DNA of 64,000 bases from positions 4,507,404 to 4,571,403 of the forward strand of contig NZ_CP042914.1 in assembly GCF_008065135.1 (NCBI RefSeq). The letters are read 5' to 3'. Position 1 is the first letter of the stretch. Every line of letters begins with the position of its first letter. The notes under the pieces are model-generated. The model was not told the DNA's origin. It worked only from the letters and a program-made list of their open reading frames with translations, and did not search any database. A program made the translations under genes and the position numbers. This DNA is from Roseimaritima ulvae. Lineage in GTDB: Bacteria; Planctomycetota; Planctomycetia; Pirellulales; Pirellulaceae. Positions 1 through 64,000 of this stretch are shown here, in pieces.

Positions 1-2
1 TA

Positions 3-3000
3 TCGGCAGATTGGCGGAACCAAGTTTTCGAATTTGAAGACGAAGCGGACAACGTCGGCGGCGGAAACTCAACGAACGTCCAGCTTACCCCGCCCCCAGA
101 CCTGCAGGTGTCTTCTGTCCAGGCCCCTCCGCTAGCCTTCTCGGGCCAAACGATGGCGCTGAGTTGGACCGTTCAAAACAGGGGCTCGGGCCGAACGCTT
201 GAGAGTGCTTGGTACGACGACATTTACATGTCTGAAGACGAAGAACTGGTGATCAGTGGCGAGAATGCTGACCGCTATTTGGGACGCCGCTATCACAACG
301 GCACTCTTGAAGTCGACGAGTCTTACGTGGAGACAATGAATGTGAACCTGCCAATCGGCATCAGTGGCGAGTACTTCTTCTTCGCCCGGACCGATTCACT
401 CAATCAGGTTTACGAGCACGCGTCGGAATCGAATAACACCCACAGTAGCGTGGCCGCCACGAATGTGCTGCTCACCCCTCCACCCGATCTGGAAATTGCC
501 CAGCTCGTAACACCGACCACGGCCTTGGCGGGACACGCCTTGACGGTCAACTTTACCGTCGAAAATTACGGCGCATCGGGTACTCCCAACTATTCCTGGA
601 TCGACGCCGTCTACTTATCCAGTGATGCGGTGTTAGACAGCAATGACTTAAAACTTGGCGACATCGGGCATTATGGTGCGCTGCCCGATTTTGGGTTTTA
701 CGACGTTTCGCACACGTTTGTCCTACCCGATGGGATCCAGGGTGAATTCTACGTTCTGGTGCACACCGACCAACGTGATGTGGTCTTTGAGCTCGACAAT
801 GAAAACAATGTGAGAAGTGGACCGGCGATCACAATCCAGTCGTTGCCGGCGGACCTGATTGTCTCGGCGGCCGGTGCCCCAGCAACGGGTGAGGCGGGCA
901 AGAGCGTCCGCGTCGATTACACGGTCACCAATCAGGGACTCGGGGACACGGCGGTGACCCGTTGGACCGATCGCGTTTACGCTTCAACAGACGATACGTT
1001 CAGCGGCGACGACATCCTGTTGGGCTCGTTCACCCACGAAGGTTTGCTTGACACGGGCGACTCCTACAGCCGTAGTGAATTGGTTGACCTGCCCTTCACA
1101 TTTCTGGGAACCTACAACCTGTTTGTTGTCGCGGACGTGGCGGGCGAGGTGTTCGAAATCAATGAGGGCAACAACCTCTCGACCGCATTACCGTTGTCGG
1201 TCATCCGCGATGTGCCGGACCTTCAGGTGCTCTCCGTCTCAACACCGACCGACATTCTTGCGGGAACCGAGATTGCGATCAGTTGGACCGTGCAGAATGC
1301 GGGGGCCAATCAAACCAACGCTAACTATTGGTACGACGAGGTCTGGCTATCGAGTGATACGACGATTTCCGGCAACGACTATCGCTTGGGGGACCTGCGT
1401 CACACCAATGCCCTCGGCGCGGGCCAGCAATACACCGCAACCGGGACCTTCCGCCTTCCCGACGATCTTTTTGGACCGCTGTACTTAATCGTCCGCACAG
1501 ATCATTCGAATCGAGTCTTTGAAGCTGGATTTGAGTCGAACAACGATGGCGTTTCGGCGGTTGATGGCGATTCGACCGCCGTTGAAGTCATCGCCAATCC
1601 AGCGGCCACCGCGCGACCCGACCTTGAAGTAATCTCCGTCGACGCCCCACTGGACGCGCTCAGTGGACAGCCCTTCTCGCTAACCTGGACGGTCCAAAAC
1701 AACGAGGTCGCGACCAGTCGCTCGTGGTACGACGCTGTCTACCTCTCACGTGATCAAATCTTCGATCGTGACACCGACACGTATTTGGGGTTCCACAGCC
1801 GCAGTGGGCTGGCCGCTGGTGACAGCTACACGGCTACCCAATCATTCACCATTCCGAACGGACTGTCCGGTCCGTTCTACGTCTTCGTGGCCACCGATTC
1901 AGGCCGTTCGGTTGACGAGTCTGGACGCGAGGCTAACAACGTAGCCCGTGACGGTTCGTCGATGCAGGTCTCGTTGGCACCGCCCGCGGACCTGGTCGTC
2001 GGTACGATTACAGTGCCGGACAGCGCCAGCCTCGGCAGCGACGCAACCATCCAGTACACGATTACGAACCAGGGGGACAATGCCGCATTGGGCAGCTGGT
2101 ACGATTCGATCTATTTTTCGGCAGACGACCAATGGGATCTGGGCGACGTGCTGCTTGGACGGATTCTGCATCGCGGTGATGTGGCCGGCGGGTCCAGCTA
2201 CAGCGAAAGCTTGACCGCCTCGGTGCCCGGCCTCGTCCCCGGCGACTACCAAGTCATTATCCGTACCGACATCCGCAACCACATCCCAGAGTCGAATGAG
2301 ACCAATAACCTTTCGGCCTCGCTGGACCTTGTCGACGTCAACATCGAGGCGCTGCAGCTAGGTGTTCCGGCGACCGATGTCCTCGCGGAGGGCCAGTCGG
2401 CCTTCTATCGTGTCGACGTGAATGCCGGAGAAACACTTGTCGTAACCTTGGACAGCGAGTCAGCAACCGCTGCCAACGAACTCTATGTCCGCTATGGCGA
2501 CGTCCCGAGCCGAAGTGTATTCGACCACGCCTTCTCCGATCCTTTATCACCGGATCAACGGCTGGTTATCCCCTTCGCGCGTGGTGGGACGTACTACATT
2601 CTCGCTTACGGCGTCAGTGTCCCCAGCCCATCTCCGTTCACCGTAACGGCGGACGTGCCGTCGTTCTCGATCCTTGAAGTTGGCCCCGACGCGGGCAGCA
2701 ACAAGGGGATGACCACGGTGCAAATTCTCGGCAGCCAGTTTAAAAACGACGGTCAGGTCCTGCTCACCGGCGCTGGTGGAGAGCGCGCCGCTTCCGAAAC
2801 TTGGTGGAAGAATGGGACGGAGCTGTGGGCAACGTTCGACTTGAATGGGCTTCCTACGGGGAACTATGACATTCGCGTCGACCAGGGGACCGAGTCGGCC
2901 ACCGGGGCGGGACTGTTTACTGTCACCAACGGCCCCCTCGGCGAACTTGATATCCAAGTCGATGCTCCCAGTACACTTCGCCCGGGGCAACCAGGCGTAG

Positions 3001-6000
3001 TCACGGTCAACTACGCGAACTCTGGCCAGACCGATATCGCTGCACCCGTGCTGACGCTGGCGGTGACCAACGCGTTGCTCAAGATGGCCGATGGTTCGAC
3101 CAGCGACCGTATCGAGTTCTTGGGAATCGGGCCGGATGGCCCTGCTGGCATTCTTGCGCCCGGCGGCGGGGGCACGTTATCGCTGGTCTACAATCCGACG
3201 GTTAGTACTGGGAATGTCGAATTCTCACTCTCGGAACTGCCGGCCGACGAGCCGATCGACTGGGCCGAGCGAAAGGACGAAGCGCGCCCCGCCGGCGTTT
3301 CTCCCGAAGCGTGGAACATCGTGTGGGCGAACTTTACCGACGACCTGGGTTCAACGGGAGCTGGACTCCGTGCGGTGTTGGACGACAACGCCAACTTCCT
3401 GAGTCAACTCGGTGTCCGCACTTCCGATACGGCGCGGTTGCTTCGATTTGAGCTTCAGCAAGCCAGCGGCTCGCTTTACGAGTCGGTTACGCTGTCACCC
3501 GCCTCGGCGGGAAATGCCATTGATATCTCCGCCACCGCTGCCGACCTCGACGTCGCCACACAGCTTCCACTATTCTTCGCCCGCAGCTATGCCTCTGGTG
3601 TGGAGGGTCGGTTTCGCGAAGGACCTCTCGGGCGTGGATGGGCACACAACTGGGAAATCTCCGTCGAACAGGCGGCCGATGGGACCGTCACGGTGTTCCA
3701 GGGTGTCGGAACACGGGTGTTCACTCCCAACCCCTTGGGTGGCTATCGCGGACTGCCTGGCGAATTAGGTGAGCTGACCTACGATGGCACGCGGTTCCGG
3801 CTGGAGGAGCCCGCGGGCATCGCGCTGCAGTTTGGGTCCAATGGTCTGCTGGAATCGGTGTCGGATCGTTACGACAACACAATCGTGGCGACTTATACAT
3901 CGGGACGACTCACCAGCTTGACGCATTCCGACGGCGAGAGCCTAACCATTGAATACAACGGTCAGGGCCAAATCACTCAGGTTGTCGATCAAATCGGCAA
4001 CCAGATTCGGTACAACTACGATGTCGCCGGCGAACATCTAATCTCGGTAACTGGCGATGGGACAACGACGTACAGCTACTCAGCGACCACGGCCGCAACC
4101 GCGCACGCGCTGCTCTCGATCACGTACCCCGATGGGGCGATGGTCGGATTCCAATATGACGCCCAAGGACTGCAGATCGGACACTCGGTCAACGGCGGTG
4201 ACGAGGCGTTCTCTTACGCGTTCGACTCCGCCGGCGGCATCACGCTGACCGACCTGGACGGAAATTCCAGCGAATTGCTGCTGACTGACGCTGGCGCGTC
4301 GGGTCGCATCACCGATGCTTGGGGACAAGTCACGCAGCTCTTTTATAACGACGAGGGGCTGCTGACCCAGGTCATCAACCCTGCCGGAGCCAGGTCGACC
4401 TTCACGTACGACGAACAAGGCAACTTGTTGAGCAACCTGGACGCTTTGGGCCAGGCCGTGACATTTTCCTACGACAGCGCCCTTCAGCAAGTCAGCTCGG
4501 TTCGCGACCCAATGGGCCGTACGCTGGGATACACTTACGACACTCTTGGCAACCTGCTGGCAGTCACCTATCCAGACGGCAGCACTGAACAGTTCCAGCC
4601 TTCACCTGCGACGAATGCTACCGCTGCAACGATCAATCGCCGTAGCCAGGAGACCCGCTTCACCTACGATGATCGTGGATTAGTCCTGCGCAAGGACTAC
4701 CCCGATGGCACGGCGGCAACGTTCACCTATGACCCGCAGGGTAACTTGCTGACAGCTGTCGATGCCGACAGCTCTGTAACGTTCACGTATGACGGCGACG
4801 AACTGCGGCGGGTCACCTACGACACGGGTCGATATGTGGAATTCGCTTACGATGGAATCGGTCGACGGATCCGGATGAGCGACGGCGATGGCTACGAGGT
4901 CAATTACGCTTACGATTCTGCTGGACGACTCGCTGAACTGACGGACGCTAACGCAAATCGAATCGTTAAATACACGTACGATTCGCGCGGACATCTGGTC
5001 CGCGAGGACAACGGCAACGGTACGTCCACGACCTATCAACACGGTCCCGCCAACGAACTGCTTTCGGTTGTCAATTACGATGACGATGGCACGACCATTA
5101 ATTCGCGCTTCGACTACACTTATAATGTCGCCGGAAGGGTTGCAAGCGTTACCACTCTGGACGGTACCACCGCGTTCAGCTACGACGCCACGGGACAGCT
5201 GACGCTGGTGACGTTACCGAGCGGGCGAGTGATTGAGTATCGATACGACGCGGCAGGGAATCGGGTAAGCGTCACCGACGATGGAGTTGTCACCAGCTAC
5301 ACCGCGAACAATCTCAATCAATACGTGGATGTCGGCGGCGCGACTTACACCTACGACGCAGACGGCAACTTGATTTCCCATACGGTCGATGGAGTCGTAT
5401 GGACCTACGTCTACGACAGCGAAAATCGGCTGGTGCGAACCGAGTCGGATACGGGCGAAGTCATCGAATACGTCTATGATGCGTTGGGCAACCGCGTTGC
5501 CAGTATCCAAGACGGACAGCGTACCGAATTCCTTATCGACCCGACCGGTTGGGGCGACGTGGTGGCCCAGTATGGGCCAACCGGCGAGGTCAGTCAGTTC
5601 ACGTACGGCATCGGGCTTGTCGGACGCGTTGGTCCGGATGGCTCGACTGCCTACTACGATTTTGACGCAATCGGTAACACCGTGGGCATCAGTGGTGTCG
5701 ACGGTACCTATCTGAACGCCTACAGCTACCTGCCCTTCGGCGAGAAGCTGGCCAGCGTCGAAGCGGTGGACAATGACTTCGAGTACGGTGGGCAGTGGGG
5801 CGTCAGCCAGACAGGTGGTCCGCTCGACTACATGCGTGCTCGCTATTACGACCCGGTCACCGGACACTTCGGCAGCGTCGATCCCCAGCGCATCCAGTCA
5901 GGCGACATCAACTTCTATCGCTACGCCAACAACAACCCGGTGATGGCTAGCGATCCGACTGGCGAAATCTTATTTGTGCCAATTCTTGTGGGTGCAGGCA

Positions 6001-8843
6001 TCGGTGCCGCTCTGGACATCGGCGTTCAGTTAGCCACCAACGGCGGCAATGTTGGCGATATCAGCTGGGGCAGCGTGGCAGTATCTGCGGGGCTGGGGGC
6101 GCTGGGCGGCGGCATCGGTTCGGCAGGCGCCAAGATTGGGGGCGCCGGTGCGAGGCGTGCGGGCTTCGAGTTCTCGCACTGGATTCCAGCTCGCTTCAGC
6201 AATCCTTCCAGCAAGTTCTACAAGGGGCTGCCCAGGTGGCTCACTCAGAACAACCTCAACGGCAACTTCGTCCCGCGTTGGTTGCACGCGGCGACCGACC
6301 CTTACCGCCTGCTCAAGGGAATGAAGAAGTGGGGCGACCACCTCTATCCGCCGCTACTCCGTCAACTTCTGCGTGTACCCGGCTGGCTCAGCGGTGGCCT
6401 ACTGGGACCGCTTGGCGGTGCTTTGACGCGGCTGATCCGGCCCAGCGATCCGAACGACATCGTCGGGCCCGCGGGATTTGGTGACGAACACTGGGTCACC
6501 GCGACCGAGGCGCTACCCTACACGATCCGCTTCGAGAATCGGGCGGCCGCCACCGCGCCGGCCCAGCAGGTGACGATCAACCATCCATTGGACCCTGATA
6601 TCGATCCGCGCACCTTCCGCCTTGGTAATTTCGGTTGGGGGGACCTGTTGTTCGAAGTCCCCGAGAATCGAGCAGCTTTCTACGGACGTCTCGATGTCCG
6701 GGAGGAACAAGGAATTTTCGTCGACGTCGTCGCCGGCATCGATGTTGAGAAGGGCGAAGCATTTTGGATTTTGCAGGCAATCGATCCCGAGACGGGCGAG
6801 CCACCAATCGACGCGTCCGTCGGATTCCTTCCGCCAAATGACGAGAATCACGTGGGCGAGGGTTTTGTTACCTACAAAGTCCGCTCGCGCAGGACTGCGG
6901 AAACGGGCTTCGTCATCGACGCTCTTGCCACGATTATTTTCGATACCGAAGAACCGCTCGATACTCCCCCGATCTTTAACACGATCGATGCCGGCATCCC
7001 GACCAGCGAAGTTGACGCACTACCATTACAAATTTCCGACCCCAGCCATACGTTCCTAGTCAGCTGGTCCGGCCAGGACGATGAGGGCGGTTCGGCGCTG
7101 GCCAGCTACAGCGTCTACGTTTCGGACAACGGCGGCGCCTTCACGATTTGGCTCGAGGACACCGACTTGACCGAGGCCAGCTATGTTGGCGCCGCGGGAC
7201 ATACCTACGCCTTCTACAGCCGGGCTCGCGATAACGCAGGTAACTACGAGGCCGCGCCGCAAACTCCCGACGCGACCACGACCATCGGCTCTGGCGATGT
7301 CACGCCTCCCCAAGCACTCGACGTGCTCGACATCGCTCCAGACCCGAGGAACACGAGCGTTACGTCGGTCGAATTTGAGGCATCCGAGGAACTTGACTTG
7401 GCCAGCCTTGATGAGTCGGATTTCTTGCTTACTCGTAACGGTTCGAGTGTATCGATCCCCACCGGCACGCTAAGCTTCGAACCGATGCCCGACGCATTCC
7501 GCTACCGTGTCCTGGGTTTGGAAGCACTGACACAACCGGAAGGAGACTACGTGTTGACCGTGCTCGGCTCAGGCTTGAGCGATCTGGCCGGCAACGCCGG
7601 CATCGGCAGCCCAACCGGCGCATGGACAATCGATAAGACCGGTCCGACCAGTCAGATCGTTGGCTTGCCTCAACGGCAATCGACGCTCACCTTCCCGGTG
7701 ACCGCGACCGGCACCGACCCAACCTCCGGTGGCGTCGAATCAGAAGTGGCTTCGTACGAGATCTATCGACTAGTCAATAATGGGTCATGGGAGCTTTGGA
7801 CGACCGTTCCCGCTGCCGACCCGGTGGCGATGTATACGGGACAAAGCCAGCAGTCGATCGGATTTTATAGCGTCGCGATCGATCAGGCGGGAAATCGAGA
7901 AACGAAGTCGCCACGGCTCGAAGCGAGTACCTACATTCCCGACCTGGACGCACCGGCCAGTCAAGTGGAAGCCGTCAACGTTGACCAACCCGCCTTCGAT
8001 ATCACGTTCAGCGGCTCCGACTTCGGTGGCTCGGGACTTCACGTCTTTGATGTTTTTGTGTCGGTCGACGACGCGGCTCCGATCAGTCTTGGACAGGTCA
8101 ACGCTGGGACGCCCGCTGCGTCCGGCGTTTACTCCGGTTCGCTTTCCTATCAAGCCATCGCTGATGGCTCCGAGCACAGCTATCGATTCTTCACCATTGG
8201 TATCGACAGTGAAGGCAACACAGAGACACCACCCACATCAAACGAAGATGTCGTGGTGAACGCCACGTTTGCCGCACCTGCATCGCTGGCTGTAACCGAA
8301 TTCGACGTGCAACGCGGCGTTTCGCAAAGGTCCTTCATTCAGTATCTGGATGTAACGTTCAACACCGCCGGATTCAACGACCTGATCGACAGCATCAACG
8401 ACGTCGGCACGGCCAACGATCGCATTCGACTGCTGCGATTCGGCGTCAACGGCGAAGGTCCCGGCGAAGTAGTGGATTTGACGGGCCGAGTCGAAAGCAT
8501 TGATCAAGTCATGAAAATCGATTTTGGTGCCAACGGGATCGGCGGGAACCGGAACTCAGCGATCGGCAACGGCTACTACCGCTTGCAGCTAGACGTGGAC
8601 GGCGATGGAGAATTCGACTCCGACGAAGACGCCGACTTAGCATTCTATCGCCTGTTCGGGGACGCCAATGGCGATCGGACGGTTAATAACGACGACCTCG
8701 CGACGATCATGGCGGTGTACGGACAACAAGGCATGCTCGATGGTGATATCAACGGAGACGGCATCGTATCGAGCCACGACCGACTGTTCGCGGCCCGCAA
8801 TCGTGGACAGAACGTCGATTCCCTTTTGGAACTTGATGATTGA
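3..8843 (+). CDS. Giant CARDB / YD-repeat (Rhs-like) surface protein with dockerin-like C-terminus, 5'-truncated by window edge
   Basis: The reading frame is open from base 3, and residues before the first GTG (108) already match the repeat pattern, so the gene begins outside the window; about 2,946 residues are visible. In order: roughly seven CARDB-type adhesion repeats to about base 2,340 (recurring WYD.VYLS, LPDGL.G and ESNN motifs); a PPC-like beta domain (about 2,340-2,660); an IPT/TIG-like domain (to about 2,930); an Rhs entry domain with FARSYASG (about 3,560); many YD repeats (about 3,850-5,700); and the Rhs core end YMRARYYDPVTG near 5,830. Unlike polymorphic toxins, which end soon after the core, it continues for about 960 residues with Ig-like segments and two Ca-loop motifs (DANGDRTVNNDD, DINGDGIVSSHD; about 8,660-8,790) typical of dockerin type I. 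Probably secreted or surface-attached; the ligand is unknown. Confidence 0.9.
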   Translation, partial: SADWRNQVFEFEDEADNVGGGNSTNVQLTPPPDLQVSSVQAPPLAFSGQTMALSWTVQNRGSGRTLESAWYDDIYMSEDEELVISGENADRYLGRRYHNGTLEVDESYVETMNVNLPIGISGEYFFFARTDSLNQVYEHASESNNTHSSVAATNVLLTPPPDLEIAQLVTPTTALAGHALTVNFTVENYGASGTPNYSWIDAVYLSSDAVLDSNDLKLGDIGHYGALPDFGFYDVSHTFVLPDGIQGEFYVLVHTDQRDVVFELDNENNVRSGPAITIQSLPADLIVSAAGAPATGEAGKSVRVDYTVTNQGLGDTAVTRWTDRVYASTDDTFSGDDILLGSFTHEGLLDTGDSYSRSELVDLPFTFLGTYNLFVVADVAGEVFEINEGNNLSTALPLSVIRDVPDLQVLSVSTPTDILAGTEIAISWTVQNAGANQTNANYWYDEVWLSSDTTISGNDYRLGDLRHTNALGAGQQYTATGTFRLPDDLFGPLYLIVRTDHSNRVFEAGFESNNDGVSAVDGDSTAVEVIANPAATARPDLEVISVDAPLDALSGQPFSLTWTVQNNEVATSRSWYDAVYLSRDQIFDRDTDTYLGFHSRSGLAAGDSYTATQSFTIPNGLSGPFYVFVATDSGRSVDESGREANNVARDGSSMQVSLAPPADLVVGTITVPDSASLGSDATIQYTITNQGDNAALGSWYDSIYFSADDQWDLGDVLLGRILHRGDVAGGSSYSESLTASVPGLVPGDYQVIIRTDIRNHIPESNETNNLSASLDLVDVNIEALQLGVPATDVLAEGQSAFYRVDVNAGETLVVTLDSESATAANELYVRYGDVPSRSVFDHAFSDPLSPDQRLVIPFARGGTYYILAYGVSVPSPSPFTVTADVPSFSILEVGPDAGSNKGMTTVQILGSQFKNDGQVLLTGAGGERAASETWWKNGTELWATFDLNGLPTGNYDIRVDQGTESATGAGLFTVTNGPLGELDIQVDAPSTLRPGQPGVVTVNYANSGQTDIAAPVLTLAVTNALLKMADGSTSDRIEFLGIGPDGPAGILAPGGGGTLSLVYNPTVSTGNVEFSLSELPADEPIDWAERKDEARPAGVSPEAWNIVWANFTDDLGSTGAGLRAVLDDNANFLSQLGVRTSDTARLLRFELQQASGSLYESVTLSPASAGNAIDISATAADLDVATQLPLFFARSYASGVEGRFREGPLGRGWAHNWEISVEQAADGTVTVFQGVGTRVFTPNPLGGYRGLPGELGELTYDGTRFRLEEPAGIALQFGSNGLLESVSDRYDNTIVATYTSGRLTSLTHSDGESLTIEYNGQGQITQVVDQIGNQIRYNYDVAGEHLISVTGDGTTTYSYSATTAATAHALLSITYPDGAMVGFQYDAQGLQIGHSVNGGDEAFSYAFDSAGGITLTDLDGNSSELLLTDAGASGRITDAWGQVTQLFYNDEGLLTQVINPAGARSTFTYDEQGNLLSNLDALGQAVTFSYDSALQQVSSVRDPMGRTLGYTYDTLGNLLAVTYPDGSTEQFQPSPATNATAATINRRSQETRFTYDDRGLVLRKDYPDGTAATFTYDPQGNLLTAVDADSSVTFTYDGDELRRVTYDTGRYVEFAYDGIGRRIRMSDGDGYEVNYAYDSAGRLAELTDANANRIVKYTYDSRGHLVREDNGNGTSTTYQHGPANELLSVVNYDDDGTTINSRFDYTYNVAGRVASVTTLDGTTAFSYDATGQLTLVTLPSGRVIEYRYDAAGNRVSVTDDGVVTSYTANNLNQYVDVGGATYTYDADGNLISHTVDGVVWTYVYDSENRLVRTESDTGEVIEYVYDALGNRVASIQDGQRTEFLIDPTGWGDVVAQYGPTGEVSQFTYGIGLVGRVGPDGSTAYYDFDAIGNTVGISGVDGTYLNAYSYLPFGEKLASVEAVDNDFEYGGQWGVSQTGGPLDYMRARYYDPVTGHFGSVDPQRIQSGDINFYRYANNNPVMASDPTGEILFVPILVGAGIGAALDIGVQLATNGGNVGDISWGSVAVSAGLGALGGGIGSAGAKIGGAGARRAGFEFSHWIPARFSNPSSKFYKGLPRWLTQNNLNGNFVPRWLHAATDPYRLLKGMKKWGDHLYPPLLRQLLRVPGWLSGGLLGPLGGALTRLIRPSDPNDIVGPAGFGDEHWVTATEALPYTIRFENRAAATAPAQQVTINHPLDPDIDPRTFRLGNFGWGDLLFEVPENRAAFYGRLDVREEQGIFVDVVAGIDVEKGEAFWILQAIDPETGEPPIDASVGFLPPNDENHVGEGFVTYKVRSRRTAETGFVIDALATIIFDTEEPLDTPPIFNTIDAGIPTSEVDALPLQISDPSHTFLVSWSGQDDEGGSALASYSVYVSDNGGAFTIWLEDTDLTEASYVGAAGHTYAFYSRARDNAGNYEAAPQTPDATTTIGSGDVTPPQALDVLDIAPDPRNTSVTSVEFEASEELDLASLDESDFLLTRNGSSVSIPTGTLSFEPMPDAFRYRVLGLEALTQPEGDYVLTVLGSGLSDLAGNAGIGSPTGAWTIDKTGPTSQIVGLPQRQSTLTFPVTATGTDPTSGGVESEVASYEIYRLVNNGSWELWTTVPAADPVAMYTGQSQQSIGFYSVAIDQAGNRETKSPRLEASTYIPDLDAPASQVEAVNVDQPAFDITFSGSDFGGSGLHVFDVFVSVDDAAPISLGQVNAGTPAASGVYSGSLSYQAIADGSEHSYRFFTIGIDSEGNTETPPTSNEDVVVNATFAAPASLAVTEFDVQRGVSQRSFIQYLDVTFNTAGFNDLIDSINDVGTANDRIRLLRFGVNGEGPGEVVDLTGRVESIDQVMKIDFGANGIGGNRNSAIGNGYYRLQLDVDGDGEFDSDEDADLAFYRLFGDANGDRTVNNDDLATIMAVYGQQGMLDGDINGDGIVSSHDRLFAARNRGQNVDSLLELDD

Positions 8844-8928
8844 GAAGTTTTGCCCTCTCCGTGTGAACAAGCATTTGCCGTGCCGGAGTACACTCGTGAA
8901 TCCATTTACTTACACCAGAGTACGACTG

Positions 8929-9648
8929 ATGAACCAACGTCTACTTTTTCTGCTTTTTTTAATCAGTCATCCAGTTGCTGCAAAGGCAGGTCTGATCATC
9001 AAGGGGCACGACACCACAATTCAAGTAGGAGGTACCACGACGGTTGATTTCACGATCGAAAGTGATAGCGTCGACTTTCTCCAGGCGATTAACTTCAGCT
9101 TTGGGATCACTACCGCCGGCCCGACAAGGCTCGAGTTTGTCAGTCCGCAATCCGATCTTCAGCTGTTGGATGGTTCTTACGTATTTGCTGGCGATAGCCA
9201 CGCTGCGGATTCTGGGTTTCCGGTAGGCTTTGTCGGCACCGCTGCGACCCCAAATGACACGTATTCGGGAGGTGATTTCACATGCTCCTTTTTCGACGTA
9301 GCGGTTGATGGAACGGCCAAGCTACTGGTTCGGCTGGAGGTTACGACTCAAACGACGTTGCCCCTTTTTAATCCCGTTGCCGGAGACACCTTTACGATCA
9401 CGATGGCGGAGCCTAACACCGATCCATTTCAACCCGACTTCTCCGATTCTTTCGGCATTGTGGTTCCCGTACTACCGCCAAGTTCTACCGGGCCAAGTTC
9501 TGATTTCACGGCGACGGTCACGGTGGTGAACGCGGTGAACGCCGTTCCCGAGCCGGCCAGCGTTTTGGTCTGGACACTTATTGGCGGTTTGGGGGTTGTC
9601 GCTGGACGTCGCCGCACCAATAAGCAGGCTGTCGATTTGATCGATTAA
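8929..9648 (+). CDS. Secreted PEP-CTERM sorting-domain protein
   Basis: I chose the ATG at 8929 because a signal peptide (MNQRLLFLLFLISHPVAAKA) follows directly; the longer open frame upstream overlaps the giant gene and has no secretion signal. The mature part is a 190-residue, Thr/Asp/Phe-rich, probably beta-sandwich domain without Cys-based active sites. The C-terminus carries a PEP-CTERM signal: VPEPAS, then a hydrophobic stretch (VLVWTLIGGLGVVAG) and a basic RRR tail. In this family the signal is cut by exosortase and the protein is delivered to the cell surface or matrix. It starts about 85 bp after the giant adhesin-like gene, so the two may be co-expressed. No enzymatic function can be read. 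Confidence 0.85.
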   Translation: MNQRLLFLLFLISHPVAAKAGLIIKGHDTTIQVGGTTTVDFTIESDSVDFLQAINFSFGITTAGPTRLEFVSPQSDLQLLDGSYVFAGDSHAADSGFPVGFVGTAATPNDTYSGGDFTCSFFDVAVDGTAKLLVRLEVTTQTTLPLFNPVAGDTFTITMAEPNTDPFQPDFSDSFGIVVPVLPPSSTGPSSDFTATVTVVNAVNAVPEPASVLVWTLIGGLGVVAGRRRTNKQAVDLID

Positions 9649-9721
9649 CCCACAGCCGCAGCAACCTGCTGACTTAATCGCATCGCAGCCTCCCTCGGGA
9701 GGTGAAATGTATGCCGAAGCA

Positions 9722-10117
9722 TCAGCGTGTCGCTGTGTCGATACTGATCTCCCGAAATTCCTGCTCAGTATCGATCGCCGACTTAATTGCGGCAGTCAGC
9801 GGGTCGTCGGGTCCGTGCTGATTGCGGCCCCTGAGCTTATCCATCAGACTACGGCGTTTGTCGATCTGTAGCGCCCACTCGATGGGCGATTCTTGGTCAA
9901 GGTCAGCGCTGGCGACGACAAAGTAGACGCATTCGTCCACGGTAACCGAACAGCACCAACCGAAGTCTTCAGGCTCTGGCTTCGACAACGCGATCGCAGG
10001 TGCAAGTCGCGTCCGCAGCCAGTTCAGCACCCCTTCCCCGGCAATCGGGTTATACGGGTTTTCGCTCTCACCGCGTGGATCGAATTTGTCGGTCTGGAAT
10101 GTAATCAGGTGTGTCAT
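9722..10117 (-). CDS. Small hypothetical cytosolic protein
   Basis: A 131-residue protein starting at MTHLITFQTDKFD; a longer frame adds only six residues. It has no signal peptide or membrane segment and is acidic, with an alternating beta/alpha pattern. The segments GEGVLNWLRTRLAP, WCCSVTVDECVYFVVAS and EWALQIDKRRSLMDKLRG resemble uncharacterised proteins often seen beside immunity or accessory genes, but I do not recognise the family. The preceding sequence shows no clear Shine-Dalgarno. It stands alone, convergent with the PEP-CTERM gene and bordering the scrambled region. Confidence 0.6.
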   Translation of the reverse strand: MTHLITFQTDKFDPRGESENPYNPIAGEGVLNWLRTRLAPAIALSKPEPEDFGWCCSVTVDECVYFVVASADLDQESPIEWALQIDKRRSLMDKLRGRNQHGPDDPLTAAIKSAIDTEQEFREISIDTATR

Positions 10118-10526
10118 GGTATTATCAGTTTGCACCGGCTAGAACGCATGTCGTGATGAAACAAATTACCCAACTCCTGCGGACATACCAAGTATTCGCG
10201 ATCGCCGCCAGCTTTCTACTGGAAAGAATCTTGAGGATAGTCTCAGTGGCCAGTGCCAAGGAATGCGTTTCACCCCATTGATTGTGGGCTGTGTCCTTGA
10301 GAGGTTTCGCAATTCTGCCACTTGGGCTAAAATCCCCTACCGTGTTCCCCGTGCTGCAACTGGTTCGGAGGAGTCGGCGATTCATCCGGGTACGTTGGGT
10401 GGTCGTCGTTTCTGGTTTATTCCAGATTGGCGGGTGCTGGGACGGGGATGAACTCCCTGTTCCATTTCACTTGCTCACAACTGTAAGGCATCAGGGAACC
10501 AACGTTTTGCAGTGCGAAACGCAACC
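10118..10526. other. 409-bp stretch with no recognisable gene
   Basis: Short open frames exist on both strands (for example 10263-10451 and 10282-10563), but none has a credible protein pattern, start site or conserved motif. I see no hairpin with a T-tract. The stretch leads directly into the tRNA-Ser half gene, which suggests rearranged sequence. Confidence 0.5.
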
Positions 10527-10567
10527 GGATGGGTGGCCGAGTGGTCGAAGGCAGCAGTCTTGAAAAC
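10527..10567 (+). pseudogene. 5' half of a tRNA-Ser(UGA) gene, ending at the anticodon loop
   Basis: The sequence fits a bacterial tRNA-Ser: acceptor strand GGATGGG, TG, D-arm GCC-GAGTGGTCGAA-GGC, anticodon 5' strand GCAGT and loop CTTGAAA (anticodon TGA at 10561-10563). The 3' strand should read ACTGC, but the sequence continues ACCAG and no variable arm, T-arm (GGTTCGA) or matching acceptor follows. It is therefore a half gene. Breaks at the anticodon loop are typical of tRNA sites used by tyrosine recombinases; no integrase gene is visible nearby. Confidence 0.8.
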
Positions 10568-10749
10568 CAGGCCGGGCCTTAGCGACCACCAACAAGACGC
10601 GGGATTTCTTATAAAAGAATCGTTGCCTCGCGATTTTCAAAACCCCCGTTTGCCCCCGTTTAACCGTGCAAAAAAGGGTATACCCTTTCGGTTCTAGCCC
10701 CTTCGCGAATCTTGGGCTTCTCAAGCTTCTTCGGTTGTTGGCGGTCGGT

Positions 10750-11298
10750 TTACCACGCCCACAAAATCTCGGGTGTCATAGAACCACAGCAGCCGCACGC
10801 GAAAGTCCTATTCTTCAAAATCTGTGACCCCATCCCGAATGAAGTTGTCCCCAGGGAATAACTCAGCATCTGCGCTCGTTCCTGAGTCGTGAACATCGAA
10901 GGCACTGGTCCGGCTTTGGCAAGTTCGTCACCATTGCAGTCGCCGAATCCATGGTATGCGTTCAGCTTTCCGACGATCTTGCGGAGCACCAAATTCAAGG
11001 GGGCATCCCGGTGCGGATAAGTCACGTGCCGAAATCCGGATTCTGTTTCAACGCGGCACGTCGATCTTCTGAGGTCGGTCAACCAACGCTTCCCGCTCGG
11101 CATTTTAAAGCTTCGCTCAGCAACAGGCCATTTTTCATCGACCGCTTGGTTGGGGGTACCAGCAACTAAGCGCATGTTCCTGAACTGAGTCTCAGAGTCT
11201 GTCCAGAGTTGCTGGCAGGTTTGGCACTGAATGTCGTTCGGAGAACGTCTCTGACCAGCGAGAACCGGCCTGCCAGCGGTCGCACCATTGGCACCCAA
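10750..11298 (-). CDS. Doubtful open reading frame in the scrambled region
   Basis: An open frame of 182 codons, with a second shifted open frame overlapping its start (11166-11435). It contains several Cys pairs (CQTC, CGCC) but I recognise no domain, and the composition does not resemble the confident genes nearby. It may be decayed coding sequence or chance. The whole stretch 10568-11476 otherwise holds nothing I can name. Confidence 0.2.
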   Translation of the reverse strand: MGANGATAGRPVLAGQRRSPNDIQCQTCQQLWTDSETQFRNMRLVAGTPNQAVDEKWPVAERSFKMPSGKRWLTDLRRSTCRVETESGFRHVTYPHRDAPLNLVLRKIVGKLNAYHGFGDCNGDELAKAGPVPSMFTTQERAQMLSYSLGTTSFGMGSQILKNRTFACGCCGSMTPEILWAW

Positions 11299-11457
11299 AT
11301 CAGCTGCGACACTCCCGGGTCACAGAGATACACAAACGCTTTGGGATGGTAGCCAGAAGGCCATTTTGCGGCATGCCGCGGGGTGGAGTTGGTCAGCCGC
11401 AACCACTGGAAAACGTCTACCCACAACCGGGACACGGCAGGTAAACGTGGCGAAGCC

Positions 11458-11479
11458 GCACTATTTTCATAAATAGTGC
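11458..11479. repeat. Perfect 9-bp inverted repeat at the left edge of the IS256 relic
   Basis: GCACTATTT - TCAT - AAATAGTGC: nine paired bases with a four-base loop. It sits exactly where transposase-like coding sequence begins. It has no T-tract, so it is not an obvious terminator; it could be the end of another inserted element or a junction scar. Confidence 0.6.
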
Positions 11480-12469
11480 AGTCGCCGTATCACGTTCTCG
11501 CCAAGCGTGTTACCAAGTTATTTGCGCAAGACGTCTGCGATCGAGGAATTGATTCCTTCGCTGTACCTCAAAGGAATTTTTTCAGGCGACTTCGGTGAGG
11601 GTCTTTAGGCACTTGTCGGCGAGCGTACGTCGGAGCTAAGTGCCAATGTGGTTTGCTGTCTCAAAGAGCAGTGGTGCAACGAGTACGAGGACTGGATTAA
11701 GCGTAGTCTATCCGGAAAACATTACGTTTACGTCTGGGCCGACGGCATCTACGCCAAGATTCGACTCGAAGACGACGAAAATAAAAAGCAATGTTTGCTT
11801 GTCTTGATGGGAGCCACCGCCGACGGCAAGAAAGAGCTCATCGCCGTGCTCGATGGCCACCGCGAGAGCGAGCAAAGTCGGAGCGAACTGCTGCTCGACT
11901 TGAACCTGCGTAGCCTAGAGCTGTCACCCAAGGTGGCAGTTGGCGACGGTGTCCTTGGGTTCTGGGCAGCCCTCCGCAAAGTATTTCCTGACACTCGCGA
12001 ACAGCGCTGTTGGATTCATAAGACGGCGAACGTCCTGAACAAGATGCCCAAGAATGTTCAGGCGAAAGCCAAGGGTGTTCTCCACGAAATCTGGCAAGCA
12101 GAGACGAAGGAGGACGCCGAGAAGGCCTTTGATGCGTTCATTGAGAAATATGGAGCCAAGTACAGCAACGCTTGCGATTGCCTGCAGAAAGACCGCGACG
12201 TCTTGCTGGCATTTTATGACTTCCCGGCGGAGCACTGGAGTCACTTGCGAACGACCAACCCAATCGAGTCGACCTTCGCAACGATTCGGCTCCGCCATCG
12301 CAAGACGAAAGGCAACGGCACTCGGCGTGCCAGCCTGGCGATGATGTTTAAGCTTGCCGATTCCGCCTCAAAGAAATGGAGACGCTTGAACTGCCACGAA
12401 AAGATCACCCTTGTCCTCGAAGGACGTACCTTCAAAGACGGAATTCTTCAGGATGAAATCGCCGCCTAG
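11477..12469 (+). pseudogene. IS256-family (MULE-type DDE) transposase, N-terminally truncated, with an in-frame TAG
   Basis: The catalytic triad is visible: Asp in YVWADGIYAKIR, Asp in VAVGDGVLGFW and Glu in TTNPIESTFATIRLRHRKTKG. CWIHKTANVLNKMP is another family signature. Full IS256 transposases are about 400 residues. Here homology begins at LPSYLRKTSAIEELIPSLYL (about base 11507) and runs in one frame, but a TAG at 11606-11608 interrupts it where the family normally has a residue such as Ala or Gln. An open frame restarts at GTG 11648 and would give 273 residues with all three catalytic residues but no N-terminal DNA-binding part. It is most likely inactive. Confidence 0.9.
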
Positions 12470-12506
12470 TTCAGAACCTCAGAACACAAGAATTGACAAT
12501 AGCTCG
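11477..12506 (+). mobile_element. Truncated IS256-family insertion sequence
   Basis: Contains the transposase relic described below and a right flank whose last bases (about 12483-12506, ending TTGACAATAGCTC) look like the terminal repeat of IS256 elements. I could not find a matching left terminal repeat, so the left end appears to be lost. The right boundary is an estimate. Confidence 0.6.
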
Positions 12507-12739
12507 CACGGGTTTCCGGTTGCAGACAAAGGCTTGGCGGAAAGTGTCGCCCCTGTCTTCTCAAAAGAGTCACCACAGATGAACACGAATCCACACAGAT
12601 TCAGGAATAGGCCAAACATTGGTGTATCCCGATGACGTTTTCTAATCAACGCGACGCTACGAAGGGCCCGGCTAACGGAAAACCTGCGGTGGTGAACGTA
12701 CAGCTGAACAAACAAAGTGGTCGAAAGCTATTATTTCTC

Positions 12740-12864
12740 AGGGACCGTCTACAAATAAGTTACCGTCTTAGCGGAACGGCGCAAGCCATCCGGTGCCGTA
12801 AAACCGGAGGGCTTGCGCCCTGCCGCTACAATTCGATTCAGTAACTTATTTGAGGACGCTCCCT
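12740..12864. repeat. 125-bp MITE-like palindromic element
   Basis: The ends are 24-bp imperfect inverted repeats (12740-12763 and 12841-12864; 21 of 24 positions pair, core CAAATAAGTTAC). Inside, a second inverted repeat (TAGCGG..GGCGCAAGCC..TCCGG against its complement) makes nearly the whole unit a single long hairpin. No coding frame and no obvious target-site duplication. The structure is that of a non-autonomous or REP-like genomic repeat. Confidence 0.75.
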
Positions 12865-13026
12865 AACGCACTTTGAGGAAACCAGCTCGAGCGTGACCGA
12901 AGCGTCGACTCTGTTTCCGACCTGCTGAAATAGAGCGGCCGGAGGCGATTAGCAAATACTGGGGAAGTCCAAACTCTGGCGAGTTCGGCTATGGGAAGCT
13001 CGATTGTCAGAAGTCCAGCAGTGCAG

Positions 13027-13068
13027 TACGCCCGGCGGGGTTCGAACCCACAACCTTCGGCTTCGGAG
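13027..13068 (-). pseudogene. 3' half of a tRNA-Arg(CCG) gene, from anticodon loop to discriminator base
   Basis: On the minus strand the bases fit exactly: anticodon loop CTCCGAA (anticodon CCG), 3' anticodon strand GCCGA, variable loop AGGTT, T-arm GTGGG-TTCGAAC-CCCGC, acceptor CGGGCGT and discriminator A; CCA is not encoded. The upstream bases (ATTTT) cannot pair with GCCGA, and there is no D-arm or 5' acceptor strand. Such 3' halves are the usual footprint of an integrated element (attL/attR or attP copy) at a tRNA gene. An open frame across it (13004-13186) is only the translated tRNA. Confidence 0.85.
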
Positions 13069-13193
13069 AAAATCCATAGGCCTGCTAAAAACATGCAAAT
13101 TCCCTACGGAAAACACGATAACGCCTGCATCAGAGTGTCGCAAGGTCTCTCACGAAGAGTCACAAAATAGCAGGGTTTTTCAGTAGTCACTGA

Positions 13194-13223
13194 AATTAAT
13201 CCGGTAGTACTACCGGATTAATT
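13194..13223. repeat. 30-bp perfect palindrome
   Basis: The half-site AATTAATCCGGTAGT is followed immediately by its exact reverse complement, without a spacer. It could be a dimeric protein operator, a cruciform or a recombination site. It lies 126 bp from the tRNA-Arg half. The stretch from 12865 to 13366 holds nothing else I can recognise apart from that half tRNA. Confidence 0.8.
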
Positions 13224-13366
13224 GTGGAGTCAACTCACGCGTCGCTGATCGGTTCGCAGCCCCTGGCAAGCAGCTAGGGCAGCGCAGCAAAACAGGCCAC
13301 CAGAAACCTGCGTGTCTCGTTTTCCGTCAAAGAACAACGAAAGTCGACGTCGAGTGGCGTTTCTGG

Positions 13367-13750
13367 TTATCTAAGAATTGTATTGCCGCAGACCGTACCG
13401 ACGACTTGATAGCCCAGCCGACCAAGGTTTTCTCGGAACCAGTCGATCGAAGGCATCTTTTCCACGATGATGATGAGCTTGCAGCTTCGAATGGATTTCA
13501 TTGCACCCGACAAGGCCTGTTGTTTAAGACCTTCGACATCCAGCGGAACAATGGCTAAGATTCCATGAACCTGAAGCCAATCCTCCAAGCCATCCTCGAA
13601 GATTACGCTCTGCCGCTGGGCGGCGATCAGCAGCCATGAATCCTGCGGCAAGAAATCGATACCTGCTGGCTTTAGGAGTCGCCGCAATTGGACCGTGGAT
13701 AATCTGGCCGGGTGCAGAACTCTGCGAACGGCTCTGGAGAAAAGTACCAC
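13367..13750 (-). CDS. Hypothetical protein or fragment, conflicting with the gene on the other strand
   Basis: A 127-codon open frame. Its second half (GILAIVPLDVEGLKQQAL, then KLIIIVEKMPSIDWFRENLG, GYQVVGTVCGN) has a regular alpha/beta pattern resembling a receiver- or Rossmann-like fold, so it could be the tail of a real protein. The first 38 codons overlap the membrane-protein frame 13636-13911 on the other strand, so at most one of the two is likely intact. Family not recognised. Confidence 0.35.
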   Translation of the reverse strand: MVLFSRAVRRVLHPARLSTVQLRRLLKPAGIDFLPQDSWLLIAAQRQSVIFEDGLEDWLQVHGILAIVPLDVEGLKQQALSGAMKSIRSCKLIIIVEKMPSIDWFRENLGRLGYQVVGTVCGNTILR

Positions 13751-13911
13751 CGATCATCTGGCTCTTATGCACCCTTCTCGCGGTTATTGCAGTAATCGTG
13801 GTAACCAGTGACCGAATCTCCCGTCACAAGTATTGGGTTGCGCTAATGCAATTCGTCGTTTTTTGGGCGTCAGTCTTTCTTTTGAAGGCAATCGCGACGT
13901 TCTTAGCCTGA
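13636..13911 (+). CDS. Small predicted membrane protein
   Basis: 91 residues with three hydrophobic stretches (YLLALGVAAIGPWIIWPGA, IIWLLCTLLAVIAVIVV, VALMQFVVFWASVFLLKAIA) separated by short charged loops, a convincing three-helix membrane protein pattern. No family recognised. It overlaps the minus-strand frame 13367-13750 by 115 bp. Confidence 0.4.
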   Translation: MNPAARNRYLLALGVAAIGPWIIWPGAELCERLWRKVPPIIWLLCTLLAVIAVIVVTSDRISRHKYWVALMQFVVFWASVFLLKAIATFLA

Positions 13912-13924
13912 CTTCACGAAGCGG

Positions 13925-14473
13925 CTAACGTTGGAGTGACGCCACCCAATGAGCCAGTTCCTTCAGGTCGGCAACATCCATTCCGAGGACAATTTCCTGC
14001 CGGTGAATGTCGTGAATGGCCAATATGTGATCCTCGTGGAACACGATCTTGTCACTTTGCTTCAGGCCATGTAGCCGTGATTCCACAAGCGGGTTGTCCA
14101 CGATGCCCCGGAAGTGACTGCCTGACCGCTGCTCCACTTTCACCCAAAAGTCTTCACCCCAGCCTCGGGATGGAACATTCTGGTTTGGCAGTGGCACCAA
14201 CGATGCTGGATGACTGTGCCGCAGGATCGGCTTGGTCATTTCGCCATCGCAGGACGGACAAGAACACTTCTCTGGGGCGTCTTCATGAACGGAGAACCGT
14301 GGCGAGTCGATTCTGAGTTCCACAAACTGACCGGGACCAATATGCCGCTTGATGACATCGGGTGGGATCTGAAAGTTCTCTGGGTTTTCGGCGTGCATAG
14401 CGATCCCGTTCACCAACTGGTAGTCGTTGGGGAACTGTTGGTGGCCGAATTGTTGCGGAAGACTGCCGGTCAT
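13925..14473 (-). CDS. Hypothetical protein with a CPSC motif, partner of the cupin gene
   Basis: I start it at MTGSLPQQFGHQ, 16 bp after the cupin stop on the same strand; the longer frame would overlap the cupin. 182 residues. A CSCPSCDGEMTKP segment suggests a small zinc site. The C-terminal half (EDFWVKVEQRSGSHFRGIVDN, LKQSDKIVFHEDHILAIHD) resembles DUF2314-type domains found in small cytosolic proteins of unknown function; that match is from memory of the pattern and is weak. Probably co-transcribed with the cupin. Confidence 0.6.
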   Translation of the reverse strand: MTGSLPQQFGHQQFPNDYQLVNGIAMHAENPENFQIPPDVIKRHIGPGQFVELRIDSPRFSVHEDAPEKCSCPSCDGEMTKPILRHSHPASLVPLPNQNVPSRGWGEDFWVKVEQRSGSHFRGIVDNPLVESRLHGLKQSDKIVFHEDHILAIHDIHRQEIVLGMDVADLKELAHWVASLQR

Positions 14474-14489
14474 GCGTGCCTTTGTACCT

Positions 14490-14840
14490 CTATTCTTTCT
14501 TGTCGCTATTTGAATAGAACACCGCCAGCCAGAGGGTCGCTTCATCCGGCGTCGTCCACTGGACCCGATGCTTCCGGTGTGCTGCGATCAGAACATGGTC
14601 GCCAGGCCGCATCGGTATCGGATCATCGTCGTCCTCAAAGAGTAGCTTGGCCTCGCCCTTCAGGACAACGACCCATTCGGCTTCGTCCTGATCGTACCAG
14701 TAGCCTTCAGGTGATGTGTGGACGGCGGAAACAATTCGTTCAATGCGGACGTGTTGGTTTTCAACGAGGACTTCGATCAGTTCCTCGGGAAATGCGGTCG
14801 GAAGATCAGCAAAGAGGTTGTCTGGGCTTTGATCAGCCAT
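14490..14840 (-). CDS. Cupin-domain protein
   Basis: I choose ATG 14840 (MADQSPDNLFADLP) over 14846 because GGAAG lies six bases upstream of it. About 116 residues form a single conserved beta-barrel: EGYWYDQDEAEWVVVLKGEAKLLFED holds the first cupin motif (with Asp/Glu in place of some His) and MRPGDHVLIAAHRKHRVQW the second, with one clear His-x-His-like pair. Such short cupins bind metal and may act as small-molecule isomerases or sensors. It begins next to the stop of a truncated glycosidase fragment on the same strand, so its original operon partner seems to have been cut. Confidence 0.75.
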   Translation of the reverse strand: MADQSPDNLFADLPTAFPEELIEVLVENQHVRIERIVSAVHTSPEGYWYDQDEAEWVVVLKGEAKLLFEDDDDPIPMRPGDHVLIAAHRKHRVQWTTPDEATLWLAVFYSNSDKKE

Positions 14841-15105
14841 GTTCATCTTCCGTAATCTGACGAATCACCCGACACGGATTCCCAGCAGCAAAAACGCTGT
14901 CTGGGATGTGCAGAGCGATGAAGTCGAGATCTTCGGCAATCTTCTCAGGGACGAACCCGGATGTCAGGCCGGAGCGGTCCAGACTCCATGGCACGAGGCC
15001 GACTGTAATCAGGTGCCGCTTGTCGTGCTTGCGAATCGCCGTGACGAGGATACGAATCCATTTCCGGGCAACGTCCGACCGGTTCCGCTTCCGGCGGAAG
15101 GTGCG
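14833..15105 (-). pseudogene. C-terminal fragment of a GH5-like (cellulase-family) glycoside hydrolase
   Basis: The frame encodes DVARKWIRILVTAIRKHDKR, then HLITVGLVPWSLDR and GFVPEKIAEDLDFIALHIP, which matches the barrel core of planctomycete cellulase-family (GH5-type) glycosidases. Only about 85 residues remain, without the N-terminal barrel. Its 5' side is joined out of frame to an unrelated fragment (next entry) at about 15105. The stop overlaps the cupin start region, so this is the end of a former gene upstream of the cupin. Confidence 0.7.
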
Positions 15106-15211
15106 GATCGCTCGCGCTATCGAAACCGATGACGCGGTGTGTTTTGGATAACTGCTTAACAGTCGCAGCACCCAACCGGCCACTACTTCCGGTAATCAAT
15201 ACAACTTGCAT
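15106..15211 (-). pseudogene. N-terminal fragment of an NAD(P)-dependent epimerase/dehydratase
   Basis: MQVVLITGSSGRLGAATVKQ followed by LSKTHRVIGFDS is the first beta-alpha-beta unit of a Rossmann extended SDR (GxxGxxG as GSSGRLG, acidic D at the end of beta-2). After about 35 residues the homology stops and the frame runs into the glycosidase fragment in another frame. It is therefore a truncated gene at a deletion or rearrangement joint. Confidence 0.7.
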
Positions 15212-15256
15212 GTGTTGTATTTCCATGGATGACTTGCTGGTTACCCTTTTTCATGT

Positions 15257-15403
15257 TCAATTCATCATATTGCCACACATGGGGCAGCGGCCCATGACCA
15301 ACATCATGACGCCAAACACCAATGCCAAAATCAATAGCGTTCCAATGATTCCGGCTACCACCGCTATACCGGTACCGCCGAGCCTTCGCTTGTTTGAATT
15401 CAT
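15257..15403 (-). CDS. 48-residue membrane mini-protein with a CPMC metal motif
   Basis: Minus-strand ATG at 15401-15403, preceded by a strong Shine-Dalgarno (GGAGGG, seven bases upstream). The sequence is MNSNKRRLGG, then a hydrophobic helix of about 24 residues (TGIAVVAGIIGTLLILALVF), then VMMLVMGRCPMCGNMMN. The C-terminal CPMCGNMM, rich in Cys and Met, is a likely Cu(I)-binding tail on a membrane anchor. It lies downstream, on the same strand, of the Spy/CpxP-like protein that carries CPMM and CPMC motifs, so both may serve copper handling. No named family recognised. Confidence 0.7.
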   Translation of the reverse strand: MNSNKRRLGGTGIAVVAGIIGTLLILALVFGVMMLVMGRCPMCGNMMN

Positions 15404-15464
15404 TTGGCTACCCTCCACTCTTAGCTGACTGCGATACCTGTTGTTTGATAACAGTATTCAAACC

Positions 15465-15500
15465 GCACCGACCGACATCTGCATTGGTGACGGTCGGTGC
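15465..15500. repeat. Inverted repeat between two copper-related genes
   Basis: GCACCGACCG and its exact complement CGGTCGGTGC flank a 16-base loop. It lies between the stop at 15529 and the start at 15403, so it could act as a terminator or processing hairpin, although no T-tract follows on the minus strand. Confidence 0.5.
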
Positions 15501-15528
15501 GCAAATCTCTTGTCGGTGCATTTAACGC

Positions 15529-16047
15529 CTAGTTGGACGTCGTTTCCCGCCCGCCGTTCTTCTTACGGTCCATCATCATCTTCTTCATTCCGTCCATTTT
15601 CTTCATGCACATGGGACACATGTCGCCGGACTTGTCGCCCTTCACACCCTTGGACCGCATCATTGCGATTTCCATCATCGACATCGCTCTGTCAGGCGAT
15701 TTACCGATCATCGATTTCTGATCCGCTGTCAGAACGTCTGCCGCCTTTCGTTGTGCTTCCTCGGCGATCGACTTCAGTTCCTGCTTCTGCTCCTCCGTCA
15801 ATTTCAGTTCGTCCGCTTGCGCCATCAACAAAGGCGGGCTGTCAGCGGTCAACTTGATCCCTTTTAAACCAGCCATCATCGGACACATTGGCTTGGACTC
15901 CGTCTCATTGCCGCGGTCATTCGTTTCCTGTGTCGATTCTTGTGCAAACGCCAGGGACTGAAGCGAAAGCGCGAGCAGTGCGGCGAAAACGACTCCTGCA
16001 CCGGCGATTGCCCCAATCTGTCGTTTACTGTTTTGCGATTTCTTCAT
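15529..16047 (-). CDS. Spy/CpxP-like (LTxxQ) periplasmic metal-responsive protein with CPMM and CPMC sites
   Basis: 172 residues with a clear signal peptide (hydrophobic AIAGAGVVFAALLALSLQSL, cut after FA) and an AGGAG ribosome site six bases or so before the ATG. The middle has ADELKLTEEQKQELKSIAEE and VLTADQKSMIGKS, the two LTxxQ-type motifs of the CpxP/Spy/CnrX helical hairpin family. Added to this are CPMM near residue 55 and MCPMCMKKMDGMKKMMMDRK near the end, strongly suggesting Cu(I)/Ag(I) binding by Cys and Met. A CsoR-type box lies about 80 bp upstream (16128-16144), so it is probably copper-induced. Confidence 0.8.
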   Translation of the reverse strand: MKKSQNSKRQIGAIAGAGVVFAALLALSLQSLAFAQESTQETNDRGNETESKPMCPMMAGLKGIKLTADSPPLLMAQADELKLTEEQKQELKSIAEEAQRKAADVLTADQKSMIGKSPDRAMSMMEIAMMRSKGVKGDKSGDMCPMCMKKMDGMKKMMMDRKKNGGRETTSN

Positions 16048-16127
16048 CCTGATGTTCTCCTATGCGTTACGGTCAAAACACTGCTGCCGGAAGGCAACAG
16101 CTCGGTGGCCAATACCCTGCAAACGGT

Positions 16128-16144
16128 ATACCGCACAGGGGTAT
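16128..16144. promoter_or_regulatory. Putative CsoR operator, copy 1
   Basis: ATACC-GCACAGG-GGTAT, a 17-bp inverted repeat, 81 bp upstream of the Spy-like gene (minus strand). An overlapping variant with an 8-bp spacer (ATACC..GGTAT, from 16112) makes a tandem site. CsoR operators in other bacteria have GC-rich centres flanked by such AT-containing inverted arms; binding here is inferred. Confidence 0.6.
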
Positions 16145-16354
16145 TTGATGCATGGAGTGTGACGCCGGCTCCACAAGGCAACCAAAAGGACGGCGATGGC
16201 GTGGGACCGCGTCCCAGCCGAAGCTTCGAATTGAACCCGACGCCACCCCTCATCCTTGGTCAATTCCGCAAAATTCGTGCGAACCAAGGGGACATCAGAC
16301 GGTGCGATTTCGTCTTGCCCCTGCTCTCGCAGCGTTGCGACGGCAGCAGGCAAT

Positions 16355-16561
16355 CTGAGCCGAAAAACGATGAGCAGTGTTCTTCAAGACTTTTGCCTCG
16401 CTTTCAATTACGACGCACTGGGAATCCCGACCGCAGTTGGGGGGCTGTATCCGGGCTTCGGCGTGTTGCTCAGCCCCATGATTGCAGCGGCAGCGATGAG
16501 TCTGAACAGCGTTTCGGTAGTCTTCAATGCAGTGCGGCTGAGGGCGGCGCAGCTGACCTGA
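16355..16561 (+). pseudogene. copA: C-terminal fragment of a copper P1B-ATPase (CopA)
   Basis: About 68 codons read [40 protein letters not shown] and [20 protein letters not shown] ending RLRAAQLT. This is the last two transmembrane helices of CopA-type ATPases, including the MSxSSVSVxxNAxRL signature that supplies copper ligands. Everything upstream (phosphorylation, nucleotide-binding and metal-binding domains) is missing. It lies just ahead of the multicopper oxidase on the same strand, so an ancestral copA-oxidase operon has been deleted down to this tail. Confidence 0.8.
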
Positions 16562-16622
16562 TGGAGTTGGGGAGTAAATTGGTGGTGTTTGAACAACGTC
16601 TGCAATCGAATTATGATCGCGT

Positions 16623-16639
16623 ATACCCTGGTAAGGTAT
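16623..16639. promoter_or_regulatory. Putative CsoR operator, copy 2
   Basis: ATACC-CTGGTAA-GGTAT, 41 bp upstream of the multicopper oxidase ATG and after the CopA relic stop. Spacing and arms are identical to the other copies. Confidence 0.6.
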
Positions 16640-16680
16640 GCGACCCGAAACTCCAAACTCCAAACTCCAAACCAAAACTC

Positions 16681-18204
16681 ATGAGAACTGAAGATCGACG
16701 CAAGTTTTTGAAAGTGGGAACTCTTGCCGCTGCTGCGGGTTTGGCCGGCAAAGCAAATGCCCAAGAGGGAAAGGCGAACTTGGACTCTTCTAACGCTCCA
16801 GATGCCTCATCGCCAATCGGCAATGCTTCGGCTGAACCACGCATCCCTGGTGGAGCGGACGCTGTCGCGGAAATCGAAGGATTTAGTCGTTTTAAGCCAT
16901 CGCGGGGAAATGATCCTGAATCGGATTACTATCTCGGCAAGAAGATGCCGGGGTTCCGTCCCGCTTCGGCCGGCCCGGCTCCCTTCGAGGCCCCGGACTT
17001 GGAGAAGTTGCCTTGGAAGATGGTGGGCGGAGCAAAAGAATTCCATCTTGTGCCGCAAGCCGTCCGTCGGGAGTTTCTGCCGGGCTATTACATGAACGTC
17101 TATGGCTACAACGGCAGCATGCCGGGGCCGACAATTGAAGTAACGCAGGGTGATCGAGTGCGCATCGTGGTCACCAACGAATTACCCGAAGATACGTTTA
17201 CGCACTGGCATGGTTTTGAGTTGCCCATCCAGTACGATGGCGCTGCGACGCTGACGCAGAATCCGATCAAGCCGGGCAAGACGATGGTGTTTGAATTCGA
17301 CGTGCATGAGGAAGGCACGTTCTTCTATCATTCGCACATCCCGATGCAAGAGGCTTTCGGACAGGTCGGTTGGTTCATCGTTCATCCGAAAAAAGTTTAT
17401 GATCCGCCAGTTGATCGCGACTTCGGTTTGATCTTCCAAAACTTTCATATTCCACCAACACATACTGTCTCGGATTCGTGGGCGATGGACTGGAATTGGC
17501 ATACGATCAACGGACGTAGTGGGCCGTTGACCACGCCGCTCGTTTGCAAACACGGCGAACGCGTTCGCGTTCGCTTGCTGGATTTTTCTCCGATGCAGCA
17601 TCATCCGATCCATCTGCATGGACATACCTACTGGGAAACGGGCCATGAAGGAGCACGAACACCAAGTAGCGCCTGGGTGCCTCGTAACACGTCGCTGGTT
17701 GGTGTGGCGCAAGCGACCAACTTCGAGTTCATTGCAAACAATCCTGGTGACTGGATTTTTCATTGTCACATGGTGCATCACATGATGAACCATATGGTCC
17801 ATCACGTGGGACCGCGTATGCGAGAAAACTCCAACGTCGATCGCTATCAACAAAACACAACGACCCGTCCAGCGGTCGATTACTCACGAGAGGGGCAACA
17901 TTGGGACACACCCGGTTACCCGCAAAAGATGCAGGGCATGGAACGCACCATGCCGCAGATGGAGACTCTCTGGAATCGACGTGAGTCGAAAGGAATGCGG
18001 GCGACCTATCCGATGGCGGTCAAAGGCTTGATGACGGTGATGCGAGTTCTGCCGGATGACCTATACAACCTAGTCATGGAATCCGATGAGCCCGTTGAAA
18101 AGGGAGCAGTCTTTGCCGAGATCGTTCGACGATTCGGTGACCCGAGTCGCTATGAACCTGCTCCCGGTATGATGATGGGAATGGATGATGGCAAGAAAAT
18201 GTGA
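16681..18204 (+). CDS. Multicopper oxidase (CopA/CueO-like periplasmic cuprous oxidase)
   Basis: 507 residues from ATG 16681; the frame is open further upstream, but this ATG precedes a Tat-type leader (DRRKFLKV, then AAAAGLAGKANA). All copper motifs are present: HWH (residues 175-177), HSH (217-219), HPIHLHGH (308-315) and the T1/T3 segment HCHMVHHMMNHM (361-372). These oxidases oxidise Cu(I) to Cu(II) outside the cytoplasm. The tail is Met/His-rich and ends in EPAPGMMMGMDDGKK. Two decayed copies occur at 23.9 and 26.8 kb. A CsoR-type box 41 bp upstream suggests copper induction. Confidence 0.92.
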   Translation: MRTEDRRKFLKVGTLAAAAGLAGKANAQEGKANLDSSNAPDASSPIGNASAEPRIPGGADAVAEIEGFSRFKPSRGNDPESDYYLGKKMPGFRPASAGPAPFEAPDLEKLPWKMVGGAKEFHLVPQAVRREFLPGYYMNVYGYNGSMPGPTIEVTQGDRVRIVVTNELPEDTFTHWHGFELPIQYDGAATLTQNPIKPGKTMVFEFDVHEEGTFFYHSHIPMQEAFGQVGWFIVHPKKVYDPPVDRDFGLIFQNFHIPPTHTVSDSWAMDWNWHTINGRSGPLTTPLVCKHGERVRVRLLDFSPMQHHPIHLHGHTYWETGHEGARTPSSAWVPRNTSLVGVAQATNFEFIANNPGDWIFHCHMVHHMMNHMVHHVGPRMRENSNVDRYQQNTTTRPAVDYSREGQHWDTPGYPQKMQGMERTMPQMETLWNRRESKGMRATYPMAVKGLMTVMRVLPDDLYNLVMESDEPVEKGAVFAEIVRRFGDPSRYEPAPGMMMGMDDGKKM

Positions 18205-18470
18205 ACCGACTATCATCACGGAAACACGTTGGGGAGGTAGCACGCTAGCAACGTTTCGTTGCTCCGCCACGCGACACCGCCAATCGCGTCGAGCTCGTAC
18301 CGGACCGGACCGGTGATCTCGCTGGTTAACCGCCTCCTTCATACGCTTCTGCGAAGCCTGCCAGGCGAAGCTCCGCAAGGTTCCTGTGGTGGCCGGCCGC
18401 TGTTGATTCTCAGTCAATTCTGGTCTGGGCTGCACTATTGCTATTCGGTGCCGCCCTCATTTTGATGGTT

Positions 18471-19523
18471 TCAATTTGTCTCAGTAAGCTTTTTGCTCGC
18501 CCAGCCTAGGGCAAGCAATCCTAGACCGGCAATGCCTAGCAACTGAAGTGTCGGTCGGGCCTTGGAAACCTCCAACATGGGACAACTGGGTGTCGCACGA
18601 TCGTTGAATCCGCCACGCGCCCCGAAGTCTCCGCCGCCCTTGCCGTCGACGGGATTCCAAAGGTTGTTCGGTTGTTCGCTTTCTCTCGGTTTATCGGTCT
18701 GCTGCGAGGCATATCCATTTCGCGCCAAATACCAATCCGCGAATCCAGGTGCAACTTTTTGACCGAGAATAACCTTGATCGCGGAAAACCCGACCCAGAC
18801 TTCGCGACGACGATGATGGGCGGCAAAGTAGATCGCGTCTGCAGCGACTTCGGGTTGATAGATTGGCGGAACGGGCTGTGCGTTGTGAGGCAGACGCGAT
18901 TTCACCCAGGAGAACTGCGGCGTATTGACCGCCGGCATCTGGACGACCGTGACGTGAATATCGCTCTTTTCATGTAGCAATTCGCAACGCAGCGAGTCGG
19001 TGAATCCAACTATTGCATGCTTCGCAGCGCAGTAGGCTGACTGAAGAGGAATGCTCCGATAGGCGAGTGCTGATCCGACCTGGACGATCGTTCCCCGGTT
19101 CCGTTTACGCATCCGTTTCAGTGCAGCGAGAGTTCCATAAACGTAGCCGAGATAACAAACTTCCGTCACTCTCTTGAATTCTTCAGGCGTCATCTCGGCA
19201 ATCGGCGAGAAGACCGAAACCATCGCATCATTCACCCATACATCAATCGGCCCGAGTTCATTTTCAACACGTTCGGCAGCCGATTCCACTGCGTCCGCGT
19301 TTGAGACGTCAAGTGGCAAAATGAGCGGCCGGCCTCCGAGTTCGTGGACTTCCCGTGCTGCTGCAGCCAAGCCGTCTTCGCCCCGCGCTATGAGGGCGAC
19401 GTCATAGCCTGATCGTGCAAACTTGCGTACCGTCGCGCGGCCGATGCCCGCCGAAGCTCCAGTCACGACCACGACGGGCCGTTGAGAACGCGAGTTGGCT
19501 GTTGCCATGCTTTTGCCTTTCAT
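18471..19523 (-). CDS. Short-chain dehydrogenase/reductase (SDR) with C-terminal membrane tail
   Basis: 350 residues. TGASAGIGRA (cofactor-binding TGxxxGxG), NDAMVS in place of NNAG, and the catalytic Ser with YCAAK (Tyr-x-x-x-Lys) identify a classical SDR of the YqjQ/DltE-like subgroup. After about residue 270 there is a linker and a hydrophobic LLGIAGLGLLALGWA segment, probably a membrane anchor. The ATG overlaps the TGA of the upstream GH15 gene (ATGA), which indicates translational coupling; I therefore keep the first ATG. The substrate is unknown. Confidence 0.88.
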   Translation of the reverse strand: MKGKSMATANSRSQRPVVVVTGASAGIGRATVRKFARSGYDVALIARGEDGLAAAAREVHELGGRPLILPLDVSNADAVESAAERVENELGPIDVWVNDAMVSVFSPIAEMTPEEFKRVTEVCYLGYVYGTLAALKRMRKRNRGTIVQVGSALAYRSIPLQSAYCAAKHAIVGFTDSLRCELLHEKSDIHVTVVQMPAVNTPQFSWVKSRLPHNAQPVPPIYQPEVAADAIYFAAHHRRREVWVGFSAIKVILGQKVAPGFADWYLARNGYASQQTDKPRESEQPNNLWNPVDGKGGGDFGARGGFNDRATPSCPMLEVSKARPTLQLLGIAGLGLLALGWASKKLTETN

Positions 19524-21343
19524 TCTTTATGTACGTTCTTCTGTTCGTTCATGTCTCTTAGGTGAAGCGCTGCCCGAATCAGGCCCAGATGGCTAAATCC
19601 TTGCGGAAAGTTTCCCAAGGATAAGCCGGTGTCCGCATCGATCTGCTCGGACATCAAGCCAACGTCATTGGCGAAACTGCAGAGACGATCAAATCGCCGT
19701 CTTGCCTGTTCCTCTTTGCCAGCCAAAGCCAGGTTCATTACCATCCAAAATCCGCAGAGCGTAAACGTTGCATCGCGTCCAGGTAATCCGTCGTCGTTGC
19801 GGTATCGATATAATAGGCCGTTCCGTGATAGCTCCGCGTCGATCTGCTTGATCGTAGAAGCCATTCTCGGGTCGCTGGCGTCAAGGAACTCGGTGAGCGA
19901 CAAGGCCAATGCAGTGGCATCGAGCAGCTTCGTATCGAATGCCTGCGTAAAGGCACCGCGTTGTGAATCGTAGCCCTGCGACTCGATACGATGGCGTAAT
20001 CTGGCTCGCTGCTCTTTCCATTTCGCGAGATCTCCGCCCAACTGACGCTCTTCGGCGAATCGAATCGCCCGATCCAGCCCTACCCAGCAATACAGCTTGG
20101 AATAGAGATAATGCTTCGCCTCCCCACGAATCTCCCAAGGACCATGGTCGGGTTCCTCCCAACCAGAGGCGGCGCGGTCTGCAAGTCTACAGAGAAACTT
20201 CCACAGGTCAGGATTTAAGGGACGCGGCATACGTTCGAAACAGAGCACGACGGCATCCAGCACGTGACCGTACACATCGATCTGCCTTTGATCGGTAGCG
20301 CCATTGCCGATGCGAACGGGTCGGGACTCTTTGTAGCCGCTAAGATGTGAAAGCGAACGCTCGTCTGGAGCAGGTTCGCCATCCACACGATACATAATGC
20401 GCAGGTCATCCTGACACTGCAGGCACAATCGCTCTAACCAATCAATGAAGCGTTTGGATTCCTCGTGGTAGCCGAGCTGTTGAAGTGAATCGAGCAGCAT
20501 GCCGGAATCACGAAGCCATGTATAGCGATAATCCCAGTTCCGCTCCCCGCCTATTTCATCCGGTAGCGAAGTCGTGGGCGCAGCGATGATGCCACCACTA
20601 GGTGCAAAGATCAACAGCTTCAGAGCAAGTGCGCTGCGCAGTACCAAGTCGCGATAAGGCCCATCGTACTCGCATTGGCTTGCCCAATGCTGCCAGTACA
20701 GCATCGTGCGATCGAACTCTGCGTCGCACTCTCCAGCCGACAACCCCGGAACAGCATCAGCAGCGGGAGCGTACGTCAGAGCGATCCAATGCACGTCGCC
20801 TTCGTGCAGGGTATGAGTCCCGTTGAAGGCCTTGTCTCTTGCAATGACACTCAATGTCGAGCAGTATTCGAGCTGCTCCGACGAAGTCCGCGCAACCACG
20901 CCTTCCGAACCAATAAGGAAATCCGCTGGTTCTCTGGCAAAGTCGAACGTCGGACGACACTCGATGCGAACTTCCACCGTGTCGCGCAAACATTCAAGTC
21001 GCCGAAGCAAAGAGTGAGGTGAACGTGGAGAAGGATTCTCGTCCGCTGGCGCAGGCATGAAATCGGTTAATCGCAGCGTGCCCCTATCCGTAATGAAGGT
21101 TGTCTCCAGAATGTTTGTCGTGTCAATGTACCGCCGGGTTACTCTGAAATCCCCAGTCGGCGCAACCTCAAAAAATCCGCCGCGTTCGTCGTCGAGCAAA
21201 CGACAGAAAACTGCCCCACTATCGAATCGGGGAAGGCAACACCAGTCGACTGCCCCCCGCCGACTAATCAAGGCAGCTGTATGGCCATTACCGATCACGG
21301 CGTAATCAGAAATCGCACGGTAGCGGTTCATGTGAGTCATCAT
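19520..21343 (-). CDS. Glycoside hydrolase family 15 (glucoamylase/trehalase-like)
   Basis: I start at the MMTHMNRYRAISDYAVIGNG segment (ATG 21343), where the family N-terminus begins; the open frame extends 75 codons further but overlaps the cytochrome gene. About 607 residues. An N-terminal beta-sandwich (AVDWCCLPRFDSGAVFCRLL, RRYIDTTNILETTF) is followed by the alpha/alpha barrel with ERNWDYRYTWLRDSGMLLDS and HGPWEIRGEAKHYLYSKLYC. The acidic catalytic region E-I-G-G-E-R is present. GH15 enzymes of this cytosolic type act on alpha-glucans or trehalose. Last but one gene of the VKOR-cytochrome-GH15-SDR operon. Confidence 0.88.
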   Translation of the reverse strand: MMTHMNRYRAISDYAVIGNGHTAALISRRGAVDWCCLPRFDSGAVFCRLLDDERGGFFEVAPTGDFRVTRRYIDTTNILETTFITDRGTLRLTDFMPAPADENPSPRSPHSLLRRLECLRDTVEVRIECRPTFDFAREPADFLIGSEGVVARTSSEQLEYCSTLSVIARDKAFNGTHTLHEGDVHWIALTYAPAADAVPGLSAGECDAEFDRTMLYWQHWASQCEYDGPYRDLVLRSALALKLLIFAPSGGIIAAPTTSLPDEIGGERNWDYRYTWLRDSGMLLDSLQQLGYHEESKRFIDWLERLCLQCQDDLRIMYRVDGEPAPDERSLSHLSGYKESRPVRIGNGATDQRQIDVYGHVLDAVVLCFERMPRPLNPDLWKFLCRLADRAASGWEEPDHGPWEIRGEAKHYLYSKLYCWVGLDRAIRFAEERQLGGDLAKWKEQRARLRHRIESQGYDSQRGAFTQAFDTKLLDATALALSLTEFLDASDPRMASTIKQIDAELSRNGLLYRYRNDDGLPGRDATFTLCGFWMVMNLALAGKEEQARRRFDRLCSFANDVGLMSEQIDADTGLSLGNFPQGFSHLGLIRAALHLRDMNEQKNVHKE

Positions 21344-21404
21344 GGATGAATTTATGGGTTTCCAATGGGCGATGGCTCCACCCGTGAGAGCGGTCTTGTT
21401 CCGA

Positions 21405-22037
21405 TCATTCGCCGATGTTTCTCGCACTGTGGCTCTGGTCGGAGTGCGAATGATCTTCTTTATCTCCCGATTTTTCGTTTGCTTCACTTTGAGCGTGCCC
21501 CCCTGATCCCTCTCTCGTATTGGCATGCGATTCGCCGATTGCCTCTTTGAGTTGTTTCTTCTGTGCACGCGTCAGGTTGGGCAGCGTTCGAAGATACGCA
21601 ACCATGCTCCAGATCTCTTCGTCACTGTGCTCTCGACCGAAGGAAGGCATTCCCGTCATCCGAATGCCGTGCTTGATAATCCAGAAGAGTTCTTCGTCAC
21701 TGAAGTCGTCCAGATGTTTTTCCAAAGCCGGTGCGGGCGGGTTAAGTCCGAGCGCGAACTTTTCTGGCTCGACACCGGGCCCTCCATGACATCTCACGCA
21801 CATCGAGGCATAGTGAGTCAAACCGTGAGATACAGCGTCATCGCTATCGGGAACGGCAGACTTTTCAGGAATTCGCCAAGCCATCGAACGCTGTACCGCG
21901 AATGTCGCTACCGTCTGCTCGAAATCGCTCGGTTGGCTCGTTGCCGCCATATTGATCGCACCGGAAGCGACGATCAATACGGGAATCGCAACGATGATCA
22001 ATGCAGTGACGATAGCGGTCCAGATAATGCGTTTCAT
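21405..22037 (-). CDS. Membrane-anchored mono-haem cytochrome c
   Basis: 210 residues: an N-terminal hydrophobic helix (IIWTAIVTALIIVAIPVLIV), then HYASMCVRCHGGPGVEP with the CxxCH haem-c site, GIRMTGMPSFG giving the axial Met, and MVAYLRTLPNLT near the end of the cytochrome fold. The last 45 residues are a His/Ser/Glu-rich, probably disordered tail. It lies 39 bp downstream of the VKOR-like gene; that gap contains a tandem 14-base duplication (TTTGTTAGCGCACA, period 16). Confidence 0.88.
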   Translation of the reverse strand: MKRIIWTAIVTALIIVAIPVLIVASGAINMAATSQPSDFEQTVATFAVQRSMAWRIPEKSAVPDSDDAVSHGLTHYASMCVRCHGGPGVEPEKFALGLNPPAPALEKHLDDFSDEELFWIIKHGIRMTGMPSFGREHSDEEIWSMVAYLRTLPNLTRAQKKQLKEAIGESHANTREGSGGHAQSEANEKSGDKEDHSHSDQSHSARNIGE

Positions 22038-22076
22038 CGGATTCTCTCTTGTAGATTTTGTTAGCGCACAAATTTG

Positions 22077-23693
22077 TTAGCGCACATAGCGGTCCCAGCT
22101 TCCGTAGGATTGCGTGATCCGGCCACGCGGTATCGAAAGCCCGGCGACTGCGATGCCGAGAATCGACAGAGCAATCGCGTATCCCGTTGGGGCTTGATCG
22201 ACAAACCATGGTCCAGCGACCATTGTCAGCGCCAACAGGAGGTTCACGAAACGACCGACGCGAACGGCTTCGCCCATGCAAATTACCGATACGGTCACGA
22301 TCAATGCTCCGCCAAGATGTCCGATGTCAGCAGCCCTCGTCTTGATGTCGACGCCAAACAAGGTGGGCATAAACATTGTCACGATGCCAAGGACGGTGCA
22401 CCCAACCAACGTCCAGGGAAAACTCATTCCCCAGATCGAAGCCTTGAACAAGGCAACAGGGCGATCATGAAACTCGATCATCGCAGGCGAACGCTGGTCG
22501 ACGGTACAGCCCTCCGGCTTTCCGCCTTTCCAAAAAATGGTCCACAGCGACCCGCCACGATCTCCTCGCTTTTTCGCTTGACGCACGTGCTGGAACATCG
22601 CGATCACTTCGTCGACTTCCAGTGGAATCATCGGCAGCATAATAAGCGCAGCAAGCAGGCACATTGTGCACCATGCATGCACGATAACCGGTTGTGAGAT
22701 GACCAGAATGATGTGGGTGATCCCCAGCGGGATAACAAGCAAGCCGAAGAATGCAACCATCCATGGCATGGTGCGCCAGCGTGACGGGCTGCCCATGTAT
22801 CCCATGAGGAATTCAAACGTGTAAGAGATCGCACCGAGACCACCGTCCGAAATTGGCCACATGTGTGACATTTTCGAATTGAGTACTTTCTTTGTGCCGG
22901 TTTCAAAACTGAAGAATGGATCCCAGACGTAGTCGATGTATCCGAGCTGAAACATTGTCAGATAGCGCGAAACGATAAACCCAAGAAACCCAGTAGCGAT
23001 CATGATCGATCGCTGTGGCCAACTGGACGGGTTATAGCTCCACCCCGGAGGTTGAGCAGGTCCATGCTGCATATACATGATCATGTTCGGCATGCCGGGG
23101 ATCAAAATCGTCAAAGCCATGACGAGAATGCCCACGAGCGAATCGTTTGCGTACGAAGCTGCGGTTGGCGCCCAAAATAGAACGGGTGCGAATGTCAACC
23201 AAATGCCAACTCCGCAGCACGCCCAAAGACTGTACGGCCGATTCGGCTTGAGCGATCTCCAGCCTAGAACGATTAGAAGCAGGCCACTGACGAGATCGCT
23301 ACCCGTGATCAACCAGGCACGCGACCGCTGCAGATCCTCACTCGGCTCATCGGCAAACCATGGTCCGCGTCCGCCACTTGGATCGACCCAGAGATCTTCG
23401 TTTAGATAGCCAAAGGAAAACGGTGCCAGCATCATCCAGATGCCGAGCAGCGGCAAAGTCCAATAGACCCAGAGCGTCTGCTTGTGATGCATCTCAAGCA
23501 TTGTCATGCGATCGTCGCGGCTCATTGCATGATCGTGTCCGCTGCCGTTGTCGTCACCTCCATGCTCATGATTTTCATCGTGATCGTTGCCATGCCCCTG
23601 CATTTTCATTTCCGCCATCGGACGCGAAACACCACGTGATCCCATCATTGGATGGTCTGCGTCGTCATGTTGCTCGTTTTGTTGGTCGCTCAT
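22077..23693 (-). CDS. SPW-repeat / vitamin-K epoxide reductase (VKOR)-like polytopic membrane protein
   Basis: 538 residues. The first 65 form a His/Met/Asp-rich cytosolic or periplasmic metal-binding-like segment (HGNDHDENHEHGGDDN). Then come two SPW-type four-helix units (GIWMMLAPFSFGY; GIWLTFAPVLFWA). The middle carries HAWCTMCLLAALIML, matching the redox CxxC helix of VKOR-type disulfide reductases, followed by more helices. The upstream cysteine pair of canonical VKOR is not clear, so activity is uncertain. First gene of an operon with cytochrome c, GH15 and SDR. Confidence 0.8.
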   Translation of the reverse strand: MSDQQNEQHDDADHPMMGSRGVSRPMAEMKMQGHGNDHDENHEHGGDDNGSGHDHAMSRDDRMTMLEMHHKQTLWVYWTLPLLGIWMMLAPFSFGYLNEDLWVDPSGGRGPWFADEPSEDLQRSRAWLITGSDLVSGLLLIVLGWRSLKPNRPYSLWACCGVGIWLTFAPVLFWAPTAASYANDSLVGILVMALTILIPGMPNMIMYMQHGPAQPPGWSYNPSSWPQRSIMIATGFLGFIVSRYLTMFQLGYIDYVWDPFFSFETGTKKVLNSKMSHMWPISDGGLGAISYTFEFLMGYMGSPSRWRTMPWMVAFFGLLVIPLGITHIILVISQPVIVHAWCTMCLLAALIMLPMIPLEVDEVIAMFQHVRQAKKRGDRGGSLWTIFWKGGKPEGCTVDQRSPAMIEFHDRPVALFKASIWGMSFPWTLVGCTVLGIVTMFMPTLFGVDIKTRAADIGHLGGALIVTVSVICMGEAVRVGRFVNLLLALTMVAGPWFVDQAPTGYAIALSILGIAVAGLSIPRGRITQSYGSWDRYVR

Positions 23694-23832
23694 CTTCCAA
23701 CCTGTGTTCGCTCGTCGTACAGCCAGCTTTATTACATGGCATCCCGAAGGCCAGCTTCCCTCAATCTACAATCAACTGGACCCAGAACGCCGCTACATCG
23801 AATGCTCGACAGATGCGTTTGTGTACTTGCAA

Positions 23833-23849
23833 ATACCATGCCGGGGTAT
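23833..23849. promoter_or_regulatory. Putative CsoR operator, copy 3 (orphan)
   Basis: ATACC-ATGCCGG-GGTAT. It stands just in front of the decayed oxidase/CsoR remnant, so it is probably the preserved promoter operator of a lost copy of the copper operon. Confidence 0.55.
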
Positions 23850-23885
23850 CGGGTGGGGACCCCTGTCTCGCTACAGAATGCATCC

Positions 23886-24340
23886 ACACGTGCCGCTGTC
23901 GACTTCACTCGCAATAGTGCTGGCTTTGCCGAGATTGTCCGCCGTTTTGGCGACCCGCAGCGTCGTGAACCGGCCCCGAAGATTCGACGGACCATTGGGC
24001 AGGCCGAGGCCCTCGGTCGCATGATGCAGCAAGATGCTCCATGCCTCGATGTTGTAAGCACCCTCGCATAAGTTTTCATTACTTCCCAAGAACCGTGGCT
24101 AGCGCCAAAACGGCTAATTAGATGGAAAAACTTCCGCAAGGGTGCTTAATACAGGTGGGCGCTGCGTCAGGAGTACTTTCTAGAGTTGCACAATTTCTTC
24201 TGCGAGATCACATGGCCGCTAGCGTTGCCAAAGCGGCATCGTCCGCGGACCCGGAAGATCGGGAGACGATCTTCCAAGAATTGGTCACGTTGTTTGACAA
24301 ATACGCTCAGGCTAAATTGGAAGGTGGTAGTCGCGATGTT
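23886..24340 (+). pseudogene. Collapsed remnant of a multicopper oxidase-csoR pair
   Basis: One frame reads TRAAVDFTRNS, then FAEIVRRFGDPQRREPAP, then KIRRTIGQAEALGRMMQQ and DAPCLDVVSTLA-stop. The first two pieces are non-adjacent segments of the intact oxidase (TRPAVDYSRE; FAEIVRRFGDPSRYEPAP). The third is the N-terminal helix of CsoR with its metal Cys. After about 70 unrelated bases another frame continues with the CsoR C-terminal half (GAASGVLSRVAQFLLRDHMA, then IFQELVTLFDKYAQAK) from about 24150, with no second metal Cys visible. Several deletions and one frame change have fused what was an oxidase-csoR operon. Confidence 0.75.
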
Positions 24341-24376
24341 CCACGATCCATTTGGCTCCCAGCTCCCAACTCATAA

Positions 24377-25843
24377 TCAGCGCGGTTTCGGCACTGCCGA
24401 AATGTGCCCCGGAGGTTCTGGTCCGGTCGGCGGCATCAAGCCACCGTTGAGCAGATAGCCGGCAATCAGCGTCTCGTTACTTCGCCATGCAACCAATTGC
24501 TGAACATACTGGACCCGCATTTGGTAATACGTCAACTGGGCGGCGAGAACCTGAGGCCAATCGACACGATCCTCTTCGTAGGCGTCCAGTAGCACTTCGT
24601 AAGCCCGTCGCGATTCGGGAACAATGACTTCCTGATAACTGCGGACGTTTTGAACCGCGGTCAAATAGTCGCGATAGATTTTCGCCAGTTGTCGCTGTAG
24701 TGATAGTTCAACTCGCTCGATTTCGCTCCGCTGCCGTACCACGTCCGCTTCGGCCTGCCGGATCGTGCCCTGGTTCCAGTCGTACAGTGGAATTTCTACC
24801 TGAAGAGCCGTGTTGTGCGTGTTTTCTTTAGCCTCGAAGTTGCGACCGTAACCGTAAGTAACGACGATGTCGGGAATTTTCTCGACCGTTTCTCGCTTGA
24901 CCTTGATTTCATCCGCTTGAAGCTTGGCCCGAGCGGCGAGGATTTGGGGGCTTTCGGAGACCAAGCGGTCGAGCGCTATATTAAAATCGATTAAACTCAC
25001 CGGAGCTTCGAGTGCGCCCTCGAGCGGAGTCGGCGCTTGGCGAGTGCCGGCAATTGCAGTCAATTCATACCAATTGGCTTGCAACTGATTTCGGAACATC
25101 AGCAGGTCTAACCGAGCACGTTGCACTAGGACGTTTGCCTGATGCACTTCCGCCCGCGTCGCTTGCCCCAGATTGTAAAGTTCCCGAGCAGTGACGACAC
25201 CGTCTTCGGCGTTCTTCAAAATTTCGTTGTGAAGCTGTACCAGTTGTTGTTGACCAAGTGTCATCCAGAACTGGATACGCAAATCGTTCAGCACTTGATA
25301 TTGCTGCTCGAGCGCTCGCCATTCGGCGGCTCGTGTCAGCTGCAAGAACTTGGCACGGCTGAGTTGCAACTTTCGCGCGGTCACGATCCGCTGCTGAAAC
25401 TGAGCACCCTGCCATTCACCAGCAGTCCCGCCGACCCCCCATTGCTCGCCGACGTAGATCAAGTTGGGGTTGGGGATAAGGCCAGCCTGGATCGCTTTGC
25501 CCATTTCCGATTGGATTTGGGTTTGGGCTTGCGTAAGTGTCGGGTTGCGACTGCAAGCCATGGACTCGAGCATTTGCAAGGTCAACGCCGGTTCATCACT
25601 GTAGATCATGCCTTCGGCCAGTGATTCAGGCACCGGCGGAACCGGCGGTGGCTCGGTAAATTTCTCTCCGACCCGCTCGCGCAAGTCATCAGGCGAAGTT
25701 GGCGGATAGGGATCATTGACGCCTGTGCCCTGGGGGCCGATACGCTGGGAATCCTGGATCGGTTGCTGTGCCGAGGCAACCGAGGCTGAGACAATCAGAG
25801 CCACCGACGCCGCGAAGCGACCGAAATGACAAACCGTTGACAT
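24377..25843 (-). CDS. TolC-family outer membrane efflux protein (CusC/CzcC-like)
   Basis: 488 residues with a signal peptide (FAASVALIVSASVASAQ). Two related halves carry long helices and the family turns: RNPTLTQAQTQIQSEMGKAI, QATRAEVHQANVLVQRARLD in the first, and ALQVEIPLYDWNQGTIRQAE with VELSLQRQLAKIYRDYLTAV in the second, as in TolC-type channel proteins. No lipoprotein Cys. It follows the 26 kb Cys-containing gene on the same strand, 94 bp apart, so the two probably form one copper-inducible unit. It would form the outer membrane exit of an RND pump. Confidence 0.88.
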   Translation of the reverse strand: MSTVCHFGRFAASVALIVSASVASAQQPIQDSQRIGPQGTGVNDPYPPTSPDDLRERVGEKFTEPPPVPPVPESLAEGMIYSDEPALTLQMLESMACSRNPTLTQAQTQIQSEMGKAIQAGLIPNPNLIYVGEQWGVGGTAGEWQGAQFQQRIVTARKLQLSRAKFLQLTRAAEWRALEQQYQVLNDLRIQFWMTLGQQQLVQLHNEILKNAEDGVVTARELYNLGQATRAEVHQANVLVQRARLDLLMFRNQLQANWYELTAIAGTRQAPTPLEGALEAPVSLIDFNIALDRLVSESPQILAARAKLQADEIKVKRETVEKIPDIVVTYGYGRNFEAKENTHNTALQVEIPLYDWNQGTIRQAEADVVRQRSEIERVELSLQRQLAKIYRDYLTAVQNVRSYQEVIVPESRRAYEVLLDAYEEDRVDWPQVLAAQLTYYQMRVQYVQQLVAWRSNETLIAGYLLNGGLMPPTGPEPPGHISAVPKPR

Positions 25844-25937
25844 GAGAAACTCCCTATCTATCGAGAACGATTTCCAGGATCATTCCGGCCATCGTGGCGA
25901 AACTTGAATGTGAAAATGAATGACTTAAAGGCGAAGG

Positions 25938-26462
25938 CTACTTGAAGAATTCGGTCACCGACTTCTTTCGAATTACCATGTCATACGCGTGCTGGTACCA
26001 ATGTTTGGTTTTCGGATCGCAACCAGTTTGCGACAGCGGCAAGACAGGATCGTCATCGCACGGGTTGGTGCCGTAGTAGATCCTTTTCGTGCAACCACAG
26101 AAATCGGGCCCCGTGCAACTGATAATCGGGCGGGGGCGGCAACCGTTGCCTTTTATGGGAAGCGGATCGAAGACATACGGTCCGCCGGTTTCAAGCGATA
26201 AGGTTCCGCTAGGGTCGGTGATACTGGCCGGCAGATCGCTGCGCCCATATTCGGTGGGTGCGACGGCGTGGGATATTTTGGGGTTCACCGTCGCCTGAAG
26301 CGTGCCGGCCATTGCCGGCGTCTCTTCGGTCGTCGGCGCGATCAGCGCGATGGGTTGAGACAGCGAGCGATATGTCGGGTCTTGAGCGGTTGCGGATCCG
26401 AAGTTCAAGCAGACTACCGGGACTACAATCGTCCAGCGAACAAGTGATAAATCCACGGTCAT
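25938..26462 (-). CDS. Secreted Cys-containing protein of unknown function
   Basis: 174 residues with a signal peptide (WTIVVPVVCLNFGSATAQ) and a GGAAGG ribosome site before the ATG. The C-terminal third carries GNGCRPRPIISCTGPDFCGC, then NPCDDDP and QTGCDPKTKHWYQHAYDMV: seven cysteines likely to form disulfides or a metal site. I do not recognise the family. It precedes the TolC-type gene and has a CsoR-like box 49 bp upstream, which implies a role in copper efflux or sensing at the envelope. Confidence 0.75.
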   Translation of the reverse strand: MTVDLSLVRWTIVVPVVCLNFGSATAQDPTYRSLSQPIALIAPTTEETPAMAGTLQATVNPKISHAVAPTEYGRSDLPASITDPSGTLSLETGGPYVFDPLPIKGNGCRPRPIISCTGPDFCGCTKRIYYGTNPCDDDPVLPLSQTGCDPKTKHWYQHAYDMVIRKKSVTEFFK

Positions 26463-26510
26463 ACATCCTTCCGTAATTTGTGGGAGAGCGCCTGGTTTGC
26501 TTATCGGCGA

Positions 26511-26527
26511 TACGGAGGTGGGGTATG
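26511..26527. promoter_or_regulatory. Putative CsoR operator, copy 4 (one mismatch)
   Basis: ATACG-GAGGTGG-GGTAT, one base away from the ATACC-N7-GGTAT pattern, 49 bp upstream of the 26462 start on the minus strand. Confidence 0.45.
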
Positions 26528-26641
26528 CCTGAAAATTCCATTATTCCTAAATGAACTAGTTTTGCTATCGTTTTTTACGATGATTCCGATTGATCCGGTT
26601 CAGCCCAAGAGACGATGAATAGGAGGCTGGCGTCGTTGTCG

Positions 26642-26811
26642 CTGGAAGTGGAGCGGGATAAAATTCGGAGCCAAAGGAATCTGTCGCTGCCGCAGGAGTT
26701 TCGATTGAACTGCCGGTCTTCGACCGAAACCAAGGCGTGATTCGCCAAGCCCAAGTGGATTACCGCCACCAACGGGAAGAGCTTCGCCGCACCGAGTTGA
26801 TGCTTGGGTAG
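26642..26811 (+). pseudogene. Fragment of a second TolC-family outer membrane factor
   Basis: From 26692 one frame reads AGVSIELPVFDRNQGVIRQA, then QVDYRHQREELRRTELMLG-stop, which parallels the intact protein's VEIPLYDWNQGTIRQAEADV. A shifted frame just upstream (from 26642) gives LEVERDKIRSQRNLSLP, also like the preceding helix of this family. The fragment is thus frame-shifted and truncated on both sides. It is on the strand opposite to the intact TolC-type gene and directly ahead of the oxidase relic. Confidence 0.65.
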
Positions 26812-26817
26812 CAGTTG

Positions 26818-27168
26818 TCGATGCCGTTCAACGACTCAGAATCCCATCAAGCCTGAAAAGACGAACGTCTTTGGATTCATCGCCAACAACCCCGGCGATT
26901 GGATTTTCCATTGCCACATGGTCCATCACGAGATGAATCATATGGTCAAGCAAGTTGGACCGCGAATTCGCGATGACGCGTCGGTCGGTCAGTACCTCGC
27001 GAATCTCAGCAGCCGTCCGCAAGTCGACGCTTCACGAAGTGACAAATCCGCGACGCCAGGCTACGTACAGAAGATGCAGGGCATAGAGATGTCCGATAAA
27101 TCGATGAAAGCGTTCGTCGCTGCGGTGCCCCCCATGAGTACGAAGCTGCGGCCAAGATGATGATGTGA
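26818..27168 (+). pseudogene. Internally deleted multicopper oxidase ahead of csoR
   Basis: TTQNPIKPEKTNVFGFIANN joins two segments that are about 150 residues apart in the intact oxidase (TLTQNPIKPGKTMVFEF and EFIANNPGDWIFHCHMVHH). The rest follows the intact copy (FHCHMVHHEMNHMVKQVGPR, then TPGYVQKMQG) and ends, after a frame change, in EYEAAAKMMM-stop at 27168. The HWH, HSH and HPIHLHGH motifs are lost, so no oxidase activity is possible. Identity to the intact copy is clearly incomplete, so it is a diverged paralogue rather than a recent duplicate. Confidence 0.8.
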
Positions 27169-27245
27169 AGCGGACTAACCGCGGAGCCGGTTAGTGGGTA
27201 AAATTGCGTACTCCGCGAAACTAACCTGGCTAAAAGTCTCCACGA

Positions 27246-27524
27246 ATGCTCTCTGACGACGAGAAAAAGAAGCTCAACAACCGACTTCGACGTGTCATCG
27301 GGCAAATCGAAGCGGTTGGTCGTATGATCGAAGATGAGGAATACTGCGTCGATATTCTGATGCAGTTGTCCGCCGCGACCGGAGCGCTCAACAAAGTCGG
27401 CCAGATTGTCATGGAACAGCACATCCAAAGTTGCGTCAGCGAGGCGATCAAGAGTGGCAGTTCCCAGGACCGTGACGAGAAAATCGAAGAGTTGATGAAA
27501 GTCTTTCGGAAGTACGGCGAATGA
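27246..27524 (+). CDS. csoR: CsoR-family copper-sensing transcriptional repressor
   Basis: 92 residues of the all-helical DUF156 family. The Cu(I) ligand set Cys-His-Cys is complete: Cys34 (EEYCVDIL), His59 and Cys63 (QHIQSC). The N-terminal KKKLNNRLRRVIGQIEAVGR helix is basic, as needed for DNA contact. CsoR binds DNA when apo and releases on Cu(I). It follows the oxidase relic and precedes the K+-channel-like gene by 12 bp. It is the only intact candidate regulator for the ATACC-N7-GGTAT boxes, although no perfect box was seen at its own promoter. Confidence 0.92.
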   Translation: MLSDDEKKKLNNRLRRVIGQIEAVGRMIEDEEYCVDILMQLSAATGALNKVGQIVMEQHIQSCVSEAIKSGSSQDRDEKIEELMKVFRKYGE

Positions 27525-27536
27525 GTTATTAACGCA

Positions 27537-28568
27537 ATGAATTGGTTTCTGACTACTGGCGGGGGGCTAATGACCTGCCTTGGCGTTTGGGAAACCTTCA
27601 TGGCTGTTCTGCATCCTCGTGCGACGGTTGGCCCGATCACGAAAGTCATCAATTGTGGCTTTCATTTTCTAGTCCGAACTCGGATTTTCGCTCATCCGCG
27701 AGTTCTGGTTTACTGCGGGCCGGCGTTAGTAGCGACACAGGTGTTGTGTTGGGCGACGCTGCTGTTGCTTGGCGTCAGCCTGATCGTCTGGCCTCAGCTC
27801 GGTACAGGCATCACGGCTACCGGATCAATACCGACGGATACGGATTTTGCAAACGCGGTGTATTACGCTGGATTCACGATCACCACTCTGGGCGTCGGCG
27901 ACTTAGTTCCGCGAACGCCAGGCATGCAGTTTTTGACCATCACCGCTGCTGGCTTGGGATTCAGCTTCTTCACACTCGTTCTCGCCTATGTTATTTCGGT
28001 CTATTCAACCCTGGCCCGTCGCAACCAGTTTGCCAACGAAATTGAGTATCGCACCGGACGAACTGGAAACAGCCTTGGTTATTTGCGAGCATATCTGACC
28101 GGCAGCGATCCTTCGTTAGTCAACCAAGACCTATACACGATGTCGTCCAACATGGCAGATTTGCTGGAGTCACATCATTTCTATTCGGTCCTGCATTACT
28201 TTCGATTCAGCGAGCCGCGTTATGCAATGAGCCGCATGCTGAGATTCTGCCTGGAAGTATCTTCGATGATGCGAGCGGTGCGGCAAGTTGATGCATCCAA
28301 GGTTGCCGCCAGTTCCGAGGCTGTCGATCGGCTGTGGCACGCTAGTTTGCAGATGCTTGAGGAGACCAAACGGCATTTTGTGATCTGTAACTCGATTCAT
28401 GACGTTCCCGACCCACGATTGGCGATCGAACTTTCGCGGTCGATCGGCTACACTGACGACTTGTCAGACCACCTAAAATCCGCCTTTGTCGATCAGCAAT
28501 CCGAGTGGCTTCACGACCTGAACGCGCTTGCCGTTTGCATCGGAAGCGAACCCCAAGAAAAATTCTGA
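27537..28568 (+). CDS. Two-helix ion channel (K+ channel-type pore) protein
   Basis: 343 residues. Hydrophobic helices near the N-terminus and at about residues 65-85, then AVYYAGFTITTLGVGDLVPR containing a selectivity filter of the TxGxGD type (TLGVGD), then a pore-lining helix (FLTITAAGLGFSFFTLVLAY). The remaining 190 residues are a soluble helical domain with no RCK/TrkA nucleotide motif. These proteins are annotated as two-pore or ion channel family members in planctomycetes. It starts 12 bp after csoR and is probably co-transcribed, but a link to copper is only contextual. Confidence 0.85.
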   Translation: MNWFLTTGGGLMTCLGVWETFMAVLHPRATVGPITKVINCGFHFLVRTRIFAHPRVLVYCGPALVATQVLCWATLLLLGVSLIVWPQLGTGITATGSIPTDTDFANAVYYAGFTITTLGVGDLVPRTPGMQFLTITAAGLGFSFFTLVLAYVISVYSTLARRNQFANEIEYRTGRTGNSLGYLRAYLTGSDPSLVNQDLYTMSSNMADLLESHHFYSVLHYFRFSEPRYAMSRMLRFCLEVSSMMRAVRQVDASKVAASSEAVDRLWHASLQMLEETKRHFVICNSIHDVPDPRLAIELSRSIGYTDDLSDHLKSAFVDQQSEWLHDLNALAVCIGSEPQEKF

Positions 28569-28675
28569 AATCTTTTCGCGAAGTCGTGAAGAAACGTCGG
28601 GGCCGTGCATCCAAAGAGCGTCAAAGAAGAGATTCCTTCGTGCGAATCCTTTGAATGCTCTTAGAAATGCCTGTC

Positions 28676-29056
28676 ATGAACCGCCGCCATACCAGTTCTG
28701 CCGCTCGATTATTTGCTGCTTTTGCAGTGATCGCGGTGCTGTTGGCGTCTTCGCCGGCTGCTTGGGCAGGTTCACATCCTTCCAGGCCTTGCCCTCATCT
28801 GTGCTGCCAGTCGCAGCCGGTTGGGTACAGTTGCTGCGACGGCGAATCGTCGCACGAATGCCCTGCTATGGCGTCTTGCGACACGAAGGTCTGGCTGCCG
28901 CCGCGAACGTCTGGCGACGATCTGCCGCTTCGCGGTTTGAATCGCAGCAACTTTTCGTGGAGCGTTTGGAATACTGACGCGGTCTCTCTCGGCAGGCCGA
29001 TCTCTATTGTCGGTCCCAACTCTCTGGTTGATTGGAACGTTCGCCTTCAGATTTAG
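28676..29056 (+). CDS. Small secreted Cys-rich protein
   Basis: I choose ATG 28676 (MNRRHTSSAARLFAAFAVIA), which gives a clean signal peptide cut near AWA-GS. The mature 90 residues start with a cysteine cluster (CPHLCCQSQPVGYSCC, HECPAMASCD: eight Cys in about 40 residues) followed by a Cys-free tail. Such a cluster suggests Cu(I)/Zn binding or disulfide cross-linking. Located in the copper section, 107 bp after the channel gene. No family recognised. Confidence 0.65.
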   Translation: MNRRHTSSAARLFAAFAVIAVLLASSPAAWAGSHPSRPCPHLCCQSQPVGYSCCDGESSHECPAMASCDTKVWLPPRTSGDDLPLRGLNRSNFSWSVWNTDAVSLGRPISIVGPNSLVDWNVRLQI

Positions 29057-29172
29057 CGGTTGGTTCTGCTTCGATTTTGCGAAGCCAGACCCGATCCAAA
29101 AATGAAGATGTAACTGTTTCCCAATCGGTGCATGTCGATGTCGGCTGCGCCATCAATTCTGGAGTTTCCGAA

Positions 29173-29469
29173 ATGTTAGCAACCGTATTCTCTGCTGTTT
29201 TGTTTGCCGTTTCGTTCGTCCCCGGCAACGTTGACGCCACCGCCTCGGCCGAACCGACGTGTTGTGCCAAGCATGCGTACTGCTGCACGGTTCACGCACC
29301 ATGCTGTGGCAAACATGCTGAAGGCAAAGCGGCAACGGACGAAGTGTCGAGTACAACTTCTCAACCCACGTGTTGTGCAAAGCGAGCGTACTGCTGCAGC
29401 GTCGGCGCGGCCTGCTGCGGCAAAGGATCGGCAAGTGCCACAGAAGTCGAATCGACTGAACTCAGCTAG
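29173..29469 (+). CDS. Secreted protein with duplicated CCAKxAYCC metal-binding-like motif
   Basis: 98 residues starting at ATG 29173, preceded by GGAG at a suitable distance. After the signal peptide (FSAVLFAVSFVPGNVDA), two similar units occur: TCCAKHAYCCTVHAPCCGK and TCCAKRAYCCSVGAACCGKG, each with three adjacent Cys pairs, separated by a short Ser/Thr linker. Twelve cysteines in 98 residues, all in pairs, resemble a small metallothionein-like copper scavenger. A strong terminator follows. Confidence 0.75.
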   Translation: MLATVFSAVLFAVSFVPGNVDATASAEPTCCAKHAYCCTVHAPCCGKHAEGKAATDEVSSTTSQPTCCAKRAYCCSVGAACCGKGSASATEVESTELS

Positions 29470-29498
29470 TCGCATCTGATTCTGTTCGATCCCACATT

Positions 29499-29537
29499 AG
29501 CCGGGCGAGCCTGAAAACTCGCCCGGCTTCTCTGTTT
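29499..29537 (+). terminator. Intrinsic terminator after the Cys-rich pair
   Basis: AGCCGGGCGAG and CTCGCCCGGCT form an 11-bp perfect stem with an 8-base loop, followed by TCTCTGTTT. It separates the Cys-rich genes from the phosphatase gene. Confidence 0.85.
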
Positions 29538-29545
29538 GAGATACC

Positions 29546-30997
29546 ATGATGGATACATTCAAACACCGATGGCATCAGTTGCCGATTAGCTGGCAATTGC
29601 TCGTCCTCGTCAATGCAATTCTATTTGCGTTTGTCGCTCTGTTTCTCGTCGTTGACTACCGCGTGCGGATGGGTCAACATCTGAACGAGAAGCAAATCGC
29701 TTTGACCGAAGAAGCCAAAACGATGTACGAATCACTGCTGGTCGCTGAACCTCACGGCGACGCGGCGATTCAAAATTTGGTCGACAACGTCTGCGCTCGA
29801 ATGAATACCGACGATTCGCCCGGTCACCATATCGCTGCGGATTGGCGAGGGCTTCCGTACCAGGCTGTCTCGCATGGGCATGATTCCGACACAATGCTCC
29901 TGACAATGCGGTCGGCTGCTTATTCAACAGTCATCAGTTCAAGCGTCACCGGCTCGCTCGTTGTCGGGGCTTTCACTGGGCCAGCAGGCACTGTCTATAT
30001 TTCCGAGAAACGTTCGGCAGTCGTTGCCGCAACACGCCGCTCGTTATTGATCCAGATGTTCGCAGTCCTATTGCTGGCAGGGATTACGGCTTTCGTGGTC
30101 AGTGCGGTGTTGCGGCAATTGATTGCCAAACCAATTCAAGGCTTTGTTTCGACGCTGCGGAGTGTTGCCGCCGGGGACCTAAGCGTGATTGCACGTACTC
30201 GAAGCTGTCGAGAATTGAGTTATCTTGCCGACCAGATCAATGCGATGACCGAGGCGCTGGATCACGCTCAGCGCGACCATCGCGTTCACATGGAAAAGGC
30301 ACGCCAGATTCAGCAGAACTTGCGACCAACGGTGAATGGGTTCGTTGGAATCGACGTCGCCGAGCTATTCGAGCCGGCCGACGATGTTGGTGGTGACTAC
30401 TACGACGTGATTCCATTATCCGATGGGCAATATCTACTCTGCGTCGCGGATGTCTCAGGGCATGGCGTGCCGGCCGCGATGGCGGCGACGTTGTTAAAGG
30501 CGTTTGTGTCGGAAGCGGCAAAGCAATCGTCCAGCCCTGCCCAAATTCTGACAGATGTTAACGAGCGTTACTGCGAGTACGTGATGATGGGACACTTTGC
30601 GACCATGACGCTTCTGGTAGTTGACCCCGAAAACAAACGACTAACCTACGCCAATGCAGGCCATGAATTACCGTTCTTGCAGATGGGAAGTGAAACACCG
30701 GTGCGATTGAACGTGGGCGACATGATCTTGGGCGTCGAGGACGATACCCACTACAGCGAAGAAATAATCCAGCTCGGCGATACGGCTCGTTTAGTCATTG
30801 TGAGCGACGGAGTGACCGAAGCGTTTGACCCGAGTGAAGAGCAGTACGGAACCGAGCGGATCGAGCGGTTGATGAACGCGGTCAAGAATTGCAACGCACG
30901 GGACCTAGTGGAAGCGTTTGAGTCGTCCATTGAGGTGTTCCGCAAGGGCCGTAAGGCGTTCGATGACACCACGCTATTGGTAGCTCAGTTAACTTGA
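29546..30997 (+). CDS. HAMP-SpoIIE (PP2C-type) membrane serine phosphatase
   Basis: 483 residues. A transmembrane helix near the N-terminus (LLVLVNAILFAFVALFLVVD), an extracytoplasmic sensor of about 130 residues, a second helix (MFAVLLLAGITAFVVSAVLR), a HAMP linker (AKPIQGFVSTLRSVAAGDLS) and a coil. The C-terminal catalytic domain has DVGGDYYDVIPL, CVADVSGHGVPAAM and FDDTTLLVAQ, the metal-binding motifs of PP2C/RsbU-SpoIIE phosphatases. Such proteins usually act on an anti-sigma factor antagonist; none is encoded beside it. It overlaps the convergent GNAT gene by 9 bp at the 3' end. Confidence 0.9.
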   Translation: MMDTFKHRWHQLPISWQLLVLVNAILFAFVALFLVVDYRVRMGQHLNEKQIALTEEAKTMYESLLVAEPHGDAAIQNLVDNVCARMNTDDSPGHHIAADWRGLPYQAVSHGHDSDTMLLTMRSAAYSTVISSSVTGSLVVGAFTGPAGTVYISEKRSAVVAATRRSLLIQMFAVLLLAGITAFVVSAVLRQLIAKPIQGFVSTLRSVAAGDLSVIARTRSCRELSYLADQINAMTEALDHAQRDHRVHMEKARQIQQNLRPTVNGFVGIDVAELFEPADDVGGDYYDVIPLSDGQYLLCVADVSGHGVPAAMAATLLKAFVSEAAKQSSSPAQILTDVNERYCEYVMMGHFATMTLLVVDPENKRLTYANAGHELPFLQMGSETPVRLNVGDMILGVEDDTHYSEEIIQLGDTARLVIVSDGVTEAFDPSEEQYGTERIERLMNAVKNCNARDLVEAFESSIEVFRKGRKAFDDTTLLVAQLT

Positions 30998-31660
30998 ACG
31001 GGCTGCGGTATCGTCGCCGACATACCGTCCGACTGTGAATTCGATATCGTTTGGAAGCGTCGGGTAGGTTGCTCGCCTGAATGGTCCGATGCGAAAGAGG
31101 GATGCTTGGCCGACTTTTCGGAACTGCATTCGCTCGACCGCACGTAGCGCGTTGCGGTTGGAGGCTTCGGTAGTCAACACCAGATATCGGATGCCTTCGC
31201 TTTGCAATTCGTCGACCATCTGGCTCAGGAAGGCCGCGTATAACCGACGGCCTCGATGCTGGGGAAGCACCAAGACTTGGAATACGAAAGCCGCTTCGTC
31301 GGAGAGTTGGATAGGCAGACCCGTTTCGGGCTTGCCATCGTGGTTCATGTCACCAGAGATGGTTCCAAAGGCGACCCATGCGAATCCGGCGAGAGAATCG
31401 GCTTGAAAGGCCGCAATGCATTTGGCTGCACCGGCGTCCAGCATTTCCAAGTCCTGCTCTGGGATTGTGTAGTCCAACTCGGATGCGTGTTTACGTAGCC
31501 GGTTGGATGAACACGAACGGATCGTGTAGCTGTCAGGCGTTGGCGTTCGCGGTATCGCGTCGATCGGCGACTGATAGAAGTGACAGACGTCCGCGATCGC
31601 AAAACGCCGGACTACTCGATACGCCAACCAACGAATCGAGCGTGTGGCTTGAGTATTCAT
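30989..31660 (-). CDS. GNAT-family N-acetyltransferase
   Basis: I start it at MNTQATRSIRWLAYRVVRRF (ATG 31660); the longer frame would overlap the lipoprotein gene. About 223 residues. VFQVLVLPQHRGRRLYAAFL is the acetyl-CoA-binding motif A (V-x-P-x-x-R-x-x-G-like, QHRGRR) and the following YLVLTTEASNRNALRAVERM is motif B, with the frequent N..A..ERMQF pattern. Substrate unknown. Runs convergent to the phosphatase, downstream of the small lipoprotein. Confidence 0.8.
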   Translation of the reverse strand: MNTQATRSIRWLAYRVVRRFAIADVCHFYQSPIDAIPRTPTPDSYTIRSCSSNRLRKHASELDYTIPEQDLEMLDAGAAKCIAAFQADSLAGFAWVAFGTISGDMNHDGKPETGLPIQLSDEAAFVFQVLVLPQHRGRRLYAAFLSQMVDELQSEGIRYLVLTTEASNRNALRAVERMQFRKVGQASLFRIGPFRRATYPTLPNDIEFTVGRYVGDDTAARSS

Positions 31661-31679
31661 GGCAGAACTTGTTCCCGCG

Positions 31680-31955
31680 TTAGTGGCAGCAGCTTCCGCC
31701 GCCTGATAAGGGGCGAGGGGAATCTGAGGTAGGGACAGTTGAGAACGAGTTTGGTGCCGGCGGTTGATAGTCAGTGTTGAGATCAATCGCTGTGTCGTAT
31801 TGAATGTTGGCGGCAGCTTGCTCGGCGTATTGCTGAGCGGTCATTGCCGGTTCGTCTTTTCGATTGCCCACCCAGGGCAGCGATTGGCATCCGGCGGAAA
31901 GTGAGAGGTTCAGAGCGAGCGCAGCGGTAGCGCAGTATTTCCATAGCGATTTCAT
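31680..31955 (-). CDS. Small lipoprotein with a Cys-Cys-His C-terminus
   Basis: 91 residues from MKSLWKYCATAALALN; the LSLSAGC lipobox gives a lipid-modified Cys. The rest is polar and Gln/Ala-rich (AMTAQQYAEQAAANIQYDTA) and ends in GGGSCCH, a possible metal-binding tail. It is on the same strand as, and downstream of, the four-domain CPVM metal protein. No family recognised. Confidence 0.65.
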   Translation of the reverse strand: MKSLWKYCATAALALNLSLSAGCQSLPWVGNRKDEPAMTAQQYAEQAAANIQYDTAIDLNTDYQPPAPNSFSTVPTSDSPRPLSGGGSCCH

Positions 31956-32124
31956 GACGACTTCCTTGTCGTGAGTTGAAAACAATAAGGCAGGGACGGC
32001 GTGGTGACGTCATCACTTGCGTGAATCAGCCGCGACACCGCCCCCGCGTAGACGAGATTGGGAGTCGGGAGTAGGGGAATCTGGGAGAACAATTTGCTCC
32101 CCATCTCCCCCACTCCCAGCTCCC

Positions 32125-33504
32125 CTACTTAATCAGCGGAGCGTCGACTCCTTGTGACTTCAGAACAGCTAACCACTTTTGCGGTTCTGCTGCGATTTTC
32201 TTCGCGCATCCGGGGCAGCAGATGTAGATCGCTTTGCCCGCTGCGTTGACTTTGTAGGGCCCACCCATCGCATCGAGTGGTTCGTCCATCACGGGACACT
32301 TCTTTTGTGCGGCAATGAACGGTGCGTCGGCAGCAACCACTTTAAATATGCCTTCACGAACCTGTTCGGTACCTGCGGGGACGGACTCTCGATTACCGCT
32401 GCCGTATACCATCGCCAAATACTTTGCTGGCTCCGCCTGAATCTTCTTGATACAGCCTTTGCAACACAGATAAATCGGTTTGTCACCAACCATCACCTTG
32501 ATCGGCGTGCCCATGCTACCAAGCGGTTCATCCATCACGGGGCAAACCTTCTGAGCCGCGAGGGCTGCTGCGTCGGCTTGGGTTGAGGTCGAGACAATGA
32601 TTCTTGTCATCGTCGTGGCAGCAGGCTGTCCACTGCTTTGTATCCCGTTGCCATAAACCATCGCCAAATACTTCGCTGGCTCTGCCTGAATCTTCTTGAT
32701 ACAGCCTTTGCAACACAGATAAATTGGTTTGTCACCAACCATCACCTTGATCGGCGTACCCATGCCGCCGAGCGGTTCGTCCATGACGGGACAAACTTTC
32801 TGTACGGCAATGGCTGCCGCATCGGCTTGGGTCGCTGTGGTGACTGTGATCTGCGGGCGACCGGCAGCATACTTAGCCGGGTCCGACTTGACCGCGCCCA
32901 CACAGCCTGCACAGCAAACGTACAGCTTCTGTCCGTTGACATCGACGGCGACGGGATCACCCATGCTGCCAAGCGGTTTACCGCTAACAGGACAAATTTT
33001 CTGGCGTGCGATCGCGGCGGCGGCCAGTTGTTGCTCGCTGGCGGGAACCGTGGCGACTTCGTTAAAGCTCACGGTGCTGGCAGTGATGCCGACCAATTGA
33101 ATGTCGACGTCGATTTGCCGGCCAGCGAGTTTCGACAAGTTCACGGGGGCGGTCAGAGCACCTTTGCCATCGGGCAGTAAGTCATAGCGATAACGTTTCG
33201 CGTTGCCTTCGACTCGTACCGAGACAGCACCGCGTCCACGAACGGCCGAGATCGGTTGGCCAGCGCGATCGTAGACAAACATCTTTAACCCACCTTGGGA
33301 AACAATTGTTTCGATTTGCAGGTTGCCGGTTTGCTTTAAGCTGCCGCCATGCGGCCCCGCCTGGGTAACTTCGCGAGCCTGCGTCATACCGGGCATCGCG
33401 TGGTTGTGTCCGGTGTGATTGTGCTGTGCCTGAATCGTCTGCCCGAACACGCTCGATGCGGATAATGCAAGCGAGCATGCGGTGAGGATAAGTGTTCGTT
33501 TCAT
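32125..33504 (-). CDS. Secreted four-repeat CPVM/CC metal-binding protein
   Basis: I start at MKRTLILTACSLALSASSVF (signal peptide, 33504). About 459 residues. After a His/Met segment (HNHTGHNHAMPGM) and a domain beginning GPHGGSLKQTG, four copies of a 50-residue unit follow: each has CPVM(D/S)xPLxxMGxP, then YLCCKGC and a Lys-rich helix (KIQAEPAKYLAMVYG). The CPVxx and CCxGC cysteines form a YHS/TRASH-like metal site. Repeats 2 and 3 are almost identical even at DNA level, a recent duplication. It lies between cusA and the small lipoprotein, on the same strand, and is probably a periplasmic copper carrier. Confidence 0.8.
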   Translation of the reverse strand: MKRTLILTACSLALSASSVFGQTIQAQHNHTGHNHAMPGMTQAREVTQAGPHGGSLKQTGNLQIETIVSQGGLKMFVYDRAGQPISAVRGRGAVSVRVEGNAKRYRYDLLPDGKGALTAPVNLSKLAGRQIDVDIQLVGITASTVSFNEVATVPASEQQLAAAAIARQKICPVSGKPLGSMGDPVAVDVNGQKLYVCCAGCVGAVKSDPAKYAAGRPQITVTTATQADAAAIAVQKVCPVMDEPLGGMGTPIKVMVGDKPIYLCCKGCIKKIQAEPAKYLAMVYGNGIQSSGQPAATTMTRIIVSTSTQADAAALAAQKVCPVMDEPLGSMGTPIKVMVGDKPIYLCCKGCIKKIQAEPAKYLAMVYGSGNRESVPAGTEQVREGIFKVVAADAPFIAAQKKCPVMDEPLDAMGGPYKVNAAGKAIYICCPGCAKKIAAEPQKWLAVLKSQGVDAPLIK

Positions 33505-33617
33505 CAGTAAACTCCGTTGGTAAAGTCTGGACACCGTCCGTTGGGTCCGTCGTTCTTGGTGAGGTTGGTTAGTTGGATGCTCGAGTCGAAGTTTTCTTCA
33601 CGAGCAATCGAGAGTTT

Positions 33618-36600
33618 TTATGCTGCCTTTATCAGCTCCTCCTTTGGCATCGCTTCGGTTCCGTCCCAAAGCTCGTCTTGAAAACCGAATCGCATCTTCA
33701 GTTCCAGGTAGCCGCAATACAGCGTCGGCACGATGAACGAAGTGAACGGCTCGGCTAGCATGCCGCCGAACACGGGGATCGCCATTGCTCGAGCCACGTC
33801 GGAACCGCGACCGGTTGCGATCAAAACAGGAATTAGTGCGGCCAACGTCGTTACCGTGGTCATCATGCAAGGTCGAATGCGTTTCAACCCGGCTTCGTAA
33901 ACTGTCTTGCGAATGTCGTCGACCGTTTCGACGTTGCGTTTCTTCAATAGTTGATGGATGTAGGTCGCCATCACCACGCCATCATCGACAGCTAATCCGA
34001 ACAGCGCTATAAAGCCAACCCAGACGGCAGTGTTCAGTTCTACGCCCATCGTGGCAACCGCTATCATGCCGCCAGCGAACGCGACCGGGATGCCCGAGAA
34101 CACCGCGAACGAAATCGAGAAGTTGCGAAATTCCAGATAGATCAAGAGCAGGTTGATGCAAATCACCAAAGGAATGATCCACATCAATCGCCGGTTGGCT
34201 TCGATCTGGTTTCGGAAGCTGCCAACGGCTTCAAGGGAGTAGCCAGCTGGCAATGACAGCCGATTGGGATCGGATGGTGGAAGCGATTGCGCTTTGCGGA
34301 GTTGTTCTTCGATCGCTGAGACCGATTCCAGGTCGCCCTTGCTGCCGTTGGTCATGAACGAAACGTGAGCGACCAGCCGGCCGTTCTCGCTGTTGATTGC
34401 ACCCGGCCCCCAAGTCGTTTCCAGCGTTGCGAGTTCTTCCAATGGCACGACGGCCCCCGACTGCGTGACGACGGGCAGGCGTTTCAAACCGTCGATCTGT
34501 TCACGAAGGTCGCGGTTGTACCGCAGTCGCACGGGATAACGCTCTCGTCCTTCGACCGTCTTGATCAGATTCATCCCGCCGAGTGCCGTTTCGATGACTT
34601 GGTTCACCATCGACGAACTCATCCCGTACCGCGATGCCGCCTCACGATCGACCGTGAACTCGACGTAGGGTTTGCCAAGCACGATGTCGGGATTGACCGT
34701 GCCGGCGTTGATCAGCGGTGACTTCTTTAACTCGGCGGCGACGTCCATTGCGGCGTCGGCGAGCGTGTCCAGCTTGTCGCCGTAAACACGGATGGCCATC
34801 GGTGCCTTGATACCGGACTGCAACATCACCACGCGGCCCTCGATCGGTTGTAGCGCCGAAGCAGGCGTGACACCGGGCAATGTGGCGACGCGGTTGATTT
34901 CGTCCCACACGTCGCGAGCGGTGACGCCTTCTCGCCACTCGCTTTCGGGCTTGAGCATCACGTAGGTTTCGACCATTGCGGCTGGCGCGGGATCGAGTGC
35001 CGATTCGACGCGACCGATCTTGCCAAGCACATCTTTGACTTCGGGAATCTGACCGATCAGAACATCCTGCGTCTGCAGCACCTGCATCGCTTGCGAGAAG
35101 CTTGCCGCTGGATAGAGCGTCGGCATGTAGAACCAGCTTCCCTCGTCCAACGCGATCCAGTCGTCACTTTGCAAACCGGTGAAGACGTGTTTGGCATCGA
35201 CGTAGCCGGGGAAATCATTCAGTTCGGCACCAAAGAAGTTCGCGACCTTTTCAACTGGACGAAGTACGGTCGGCATTCCGACGTAGGCTCCCACGCCGAT
35301 GATCAACAGCACCAACGGAAACGAAAGTGCGAATGCTTTGTGATTGAGCGCATGTCGTAGTCGCGCTGCGTATATCCAGCGAACGAAGCGGCTGGAAGGA
35401 ATCTCTTCGATCGGCCGAATTCGTTCTCGCATCAACTGCCATCCGCCAATGAACCCGATCGTGGCCGCGATCGCGGTCACAATCCAAGTTTCTAAGCCAA
35501 AGCGTTCTGCGAGCCGTGATCCCCACAAGAAATGGGACGCGGCACCGAGCAATCCGGAGAGAGACAACGCGGCAACCAGCGCGGTCGATTTTCGACGCAC
35601 GCTGCTCCGCAACATCAATCGACACAAGGCGGGCACAATCGTGACGGCCGCGATCATCGCTGCAGCAATCGCAAATGTCTTGGTGTAAGCCAGCGGGGAG
35701 AACAGTTTGTAATCGCGACCGGTCAAAAAGAAGACTGGCAAGAAACTGACAATGGTTGTCGCCACGGCGGTCACGACGGCCGGTGCGACTTCGACCGTTG
35801 CTTCGTAGACGACTTCCGTTCGAGGTTGTTTGATTCTCGCCTCTTCGCTGCCAGACTCCCAATCTGAAAGATGCTGGTAGATGTTCTCCGATACAATGAT
35901 CGCCATGTCGACCATCGTGCCGATCGCGATCGCAATACCCGCGAGCGACATGATATTCGCACCGACGCCGACCACTCGCATCGCAATGAACGACATCAGC
36001 ACGGCTGCCGGCAAACAGATCGCGACTACGAAACTGCTGCGGATGTGCAATAGAAACAAGAGGATGATGATCGCCGTGATGATAATCTCGTCGCGTAACG
36101 CATGGGTCAGCGTCGCCATCGTCTCGTCGATCAATCCGCTGCGATCATAAACGCCATGAATGGTCACGCCGCCCAGTGAGGGTGTGATCGCGGCGATCTT
36201 GTCTTTCACGCGGTTGATGACGACTCGCGGATTTTCGCCGTATCGCATGACAACCACCCCGCCGACCGCTTCGGCTCCGTTGTAGTCCAATGCACCGCGA
36301 CGAAAATCAGGCCCGATCTGCACGTTGCTAATATCGCGAACGCGTACCGGCACGCCGTCACGCTGCATGATGACAGTGTCCTCGATGTCCTCAACCGCTT
36401 TGTCCTTGTCGCCATCGCTGCCCAGGAATCCCTTGCTGCGGACGATGAATTCCATGCCCGTCGTTTCGACCGTCTTGGCACCGACATCCATGTTCGATCC
36501 CTTGATCGCCATCGCCAACTTATCCAGCGATACGTTGTGAAAGCGAAGCTTGTCGGGGTCCACTTCAATCTGATACTGGCGAACGTAACCGCCGATCGAC

Positions 36601-37133
36601 GCGACCTCGCTGACCCCTTCGACCGCTTGCAATTCGTATTTCACAACAAAGTCTTGCAGGCTGCGAAGTTCCGCCAGTCCCATGCCTTCGTCAGGTGGCT
36701 GCAGCGTATAGTAATAAACCTGTCCCAGTCCGGTCGCATCTGGACCAAGTTGTGGCACGACCCCATCGGGTAACTGTGACGCCGCACTGCCGAGCTGCTC
36801 GGAAACTCGACTGCGTGCCCAATAGAAGTCGATCTCATCCTTGAATGTGACCTGCACGAAGCTGTAGCCGAACATGCTCTTGCCGCGCACCGACTCGGCA
36901 CCGGGAACCGCGAGCAACGAAACGCTCAGTGGATAGGTGACTTGATCTTCGATGTCCTTTGGTGAGCGACCCGGCCAAGGCGTCAACACGATGACTTGAT
37001 TTTCGCCAATGTTAGGAATCGCGTCGATCGGAATCGACTTGAAACTGATCCAGCCAGCGACGCTTAGACCAATGGTCAGCAAGATCACCAGCCAAGGTTC
37101 TTTAACACAAAAGCGAATAATTAGATTTAGCAT
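33618..37133 (-). CDS. cusA: CusA-type HME-RND inner membrane copper/silver transporter
   Basis: 1171 residues with the RND plan (two sets of helices and large periplasmic loops). The HME motifs are clear: AIPNIGENQVIV, GRSPKDIEDQVTYPLSV and the proton-relay region around AGIAIAIGTMVDMAIIVSEN. The copper relay methionines of E. coli CusA are all at the right places: YMPTL, AAMVET and VVMLQSGIKAP. Compared with typical family members (about 1,040) it is long, with an extra insertion after RLMLRS that adds two hydrophobic stretches. It starts 11 bp after the cusB stop. Confidence 0.93.
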   Translation of the reverse strand: MLNLIIRFCVKEPWLVILLTIGLSVAGWISFKSIPIDAIPNIGENQVIVLTPWPGRSPKDIEDQVTYPLSVSLLAVPGAESVRGKSMFGYSFVQVTFKDEIDFYWARSRVSEQLGSAASQLPDGVVPQLGPDATGLGQVYYYTLQPPDEGMGLAELRSLQDFVVKYELQAVEGVSEVASIGGYVRQYQIEVDPDKLRFHNVSLDKLAMAIKGSNMDVGAKTVETTGMEFIVRSKGFLGSDGDKDKAVEDIEDTVIMQRDGVPVRVRDISNVQIGPDFRRGALDYNGAEAVGGVVVMRYGENPRVVINRVKDKIAAITPSLGGVTIHGVYDRSGLIDETMATLTHALRDEIIITAIIILLFLLHIRSSFVVAICLPAAVLMSFIAMRVVGVGANIMSLAGIAIAIGTMVDMAIIVSENIYQHLSDWESGSEEARIKQPRTEVVYEATVEVAPAVVTAVATTIVSFLPVFFLTGRDYKLFSPLAYTKTFAIAAAMIAAVTIVPALCRLMLRSSVRRKSTALVAALSLSGLLGAASHFLWGSRLAERFGLETWIVTAIAATIGFIGGWQLMRERIRPIEEIPSSRFVRWIYAARLRHALNHKAFALSFPLVLLIIGVGAYVGMPTVLRPVEKVANFFGAELNDFPGYVDAKHVFTGLQSDDWIALDEGSWFYMPTLYPAASFSQAMQVLQTQDVLIGQIPEVKDVLGKIGRVESALDPAPAAMVETYVMLKPESEWREGVTARDVWDEINRVATLPGVTPASALQPIEGRVVMLQSGIKAPMAIRVYGDKLDTLADAAMDVAAELKKSPLINAGTVNPDIVLGKPYVEFTVDREAASRYGMSSSMVNQVIETALGGMNLIKTVEGRERYPVRLRYNRDLREQIDGLKRLPVVTQSGAVVPLEELATLETTWGPGAINSENGRLVAHVSFMTNGSKGDLESVSAIEEQLRKAQSLPPSDPNRLSLPAGYSLEAVGSFRNQIEANRRLMWIIPLVICINLLLIYLEFRNFSISFAVFSGIPVAFAGGMIAVATMGVELNTAVWVGFIALFGLAVDDGVVMATYIHQLLKKRNVETVDDIRKTVYEAGLKRIRPCMMTTVTTLAALIPVLIATGRGSDVARAMAIPVFGGMLAEPFTSFIVPTLYCGYLELKMRFGFQDELWDGTEAMPKEELIKAA

Positions 37134-37144
37134 GGTTCGTCTCC

Positions 37145-39268
37145 TTACTGCACCGTGCGAGCGATCGAGGGGATTTCGTTAAGCGGCATCGCCATATCAC
37201 GAACAACTTCCCCGCACGTCAGCATTTCGCTGCCCCAATACGGGTTCTGCAAATCGCCGCCGGGCTGCATCCAGTCGCCACCGCCGCCAGGAACCATCGG
37301 ACAGTAATAGTGCGTCAACTTCACAGCCGTCTTCGGCCCGCGAGCCACCGTGGCGGCTCGCAACATCGCGTGGCTGACGCCGCGATAGGCCTCGCGAGCG
37401 GTTTCTAACGAACCAACCATCCGCGCGGCGGCACGACGAGCGGTCGTAAACCGGCGTTGAGCTTCGTCAGGAACGCCGGCCGACATCTCTAGTTCCTGGA
37501 GACCCTCGATTAGCGTGTTCAAGGCAACCGGGGGCGGCGATTGGTCGGCCGCCATCGCACATTGAATTTCAAAGTAGGCGTCGTAGGTTCGATCGAAAGT
37601 CTTACCCGCGTCACTGGCCAGCAAGACGGGACTTGTGTTGGGTAGCTCCAGCGGTCCCGGTGAGTAGCTCGGTGCCTTCGTTGGGTCCATCAACGATGGG
37701 TTTCCCGCGAGTTGCATTTGCGAGTCGATCAGGAAGTTGCCGCCCGTCGCGACCGTTTCACCAGCCGCCAGCCCTTCGACGATTACCGCTTCTTGCCGAT
37801 TCATCGGGCCAACGGTCACTCGGCGGATCTCAAAACGCCCCGGTTCGGTTTCGACGTAGATCACGCTGTTTTCGCCGGCCAGAAGCACGGCATCTCGCGG
37901 CACGGTAACGACTTGCTGCATTGGTAAAGGTTCTGATGCGAACCCGAGCTGCGACGTCGGCACCAAATCCATATCGCAAAGCGGACACTTACCCGGTTCG
38001 TCGCGAATGACTTGCGGGTGCATTGGGCTGATGTATTTGTTCGCCAGTGCCGGGTCGTAATCTTGGTCCATCGGGATCGCCGGCACGGTCACTCGAGCCG
38101 TTGCGTAGTCACCCGGTCGGAGCTTGCCATCGAAATTCATGATCTCGACGCGAACGCGAACCGTTCGAGTCTTCGGGTTCACCGTCGGGTCGATGAAAGC
38201 GACGCGGCCCGTGAATACTTCACCCGGTATCGACTGAATTTCCGCTTCCACTTGTTGACCGAAACGAACAGCCGATGCGTCATCGGGAAACAGATCAAGC
38301 ATCAGCCACACGCTGGTCAGATCGGCGACACGATAGAGCTTTTGTCCCGTTTTGACATAGTCGCCTTCGACGGCCGACTTCTCGATCACCGTTCCGCTTT
38401 GTGGCGATTTGATGCGGATACGTGACATCGGTTCGCCGGATTTCGCGAGCTGGTCGATCTGCGTCTGCGTCATGCCCAGCTCCGCCAAATTCTCGCGAGC
38501 CATCTGGTTCAAATCGCCGTTGTCCATTTGAAACCGACCAATCTTGCCATCGGCGTCCATGCTGGTGATGAATTCGGTTTGTGCGGTGTAGAGCTGTGGA
38601 CTGTATATCAACGCAAGGTCGTCGCCTTCATGGACTTTTACACCGGCGTAGTTCGCATACATCTTTTCCAAGCGACCGTCGATGTACGCACTGATGGTAG
38701 ACAGCTGGCTTTCGTCGAAGTCGATCGACCCGATGGTACGGATGGTTCGATTGATGTCGCCCATCTTCGACATCGCGGTTTGAATACCGACCAATCGCCG
38801 GGCCGATGCTTCGATGGTGACCGAGATACCATCGCCGCCTCCGCCGCCGGTCGCTTCGACCAATTCCATCGCACAGACGGGGCATCGTCCAGGCTCCGTC
38901 GAAGGCGGCGTGCACATCATCGGACAGATGTACCGTTTTTCTTCGCCACCGCCGGTTTCGGTGACAAATTCTCCTTGGCCGCCCGAGAAGCCATCGGCAG
39001 TCAACCACTTCGTTCGCTGTGCGACACCGAGTAGGAAAAACACGATTCCGGCAACGACGACGACCGTTGCGGCTTGCATACCAGTGCGCACCAGCCACGT
39101 CATTCCACCACCATTTTTCCGTGCGGTCGGTTTGGCTTCAATTGGCGAGGGCGTTTCTTCGGCCACCGTTTCCACTGGCTCGCTATCGGTCGACGCATTT
39201 GCATCCACGCTGCTGACTTGGTCGTCAACTTCGGCTTCGTTAGGTTCGATTGGTTCGTCCTGATTCAT
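37145..39268 (-). CDS. cusB: CusB-type periplasmic adaptor with three extra metal-binding motifs
   Basis: I prefer ATG 39268 (MNQDEPIEPNEAEVDDQVSS) to the upstream GTG at 39295. About 707 residues. One transmembrane helix (MQAATVVVVAGIVFFLLGVA) is followed by YICPMMCTPPSTEPGRCPVC and, in mid-protein, KYISPMHPQVIRDEPGKCPL, both heavy-metal-binding domain motifs (YxCPMxP..PGxCPxCxM). The adaptor core (barrel-sandwich and beta-barrel) lies around SPQSGTVIEKSAVEGDYVKT. Near the end YYCPMVPGGGGDWMQPGG adds a third Cys/Met site. The usual adaptor is about 400 residues, so this one carries N- and C-terminal additions that may hand copper to CusA. Confidence 0.9.
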   Translation of the reverse strand: MNQDEPIEPNEAEVDDQVSSVDANASTDSEPVETVAEETPSPIEAKPTARKNGGGMTWLVRTGMQAATVVVVAGIVFFLLGVAQRTKWLTADGFSGGQGEFVTETGGGEEKRYICPMMCTPPSTEPGRCPVCAMELVEATGGGGGDGISVTIEASARRLVGIQTAMSKMGDINRTIRTIGSIDFDESQLSTISAYIDGRLEKMYANYAGVKVHEGDDLALIYSPQLYTAQTEFITSMDADGKIGRFQMDNGDLNQMARENLAELGMTQTQIDQLAKSGEPMSRIRIKSPQSGTVIEKSAVEGDYVKTGQKLYRVADLTSVWLMLDLFPDDASAVRFGQQVEAEIQSIPGEVFTGRVAFIDPTVNPKTRTVRVRVEIMNFDGKLRPGDYATARVTVPAIPMDQDYDPALANKYISPMHPQVIRDEPGKCPLCDMDLVPTSQLGFASEPLPMQQVVTVPRDAVLLAGENSVIYVETEPGRFEIRRVTVGPMNRQEAVIVEGLAAGETVATGGNFLIDSQMQLAGNPSLMDPTKAPSYSPGPLELPNTSPVLLASDAGKTFDRTYDAYFEIQCAMAADQSPPPVALNTLIEGLQELEMSAGVPDEAQRRFTTARRAAARMVGSLETAREAYRGVSHAMLRAATVARGPKTAVKLTHYYCPMVPGGGGDWMQPGGDLQNPYWGSEMLTCGEVVRDMAMPLNEIPSIARTVQ

Positions 39269-39545
39269 GACAGTTCTCGCGGCGTTTTCCGGCACCCGTT
39301 TGTGGTTCCATCCACGAACGTCAGCTCAAGAGGTGGCTGGGCGACGATGCGACCGAGGAGATCGCATCATCGACCAGTCATCGCCTCCAGGCTATGACCG
39401 GTTCATTGTTTTGGTGACGCGATCAGATCGCGTAGGGATTACATCTGGAAAGACTTCATACGAAACGAGCGCGCAGCATCATTCGCGTGAAAGCCAACTT
39501 GAAAACGAGGAGCTACGATCGCGCAGCTCTCCTATCGAGACGACG

Positions 39546-40100
39546 CTAAATGCGCCAGATGCAAAGAAGCCGCTGAGAGAAATGCGGTGAGTGGTCGCCG
39601 ATTGCCAACCTTGACATCAGCTGATATGGACGAATAGAAAGTCCAGCCTCGGATGCAATGTGATCCAAGTACGCAATCACGACAAATTCGCGAACCTGAG
39701 GAACAGGAACGCGATGAGGCGCAGGTGCTAGTGGTTCTGATCGAATGCCACACATGCACGATGACAACGCAACTTGGTCTGAGACCAATTTCTCTTCGTC
39801 GGATTTCGGTGGCTCGGGCACGACATCGGAGAGTTCACCGAACAGCTCGTCAGGCTTAGATTGCTCGCGGTTCTTCGTGCAGCAACTGCCGGCGTCTCCT
39901 TCTTCGCCACTACAGCAACCGCACAGATCGCCGTCGGCATTCACTTCACAGCATCTGCAGGCGTGGCAGACCGTGTTAGTCTCGCAGCATCGACCTTGAG
40001 CGCATGTTCCCCGTGCAGCCACCAGCGCCATCGGCTGAATCACTATTGGAGCGATCAGGCAAAGAATAACGGCGGTGCGAATTAGGGGGGAGTTACTCAA
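39546..40100 (-). CDS. Secreted Cys-rich protein beside cusB
   Basis: 184 residues with an N-terminal hydrophobic signal (AVILCLIAPIVIQPMALVAA). Residues 32-75 contain CAQGRCCETNTVCHACRCCE, then GDLCGCCSGEEGDAGSCC: fourteen Cys in about 45 residues, grouped in pairs. The rest is acidic with a SSCMC motif. It resembles the other Cys-rich proteins in the window in style but not in sequence. A CsoR-type box lies 19 bp upstream of the start, suggesting copper induction. A copper-binding role is inferred. Confidence 0.65.
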   Translation of the reverse strand: MSNSPLIRTAVILCLIAPIVIQPMALVAARGTCAQGRCCETNTVCHACRCCEVNADGDLCGCCSGEEGDAGSCCTKNREQSKPDELFGELSDVVPEPPKSDEEKLVSDQVALSSCMCGIRSEPLAPAPHRVPVPQVREFVVIAYLDHIASEAGLSIRPYQLMSRLAIGDHSPHFSQRLLCIWRI

Positions 40101-40118
40101 TGTGACCTTCCGAAAAGG

Positions 40119-40135
40119 ATACCCATGCCCGGTAT
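40119..40135. promoter_or_regulatory. Putative CsoR operator, copy 5
   Basis: ATACC-CATGCCC-GGTAT, in the divergent promoter region between the Cys-rich gene (start 40100, minus) and the outer membrane factor (start 40224, plus). One bound repressor could close both promoters. Confidence 0.6.
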
Positions 40136-40223
40136 ATGGACTGTATCGGAATTAGGCCGAAGAGTTCAATAGGAATTAATCGGTTACGCAAACTTTAACA
40201 GCTGTAATATAGCTCATTAGGAC

Positions 40224-41864
40224 ATGGACGCCATGGATCGGCATGCTTCGAGACCCAGAAACACCCAAGCCAAACGATTGCTGCTAGCAGCAGCGGTTGC
40301 CGTGTCGACGTCTGGATGCGTCTCCCAGCGTGGAGTTCAGGTGGCAGAATCCACTACGCCGGACGTTGTGTCGCCCCCTTCGTCGGTCGCGACCAGTGAC
40401 GTCGATTGGCAGCAAGTCTTTAGCGAGCCGGAAGCTGCTTCTATACAACCCGTCGGCTACAACGACGGGGTAGTGATCGCATCGCCCGCCATCTTGGCTC
40501 AACCACCCCAGGGAGACGGCAAACGAGGTTTCGGAGACTTTCTACAACTCGATCCGCCCAAAGAAGAGAAGAGGGGGACACAAGGAGTCACGGAGAGCGA
40601 TGAAGAAATGGTCACGGAGTTTAAGGCTTCCGATCGCCCAGATTCCCAGACTCCCTCTCTCCCTGACCCTCATTCTGCTTCGGTCGAATATTTCGTCGGC
40701 ATCGCCCTCTCACGTCACCCCAAGATTCTCGCCGCCAGGCAACGTGTCGCTGCAGCAACTAATGTCATCCCACAAGCCAAAGCTTTGCCCGATCCGACAT
40801 TCAACAACACGTTCTGGCCTTTGCACGACAACGCCATTCAAACCGCGGCCGGCCGAGTAGCCAACCAGATGTCGGTCAACCAGATGGTGCCGTTTCCTGA
40901 CAAGTTAAAGACCAAAGCGGTGATCGCCAGGCGTGAAGTACAAATCGCCCAAACGGAAGTGGATGCGATTGCTCGCGAGATCACTGAGTCCGTTCGTCTC
41001 GCCTACTTCGAAGTTTGGTTCGCAACCCGCGCGATCGACATCATCGAAGAAACCAAAGACCTAGTAGCCGACCTGACGGACGTTGCGGAGGCGCGTTATC
41101 GCAGCGGTGGTTCGCAACAAGACGTGCTGCGCGCCCAATTGGAAACAGATCGCCTCGACGAACAACTCATCAACCTACACAAACAAAAGCAAGTTGCTCA
41201 GGCGGACCTTGCGACGTTGCTTCAGCAGCCCGTCAGCCTTCTTCCCGAAGCATCCAATCAACTTGGCATCAGTGACGCACCGCAGCAGATCGAATCGCTA
41301 GTCGCGTTGGCTGAAGAGTGCAATCCGAAACTTCGCGGGCTCACGTGGGAGATCCAGCGTGATCGTGATAAGGAACGCTTAGCCTGCTTGCAGCAGTACC
41401 CTGATTTGAGTGTTGGATTGCACTGGGGATTAGTAAGTGACAACAACAGTGTCCTCAGCCCCGTGGCCAATGGAAACGATCAGCTCAGTTTCAGCATAGG
41501 CACAACGCTGCCAATATGGCGAGAGAAAATCAACTTTGGTATCCGCGAAGCGGCCCACCGACGCAGTAGCACGACGCGTCGACTGGAAGCCGAACGCGAC
41601 GAACTGTACGGCAAGATCCGCCGCTTGATCGTCCAAGCCGATGCACTAAAGGAACAGCGTCAGATCTACGAGGGCCGCATCATCCCTCGCACCGAAGCCA
41701 CACTGAAACTGGCCATCGCCGACTATCGTGGAAAGCGTACGGACTTCTTTACCCTGATTGAAACCTATCGCGAGCTACTTATGTTCGAAACTCAACTCGC
41801 ACGCATCGACGCCACGTTAGCAGGCACGATCGCTCAATTGGACCGGACAGTGGGCTGCCCGTAA
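40224..41864 (+). CDS. TolC-family outer membrane lipoprotein (CusC-like)
   Basis: 546 residues; MDAMDRHASRPRNTQAKRLL precedes AAAVAVSTSGCVS, a lipobox-type cleavage site, as in CusC. After a 130-residue Pro/Ser-rich region come the TolC-type helices, SRHPKILAARQRVAAATNVI and YRSGGSQQDVLRAQLETDRL, and the second-half counterparts TLPIWREKINFGIREAAHRR and YRGKRTDFFTLIETYRELLM. It is opposite to cusBA, across a shared promoter region with a CsoR-type box, and would complete a CusCBA exporter. Confidence 0.88.
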   Translation: MDAMDRHASRPRNTQAKRLLLAAAVAVSTSGCVSQRGVQVAESTTPDVVSPPSSVATSDVDWQQVFSEPEAASIQPVGYNDGVVIASPAILAQPPQGDGKRGFGDFLQLDPPKEEKRGTQGVTESDEEMVTEFKASDRPDSQTPSLPDPHSASVEYFVGIALSRHPKILAARQRVAAATNVIPQAKALPDPTFNNTFWPLHDNAIQTAAGRVANQMSVNQMVPFPDKLKTKAVIARREVQIAQTEVDAIAREITESVRLAYFEVWFATRAIDIIEETKDLVADLTDVAEARYRSGGSQQDVLRAQLETDRLDEQLINLHKQKQVAQADLATLLQQPVSLLPEASNQLGISDAPQQIESLVALAEECNPKLRGLTWEIQRDRDKERLACLQQYPDLSVGLHWGLVSDNNSVLSPVANGNDQLSFSIGTTLPIWREKINFGIREAAHRRSSTTRRLEAERDELYGKIRRLIVQADALKEQRQIYEGRIIPRTEATLKLAIADYRGKRTDFFTLIETYRELLMFETQLARIDATLAGTIAQLDRTVGCP

Positions 41865-41890
41865 TAAAACCGCGAAGCGATGGGCAACCG

Positions 41891-43657
41891 TCAAAAACCA
41901 GGAGCATGGGGCCAGAGTCGCGGCCAAGGATGCGGAGCGTCGCCAAGCTGAGCAAGTGGGAAAAAGTCGGATACCCTTAACAAATCAGGCGTTTTTTCAA
42001 GCGACTCAACAATATATCGCGACTTGGCGTTCCAATATTCAGAAGATTCAAGGACACCCCATGATTTGTCCTCTTTCATTCCGTGGATAATCCGTTGAAT
42101 AGCGACAGAGCAATAGTACTGAAGATTGTCGAGTAGAAATCTTAGATGTGGAGTTTCCTCTCCTGCATGCACAATCAGGTTCCTCGCACGATAGATGCGG
42201 CAGATTTGCCATCGCAAGCGATTTTCCGAGGCGATCAACTTATCTCGGAGACGCTGCGGTCGATGGAGTTCGTGCCACAGTTGATTGACACGGAAAACCA
42301 ATAGCGGGTGAGGTCTACAGAATGCAAGTAAAAATATGATGTCGGGATGATTTTTAGGTCGGGACAGAGTCAACATCATGTCCCAAGGATGAACGAAGCG
42401 GGCATTCGACCTTGGAAATCCAGAGCCGAAGTTAGTGCTCCCCTGATGTAGACCAAATTGTTGCGCTGCAATCGCCGTGTATCGAACGACTTTGTCGACT
42501 CGCCGCCAGATGAGCAGCGGCGTCATGAGCGACAGGACTCGCTCAATGATTGAACTTCCGTGGCGGCAACCTGCCAAGCACTCAAGAGTTGACCAGAGAT
42601 TCACAAGCCTCACACGAGGCTCCGAACTTTTCAATGCCAAGGAGTGCAATTCCAAGGCACTAAGCACCCGATCTTCAAGCCGGTCATTGGCAATCATGTC
42701 CAAAGTTTCGATTGATTGCTCTGAGGCTCTCGACCTTGGGTACAGTCGACGAAATGCCTGTTCGGATACATCAAACACAGTGTGATCTTGATCACCAGAC
42801 TTTTTGACGAGCACAAAGTCAGAGACTCTAAATGCCAGTGAATTGTGGTAGAGGTTGAACAGATCGACACCGAGACTTAGCTTTTGTTGGCTGCGTTCGA
42901 CTGCACTGCGGACAGAACGAGCTTCGATATCAATTTGAACAAAATGTGCCTCAGGATTTGCACGATGAATTTGGGCAACCTGCGTCGCATCAAGCTGGTG
43001 GGCTCCAATAAGGTTGAAGCCGATTTTTCTTAGGATAGATTGAACGTCGCTGTGCCTTCCATTAACCGCGAAAACGCAGTTGTAGGTCGTGATTGACTGT
43101 TCCGCGAAACCCAGAATAGAGTCAAAAACATCGTCGGACGAGCTTGATTCATCGGGCAACCTTTCCAAGACATCGTCATCTTCTTGGGCCTGATGTATTG
43201 CGAGCGTAGCCAGGCGTCGGAGGCCAAGATAAATACGCTTTTTCTCTTCCAAAATGTTCGTTCTGCACGACAGCGTTGACTGCCGCAGCACGTGGTCGTA
43301 CTCGCCTCGGCGTTGATTTAACAACTTGCAGGACGTTACGATTCGCAGAGGCGAGTCAGATTTTAGAATTCGTTGGAGTTGCCATTTGTACTCAGGGAGC
43401 TGTGCGAGCAGGTCGGCTTCTTCCGCTAGCCCCGCCTTTAGTTCGGCCTTGATATGATCGACATGCTTTGTCCAAATGGAGTCTTGGCATGCCCTGCTTG
43501 CAATATCTGTCAGTTCGACCACAAGTGTTTGCACGTTGTGCAAACGAGGCTGATAAGCGTCCGGAGTGAAAGGATCAAACAGCTCTCGCCATGCCGCTTG
43601 CAGAAAGAGGGCAGCATCGTTTCCGGCACCGAGTGAAGTTGAGTTGGGCAGCCACAT
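41891..43657 (-). CDS. Large HEPN-motif protein (candidate RNase-type defence or stress protein)
   Basis: 588 residues, cytosolic, strongly helical, no signal peptide. The C-terminal part has CRIYRARNLIVHAGE (Arg492 to His497), the R-x4-6-H motif of HEPN domains, many of which are ribonucleases in defence and toxin systems. A preceding segment (LVNLWSTLECLAG) is seen in similar large HEPN proteins. Codon use appears less GC-rich than the flanking metal genes, hinting at transfer. A strong terminator hairpin with a T-tract lies between 43672 and 43703, directly before the Shine-Dalgarno and ATG. The protein has no recognisable neighbour of its own. Confidence 0.6.
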   Translation of the reverse strand: MWLPNSTSLGAGNDAALFLQAAWRELFDPFTPDAYQPRLHNVQTLVVELTDIASRACQDSIWTKHVDHIKAELKAGLAEEADLLAQLPEYKWQLQRILKSDSPLRIVTSCKLLNQRRGEYDHVLRQSTLSCRTNILEEKKRIYLGLRRLATLAIHQAQEDDDVLERLPDESSSSDDVFDSILGFAEQSITTYNCVFAVNGRHSDVQSILRKIGFNLIGAHQLDATQVAQIHRANPEAHFVQIDIEARSVRSAVERSQQKLSLGVDLFNLYHNSLAFRVSDFVLVKKSGDQDHTVFDVSEQAFRRLYPRSRASEQSIETLDMIANDRLEDRVLSALELHSLALKSSEPRVRLVNLWSTLECLAGCRHGSSIIERVLSLMTPLLIWRRVDKVVRYTAIAAQQFGLHQGSTNFGSGFPRSNARFVHPWDMMLTLSRPKNHPDIIFLLAFCRPHPLLVFRVNQLWHELHRPQRLRDKLIASENRLRWQICRIYRARNLIVHAGEETPHLRFLLDNLQYYCSVAIQRIIHGMKEDKSWGVLESSEYWNAKSRYIVESLEKTPDLLRVSDFFPLAQLGDAPHPWPRLWPHAPGF

Positions 43658-43671
43658 TCTTCAGTTCCTAC

Positions 43672-43703
43672 AAAAAAACGGCCCCGATGAGTAATCGGGG
43701 CCG
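43672..43703 (-). terminator. Intrinsic terminator in the leader of the HEPN gene
   Basis: On the minus strand CGGCCCCGAT and ATCGGGGCCG form a perfect 10-bp stem with a 5-base loop, followed by seven T. It ends 15 bases before the HEPN ATG and before its AGGA site. It is therefore either an attenuator of that gene or the end of a separate transcript from about 43704-43922, a 219-bp stretch with no protein gene. Confidence 0.85.
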
Positions 43704-43922
43704 CATGTGCTGTGGGCCAAGGGCGTTCAATCCGAAGATATTCCGCCGAAGGCCCTGATATGTTGTAGGCGAGACCTGTCTCGCGTGTTTCTGTCTGTCG
43801 TGAATGTTAGGCACTCAAGAGAACCAAGTCAAGCTATTCCGAAGCCTGATTTCAATGAATGGTTCGTTTTACAGCCTGCAATATGCCGATTCCGCCCACT
43901 CTCAACAATTGTGAAAATCGAC

Positions 43923-44480
43923 TCAAAGGTGGCCGAACTTTACGAAAATATCACGAAGCTCCCGCCGCGCCCGATTAAGCCTCGAACCGACGGTGCCTTC
44001 GGGGATGCCGAGTGTGGCGGCGATTTCCTGGTATGACAGACCGCTCTCTTCTTTGAGCGTGAAGATTGCTCGCAATTCCGGATCGAGTTGAGCGAGTGCT
44101 TGGCGAACCATTGCAGCTCGTTCGCCTTGCTCGACGTGGTCGGTTTGCCGAACAGCCGGCTCGACCACCAGTTCTGAAGTCCGCCGATGTTTCTCGCGGC
44201 GTAGATGCTGCAGCGCTTCGTTGGTGGCCAGTCGATACAGCCACGTTTCAAACTTCGACTCGCCGCTGAACTGCTTGAGCTTCGTAAACGCTCGGACGAA
44301 AGTCTGCTGCGTCAGGTCGTCGGCGTCCTGCTGACCGACCATTCGGACCATCAAGCGAAAGACGCGATCTGCGGTGGCCTCGTAAATCTGACGAAGCGCA
44401 GCGCGATCGCCGCCGGCACCGGCCTTGACCGTTGCGTCGTCGATTGGCTCTCTGTCATGACACTCACTGCGCTGTTCCAT
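43923..44480 (-). CDS. ECF-type RNA polymerase sigma factor
   Basis: 185 residues with both ECF regions: sigma-2 (ATADRVFRLMVRMVGQQDAD, then DLTQQTFVRAFTKLKQF) and sigma-4 (LSYQEIAATLGIPEGTVGSR, then LNRARRELRD, a helix-turn-helix). There is no adjacent anti-sigma gene of the zinc-finger type, which is unusual. A near-consensus CsoR-type box sits 17 bp upstream of its start, so metal stress may control it. Stop 219 bp before the HEPN leader terminator. Confidence 0.9.
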   Translation of the reverse strand: MEQRSECHDREPIDDATVKAGAGGDRAALRQIYEATADRVFRLMVRMVGQQDADDLTQQTFVRAFTKLKQFSGESKFETWLYRLATNEALQHLRREKHRRTSELVVEPAVRQTDHVEQGERAAMVRQALAQLDPELRAIFTLKEESGLSYQEIAATLGIPEGTVGSRLNRARRELRDIFVKFGHL

Positions 44481-44496
44481 TTGTCAGATTGTACCA

Positions 44497-44513
44497 ATAC
44501 CCAGGGGGGGTAC
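44497..44513. promoter_or_regulatory. Putative CsoR operator, copy 6 (one mismatch)
   Basis: ATACC-CAGGGGG-GGTAC, one mismatch in the right arm, 17 bp upstream of the ECF sigma start on the minus strand. Its GC-rich centre looks like known CsoR sites. Confidence 0.45.
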
Positions 44514-44709
44514 TAGCGGCCGTCGCGTTCGGCGTCCATGGCGATTACCAACCACTGCGGTCGCGCGTGACACAGAGCAACGCGACTTTGCGTAGCAAAT
44601 ATTGTACTCTCCAGGCATCCGAATACCTCGGCACCGTATTTGCTTCTCCTTGTCCCATCTTGGAAAGTGAATAAGCAAACTCATTGGTCACACATTATTG
44701 ACTCGGCAA

Positions 44710-47175
44710 CTATCTCGCCGGTTCGTACGCGAGTAAACGCAGGGCATTGAAGACGACGACCAGCGTGCTGCCTTCGTGCATTGCGACTGCGGGCCCGATA
44801 TTTAGGCCGAGGATTGTGGCGGGCACGAGGAAGGCGACCATGCCGAGACTCATCCAGAGGTTTTGACGAATGATGCGGCGGGTTGCGCGGCTGAGTCCGA
44901 TCGCCAGCGGCAAGTGGTCGAGGTTGTCGGCCATCAAGGCGACATCGGCGGTTTCGAGAGCCACGTCGCTGCCGGCGGCTCCCATCGCGATGCCGACGGA
45001 GGCGGATGCCATCGCGGGTGCATCGTTGACTCCGTCGCCGACCATCGCGACGCCGCCTTCGCTTTGCAGCTTTTTAATTTCGTTGACCTTATCGTCGGGC
45101 ATCAAGTCGCCGCGGGCTTCGTCGAGACCGACTTCCTTCGCGACCGCGCCCGCGACCTTTTGATTGTCGCCCGAGATCATAATCATTCGTTCGATGCCGA
45201 GTTCGCGAAGCCGCGAGATCGTTCGTTTGGCAGCCTCACGCGGTGTGTCCATCAAACCGATGACGCCGAGGTAACGATCGCCGCGTCGGACGATCATAGT
45301 TGTGCGTCCGCTCTCTTCGAGCGATTCGACAATCTCGCGGACGCTGTCTGGCAACGGTGGCCCCTCGACTTCGGCAAACAAGTCGTCTTTGCCAATATGG
45401 ACGATGTCTGCTTCGACCGTCGCTTGAATGCCGCGTCCGGTGATACTCTGCAAATCAGTAGCCTCCGGAATCGTAAGACCGTCATCCAGTCCTTTTAATC
45501 CGTCGCGGACCACGGCTTTGGCAAGCGGATGTTTGCTGAGGTCTTCGACCGCGATCGCGGTTCGTAACAGTTCAGTCTCATCGACACCGTCAGCGGTGCG
45601 GACGTCGGTCACTTTGGGTTCGCCCTCGGTGAGCGTTCCGGTTTTGTCGAATGCGATTGCATCGAGACTGCCGAGGCTTTCCAATGGTCCGCCACCTTTG
45701 ACGAGGATGCCACCGCGTGCCGCTCGGGCGACGCCGCTGAGCACCGCACTGGGCGTTGCGATCGCCAACGCACACGGGCTGGCGGCGACTAGAACCGCCA
45801 TCGCTCGGTAGAACGATTCGCTGAAGGTTTCGTCGATGACGAGCGGTGCGAACAATAACATTACGACACCGGAAATCACTGACGGAACAAAGTATCGCTC
45901 GAACTTTTTGGTGAACTTCTGTGTTGGCGATACCCGCGTTTCTGCTTCGCTGACCATCGTGACGACACGGGCCAGTGTATTTTCGGATGCAAGCTTGGTG
46001 ACTTGGATTTCGAGCGAACCCGATTGATTAATCGTTCCCGCAAACGCTCGGTGCTCCGGCGGGAGCGACTCGGGATCCGATGCGGATGCGTCGACGTCGT
46101 CGACGGGGCGTTTGTCGACGGGCACGCTTTCGCCCGTGATTGGTGCCTGGTTAACGCTGGATTCGCCCCCGATCACGAAGCCGTCCGCCGGGACTCGTTC
46201 GTCGGGTTTAATGACGACGATGTCACCGACGATCAGCTCTACGACGGGAATTTCTGCTTCGTTGCCTTCGCGCCGAACCCGTGCAGTTTTCGGGGCTAGT
46301 TCGGACAAGGCTTCGATGGCACGTTTGGCTCGCCCCATCGCGTAGCCTTCCAAGGCGTGGCCGATGCTGAACAGGAACAACAGCAACGCGCCTTCGGCCC
46401 AGGCTCCCAACGATGCGGCACCGGCGGCAGCCACGATCATCAAGAAGTCGATCTCAAACTTTCCGGCGCGGAGTTTCTCGGTCGCTTCGATGACGGTGTA
46501 GTAGCCGCCGAACAGGTATGCGGCGATGTAGCACCCTAGCGGAATCCACTGGTTCAGTTCTGCGAAGGTTTCTATCAGCCAACCGACTAACAGAAACAGG
46601 CCACAGATAACCGCAAAGATCAACTCCGACTTCGGTCCGAAGATGCCACCGTGCGCGTGGTCATGACCGGCATGGTCGTGATCGTCCTCGTGACCTTCGT
46701 CGTCGTGCCGATGGCCTTCATGCTCGTCGTGTTCTTTCAGGTCAGACGATGACCAATCATCCAGTGCCCTTGCGATCGACGAAGCGTCGGTTGTTTGACG
46801 ATCGAATTCGACTCGAACGGCTCCGTCCGGCGAGACGACCGATTCGATGACACCGTCGATTCGACCCAATCGCGATTCGATGGCGGACGCTCGGCGTGCG
46901 TGCATCGGCTCAACTCGCTTATGCCAATGCCCGTATCGTTGGTCAAGCTCCGCGCCGGCACGCCGGGCCATTTCGCGGACCTCGCCCGTCGATACCACAT
47001 CTGGGTCATAGTGAATGCAAATTTGGCCAGGGCTTGCGTCACTCGGTTTGAGCGAATGGGCGGCGTCGATTCCAGCTTTGCTTTGCAGCAACTCCGCCAG
47101 CCGCCTGATGCACGAGTCATCCGCATCGCTGACCGCCGGCAGAAGCAGGTTGAGTTCAAACTTTTCTTTTTTCAT
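44710..47175 (-). CDS. P1B-type heavy-metal ATPase, subgroup P1B-4 features (SPC, HEGST)
   Basis: 821 residues. An N-terminal pair of ferredoxin-like segments lacks the CxxC copper site, followed by a His/Asp-rich linker (HRHDDEGHEDDHDHAGHDHA). The membrane core has ASPCALAIATPSAVL, where the common CPC is SPC, and near the end MHEGSTLVVVFNALRLLA. SPC with HEGxT is the signature of P1B-4 ATPases (Co, Fe or broader divalent metal export) rather than CopA. Catalytic motifs DKTGTLTEG, HP in LSKHPLAKAV and GDGVNDAPAMA are intact. First gene, at the 3' side, of a block running from 58 kb. Confidence 0.9.
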   Translation of the reverse strand: MKKEKFELNLLLPAVSDADDSCIRRLAELLQSKAGIDAAHSLKPSDASPGQICIHYDPDVVSTGEVREMARRAGAELDQRYGHWHKRVEPMHARRASAIESRLGRIDGVIESVVSPDGAVRVEFDRQTTDASSIARALDDWSSSDLKEHDEHEGHRHDDEGHEDDHDHAGHDHAHGGIFGPKSELIFAVICGLFLLVGWLIETFAELNQWIPLGCYIAAYLFGGYYTVIEATEKLRAGKFEIDFLMIVAAAGAASLGAWAEGALLLFLFSIGHALEGYAMGRAKRAIEALSELAPKTARVRREGNEAEIPVVELIVGDIVVIKPDERVPADGFVIGGESSVNQAPITGESVPVDKRPVDDVDASASDPESLPPEHRAFAGTINQSGSLEIQVTKLASENTLARVVTMVSEAETRVSPTQKFTKKFERYFVPSVISGVVMLLFAPLVIDETFSESFYRAMAVLVAASPCALAIATPSAVLSGVARAARGGILVKGGGPLESLGSLDAIAFDKTGTLTEGEPKVTDVRTADGVDETELLRTAIAVEDLSKHPLAKAVVRDGLKGLDDGLTIPEATDLQSITGRGIQATVEADIVHIGKDDLFAEVEGPPLPDSVREIVESLEESGRTTMIVRRGDRYLGVIGLMDTPREAAKRTISRLRELGIERMIMISGDNQKVAGAVAKEVGLDEARGDLMPDDKVNEIKKLQSEGGVAMVGDGVNDAPAMASASVGIAMGAAGSDVALETADVALMADNLDHLPLAIGLSRATRRIIRQNLWMSLGMVAFLVPATILGLNIGPAVAMHEGSTLVVVFNALRLLAYEPAR

Positions 47176-47188
47176 GCGTATGTCGATC

Positions 47189-47950
47189 TCATTTTGCAGC
47201 CCCGTATAGGATTCGCTCGTACTTGAGCCAGCGTCGAAGTTGCCGTTTCATGATCCGAGCGATGGTGTAGAGAAGAACGCCGCTACCGAGCAGGATGTAC
47301 CACGAGTTTTCGATGGCGACGTTGCCTTGCTGTGCTTCGTGGATCGCGAATTCCAATGCAGGGAAAGTCAATGCGATGACCGCAACGGCAGCAGATTCGG
47401 CTCGAATGACTTTGGGAATGTCCAAGGGCAGTTCCGCCGACTTCCATTGCCGCAGTCTTGGCACAAACGCCGGCGTGCGATTGGACCAATCGGTGAACAC
47501 GCTGCCAAACTTCGTTCGCAAGAACGCTTCCTCGGTGAACATAATGCGTTCGTAATACAACGCGAATGCCATCAGGAAGACCACGACCAACCAAATAGCA
47601 GCGGAGTGCAATACGATGCCGAGGGCGATCAGGAAGTTGCCGAGGTACAGTGGATGCCGGACGACCGAATAGAAGCCGGAAGTGTTGAGTGTTTCGGCAA
47701 CCTGCGTTTTCGTATTGCGACCCGATGTTCCGGCAGCGGCGTGGCCAACTGTGTGACAGCGAACCGCCAATCCTAGTAGCGAAACGCCGAGACTGATGAT
47801 GCTCCAGACGAAATGCAAATTGGGTTGCAGCTCAATCACGGGATATCGCAGCACGGCGGTCACGATCAACGGTAAGAAAACGAAGGGTAGATAGCTGCGC
47901 CAGCGGAACAGCCACGATCCTGTGCGTTCAAATTCTTCAATGAGTGCCAT
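47189..47950 (-). CDS. Isoprenylcysteine carboxyl methyltransferase-like (ICMT/PEMT) membrane protein
   Basis: I start at MALIEEFERTGSWLFRWRSY (ATG 47950), with AGGA a suitable distance upstream. 253 residues with several helices (LPFVFLPLIVTAVLRYPVI, IISLGVSLLGLAVRC). TSGFYSVVRHPLYLGNFLIA is the conserved catalytic/AdoMet motif of the family (RHPxY), followed by FLMAFALYYERIMFTEEAFL with the family Glu. Lies 13 bp before the ATPase start on the same strand. A small-molecule or lipid methyltransferase is likely; its relation to metals is not known. Confidence 0.85.
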   Translation of the reverse strand: MALIEEFERTGSWLFRWRSYLPFVFLPLIVTAVLRYPVIELQPNLHFVWSIISLGVSLLGLAVRCHTVGHAAAGTSGRNTKTQVAETLNTSGFYSVVRHPLYLGNFLIALGIVLHSAAIWLVVVFLMAFALYYERIMFTEEAFLRTKFGSVFTDWSNRTPAFVPRLRQWKSAELPLDIPKVIRAESAAVAVIALTFPALEFAIHEAQQGNVAIENSWYILLGSGVLLYTIARIMKRQLRRWLKYERILYGAAK

Positions 47951-48030
47951 AGGAAGTCCTGTTTTCCAGGGGGAGGCGAAAAACGGTTCCCGGTGCGCCG
48001 GCTGGTGATTGACGCGGTCCGGGAACCTAG

Positions 48031-48055
48031 CCGCCGGCTGAATGGCAGCCGGCGG
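48031..48055. repeat. GC-rich hairpin between the ABC and ICMT genes
   Basis: CCGCCGGCTG and CAGCCGGCGG with a 5-base AATGG loop, followed on the plus strand by TATTTTAG. It may be a terminator or a genomic REP-like unit. Confidence 0.55.
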
Positions 48056-48126
48056 TATTTTAGTTGGGAGACAAGGAAACAAGGAGCATGACTACTCCCT
48101 ACTCTCCTTCTCGACCCATCTTCTTC

Positions 48127-48810
48127 TCAGGCGGCTTCTGAAATGGCGACCTCGTGGGTGACGCCGGCCACTAAGCGAATCGTGCGGTGCGCGAACGCAG
48201 CGGTGTCGGCGTCGTGCGTGACCATGACGATCGTGCGTCCGTCTTGGTGAAATTCATTCAGATAGCTCATCACCTGTTGGCGAGTTTCTGAATCGAGGTT
48301 TCCGGTCGGTTCGTCGGCCAAGATGATTGGTGGGTCATTGGCGAGCGTTCGTGCCAATGCGACTCGTTGTTGCTGTCCTTGGCTCATTTCGGAGGGACGG
48401 TGATCCGTTCGATCGGACAAGCCAACGCGGTCGAGCATCTCAATCGCACGCTCTTCTTGTTGTTTGGCCGTTTTGCCGGACAACATCAATGGGATTTGCA
48501 CGTTTTCGCAAGCAGTAAGCCACGAAATCAAGTTGAACGATTGGAAGACGAAGCCGATCTTGCGGCCTCGTAGCGCGGTGCGTTCTTCCACCGACAGGTC
48601 GTACAAGGATTCGCCATCGAGCATCACGTCGCCAGTGGACGGTGCGAGCATACCGCCGAGAACCGACAGCAGCGTTGTCTTGCCGCTTCCGCTCGGCCCA
48701 ACGATCGCAATGAAGTCGTTGTCAGGAATCGTGAGGTCGGAATTGTTGAGCGCCGTGACGATTTGGCCTCGACGTTCGTAGGTCTGGGTGACCGCTTTGA
48801 GTTGATACAT
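48127..48810 (-). CDS. ABC transporter ATP-binding protein (MacB/LolD type)
   Basis: I start at [20 protein letters not shown] (ATG 48810). 227 residues: Walker [10 protein letters not shown]-loop FVFQSFNLI, signature [12 protein letters not shown] (an MSQGQ variant of LSGGQ), Walker [10 protein letters not shown] and the H-loop THDAD. This subfamily powers MacB-type mechanotransmission or lipoprotein transport. Partner permease is the next upstream gene, 102 bp away. Confidence 0.92.
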
Positions 48811-48911
48811 GGCTTGATCGAAGTCTTGAGATTGAAGGTTGTGGATTTGAAGAATGAATTTGAGACTGGAGATCGACGTTCTATTGATCTCTAATTGGCA
48901 ATCATCAATCC

Positions 48912-50138
48912 TCATTCATTAAAAACGAGGCACGGATCGAGACCAGCGGCTCGGCGGGCGGGCAATAGACTGGCGGCGACGGCGACGATTGTTGCCGTAC
49001 CCATTCCCACGCCCAGCAGCATCGGCATCGGGCGTACGTGAATACCCAGTAGCTGTGGTCCAAGTACTGCAGCGACGATGGTGCCAACGACAAAACCCGC
49101 GGATCCACCGGCGAGCCCCAGAACCGCAGCTTTGCCAAGGAACATTTGCGTGACAAAGTTGCGGCTGGCTCCGATTGCCATCAGCGTCCCGATTTCCTTG
49201 CGTCGTTCGGTCACGTTGGCGTACATCACGCTGGCAATGCTCGCTCCACCAACCAGCAGCAGGATCGACAGAAAGACCCAGGACAATCGTGACATCAAGC
49301 CGTTGACGGCGATTTGTGTCTGCACCACTTGCGCAATGGTGACAATTCGTGTCTCGGGAAGCTCGCCAGACAGGTCGGTAATCAATCCGCCTGCGGCATC
49401 TTCACAACACGCCATGATCTCGATCACATTCACCACCGGTCCCGCACCCGACAGATCTTGGACACTGTGCAAGTGAGCAAATATGCGTCCGTCGTCGATC
49501 GTGCCTGTCGAAGGCAATACCGTGAGAACCGTAAAGTCATCACCGAGTAACGGCAACGTATCGCCAGCTTTTGCACCGAGTTGGTTGGCAAGATCGCGTC
49601 CAAGGATCACATCGCGGTCGCCTAACTCAGCGATCGTGCGAGTCGTTGCCAGCGAGTTCGGATCGTTATCCCCTGTGCCGGTATCAGCGGCTGTGGCACA
49701 GCAACCGGCATCACTGCCGACCGCATTGCCAAACATCCCGAGTCCCTGCCACGCGGCCTTGGCCTGGAATTCGCTGCGTGGCAGAATACCGGTCAGTGTG
49801 ACGGGAATCGTGTCTACTTCCGCTTCGACGCACAGCTTGGGAGCCAAGTTTTCAACGCCGGGCAATCGAGCAAGTGCAAGCCGTGTAACGTATTCTTCGG
49901 GCATCGTCTGCCCGTGCATGTCGGCCCCGTAGTAGTCTTGCAGCGTGACACTGGGTGGCAAAACCAAAACGTTCGCACCGAGTGACTCCATGTCACCAGC
50001 GATCTTGCGTTCTGAAAACACGGTGATATTTTGAATTGCAACGAGCGCTGTGACGCCCAACGTGACGGCCAGCAAACTAGTCAGCATCGGTGTCGGCCGT
50101 TGCCAGAGTTCTTTCCAGATCATGTGTCGAAGTTTCAT
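48912..50138 (-). CDS. MacB-like ABC permease with paired cysteines in the periplasmic domain
   Basis: Start at [20 protein letters not shown] (50138). 408 residues: one N-terminal helix ([20 protein letters not shown]), a large periplasmic domain of about 220 residues, then three helices ([20 protein letters not shown] and two later) with the FtsX-like motif [15 protein letters not shown]. The periplasmic domain contains [11 protein letters not shown] and [11 protein letters not shown], two vicinal Cys pairs unusual for MacB. It sits in a metal block and could sense or move metal or a metal-bound ligand; that is inference. Confidence 0.88.
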
Positions 50139-50262
50139 AGAATCCGTTCCGTCGATTAATGATTGTTGATTTGGGACTGAAGATTGGTTGACCCAGAGTC
50201 GAGAGAGTCGAGTCCAGGGCAGGATGCTCAGGACTCTCGTCTCTCGTCTCTCGACCCGACCG

Positions 50263-51045
50263 CTATCGTCGCGATGGCTGCTTGGCGGTGGCCGACTGGT
50301 GATGTTTGCAGTTTTCGTCGTCACAGCATTTTCCAGCGGCAGCTAACTTTTCAGCCAACATATTGAAGCTGACGTTGGCGTTGAATGTGCCGACCATGAC
50401 ACCCGGAGGTGCCATGAACGCGACAACAGGTGTCGGTTGGCCTGGCTTCACTCCGATCTTGGTCAAGAACTCCGTCTCAGCCGGATCGTTTGCCAACACG
50501 GTGACGACTTCGGTTCGATTGCTGTAAAGCTTGTCAGCCTGAAACTGTTGAACTCCAACCGGTACCGGTGAACCGGCGGTCGGTTGAGCACACAGCAACA
50601 CGAGCTTGCGGTCTTGCAACGCCTTGAGAATTTGAGTCTGTCCAGGCGAAACGATCGCGGCGGCAAGTTGCTGCTCCGTCACCCGGCGTGGGAAAACGCT
50701 GCATACCGCGCCGTTTGGTGCAATCGTGGCGATTGCTGGCATCGGCATCCGAGTTGCATCAAATTGCTTGACCAGCGCTTGCTCGGAAACGTCACCGATT
50801 TGCACGGGAACAACCACGGCGTCTTGCCGTTTGGCCACCGCCGATTGCAACGTGCCGTGCATCGCTTTTGTCGCCGCGTCATTGCCGCGATAGAACATTA
50901 CAAACGCGAACTGATTGTTGTCTGCCGCCGCACGAATCGCTCGCTCGGCAGGACTCGCCGCGTGAGCGCTCTGAGCCATCGCGAAGCATGCAGATACCAG
51001 CGTCATCGTCAATGCGATTGTCGTTTGATTGAAGATCCGTTTCAT
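50263..51045 (-). CDS. Secreted protein with two thioredoxin-like domains and a Cys/His tail
   Basis: Start at [20 protein letters not shown]. About 260 residues with a signal peptide cut near HA-ASP. Two regions repeat the thioredoxin fold pattern ([54 protein letters not shown]) but have no CxxC active site, so a redox role is doubtful. The end, [15 protein letters not shown], is a Cys/His metal-binding-like tail. Follows the His-rich lipoprotein and precedes the ABC pair on the same strand. Confidence 0.7.
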
Positions 51046-51161
51046 TCTTGTCATTCCTTTTAACGTTGGCGATTAAAACATCGAGATTGAAGATCAAATA
51101 GCGACGAAGGCCGATTGGAAATTTGTGTTTCAATCTCCAATCGGCGATCATCACTCTTCAA

Positions 51162-51695
51162 TCACTCGTGGTCGTGACCTTCGTGGTCATGGTCGTGGGT
51201 GATCGTTCCGCGGAACGATTTTCCGTTGATTGTTAGGACCAGTTTGGGATCGGCTCCTTCTTCATCTAGGTGTTCGCCGAGTTCGGCGTCGGTTGAAACA
51301 AAGCGTGACGACTTGCCTTGCGGATCGTTTGCATCAGGCGAAGCGGCCAGCTTGAATTGTTCCGGCTTGCCGTCATGTTTGACGTTGATCGTAACCTCGG
51401 TCGATTCGATCGGAATTTGCTCGGTCGCGGCTGCATTGAGCACATAGATGGTCACCGAGCCAGTGTCTTCGTCGTGAACGAGTTCGGCGTGGTATTCCTC
51501 GTTACCCAGTTCGATCAATCCACCGTGGTGTGGTCCTTCGGTGGGATGTGCGTGGCCTGCGTGATCGTCAACAGTGGCTGGAGGCGGCGACGATTCAACG
51601 CCAGTTCCAGTGTTGGTTCCCCCGTCCTTGCAGCCAACAAGGCCAAAGGCTGTCGAGGCTAGAACGAGTGTGAAGAGTTTGCTTGAAAGTTTCAT
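51162..51695 (-). CDS. His-rich lipoprotein with HGG domain
   Basis: Start at MKLSSKLFTLVLASTAFGLV; the lipobox GLVGC gives a lipidated Cys. 177 residues. EGPHHGGLIELGNEEYHAEL begins a beta-rich domain that shows the same HGG-start as the four-repeat metal protein at 32125. The end is THDHDHEGHDHE, a His-rich metal tail. Probably an inner or outer membrane-anchored metal buffer for the adjoining RND system. Confidence 0.75.
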   Translation of the reverse strand: MKLSSKLFTLVLASTAFGLVGCKDGGTNTGTGVESSPPPATVDDHAGHAHPTEGPHHGGLIELGNEEYHAELVHDEDTGSVTIYVLNAAATEQIPIESTEVTINVKHDGKPEQFKLAASPDANDPQGKSSRFVSTDAELGEHLDEEGADPKLVLTINGKSFRGTITHDHDHEGHDHE

Positions 51696-51752
51696 TGTTT
51701 TCTCCATTTGAGATTGTTGATTGAAGATAGGAGGTTGAAATTTAAACTCTGT

Positions 51753-52421
51753 TTAATGACTGTGCTTCACTTCGAAGCCTGTCTTGGCGAGCCACTGCTC
51801 CCAAGTCGTCGCGACTTCATGCGAACCTACCTCGATGTGCCTCCATTGCGGACAACGAAAACTCAAGTCGGCGTGGCCGGAGTGTTGTGAGGTTTTCAGC
51901 TCACAACCAAGTCCCTTCAACATTGCTGTCAGTTCCGCGAGTTGTTCTTGGTATTCAAGGTGCAGCGTTTTCCATCCAGCGATGCGATAGTTGACCTCTT
52001 CGGCGTGCCCTGCCGCGTGACTGTGTCCGATGTGATCGTGATCGTGTGCCGCGTGATTGTGACCTTCATGCCCAGCGTTCGCATTCTCGCCGTGGTCCGC
52101 CGCGTGGCCGTGCAACGTCTCGAAACCCGCCTTCTTGAGCCATGATTCCCATTGGTGAGCCAGTTGGTCATTGGCGAGTTCCATGCTTCTCCATTTTGGC
52201 GAGCGATAAACAACATCGGTGTGCCCACCGTGGCTGTCAATCTTGGCTTCACAGCCAAGTTTCTGCACGGTAGCAAGGTGTTGTTGTGCTTTGTTAGCAT
52301 CATCGAAGTGCATTTCTTTCCACTGGGGTAAGCAGAATGCGATCGACTCTTCGGCGGCGGCGACACTGCCAACCGATGCGAGTGCAACGAAGCACAGCAA
52401 CTTTGAAACTTGTCTCAACAT
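51753..52421 (-). CDS. Secreted His-rich protein with two copies of a PQW/CPQW domain
   Basis: 222 residues with a signal peptide (LLCFVALASVGSVAAAEE). Two similar units, residues about 25-95 and 145-222, each carry W-[K/R]-x-[M/L]-x-[F/L], GCE(A/L)K, a GGHTD or SGHAD motif, CPQW/SPKW and a WLxKxGFE ending. Between them is a His/Asp linker (HNHAAHDHDHIGHSHAAGHA). Not a family I recognise. It lies 41 bp after the RND transporter stop, so it belongs to that operon. Confidence 0.7.
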   Translation of the reverse strand: MLRQVSKLLCFVALASVGSVAAAEESIAFCLPQWKEMHFDDANKAQQHLATVQKLGCEAKIDSHGGHTDVVYRSPKWRSMELANDQLAHQWESWLKKAGFETLHGHAADHGENANAGHEGHNHAAHDHDHIGHSHAAGHAEEVNYRIAGWKTLHLEYQEQLAELTAMLKGLGCELKTSQHSGHADLSFRCPQWRHIEVGSHEVATTWEQWLAKTGFEVKHSH

Positions 52422-52462
52422 CGAACTTTCCTTTTTGGAAAATGATCCGTTCGCTTCCCGTC

Positions 52463-55400
52463 TTAGGTTGCGGGTTCGGAATGGGACTGGGAAGTCTCTG
52501 TCGTCCGTGACGGAGCAGGTTTGATTCCTTGGTGATATCTTTCGTCTGCAGATTCTTCAAACAGAGGAATATCGGTTTTGGATTCATTGACAACTCGTTC
52601 CGCCGATTTCAATCCGATCAGCCAGAACAACGCCGGGTGAACAAAGAAGTCGAGTAGTGTCGAGCTGATTAGGCCGCCGAGGATCACGGTTGCGACTGGG
52701 TACAGGATTTCTTTGCCGGGTTCACCCGCCGCCATGACCAACGGAACCAAGCCGATGCCGGAGGTGAGTGCCGTCATCAGCACCGGGGCGAGACGTTCCA
52801 GCCCAGCACGAACGATCATTTCTTTGGTCCAGTCTTCGCCTTCGTGCTGCACAAGATGCAGGTAGTGGTTCAGCAACAGGATACCGTTGCGTGATGCGAT
52901 TCCGGACAGTGAAATGAATCCGACCATCGCGGCGACGGTCAGCGTTTGTCCGGTGAAGACCAACGCGGCCACCGCACCAATGAATGCCATCGGCAACGCC
53001 ATCATCACCTGTAGCGAGAGATTGACGCTGCGAAACATCGTGTACAGCACCAAGAACACGCCGACAAGCGAAACGACAAACAGTAAACCGATGACTTGCG
53101 AGGCCGATTGTTGGCTTTCAAACTGGCCGCTGTACTGAACGAAGTAACCCGGTGGCAGAGATTCTACGATCGGTTGGACTTTCGTTTGAATGTCTTGCAC
53201 GACATCGACCACACCGCGATCGGCCACATTGCATTGCAATACGATCCGTCGCCGAACGTCCTCCCGATTGATTGTGTTTGGTCCGCCGGATTCGTAGATT
53301 TTGGCGACCGATTCCAGTGGCAGCTTGCCGCCATCGTCGAGGTCGATCGTCAAGCGACGTAACGTTTGCAGGTTTTCGCGATAGTCCTCGTCCAGACGCA
53401 GCATCAAGTCGAATGTTCGTTGTCCAATTAGAATTTCGGAAACCACCTGTCCGTTCAATGCCGTTTCGATAAACTCGTTCACCTCCACCGCACTGAGCCC
53501 GTAGAGCAGCAACTTGTCGCGATCCAGTTCGATTCGCATTTGCGGAATAATGACCTGCGGTTCAACCAATAGGTCGGTGACGCCTGGTACCGCACCCATC
53601 GCTGTTTCCATCTCTTCCGCTTTGCGCCGTAGCAAGTCGAGGTCGTCACCGTAGATCTTGATGCCGATTTGTGCCTTCACGCCGGAAATCATGTGCGATA
53701 TCAAGTGGGCGATGGGTTGTTCCACAGCGGTGACGATTCCCGGAATATCGGCCATTGCCTCACGGATTTCTTCCAGCTGTTCTTCGCGCGAACGCGGTGA
53801 TTCGGGATCGAGTTCCAGAATCATCTCGCTCATGTTGACGCCCTCAGCGTGCTCATCCAATTCGGCGCGACCGGTTCGTCGCACGAATCCTTTGATGTCT
53901 TCGATTTTACGCAGCCGTGTTTCAACGCGGCGGGAGATGTCGTTGGAGGTCGCCAACGAAGTTCCCGGAGGCAGCACGACGTTGAGTTGCACCGCACCTT
54001 CGTTGAACGGCGGCAGAAAGTCGCGTTCTAGACTCACAAGGAACAAACCAGCCAACGCAACCAACACCGCGGTGACGGCAAGATTCAGTCGCGGCACCGT
54101 GAGACTGAAGCGGATGACTTTGTCGCCAATCCACTTAATCGCTCGCAGGACAAAGCCGTCTTTTTCGTGTCCCTTTAGGTTCTGCTTGCCGAGCAACCAA
54201 TACGACAGCACCGGAGTGACGGTGAGGGAAACGAGCAGCGACGACAGAATCGAAACGATGTAGGCGACACCCAGTGGTGCAAACAAACGTCCTTCCATAC
54301 CCGACAATGCGAACAACGGCAGGAACACAAGGATGACGATCATCGTACCGAATACTATTGAATTTCGGATTTCGATACTGGCTCGGAATACGACCAACAG
54401 CGGGGGTTTGGGGTTCTCGCTCGAACGATTTTCCTTCAACCGGCGATAGATGTTTTCCACATCAACAATCGCGTCGTCGACCAATTCACCGATCGCCACA
54501 GCCAAACCGCCCAAGGTCATGGTGTTGATCGACAATCCGAAGACGGAGAATACGATCGCCGTCATCAATAGTGAAAGTGGAATCGCCGTCAACGTGATGA
54601 ACGTCGTGCGCACGTTCATCAAAAACAGAAACAGAATGATGACGACAAGAATGCCGCCATCGCGAAGTGCTTCGGCCACATTCTCAATCGCACGGTCGAT
54701 GAACGACTTTTGGGTGTAGAGCGGTTCGATGCGGAGGTCACCGGGAAGCGAAGGACGCAAATCCTCGATCGCAGCCATGACATCATCGGTTACTTGCCGC
54801 GTGTCAGCGCCCGGTTGCTTGTTGATCGTGAGGATGACGGCTGGGTCACCTGAAAATTCACCTTCTTCATTCCGTACCCAGGCAGAGCTATCGCCGCGTT
54901 TCACCTGCGGGCCTTCGACGACACGTGCAATTTGAGACAGCGCAATGGGACGGCCTTCTTTCATCGTGACGACGACCTTTTGCAGGTCTTCGATTGTCTG
55001 GACGCGGCCCAATGCACGAACGAGCAACTCATTCGGCCCCTGTTCATCCAGGTATCCGCCGGTCGCATTCTCGTTGCTGTTCTGCACTGCTTGCTTAACT
55101 TCGTGCAGCGAGACGCCGAACCGCAACAAGGCATCGGGATCCACCAAAACTTGAAACTGCTTGCGTCCGCCGCCCATTGTGAACACCTGCGATACACCGG
55201 GTATCGTGAGCAGCCGTTGTCTGACCACCCAATCACCGAGCGTTCGCAACTCAAGTGGCTCCGTCGCAGCTTCGTCGCTCCACATTCCCAGCATCAAGAT
55301 TTGACCCATGATCGAAGAGATCGGTGCAAGCGTTGGCTTAACGCCTTGCGGCATCCGTTCTTGAACGAGTTGCAGTCGTTCGTTGACGATTTGACGGTCA

Positions 55401-55714
55401 TTGTAGATGTCCGTATTCCAGTCGAACTCGACATAGATGACCGAGATGCCAACGCCGGACGAACTACGAACCGCTTGCACGCCATTCGCTCCATTGACCG
55501 CCGTTTCAATCGGAAACGTAATCAACGTCTCCACTTCTTCCGGTGCTAAACCCGGTGCTTCGGTCATGATGACCACGCGAGGCCGGTTCAGGTCTGGGAA
55601 TACGTCGATGGGAGCCCGCATCGCTTGCCAAGTCCCGAATCCCACTAGGAATAGTGCAACGGCGATCACGAGCAGACGTTGTTTCAACGCAAATCGAATA
55701 ATTGAATTTAGCAT
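52463..55714 (-). CDS. HME-RND inner membrane efflux transporter, non-copper signature
   Basis: 1083 residues with the RND fold: DVFPDLNRPRVVIMTEAPGL, ETLITFPIETAVNG, and the helix with proton-relay Asp/Glu near AVAIGELVDDAIVDVENIYR. Compared with the CusA at 33.6 kb, the copper methionines are replaced: YMPT becomes VQLNVVLPP, MVET becomes VNMSEMILE and MLQSGIKAP becomes MISGVKAQ with the Met shifted by one. It is therefore a heavy-metal exporter of another specificity (Zn, Co, Ni or Cd) or a divergent one. It starts 11 bp after its adaptor gene. Confidence 0.9.
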   Translation of the reverse strand: MLNSIIRFALKQRLLVIAVALFLVGFGTWQAMRAPIDVFPDLNRPRVVIMTEAPGLAPEEVETLITFPIETAVNGANGVQAVRSSSGVGISVIYVEFDWNTDIYNDRQIVNERLQLVQERMPQGVKPTLAPISSIMGQILMLGMWSDEAATEPLELRTLGDWVVRQRLLTIPGVSQVFTMGGGRKQFQVLVDPDALLRFGVSLHEVKQAVQNSNENATGGYLDEQGPNELLVRALGRVQTIEDLQKVVVTMKEGRPIALSQIARVVEGPQVKRGDSSAWVRNEEGEFSGDPAVILTINKQPGADTRQVTDDVMAAIEDLRPSLPGDLRIEPLYTQKSFIDRAIENVAEALRDGGILVVIILFLFLMNVRTTFITLTAIPLSLLMTAIVFSVFGLSINTMTLGGLAVAIGELVDDAIVDVENIYRRLKENRSSENPKPPLLVVFRASIEIRNSIVFGTMIVILVFLPLFALSGMEGRLFAPLGVAYIVSILSSLLVSLTVTPVLSYWLLGKQNLKGHEKDGFVLRAIKWIGDKVIRFSLTVPRLNLAVTAVLVALAGLFLVSLERDFLPPFNEGAVQLNVVLPPGTSLATSNDISRRVETRLRKIEDIKGFVRRTGRAELDEHAEGVNMSEMILELDPESPRSREEQLEEIREAMADIPGIVTAVEQPIAHLISHMISGVKAQIGIKIYGDDLDLLRRKAEEMETAMGAVPGVTDLLVEPQVIIPQMRIELDRDKLLLYGLSAVEVNEFIETALNGQVVSEILIGQRTFDLMLRLDEDYRENLQTLRRLTIDLDDGGKLPLESVAKIYESGGPNTINREDVRRRIVLQCNVADRGVVDVVQDIQTKVQPIVESLPPGYFVQYSGQFESQQSASQVIGLLFVVSLVGVFLVLYTMFRSVNLSLQVMMALPMAFIGAVAALVFTGQTLTVAAMVGFISLSGIASRNGILLLNHYLHLVQHEGEDWTKEMIVRAGLERLAPVLMTALTSGIGLVPLVMAAGEPGKEILYPVATVILGGLISSTLLDFFVHPALFWLIGLKSAERVVNESKTDIPLFEESADERYHQGIKPAPSRTTETSQSHSEPAT

Positions 55715-55725
55715 GATGTGGCTCC

Positions 55726-57210
55726 TTAGTGGTTATGCCCTGCGTGTGGATCAACTCCACCGCCAGACTTGTTTTTGAGAGCCATCTGCATTTGATGTGC
55801 GCCCCGCATGGCAATCACGTCGCCGGGGAACAGCGAACCGTCGTTGTCGATCACGGCGGAATACTGATCTCGGTACTTCACATGAACCGGCACACGATCG
55901 AAGTGACTGCCGTTCTGCTGGAACACAAATGTTTCTGCTCCTTCGCTCGCCACCGCCTCGACGGGAACCAAGATTTGCTCCGGCATCTCTTCGACCGGTA
56001 CTCGCAATTGCATCCGTTGGCCGGGGACATAACGCCATTCGACATAGCGATTGCCGTCGTTGCGACGATCCTTTGCAACCTCGTTTGGAAGCCGAACGTA
56101 GAAGTTTAGTGTCCGTGAAGTGGCACCGACTTGGTTCGCCAGATACGCGATTTCCAAGCCTTCAATCACACGGGATTCGGAACCTGGTTGTTCTATGATC
56201 GCATCGACTTTCCAACCGTTTTGTGAGGCACCGCGAAGCTGTCGAATGTCTTGCTCGAACGCGAGACCTTCGATGAACAACTCGTCGTAGTCGGTTAGGA
56301 TGCAGAGCGTTTCGCCAGCGTTGACAGATTGTCCTTTGTGAACGGACAAGTCTTGTAGGATCAACGGGCCAGTGTGTTTGGGCTTGTCCTCCAACACGAA
56401 CCCCGCTTGGACGACGTGCTGGGTCAATCGCAACTTGGCTTCACCGTGACTATCCACGCTTGGTGCGAAAACTTGCAGTTCACGCAGCAGTCGTCGCTCA
56501 CGTTCGATTCGATTCACTTGATCGTCTGACAGTCCGTGTAAACGCAGCGCTTCCCGCTGGGCACCAAGATGCGCGTTCAGCTTGTCGCGAGAGTACTGCC
56601 GCTCCAGCAACACCTTGCCCGCAACCGCACCACTTCGGGTGACTTGCTCTAAGCGAGCGATCTCGCGATTTTCGACATCCAGTTCGCCCAGCGTGCGGAC
56701 GAAGTCGGTCTGTGCGTTGACGAGGTCTTCGTGCGTCAAACGGATTTGAAACAGTAGACTTCCCGGTTCGACCGCTTCTCCTTGAACCGCGTGAACATGC
56801 GTGACGACGCCGGTCATCGGCGTAGCAACTTGGACTCGTGAACGACCGGGGCGTTCAGCGACGACGGCGGGAACCGTGATGGATCGGCGGAACGTTTCCA
56901 GCTTGATCGGGCGGATCGTCTCGTCAGACAAGCCGATGTTACGGATCGCCTGCTTTGACAATTCGAGCGAAGTCGTCTCGTCGTGCCCCGCATGCGCTGC
57001 GTGATCGTGACCGGCATGAGGATCAACCTCGCCGACCGCCTCACCTTCGTGCGGTTCGCCGCCACCTCGGAACGAAACAGCGGTTCGATCGATCCATGCC
57101 TTTGTGGCGGGGAACCAATGCTGCCAGGTAAGACCACCGACGATCACAACGATCAGCGTGGCGACTAACCAAACCCACTTCATGGGGACGTTGGGAATAC
57201 GGATTTTCAT
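55726..57210 (-). CDS. RND periplasmic adaptor (CzcB-like) with His-rich insertion
   Basis: 494 residues. A transmembrane helix (WVWLVATLIVVIVGGLTWQH), then EVDPHAGHDHAAHAGHDETT as a His-rich metal-binding segment, then the adaptor core: TPMTGVVTHVHAVQGEAVEP (barrel-sandwich hybrid), coiled-coil around VNAQTDFVRTLGELDVENRE, and IVQAGFVLEDK-type beta-barrel repeats. The C-terminus repeats DPHAGHNH. It precedes its RND partner by 11 bp. Confidence 0.9.
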   Translation of the reverse strand: MKIRIPNVPMKWVWLVATLIVVIVGGLTWQHWFPATKAWIDRTAVSFRGGGEPHEGEAVGEVDPHAGHDHAAHAGHDETTSLELSKQAIRNIGLSDETIRPIKLETFRRSITVPAVVAERPGRSRVQVATPMTGVVTHVHAVQGEAVEPGSLLFQIRLTHEDLVNAQTDFVRTLGELDVENREIARLEQVTRSGAVAGKVLLERQYSRDKLNAHLGAQREALRLHGLSDDQVNRIERERRLLRELQVFAPSVDSHGEAKLRLTQHVVQAGFVLEDKPKHTGPLILQDLSVHKGQSVNAGETLCILTDYDELFIEGLAFEQDIRQLRGASQNGWKVDAIIEQPGSESRVIEGLEIAYLANQVGATSRTLNFYVRLPNEVAKDRRNDGNRYVEWRYVPGQRMQLRVPVEEMPEQILVPVEAVASEGAETFVFQQNGSHFDRVPVHVKYRDQYSAVIDNDGSLFPGDVIAMRGAHQMQMALKNKSGGGVDPHAGHNH

Positions 57211-57414
57211 GGTAACGAAACCAACGGAACAACTGCCGGAGAAATCGATCCACGATTCGGATGCGTGTGGATCAGAGGAAGGTCAACGCGAAGACGCGTC
57301 CATGGCAGATGACCGGCGAGTGGCAAACGCATGGATTAGCGCTAGCGGATTTCGCCAAAAGTGTCGGAGCTGATGCACGAACACTCTCATCCAATCACGG
57401 ACGAGAGCGGACCA

Positions 57415-57957
57415 TTAAAGACGCCAGACTTGCGTCTTGAGGCGGAGGGGCGACTGCACGCAGTGCGGATCGGGCGGCGAACCGTACTCCGTCCGAAGTG
57501 CCAGCAACTCTTGCGACGACAACGACAAGCAAGACGTCAGCAAGGGTGACCAATCGAAGGTCAATATCAGCGAAATGTCGTTGTCGCGTTGATCGGCAAC
57601 GATGTTGCAATCAGCTTCATCACAGGATTCATGCGGTGCAGGTGAACCCGAACAAGGCAAATCCAAGCAAGGTTGTTCGGAACCAACTGCATTCGTTTCG
57701 TCATCAAAACAATTGCAAGCGATCGAGCCATCTGCGTTGCGCTGATGTTGGCACGAAGCCTTGTGACTATCGCAGAAATGCTCGGTAAGGTCGTGCCCAG
57801 CGTCTTGAAGACCAACCACATGTGGAACGTCCACCATCACTTGGTCGACGTCGTGACTGTGCGTGTGTCCCGCGTGAGCGTGATGCACGCAACAACCCAG
57901 CAGTGCGTGAAGCACTACGGCGGTCATCGTCGAATAGGTGAGGAGCGTATGAAACAT
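57415..57957 (-). CDS. Small membrane-linked Cys/His-rich protein at the head of the RND block
   Basis: I start it at MFHTLLTYSTMTAVVLHALL (57957); the longer frame adds 17 residues. 180 residues. A hydrophobic N-terminus with CCVHHAHAGHTHSHDVDQVM, then FCDSHKASCQHQ, ACNCFDD and several more Cys (PCLDLPCSGSPAPHESCDEA). No family recognised. It is first on the strand, followed by 204 bp without features and then the adaptor gene. Confidence 0.65.
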   Translation of the reverse strand: MFHTLLTYSTMTAVVLHALLGCCVHHAHAGHTHSHDVDQVMVDVPHVVGLQDAGHDLTEHFCDSHKASCQHQRNADGSIACNCFDDETNAVGSEQPCLDLPCSGSPAPHESCDEADCNIVADQRDNDISLILTFDWSPLLTSCLSLSSQELLALRTEYGSPPDPHCVQSPLRLKTQVWRL

Positions 57958-58191
57958 GGTCGCTTTGAAAAAGGTCCCGATGATCGGAACAACAAGACGA
58001 ATCATCACTGTATTACTATCGCATTTTGTCTGACGGGTCTACAGTGAAACTACGCAAAGGGAGCATCGCATAAGCTGTGCCAAGTGAGGAATTTCGGCGA
58101 ATCATCGAGAAAAGTCGCGAAAACAGCTCTCGGCAAATCCTCCGTTTGTCGTCAACCTGACCGCGATAGTGTCGCTTCTTGAGCACAAAAC

Positions 58192-58212
58192 GCCACCGGA
58201 TCTTCCGGTGGC
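58192..58212. terminator. Bidirectional terminator-like hairpin
   Basis: GCCACCGGA and TCCGGTGGC form a 9-bp stem with a 3-base loop. Plus strand continues CAGCTTTTTT; minus strand GTTTTG. It closes the His-rich gene ending at 58234. Confidence 0.7.
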
Positions 58213-58233
58213 CAGCTTTTTTCGCAGGCGAAA

Positions 58234-58575
58234 TTAGTGCCAGTGTCCGGTTCGGTGAACGTCGTAGTGACCGGGCTGGAAGTGAAAGTGATTTCCATGA
58301 CGTTGCATCGACGGAGCGTGGTAGTCAAGGTGCGTGGTGTCGTGGAAACGCGGTTGATGCCACTGGACGCCATGAGACGGGTAGTGCGAATGGTAGTGTC
58401 CGGGTACGTGGAAAGACGGCTGCGAAGGATACACATGACCGCCGTGATGGCCTCCATGGTGGCCGCCGCTGTGAAAACCATGGCCGTGCTGAGCCTGAGC
58501 TTCATCGCCAAAACCGAGCGTGAATGCGACTGCCAGGGCAACTATGGGCAGCACTTTTGGGGTGATTGACCACAT
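58234..58575 (-). CDS. Secreted His-rich protein
   Basis: 113 residues: signal peptide (VLPIVALAVAFTLGFG, cut near AQA) followed by an almost pure His/Gly/Tyr/Pro composition (HGHGFHSGGHHGGHHGGHVY; NHFHFQPGHYDVHRTGHWH). No catalytic motif. His-rich secreted proteins of this kind bind Ni, Zn or Cu and may buffer the periplasm. It sits alone between the metal block and the protease region. Confidence 0.8.
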   Translation of the reverse strand: MWSITPKVLPIVALAVAFTLGFGDEAQAQHGHGFHSGGHHGGHHGGHVYPSQPSFHVPGHYHSHYPSHGVQWHQPRFHDTTHLDYHAPSMQRHGNHFHFQPGHYDVHRTGHWH

Positions 58576-58884
58576 GATTGGAACCTCATTCTCTGCGGAA
58601 GACTTTGTGAGTGGGCTTTGCTAAGCCCGACAACAAAGACAATGCAAAAGTGGGTCGCCGCGGACAGAATTCTTAAAATTTATTCTTCGACAACGCTCAA
58701 TCGCCCTGTTCGACTCGCAGTTACCCATCAACGAGGCGAAACACGGTAGCGTTGCCAAAGGCTGGCCAGTTTTGCGGTCGGTCATGGCACCCGACTAACA
58801 ACGCGTGCTTCGTCGCCGCGGATAATTGTGCGCTGTATGGGGCGAGTGCCATCATTGCAAAGCGCTGGATTAAGACTCGTGCGG
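58576..58884. other. 309-bp non-coding gap
   Basis: I see no protein pattern, no terminator and no RNA signature. It separates the His-rich gene from the end of the CHAT gene on the same strand. Confidence 0.5.
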
Positions 58885-61800
58885 TTATCGCCAGTCTCCT
58901 GATAAAGTGAACGCGCCCCAATGTTCAGGCGGCGTTTTGCCTACTTTGAGTTCCTGGCCATCGCGTACGATACCCCGCAGGTCATCGGGGTGACGAAGCA
59001 CCCAAAGCTGGGCTTCCCGCATTGCATCGAGTCGTGACATCTCGTCGTGCCCCCAATAGTTTTTGTAGAACTGCTCCATCAGCAATCGAGTTGCAAGGTC
59101 CGGAACTTTCCACAAACTTGCGATCGTCGTCCGCGCGCCAGACACTTGAAACGAACGTTGAATCCCTATCAACCCTTCGCCGCCGGCCACTTCCCCAAGG
59201 CCGGTTTCACATGCGCTCAGCACGACAAGCTCGACTCCATCGAGCGGTAGAGAGGCGATTTCATCGGCCGTCAAAATCCCATCGTCTTGATTGGGGCGTG
59301 GTTTCGCATTTGCTCCTGAGAATGCGAGGCCAGATAGCAACCCGGGGCTGATGCCTCGCACCGTGCATTCGTTCTCGCCGACCAATCGCGACTCAGTTCG
59401 TGACGTGTCGCCTGGATGCGCACTCGAAAAATTTGACGCGGCAAAGAACCCATGTGTTGCCAGGTGGATTTGGTAACACTGCGGCGCGAATTCACGGAAC
59501 CGTTCTTCGGTCGCATCACCACGGTCAAGAGTTACGACGCAATCCGGCTTTGACCAGCCTTGATTTTTGTATAACCGTTCGATGGCTGCGATCTCACCCG
59601 CAGTGTGCTCCAGCCTCGGGAAAAAATCGCGTCCCGAACGCGGCGGAGACTGCCTGGTGCGATCCCACGGCAATGTCGCCTCGTTGACGGACGGTACTTC
59701 ACGGTTCGGAGCACCGTAGTCGACATCTCCCATGACCAGGAGATGCTTGGGCAAGTCGTGGCGTCCACGTCGAGCGACCAAAGATGGAATCATTTGAGGA
59801 ACCGGCACCATCGCAATCCGATGATTCTCAATCAGGTAACTGCCTTCGGACCGCCCAGGTAAGGCGACAAATGGCAGACGCCCCAGCGGTCCATCGGTGG
59901 ATACGAGTAGTGTCTTTGCGTCGCCAATGAGCGGTAGCAAGGGTTCCCAAATTGCTGCCCGCAGCTTGCGCCCCGCTTGGCGGCTCTCCGGTGACAATCC
60001 GAGTGAATCGCGCCAGACGTCGATCCACTTTGCGATGGGCGCTGACAGTCCGAAATGGACGCATTGAACGGACCCATCCGGCTTGACCACAGATGCCATC
60101 AACGAAGGCACGCGATTAAAACGTCCTTTCTCTGGATCGGGAGATAGTGAAGCGTACGCAAAGTAATCGATCAGCGCCGAGTCATCGGGTAAGGCTAGAG
60201 CTAGCTTTTCGAGCGTCGGAACGATTCGCGACGACCGAAACTCGACACTCGCTTGGCTCAGTTCCGTCTCAAGCGATTCTTTCTCGCCACGCATCGCCAT
60301 CAATTCGGCTTTCCAATTCTCAATCGCCTCCGTCCCGGACGGCGCTGAACGCGAGAGCGAGGCAATCCGCATCGTGACTTGCTGAAGTTCTTTATACTTC
60401 GATGCAATGGAATCCTGTTGTGAAAGCTTACGCATCATTCGTTGTCGAACGAGCGTTGAGCCTTTCCAAATGAGTATCTCCTCAAAGGATTCCTTTGCCG
60501 AGTCAGGCGCTTGGGCAGCGGCAGTTAGCATCAAATCCAAACGTTCGCGAAACAGGTTCGCCATCGCTAGTTGCTGACGCTCCGATTGCAGCGCCGATGC
60601 TAACTCGATGCTCTTCCGGGTGATCTCCAGTGCTTGTCGACTAACCTCAATCGCTACATCAAATTCCCCTCGCACCAATCGCAAGCGGGCCTCGTCGGCG
60701 AGCGTATCGGCGTAGTCGAGATGGTCTTCACCCAAGAGCGTTCTTCGTCCGCTCGCAGCTTCCGAAAACAGCGCTAAGGCTTCGTCGAACTTTCCATCAA
60801 AGATGTGCAGGAACGCCAGATTGCTGAGCGTTCGGAATCGGTCACGGTCATTTCCAGGAAGACTTTCGTAGGTTTGCAGTGCGGCCCTAAATAGCGATTC
60901 GGCTTCAGTCAGTTTGCCTTGTGAAGTCAAAGCGAGTGCAAGCGATTCGCGACTATGAGCCAGTTCACGACTCGCGGGTGAGTGTTGTTCCGTAAGTTTT
61001 AGTTCCCGTCGCAATAATTCTTCCGCATATTGGAATCGTTCTTGCCGCCATTTGAAGATGCCATAGTTGTGTAAGGCTACGGCGTATTCACGATGCTCTT
61101 CACCGAAAACTTCGCTGCGTTGTTTCAGAATCCGCGGGTGAAGACTCTCTGCTTGCTTAAAATCGCCGGTTTCACGAAACAGCTCAGCCAATAACGCTAA
61201 TGTATCGCCAAGGAGATCGACGGATTGCTCGGTGGCATCGGTTGGGAGGTCGCTTAAACGCTTAACATTCTCGTCGAGGATTTCCTTTGTCTTTGCGAAC
61301 TGCCCCAGTTCAAGATGTACTCGAGCAAGCCGATTGGACGCGATTAAGTATCGTTGTGGATCGGAATGCTCACCTGCAAAATGCTCCAAAACAGATTGGA
61401 GCTGAACGACCGCCTTATCGTAATGGCCGTAGTCCGTATAGAGCTGAGCAAGCCGTTCTTGAGATGACGCTATGTCATTCTTGGCAAGTCGTTCCGCGTC
61501 GACGAAGGGCATGGTTTTGGGAACCTCGTCAGCCGACTTATGCCAATGCCCGGCGTGTGGAACGACATTGATTTGAATGCTCTGCGGATTTTTGGCATGC
61601 ATATCTATGTGCGGATGCGATCGCGGGCCATTGGCATTCAATGGGGGGGGCTCATGAAATTTTGCACCCGGATAGTTTCCTAGCTGTGATGGAAGCTGCC
61701 AGATTGGAATGTTGAGATCAAAATTCCATCCTTGCATCTGAGGCCACTTATTCGCGGGACCATAATGACGTTGCGGAACGCCATCCCACGACGGCCTCCA

Positions 61801-61965
61801 ATTCGGTGCGATTCCTGCGTCAAGAGGTGGCTGGGGCGATGATTGCTGTGGTTGAGGAGCGAGAACCTGTGCATTGGCGACTGAAGCGGTCGTCGCGGTC
61901 AGAATGACAAGCAAGCGGAGCATTCGCACAGCCGATTGCGAACGAAATAGGATTCGGTTGTTCAT
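58885..61965 (-). CDS. TPR-CHAT caspase-like protease with signal peptide
   Basis: I start it at MNNRILFRSQSAVRMLRLLV (61965), which gives a signal peptide cut near ANA-QV; other starts lie upstream. About 1,026 residues. After a Pro/Asn-rich segment comes a long TPR region (LAQLYTDYGHYDKAVVQLQS, RQERFQYAEELLRRELKLTE and others; about residues 160-470), then a coiled-coil, and then the CHAT domain from about residue 650. The dyad is visible: His in IHLATHGFFAAS and Cys in VVLSACETGLGEVAGGEG. Ends EHWGAFTLSGDWR as usual for the family. Broken serpin fragments and a caspase gene lie next to it. Confidence 0.9.
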   Translation of the reverse strand: MNNRILFRSQSAVRMLRLLVILTATTASVANAQVLAPQPQQSSPQPPLDAGIAPNWRPSWDGVPQRHYGPANKWPQMQGWNFDLNIPIWQLPSQLGNYPGAKFHEPPPLNANGPRSHPHIDMHAKNPQSIQINVVPHAGHWHKSADEVPKTMPFVDAERLAKNDIASSQERLAQLYTDYGHYDKAVVQLQSVLEHFAGEHSDPQRYLIASNRLARVHLELGQFAKTKEILDENVKRLSDLPTDATEQSVDLLGDTLALLAELFRETGDFKQAESLHPRILKQRSEVFGEEHREYAVALHNYGIFKWRQERFQYAEELLRRELKLTEQHSPASRELAHSRESLALALTSQGKLTEAESLFRAALQTYESLPGNDRDRFRTLSNLAFLHIFDGKFDEALALFSEAASGRRTLLGEDHLDYADTLADEARLRLVRGEFDVAIEVSRQALEITRKSIELASALQSERQQLAMANLFRERLDLMLTAAAQAPDSAKESFEEILIWKGSTLVRQRMMRKLSQQDSIASKYKELQQVTMRIASLSRSAPSGTEAIENWKAELMAMRGEKESLETELSQASVEFRSSRIVPTLEKLALALPDDSALIDYFAYASLSPDPEKGRFNRVPSLMASVVKPDGSVQCVHFGLSAPIAKWIDVWRDSLGLSPESRQAGRKLRAAIWEPLLPLIGDAKTLLVSTDGPLGRLPFVALPGRSEGSYLIENHRIAMVPVPQMIPSLVARRGRHDLPKHLLVMGDVDYGAPNREVPSVNEATLPWDRTRQSPPRSGRDFFPRLEHTAGEIAAIERLYKNQGWSKPDCVVTLDRGDATEERFREFAPQCYQIHLATHGFFAASNFSSAHPGDTSRTESRLVGENECTVRGISPGLLSGLAFSGANAKPRPNQDDGILTADEIASLPLDGVELVVLSACETGLGEVAGGEGLIGIQRSFQVSGARTTIASLWKVPDLATRLLMEQFYKNYWGHDEMSRLDAMREAQLWVLRHPDDLRGIVRDGQELKVGKTPPEHWGAFTLSGDWR

Positions 61966-62014
61966 TGCTTTGCGATGAGGTTTAGCACGAAGCCAGCTGC
62001 CGTTATTCATTTCA

Positions 62015-62505
62015 TCAAACCTGCGATGGATGTTGCATGCGACCTGCAAACAGAATGAGCCGCGATTTTGAATCACCAATCAGGAACAGAATGGGATGGT
62101 CCGCGTTAAACATCGGTGCGGATGAATTGTGGACGCGTCCCGAATCGAGGTCAAACGTCATGTTCGTCGCGGCTGCGGCTTCTAGTCCCTCTAGGTTCAC
62201 TTCAACGAGTAATTTATCAACGACGCTGTCGATTCTACCCCCGTAGGCATCACCGCGCGTTATCCCCAAAGGATCGAAGCCTCCGCGAACGCAATCGGCA
62301 GTCCAATCTGGCTCGGTGGCGAGATCAGCTCGTAGCTCGTCTCCAATCGAAAGCGGGAAATCAAGACGTGCGTTCGGCTGTACGGCAACTCAATCAATTG
62401 ACCACGCCCCAGCGCAGGATCCCCAGAGCATTCCTTCCCCTCCGAAGGCAAATTGCTGAATGTTTTGATGGCAAGTAGCCGCTTCGTCGCAAACTCTTTG
62501 TCCAA
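62015..62505 (-). pseudogene. Frameshifted C-terminal remnant of a serpin (serine/cysteine protease inhibitor)
   Basis: Two frames join at about 62270. The first (62505-62260) gives LGRGQLIELPYS, RFRLETSYELISP and IGLPIAFAEAS, matching the serpin sequence around the hinge of sheet A; the second (from 62269) gives GDAYGGRIDSVVDKLLVEVN, the serpin signature helix, then LEGLEAAAATNMTFD (the hinge and reactive loop) and FNADHPILFLIGDSKSRL (the terminal signature). A one-base frame change separates DPLGITRGD from the preceding AFAEAS. The N-terminal two-thirds of the protein is missing, and residues between ELPYS and RFRLE are also deleted. The reactive loop region is intact as sequence only. Confidence 0.85.
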
Positions 62506-62817
62506 TCGACCAACGGACCGCCTAGCCGACCGTTTTCGACCAGGTCGTATTCGCCGGGCGAATCGCGATTTGAGAATTATTCAGAAAAACCAGATTTTCT
62601 GTCCGCCACCCGCTGGCTTTTGCATTGTTACCAACATGAAGCTTGGGCATTGTTGTGCCTCTCTTCGCCGGGTGGGTTGTGACGCCCCGGAGGGGGGGGC
62701 GTACAATCAACGCCAGTGGGGGCATGACAGGTCGCCACGCCTCGCTTCTGTAGGACAACAATTTCGCAACGGACTGTCACGCCATTTTCTAGTTAGCCAA
62801 AGGCACGAGGTACCACC
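62506..62817. other. 312-bp gap between the serpin relic and the His-rich gene
   Basis: No coding pattern was seen apart from short frames. It includes a GC-rich stretch near 62680-62702 (ACGCCCCGG.. followed by a run of G) that can form a small hairpin but has no T-tract. Confidence 0.45.
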
Positions 62818-63534
62818 ATGCGTTCACTTTTCAGGTTCACTTCCATTGCGGTTTTGATGATGGTCGCGACGACCGCCATTGGGCAAGACGCGACGGCCGA
62901 CAAAAGCAAGTTAGAGACAGACGCGCAGAAACGGACACCCGCTGACCAAGTCAGCTTTAGTTCCGAGTTGCAAGTTCCGCTCCAAGCTCTTGCGCACCTC
63001 GGCAAGACCATTGAAGAAGCTCGCGACGAAGCCGACCCGGTGTGCATCGCGTCGGCAGCAAACATCTTGGCGGCAGCTGAATCCATGGCCGCTGGCAAGA
63101 AGGCTTCCGTGACCTCCGAACAATTGTGGAACGAAGCGATTAAGCTCGCTGAGATGCGCAATTCATCCGCCGAACTCGCCGCACTTGCTAAGTTGTCGTC
63201 AGGCGAGCGTTCAACCGATTTGATGGAACGAAGCGAAGCGGCAAAGGATGAAGAAGAAGCGAAAAAAGCAGCCGAAGAAGCGGGGGAGACTGACAGGGAA
63301 CTCTACGGTGATCTGCATGTTATCAACCGATCACACGAGTGGATTAGAATCCGTATAGATGGACATTATCGGTTCACGATCGGACCTCATCAAACCCGCG
63401 CGGTTCATTTGCATGGAGCGTTCCATCTGGAAGGTCGCAGTCGCTACCACTACTGGCACGAAGACATCCACGGACACCGGCATCATTACGACTGGGTCCT
63501 GCGTGACCCACATGATCCACATCACCACCCGTAG
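62818..63534 (+). CDS. Secreted protein with helical domain and His-rich C-terminus
   Basis: 238 residues. The signal peptide (SIAVLMMVATTAIGQ) is followed by an Ala/Glu/Lys-rich helical region (PVCIASAANILAAAESMAAG, LWNEAIKLAEMRNSSAELAA) and then HVINRSHEWIRIRIDGHYRF and TIGPHQTRAVHLHGAFHLEG, a small beta domain, ending in a His-rich HDPHHHP tail. I do not recognise the family. A strong intrinsic terminator follows, before the caspase gene. Confidence 0.75.
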   Translation: MRSLFRFTSIAVLMMVATTAIGQDATADKSKLETDAQKRTPADQVSFSSELQVPLQALAHLGKTIEEARDEADPVCIASAANILAAAESMAAGKKASVTSEQLWNEAIKLAEMRNSSAELAALAKLSSGERSTDLMERSEAAKDEEEAKKAAEEAGETDRELYGDLHVINRSHEWIRIRIDGHYRFTIGPHQTRAVHLHGAFHLEGRSRYHYWHEDIHGHRHHYDWVLRDPHDPHHHP

Positions 63535-63582
63535 GTCGCGACGCTATTGACTTGCGATGACGGAAGGAAACGTCGAACTGAT

Positions 63583-63619
63583 ACGGGATGAAGCATGGAA
63601 GTGTTTCATCCCGTTTTTT
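63583..63619 (+). terminator. Intrinsic terminator after the His-rich gene
   Basis: ACGGGATGAA and TTCATCCCGT form a 10-bp stem with a 12-base loop, followed by TTTTT. It lies 25 bp upstream of the caspase ATG, so the caspase needs its own promoter or read-through. Confidence 0.8.
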
Positions 63620-63643
63620 ATGTACTCCTATCTGAAGAGAAGC

Positions 63644-64000
63644 ATGAAAACTTTCCGACAGCCAACATTCGCCAACGGCATCGCATTCATCTTCTGCGTC
63701 TTTTTCGTAGCGTCGGTCGGGGCGCAACAACCCGCTCAGCGTCATGCACTGATGATCGCTTGCTCGGAGTTTCCTTATGCTCCCGGAATCAAACCGCTTC
63801 CCGGCGCGTTCAATGACATTGCAAGATTTGAAACGCTTCTTCAGTCCCAGCAATATGATTTTGACTCAATAAAAACATTGGCCGGATGGAACGAGGACAG
63901 TAACAAAAACCCGACAGTTGAGAACATAACGACGGCGTTCGAGGAATTGATTTCTCGAAGCTCCCAAGGAGACCAGGTTTTCATTTTGATGAGCGGTCAC
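63644..64000 (+). CDS. Secreted caspase-family (C14) protein, N-terminal part, cut by window edge
   Basis: ATG 63644, with AGAGAAG just upstream. The visible 119 residues: signal peptide (NGIAFIFCVFFVASVGA), then QRHALMIACSEFPYAPGIKP, LPGAFNDIARFETLLQSQQY, DFDSIKTLAGWNED and, at the edge, QGDQVFILMSGH. This is the classic caspase/metacaspase fold start (large-subunit beta-1, substrate strands), and the last residue is the catalytic His of the S-G-H motif. The catalytic Cys lies beyond the window. Adjacent to the serpin relic and CHAT protease. Confidence 0.85.
   Translation, partial: MKTFRQPTFANGIAFIFCVFFVASVGAQQPAQRHALMIACSEFPYAPGIKPLPGAFNDIARFETLLQSQQYDFDSIKTLAGWNEDSNKNPTVENITTAFEELISRSSQGDQVFILMSGH

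Follow-up and report, generated by a model that had tools for sequence, protein, structure and literature searches.

A candidate operator of the copper repressor CsoR, ATACC-N7-GGTAT, in Roseimaritima ulvae and its family

We analysed a 64-kb stretch of Roseimaritima ulvae DNA (hereafter, the window), which carries a csoR gene, a multicopper oxidase gene, divergent cusC and Cys-rich-cusBA units, and an ECF sigma factor gene (Table 1). Two copper islands of this genome are paralogous, and the window contains relics of old copies.

Table 1 Features of the window. Operators are candidates.
Feature	Position	Strand	Remark
Spy-like periplasmic protein gene	15529-16047	-	Weak NCBIfam Spy match, under curated cut-off
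Candidate CsoR operator, exact	16128-16144		80 bp upstream of Spy-like gene
CopA C-terminal relic	16328-16558	+	70% to CopA2 residues 741-816
Candidate CsoR operator, exact	16623-16639		41 bp upstream of multicopper oxidase
Multicopper oxidase gene	16681-18204	+	Pfam Cu-oxidase domains; translation
Cytochrome c gene	21405-22037	-	Downstream of VKOR
VKOR/SPW membrane protein gene	22077-23693	-	His-rich N-terminus
Candidate CsoR operator, exact	23833-23849		139 bp upstream of VKOR
Relic of oxidase-tail/csoR unit	23928-24307	+
Outer-membrane efflux protein gene	24377-25843	-	TolC type
Cys-rich protein gene (CysW)	25938-26462	-
Candidate operator, one mismatch	26510-26526		47 bp upstream of CysW
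Outer-membrane-protein relic (26635-26805) and oxidase relic (26858-27112)	26635-27112	+	Before csoR
csoR gene	27246-27524	+	Cys34-His59-Cys63, RLRR
TRASH/YHS metal-binding protein gene	32125-33534	-
cusA-type RND pump gene	33618-37133	-	Named from context beside cusB and sequence
cusB-type membrane-fusion gene	37145-39295	-
Cys-rich protein gene	39546-40100	-	First in cusBA unit
Candidate CsoR operator, exact	40119-40135		Between divergent Cys-rich-cusBA and cusC units
Probable -10 (GATACA), Cys-rich-cusBA promoter	40142-40147	-	Inferred from conservation
Probable -35 (TTGAAC), Cys-rich-cusBA promoter	40164-40169	-	Inferred from conservation
cusC-type outer-membrane protein gene	40224-41864	+
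ECF sigma factor gene	43923-44480	-	185 aa
Probable -10 (TACAAT) of ECF gene	44488-44493	-	7 bp before ATG
Candidate operator, one mismatch	44497-44513		16 bp before ECF start codon
Second one-mismatch copy upstream of ECF	44623-44639		Function uncertain

A scan of the window found four exact copies of ATACC-N7-GGTAT. A sequence-only reading of this DNA had considered this number notable, which was confirmed by 100 dinucleotide shuffles that gave a mean of 0.00 exact matches. When up to one mismatch was allowed, eight copies were observed versus 0.55 expected. The one-mismatch copy reported at 44497-44513 was correctly placed, that reported at 26511-26527 was off by one (Table 1), and two others, at 44623 and 49668, had not been reported. 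The copy at 49668 lies inside an ORF (48912-50324) and was dropped for want of support. In the copy at 26510, the left half is ATACG, with TAC and GTA kept at the motif spacing.

The csoR product matched the PF02583 domain with an E value of 2.5e-30 and a score of 105.1 bits (cut-off, 22.8). Alignment with solved CsoR chains and 58 family proteins bore out the full Cys-His-Cys set previously ascribed to it, and the same ligands were present in 51 of the 58 csoR-family proteins. The RLxR DNA-contact motif was found as RLRR at residues 13-16, and, with RLxR aligned to R54-R57 of Streptomyces lividans CsoR, Gln40 fell on the conserved Gln81.

Subsequently, the repeat was sought in the whole genome (8.21 Mb), where a concentration of sites in metal promoters, with few elsewhere, had been proposed as support for the regulon. 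The exact copies showed this pattern: eight were found, compared with one for a reversed-pattern control, and seven of the eight fell in the two copper islands, each of which holds one of the two csoR genes of the genome. At up to one mismatch the pattern was not seen, the 73 copies being near background (53 for the control). One-mismatch copies were therefore rejected as general evidence, and the weight previously placed on them was not upheld; they are mostly noise unless conserved in relatives, as are those at 26510 (CysW) and 44497 (ECF).

The analysis was extended to 58 csoR neighbourhoods, 2.03 Mb in all, of a single family, with 10 further csoR places lying outside this set. These neighbourhoods contained 118 exact copies with the 7-bp spacer, against 0-2 copies for each of the spacers 0-6 and 8-16, and the reversed pattern occurred 0 times at spacer 7 and at most once at any other spacer. 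The density of exact sites was 58/Mb in the neighbourhoods and 0.31/Mb in the rest of the 50 csoR-positive genomes, a difference of about 185-fold, and was 0.34/Mb in 50 csoR-less genomes. None of the 118 copies lay inside a gene mapped with 35 reference proteins, and all but four had a mapped gene start within 700 bp. The neighbourhoods are related, so that the 118 copies are not independent. The paralogy of the two islands and the relics in the window raise the explanation of chance clustering, or of passive inheritance through duplication of one copper island. We regard that explanation as highly improbable, given that the exact copies comprise 82 distinct 17-mers and that other spacers are nearly absent. 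Furthermore, in 22 unique site-bearing ECF upstream regions, the nine fixed columns had an average major-base frequency of 0.96 versus 0.48 in the 57 bp upstream.

The genes with a site (at most one mismatch) within 300 bp upstream were then counted in the csoR neighbourhoods. Such a site preceded copA in 41/41 cases (39 exact), the channel gene that opens the channel-oxidase-csoR unit in 20/20 (15 exact), the Cys-rich gene that opens the Cys-rich-cusBA unit in 40/40 (38 exact), and cusC in 34/34 (33 exact), whereas for internal genes the counts were 1/38 (cusB), 0/44 (cusA), and 0/44 (TRASH). The other three CysW homologues mapped from near the N-terminus also had the site (one exact, two with one mismatch); CysW itself matched neither a Pfam nor an NCBIfam family at E 0.001.

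For the left part of the island (15529-27524), the assignments are of differing strength. The 16128 site shares bases with an ATACC-N8-GGTAT repeat (16112-16129); as the CopA C-terminal relic follows at 16328, it is possibly a former copA operator. The Spy-like gene, whose product had no Pfam match at E 0.001, and the lone oxidase gene, whose distance to the operator is the same in another genome (G186), are candidate regulon members based on one or two genomes. The 23833 site is flanked by the VKOR/cytochrome c genes on one side and the MCO/csoR relic on the other, and had been assigned to the decayed oxidase-csoR unit. We do not favour this assignment, since VKOR homologues in other genomes also have the site upstream: the 17-mer is identical before the homologue in G165 and differs by one letter before that in G013. 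Most likely, the site serves the VKOR/cytochrome genes. Seventeen VKOR homologues were found in 13 of 241 genomes; five had an exact site 86-147 bp upstream, and the other 12, three of them partial matches, lacked a site within 420 bp even when two mismatches were allowed. VKOR control thus appears to be lineage-specific.

Natural losses of csoR provide a built-in test of operator function. Among the 58 csoR-family proteins, the two without the histidine (C-Y-C) had no sites nearby, where 20 kb around each was covered; no other members are as divergent as these two (32-34% identical). At least one exact site was near 51 of the 56 proteins with C-H-C or C-H-S. The Cys-rich gene was found in seven of 80 csoR-less genomes searched. 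None of these seven loci had a site with one mismatch or fewer; two of them (L234 and L235) had two-mismatch matches. In G028, which belongs to the same genus and has no csoR, the left half-site was missing at both the ECF and Cys-rich promoters.

These data bear on the possibility that a different copper regulator, encoded near csoR, uses the repeat as its operator; this could be a MerR/CueR-type protein, the response regulator of a two-component system, or some unknown protein. CsoR binding to the repeat is a prediction from sequence, and seven of the 58 neighbourhoods lacked an exact site, including four with a C-H-C csoR (G009, G164, G069, and G223b) and one with C-H-S (G095b). In addition, the G214 island has only a partial csoR match (residues 1-43), yet copA and the channel gene there are still preceded by exact sites (L040), and its ECF site is degraded; co-loss of csoR and sites is not uniform. 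However, site density follows csoR presence across genomes, all seven csoR-less loci that keep the target gene are without the site, and the motif form agrees with published CsoR operators. Another regulator is accordingly considered unlikely, and CsoR is preferred.

A separate element, TTGAAC-N16-CGATA, had 34 matches in the csoR neighbourhoods, and in 30 of these the operator begins 35 bp on, before the Cys-rich gene; in the window, the spacer has one base less than that of relatives. Visual inspection also showed TTGA(A/T)C, followed 17 bp on by a GATAAT-like box, upstream of the Cys-rich gene in five of the seven csoR-less loci, and the element persists in G178, which gave no ECF match. 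A promoter read by the ECF factor was rejected on these grounds, and for the same reasons the element is read as a putative sigma-70-like core promoter. The R. ulvae genome has nine matches to it, of which one is at a second Cys-rich gene (5336370) and one sits within the outer-membrane efflux gene of the window.

As the ECF gene is present in many islands, the repeat itself might be a promoter element for this sigma factor and not a repressor site. This seems hardly tenable: the repeat is a palindrome used in both orientations, G028 retains the ECF gene without the site there, G178 has exact sites but does not belong to the 59 genomes (of 241) in which an ECF match was found at E 1e-40, and the Cys-rich locus has its separate TTGAAC/GATACA core promoter, with similar boxes in the csoR-less loci.

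The site at the ECF promoter is the newest part of the findings. A one-mismatch site was located 15-16 bp before the start in 26 of 30 fetched ECF sigma homologues. These sites have the form [GT]TACCC...GGGTAT with TAC-N9-GTA kept, and the window site reads GTACCCCCCCTGGGTAT on the strand of the ECF gene. Ten of 32 ECF matches in the neighbourhoods had no site within 300 bp; these are 41-60% identical and perhaps paralogues. The 44623 copy was present in eight of the 30 fetched loci, all close relatives, and its conservation decides little.

Taken together, the position and conservation of the sites, their enrichment, their spacer specificity, and their occurrence alongside csoR form the basis on which ATACC-N7-GGTAT is, very probably, the operator of CsoR in R. 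ulvae and its family, and the candidate regulon suggested by the sequence-only reading is well supported by enrichment, spacer specificity, and csoR co-occurrence. CsoR binding, repression, copper release, and the ECF function are predictions drawn from this basis. At low copper, CsoR would occupy operators that overlap or adjoin promoters. Its targets would be copA, the outer-membrane-channel/oxidase/csoR unit, the divergent cusC and Cys-rich-cusBA units, and the ECF sigma gene, joined in some lineages by VKOR, CysW, and a lone oxidase gene. Binding of Cu(I) at Cys34-His59-Cys63 would make CsoR leave the DNA, and the target units would be expressed together. The site before the sigma gene suggests that copper turns on a second tier of gene control. 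In such a circuit, copper-released CsoR would free the export genes and the ECF gene, the latter probably read from a leaderless mRNA (TACAAT stands 7 bp before the ATG) and perhaps without an anti-sigma partner, the repressor taking over the anti-sigma role and licensing a second gene set; we put this forward tentatively, as an idea with somewhat less than an even chance.

Among the literature matches listed, no CsoR work on this planctomycete family was found, and none of the titles or abstract openings described this regulon; in a survey of marine bacteria, the copper regulators reported for the Planctomycetota sample were all of the two-component or ECF kind (PMC10141476). The family thereby gains a predicted copper regulon with named operators. 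As excerpted, the study of S. lividans CsoR describes type 2 operators (csoR, copZA1, and copZA2) as a TAC-N9-GTA inverted repeat with G/C tracts, in which a TAC/GTA swap abolishes binding (PMC3902906). The exact motif has this TAC-N9-GTA form and likewise lies in copper-gene promoters. In the sequences given there, ATACCCCTGGTGGGTAT occurs in the csoR operator; it matches the planctomycete motif perfectly and is letter-identical to a site in Adhaeretor (L035). The copZA1 operator holds GTACCCCCTAGGGGTAT, which starts with GTACCC as the ECF site does (PMC3902906).

For the sigma factor, the comparison is with CorE of Myxococcus xanthus, also a copper-linked ECF factor, in which a Cys-rich C-terminal extension of the protein acts as the copper sensor (PMC10141476). 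This extension is absent from the 185-aa planctomycete protein, in which region 4 ends at residue 175; CsoR instead appears to control the planctomycete factor, at the promoter of its gene. SigC of Mycobacterium tuberculosis is described as acting upstream of copper-toxicity genes indirectly (PMC7924339), and not under CsoR as is proposed here. The RicR regulon of M. tuberculosis, in the five-operon description excerpted from PMC10141476, includes neither an RND pump nor a sigma gene, unlike the planctomycete set. Whereas the S. lividans operator controls csoR and copZA units, the planctomycete repeat fronts cusC, cusBA, the oxidase unit, and the ECF sigma gene, and the range of possible CsoR targets may thus be widened to an RND pump, a VKOR protein, and a sigma factor.

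We searched the window for ATACC-N7-GGTAT, a candidate operator of the copper repressor CsoR. The four exact copies claimed by the sequence-only reading (16128, 16623, 23833, and 40119) were recovered at their positions, and shuffled sequences contained none. With up to one mismatch, eight copies were observed versus 0.55 expected; the one-mismatch copy previously placed at 26511 begins at 26510, and two further ones (44623 and 49668) had been missed. An ATACC-N8-GGTAT repeat at 16112-16129 overlaps an exact N7 copy (16112-16144 overall), with GGTATACC common to both.

The R. ulvae genome, a single contig of 8.21 Mb with the window at 4507404-4571403, contains eight exact copies versus one for the reversed-pattern control. 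A csoR family search gave two genes, one in the window and the other at 5.34 Mb, and three of the four exact copies outside the window surround this second csoR, whose paralogous island comprises cusC, a Cys-rich gene, cusB, cusA, a TRASH gene, csoR, an oxidase, an outer-membrane channel, and copA. The remaining copy lies within an ORF spanning 5504 codons or more and has a one-mismatch sister 555 bp off with similar flanks. Because the whole genome has 73 copies at up to one mismatch versus 53 for the control, lone one-mismatch copies carry little weight unless kept in relatives.

At a threshold of E 1e-10, 51 of 241 family genomes were csoR-positive, with 68 matches, and the DNA around 58 of these (2.03 Mb, mostly 20-40 kb apiece) was analysed. 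These neighbourhoods held 118 exact copies at spacer 7 and 0-2 at each of spacers 0-6 and 8-16. When 35 reference proteins were used to map genes by tblastn, none of the 118 fell within a mapped gene. Their distances to starts were largely constant, apart from a few negative values where starts were extrapolated from partial matches; for four copies, no start was mapped in the adjoining 700 bp. Most csoR genes (54/60) lacked a site of their own, as would be expected if csoR ends its unit.

Features of the csoR neighbourhoods and their upstream sites (counts: up to one mismatch, within 300 bp)
Feature	Window position	Site distance	With upstream site
copA		mostly 35 bp or 3-4 bp, depending on start mapped	41/41
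Channel gene		58 bp	
Channel-oxidase-csoR unit			20/20
Cys-rich gene before cusB	39546-40100	18 bp	40/40
cusC		89 bp	34/34
cusB			1/38
cusA			0/44
TRASH			0/44
SpoIIE			0/28
Oxidase			4/32
588-aa gene	41891-43657		

Among 40 copA operators in the neighbourhoods, TTGC stands immediately 5' of ATACC in 31, and a third half-site gives GGTATGCAA-N-TTGCATACC in 16 (e.g. near 10807 of locus L013), perhaps forming a composite operator. The Cys-rich gene precedes cusB in many islands; its family, with 12-17 Cys among 37 unique rows, is perhaps a periplasmic copper carrier, and the window protein had no Pfam or NCBIfam match. Likewise without a Pfam or NCBIfam match, the 588-aa gene between ECF and cusC was confined to the window island on the map of islands compared.

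In 50 of the 51 csoR-positive genomes (all but G133), 118 of 241 exact copies lay within the analysed neighbourhoods (58/Mb). The density elsewhere was 0.31/Mb, still counting copies near the other csoR places, and that in 50 csoR-less genomes was 0.34/Mb. A homologue of the Cys-rich gene was present in 7 of 80 csoR-less genomes searched; none of these seven loci had a site at up to one mismatch, and two had two-mismatch matches. The csoR-less G028, of the same genus, keeps the right half-sites and has lost the left halves at its ECF and Cys-rich promoters. The G214 island (L040), with only a partial csoR match, still has exact sites upstream of copA and the channel gene, which speaks against a simple rule of co-loss of site and csoR. 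The C-H-C ligand set (Cys34, His59, and Cys63 in the window protein) was found in 51 of 58 family CsoR proteins, 47 with exact sites nearby; C-H-S occurred in five (four with sites nearby) and C-Y-C in two (none). Separately, ATACCTACTACTGGTAT, letter-identical in four csoR-less genera (G003, G012, G031, and G043), is some unrelated conserved element.

The ECF sigma gene was matched in 59 of 241 genomes (E 1e-40). At 26 of 30 loci examined from the best matches, the start codon is preceded at 15-16 bp by the end of [GT]TACCC...GGGTAT, a one-mismatch variant of the motif; in most cases this is followed by a TACAAT-like box 7 bp 5' of the ATG. Over 22 unique upstream regions with the site, nine fixed positions (excluding the variable first position) had a mean major-base frequency of 0.96, compared with 0.48 over the preceding 57 bp and 0.70 over the 16 bp that follow. 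Of the four loci that departed from this pattern, one was G028 and another was a second copy in G214, which lies about 18 kb from the partial csoR match and has a degraded site. The remaining two are more distant homologues (59-60%), and their exact sites stand 331 and 353 bp upstream. Within the neighbourhoods, 22 of 32 ECF matches had a site no more than 300 bp upstream; the ten that lacked one were 41-60% identical.

Sites also occurred at other units. An exact copy lies 86-147 bp upstream of VKOR in 5 of 17 homologues, including the window (23833); the second R. ulvae VKOR (G000:C1:4013272-4014822, L107; 79% identical) had no upstream site at up to two mismatches. For CysW, a separate Cys-rich protein gene (25938-26462), all four neighbourhood homologues mapped from near the N-terminus had a site at up to one mismatch, and a fifth, partially matched in G218, had an exact one. 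The lone oxidase has a site at 41 bp in both the window (16623) and G186. The Spy-like gene has sites at 16128 and in G164 (one mismatch, 247 bp), the latter being the ECF site in the opposite reading direction. The decay of earlier copA-channel-oxidase-csoR units in the window is evident from relics of CopA, channel protein, oxidase, and csoR; therefore, some window sites may be remnants, 16128 being the likeliest.

S. lividans CsoR is reported to require an inverted repeat of TAC and GTA that spans 9 bp, and the csoR operator of that species includes ATACCCCTGGTGGGTAT (PMC3902906). This 17-mer recurs letter-identical in Adhaeretor mobilis (L035), about 500 bp upstream of csoR.
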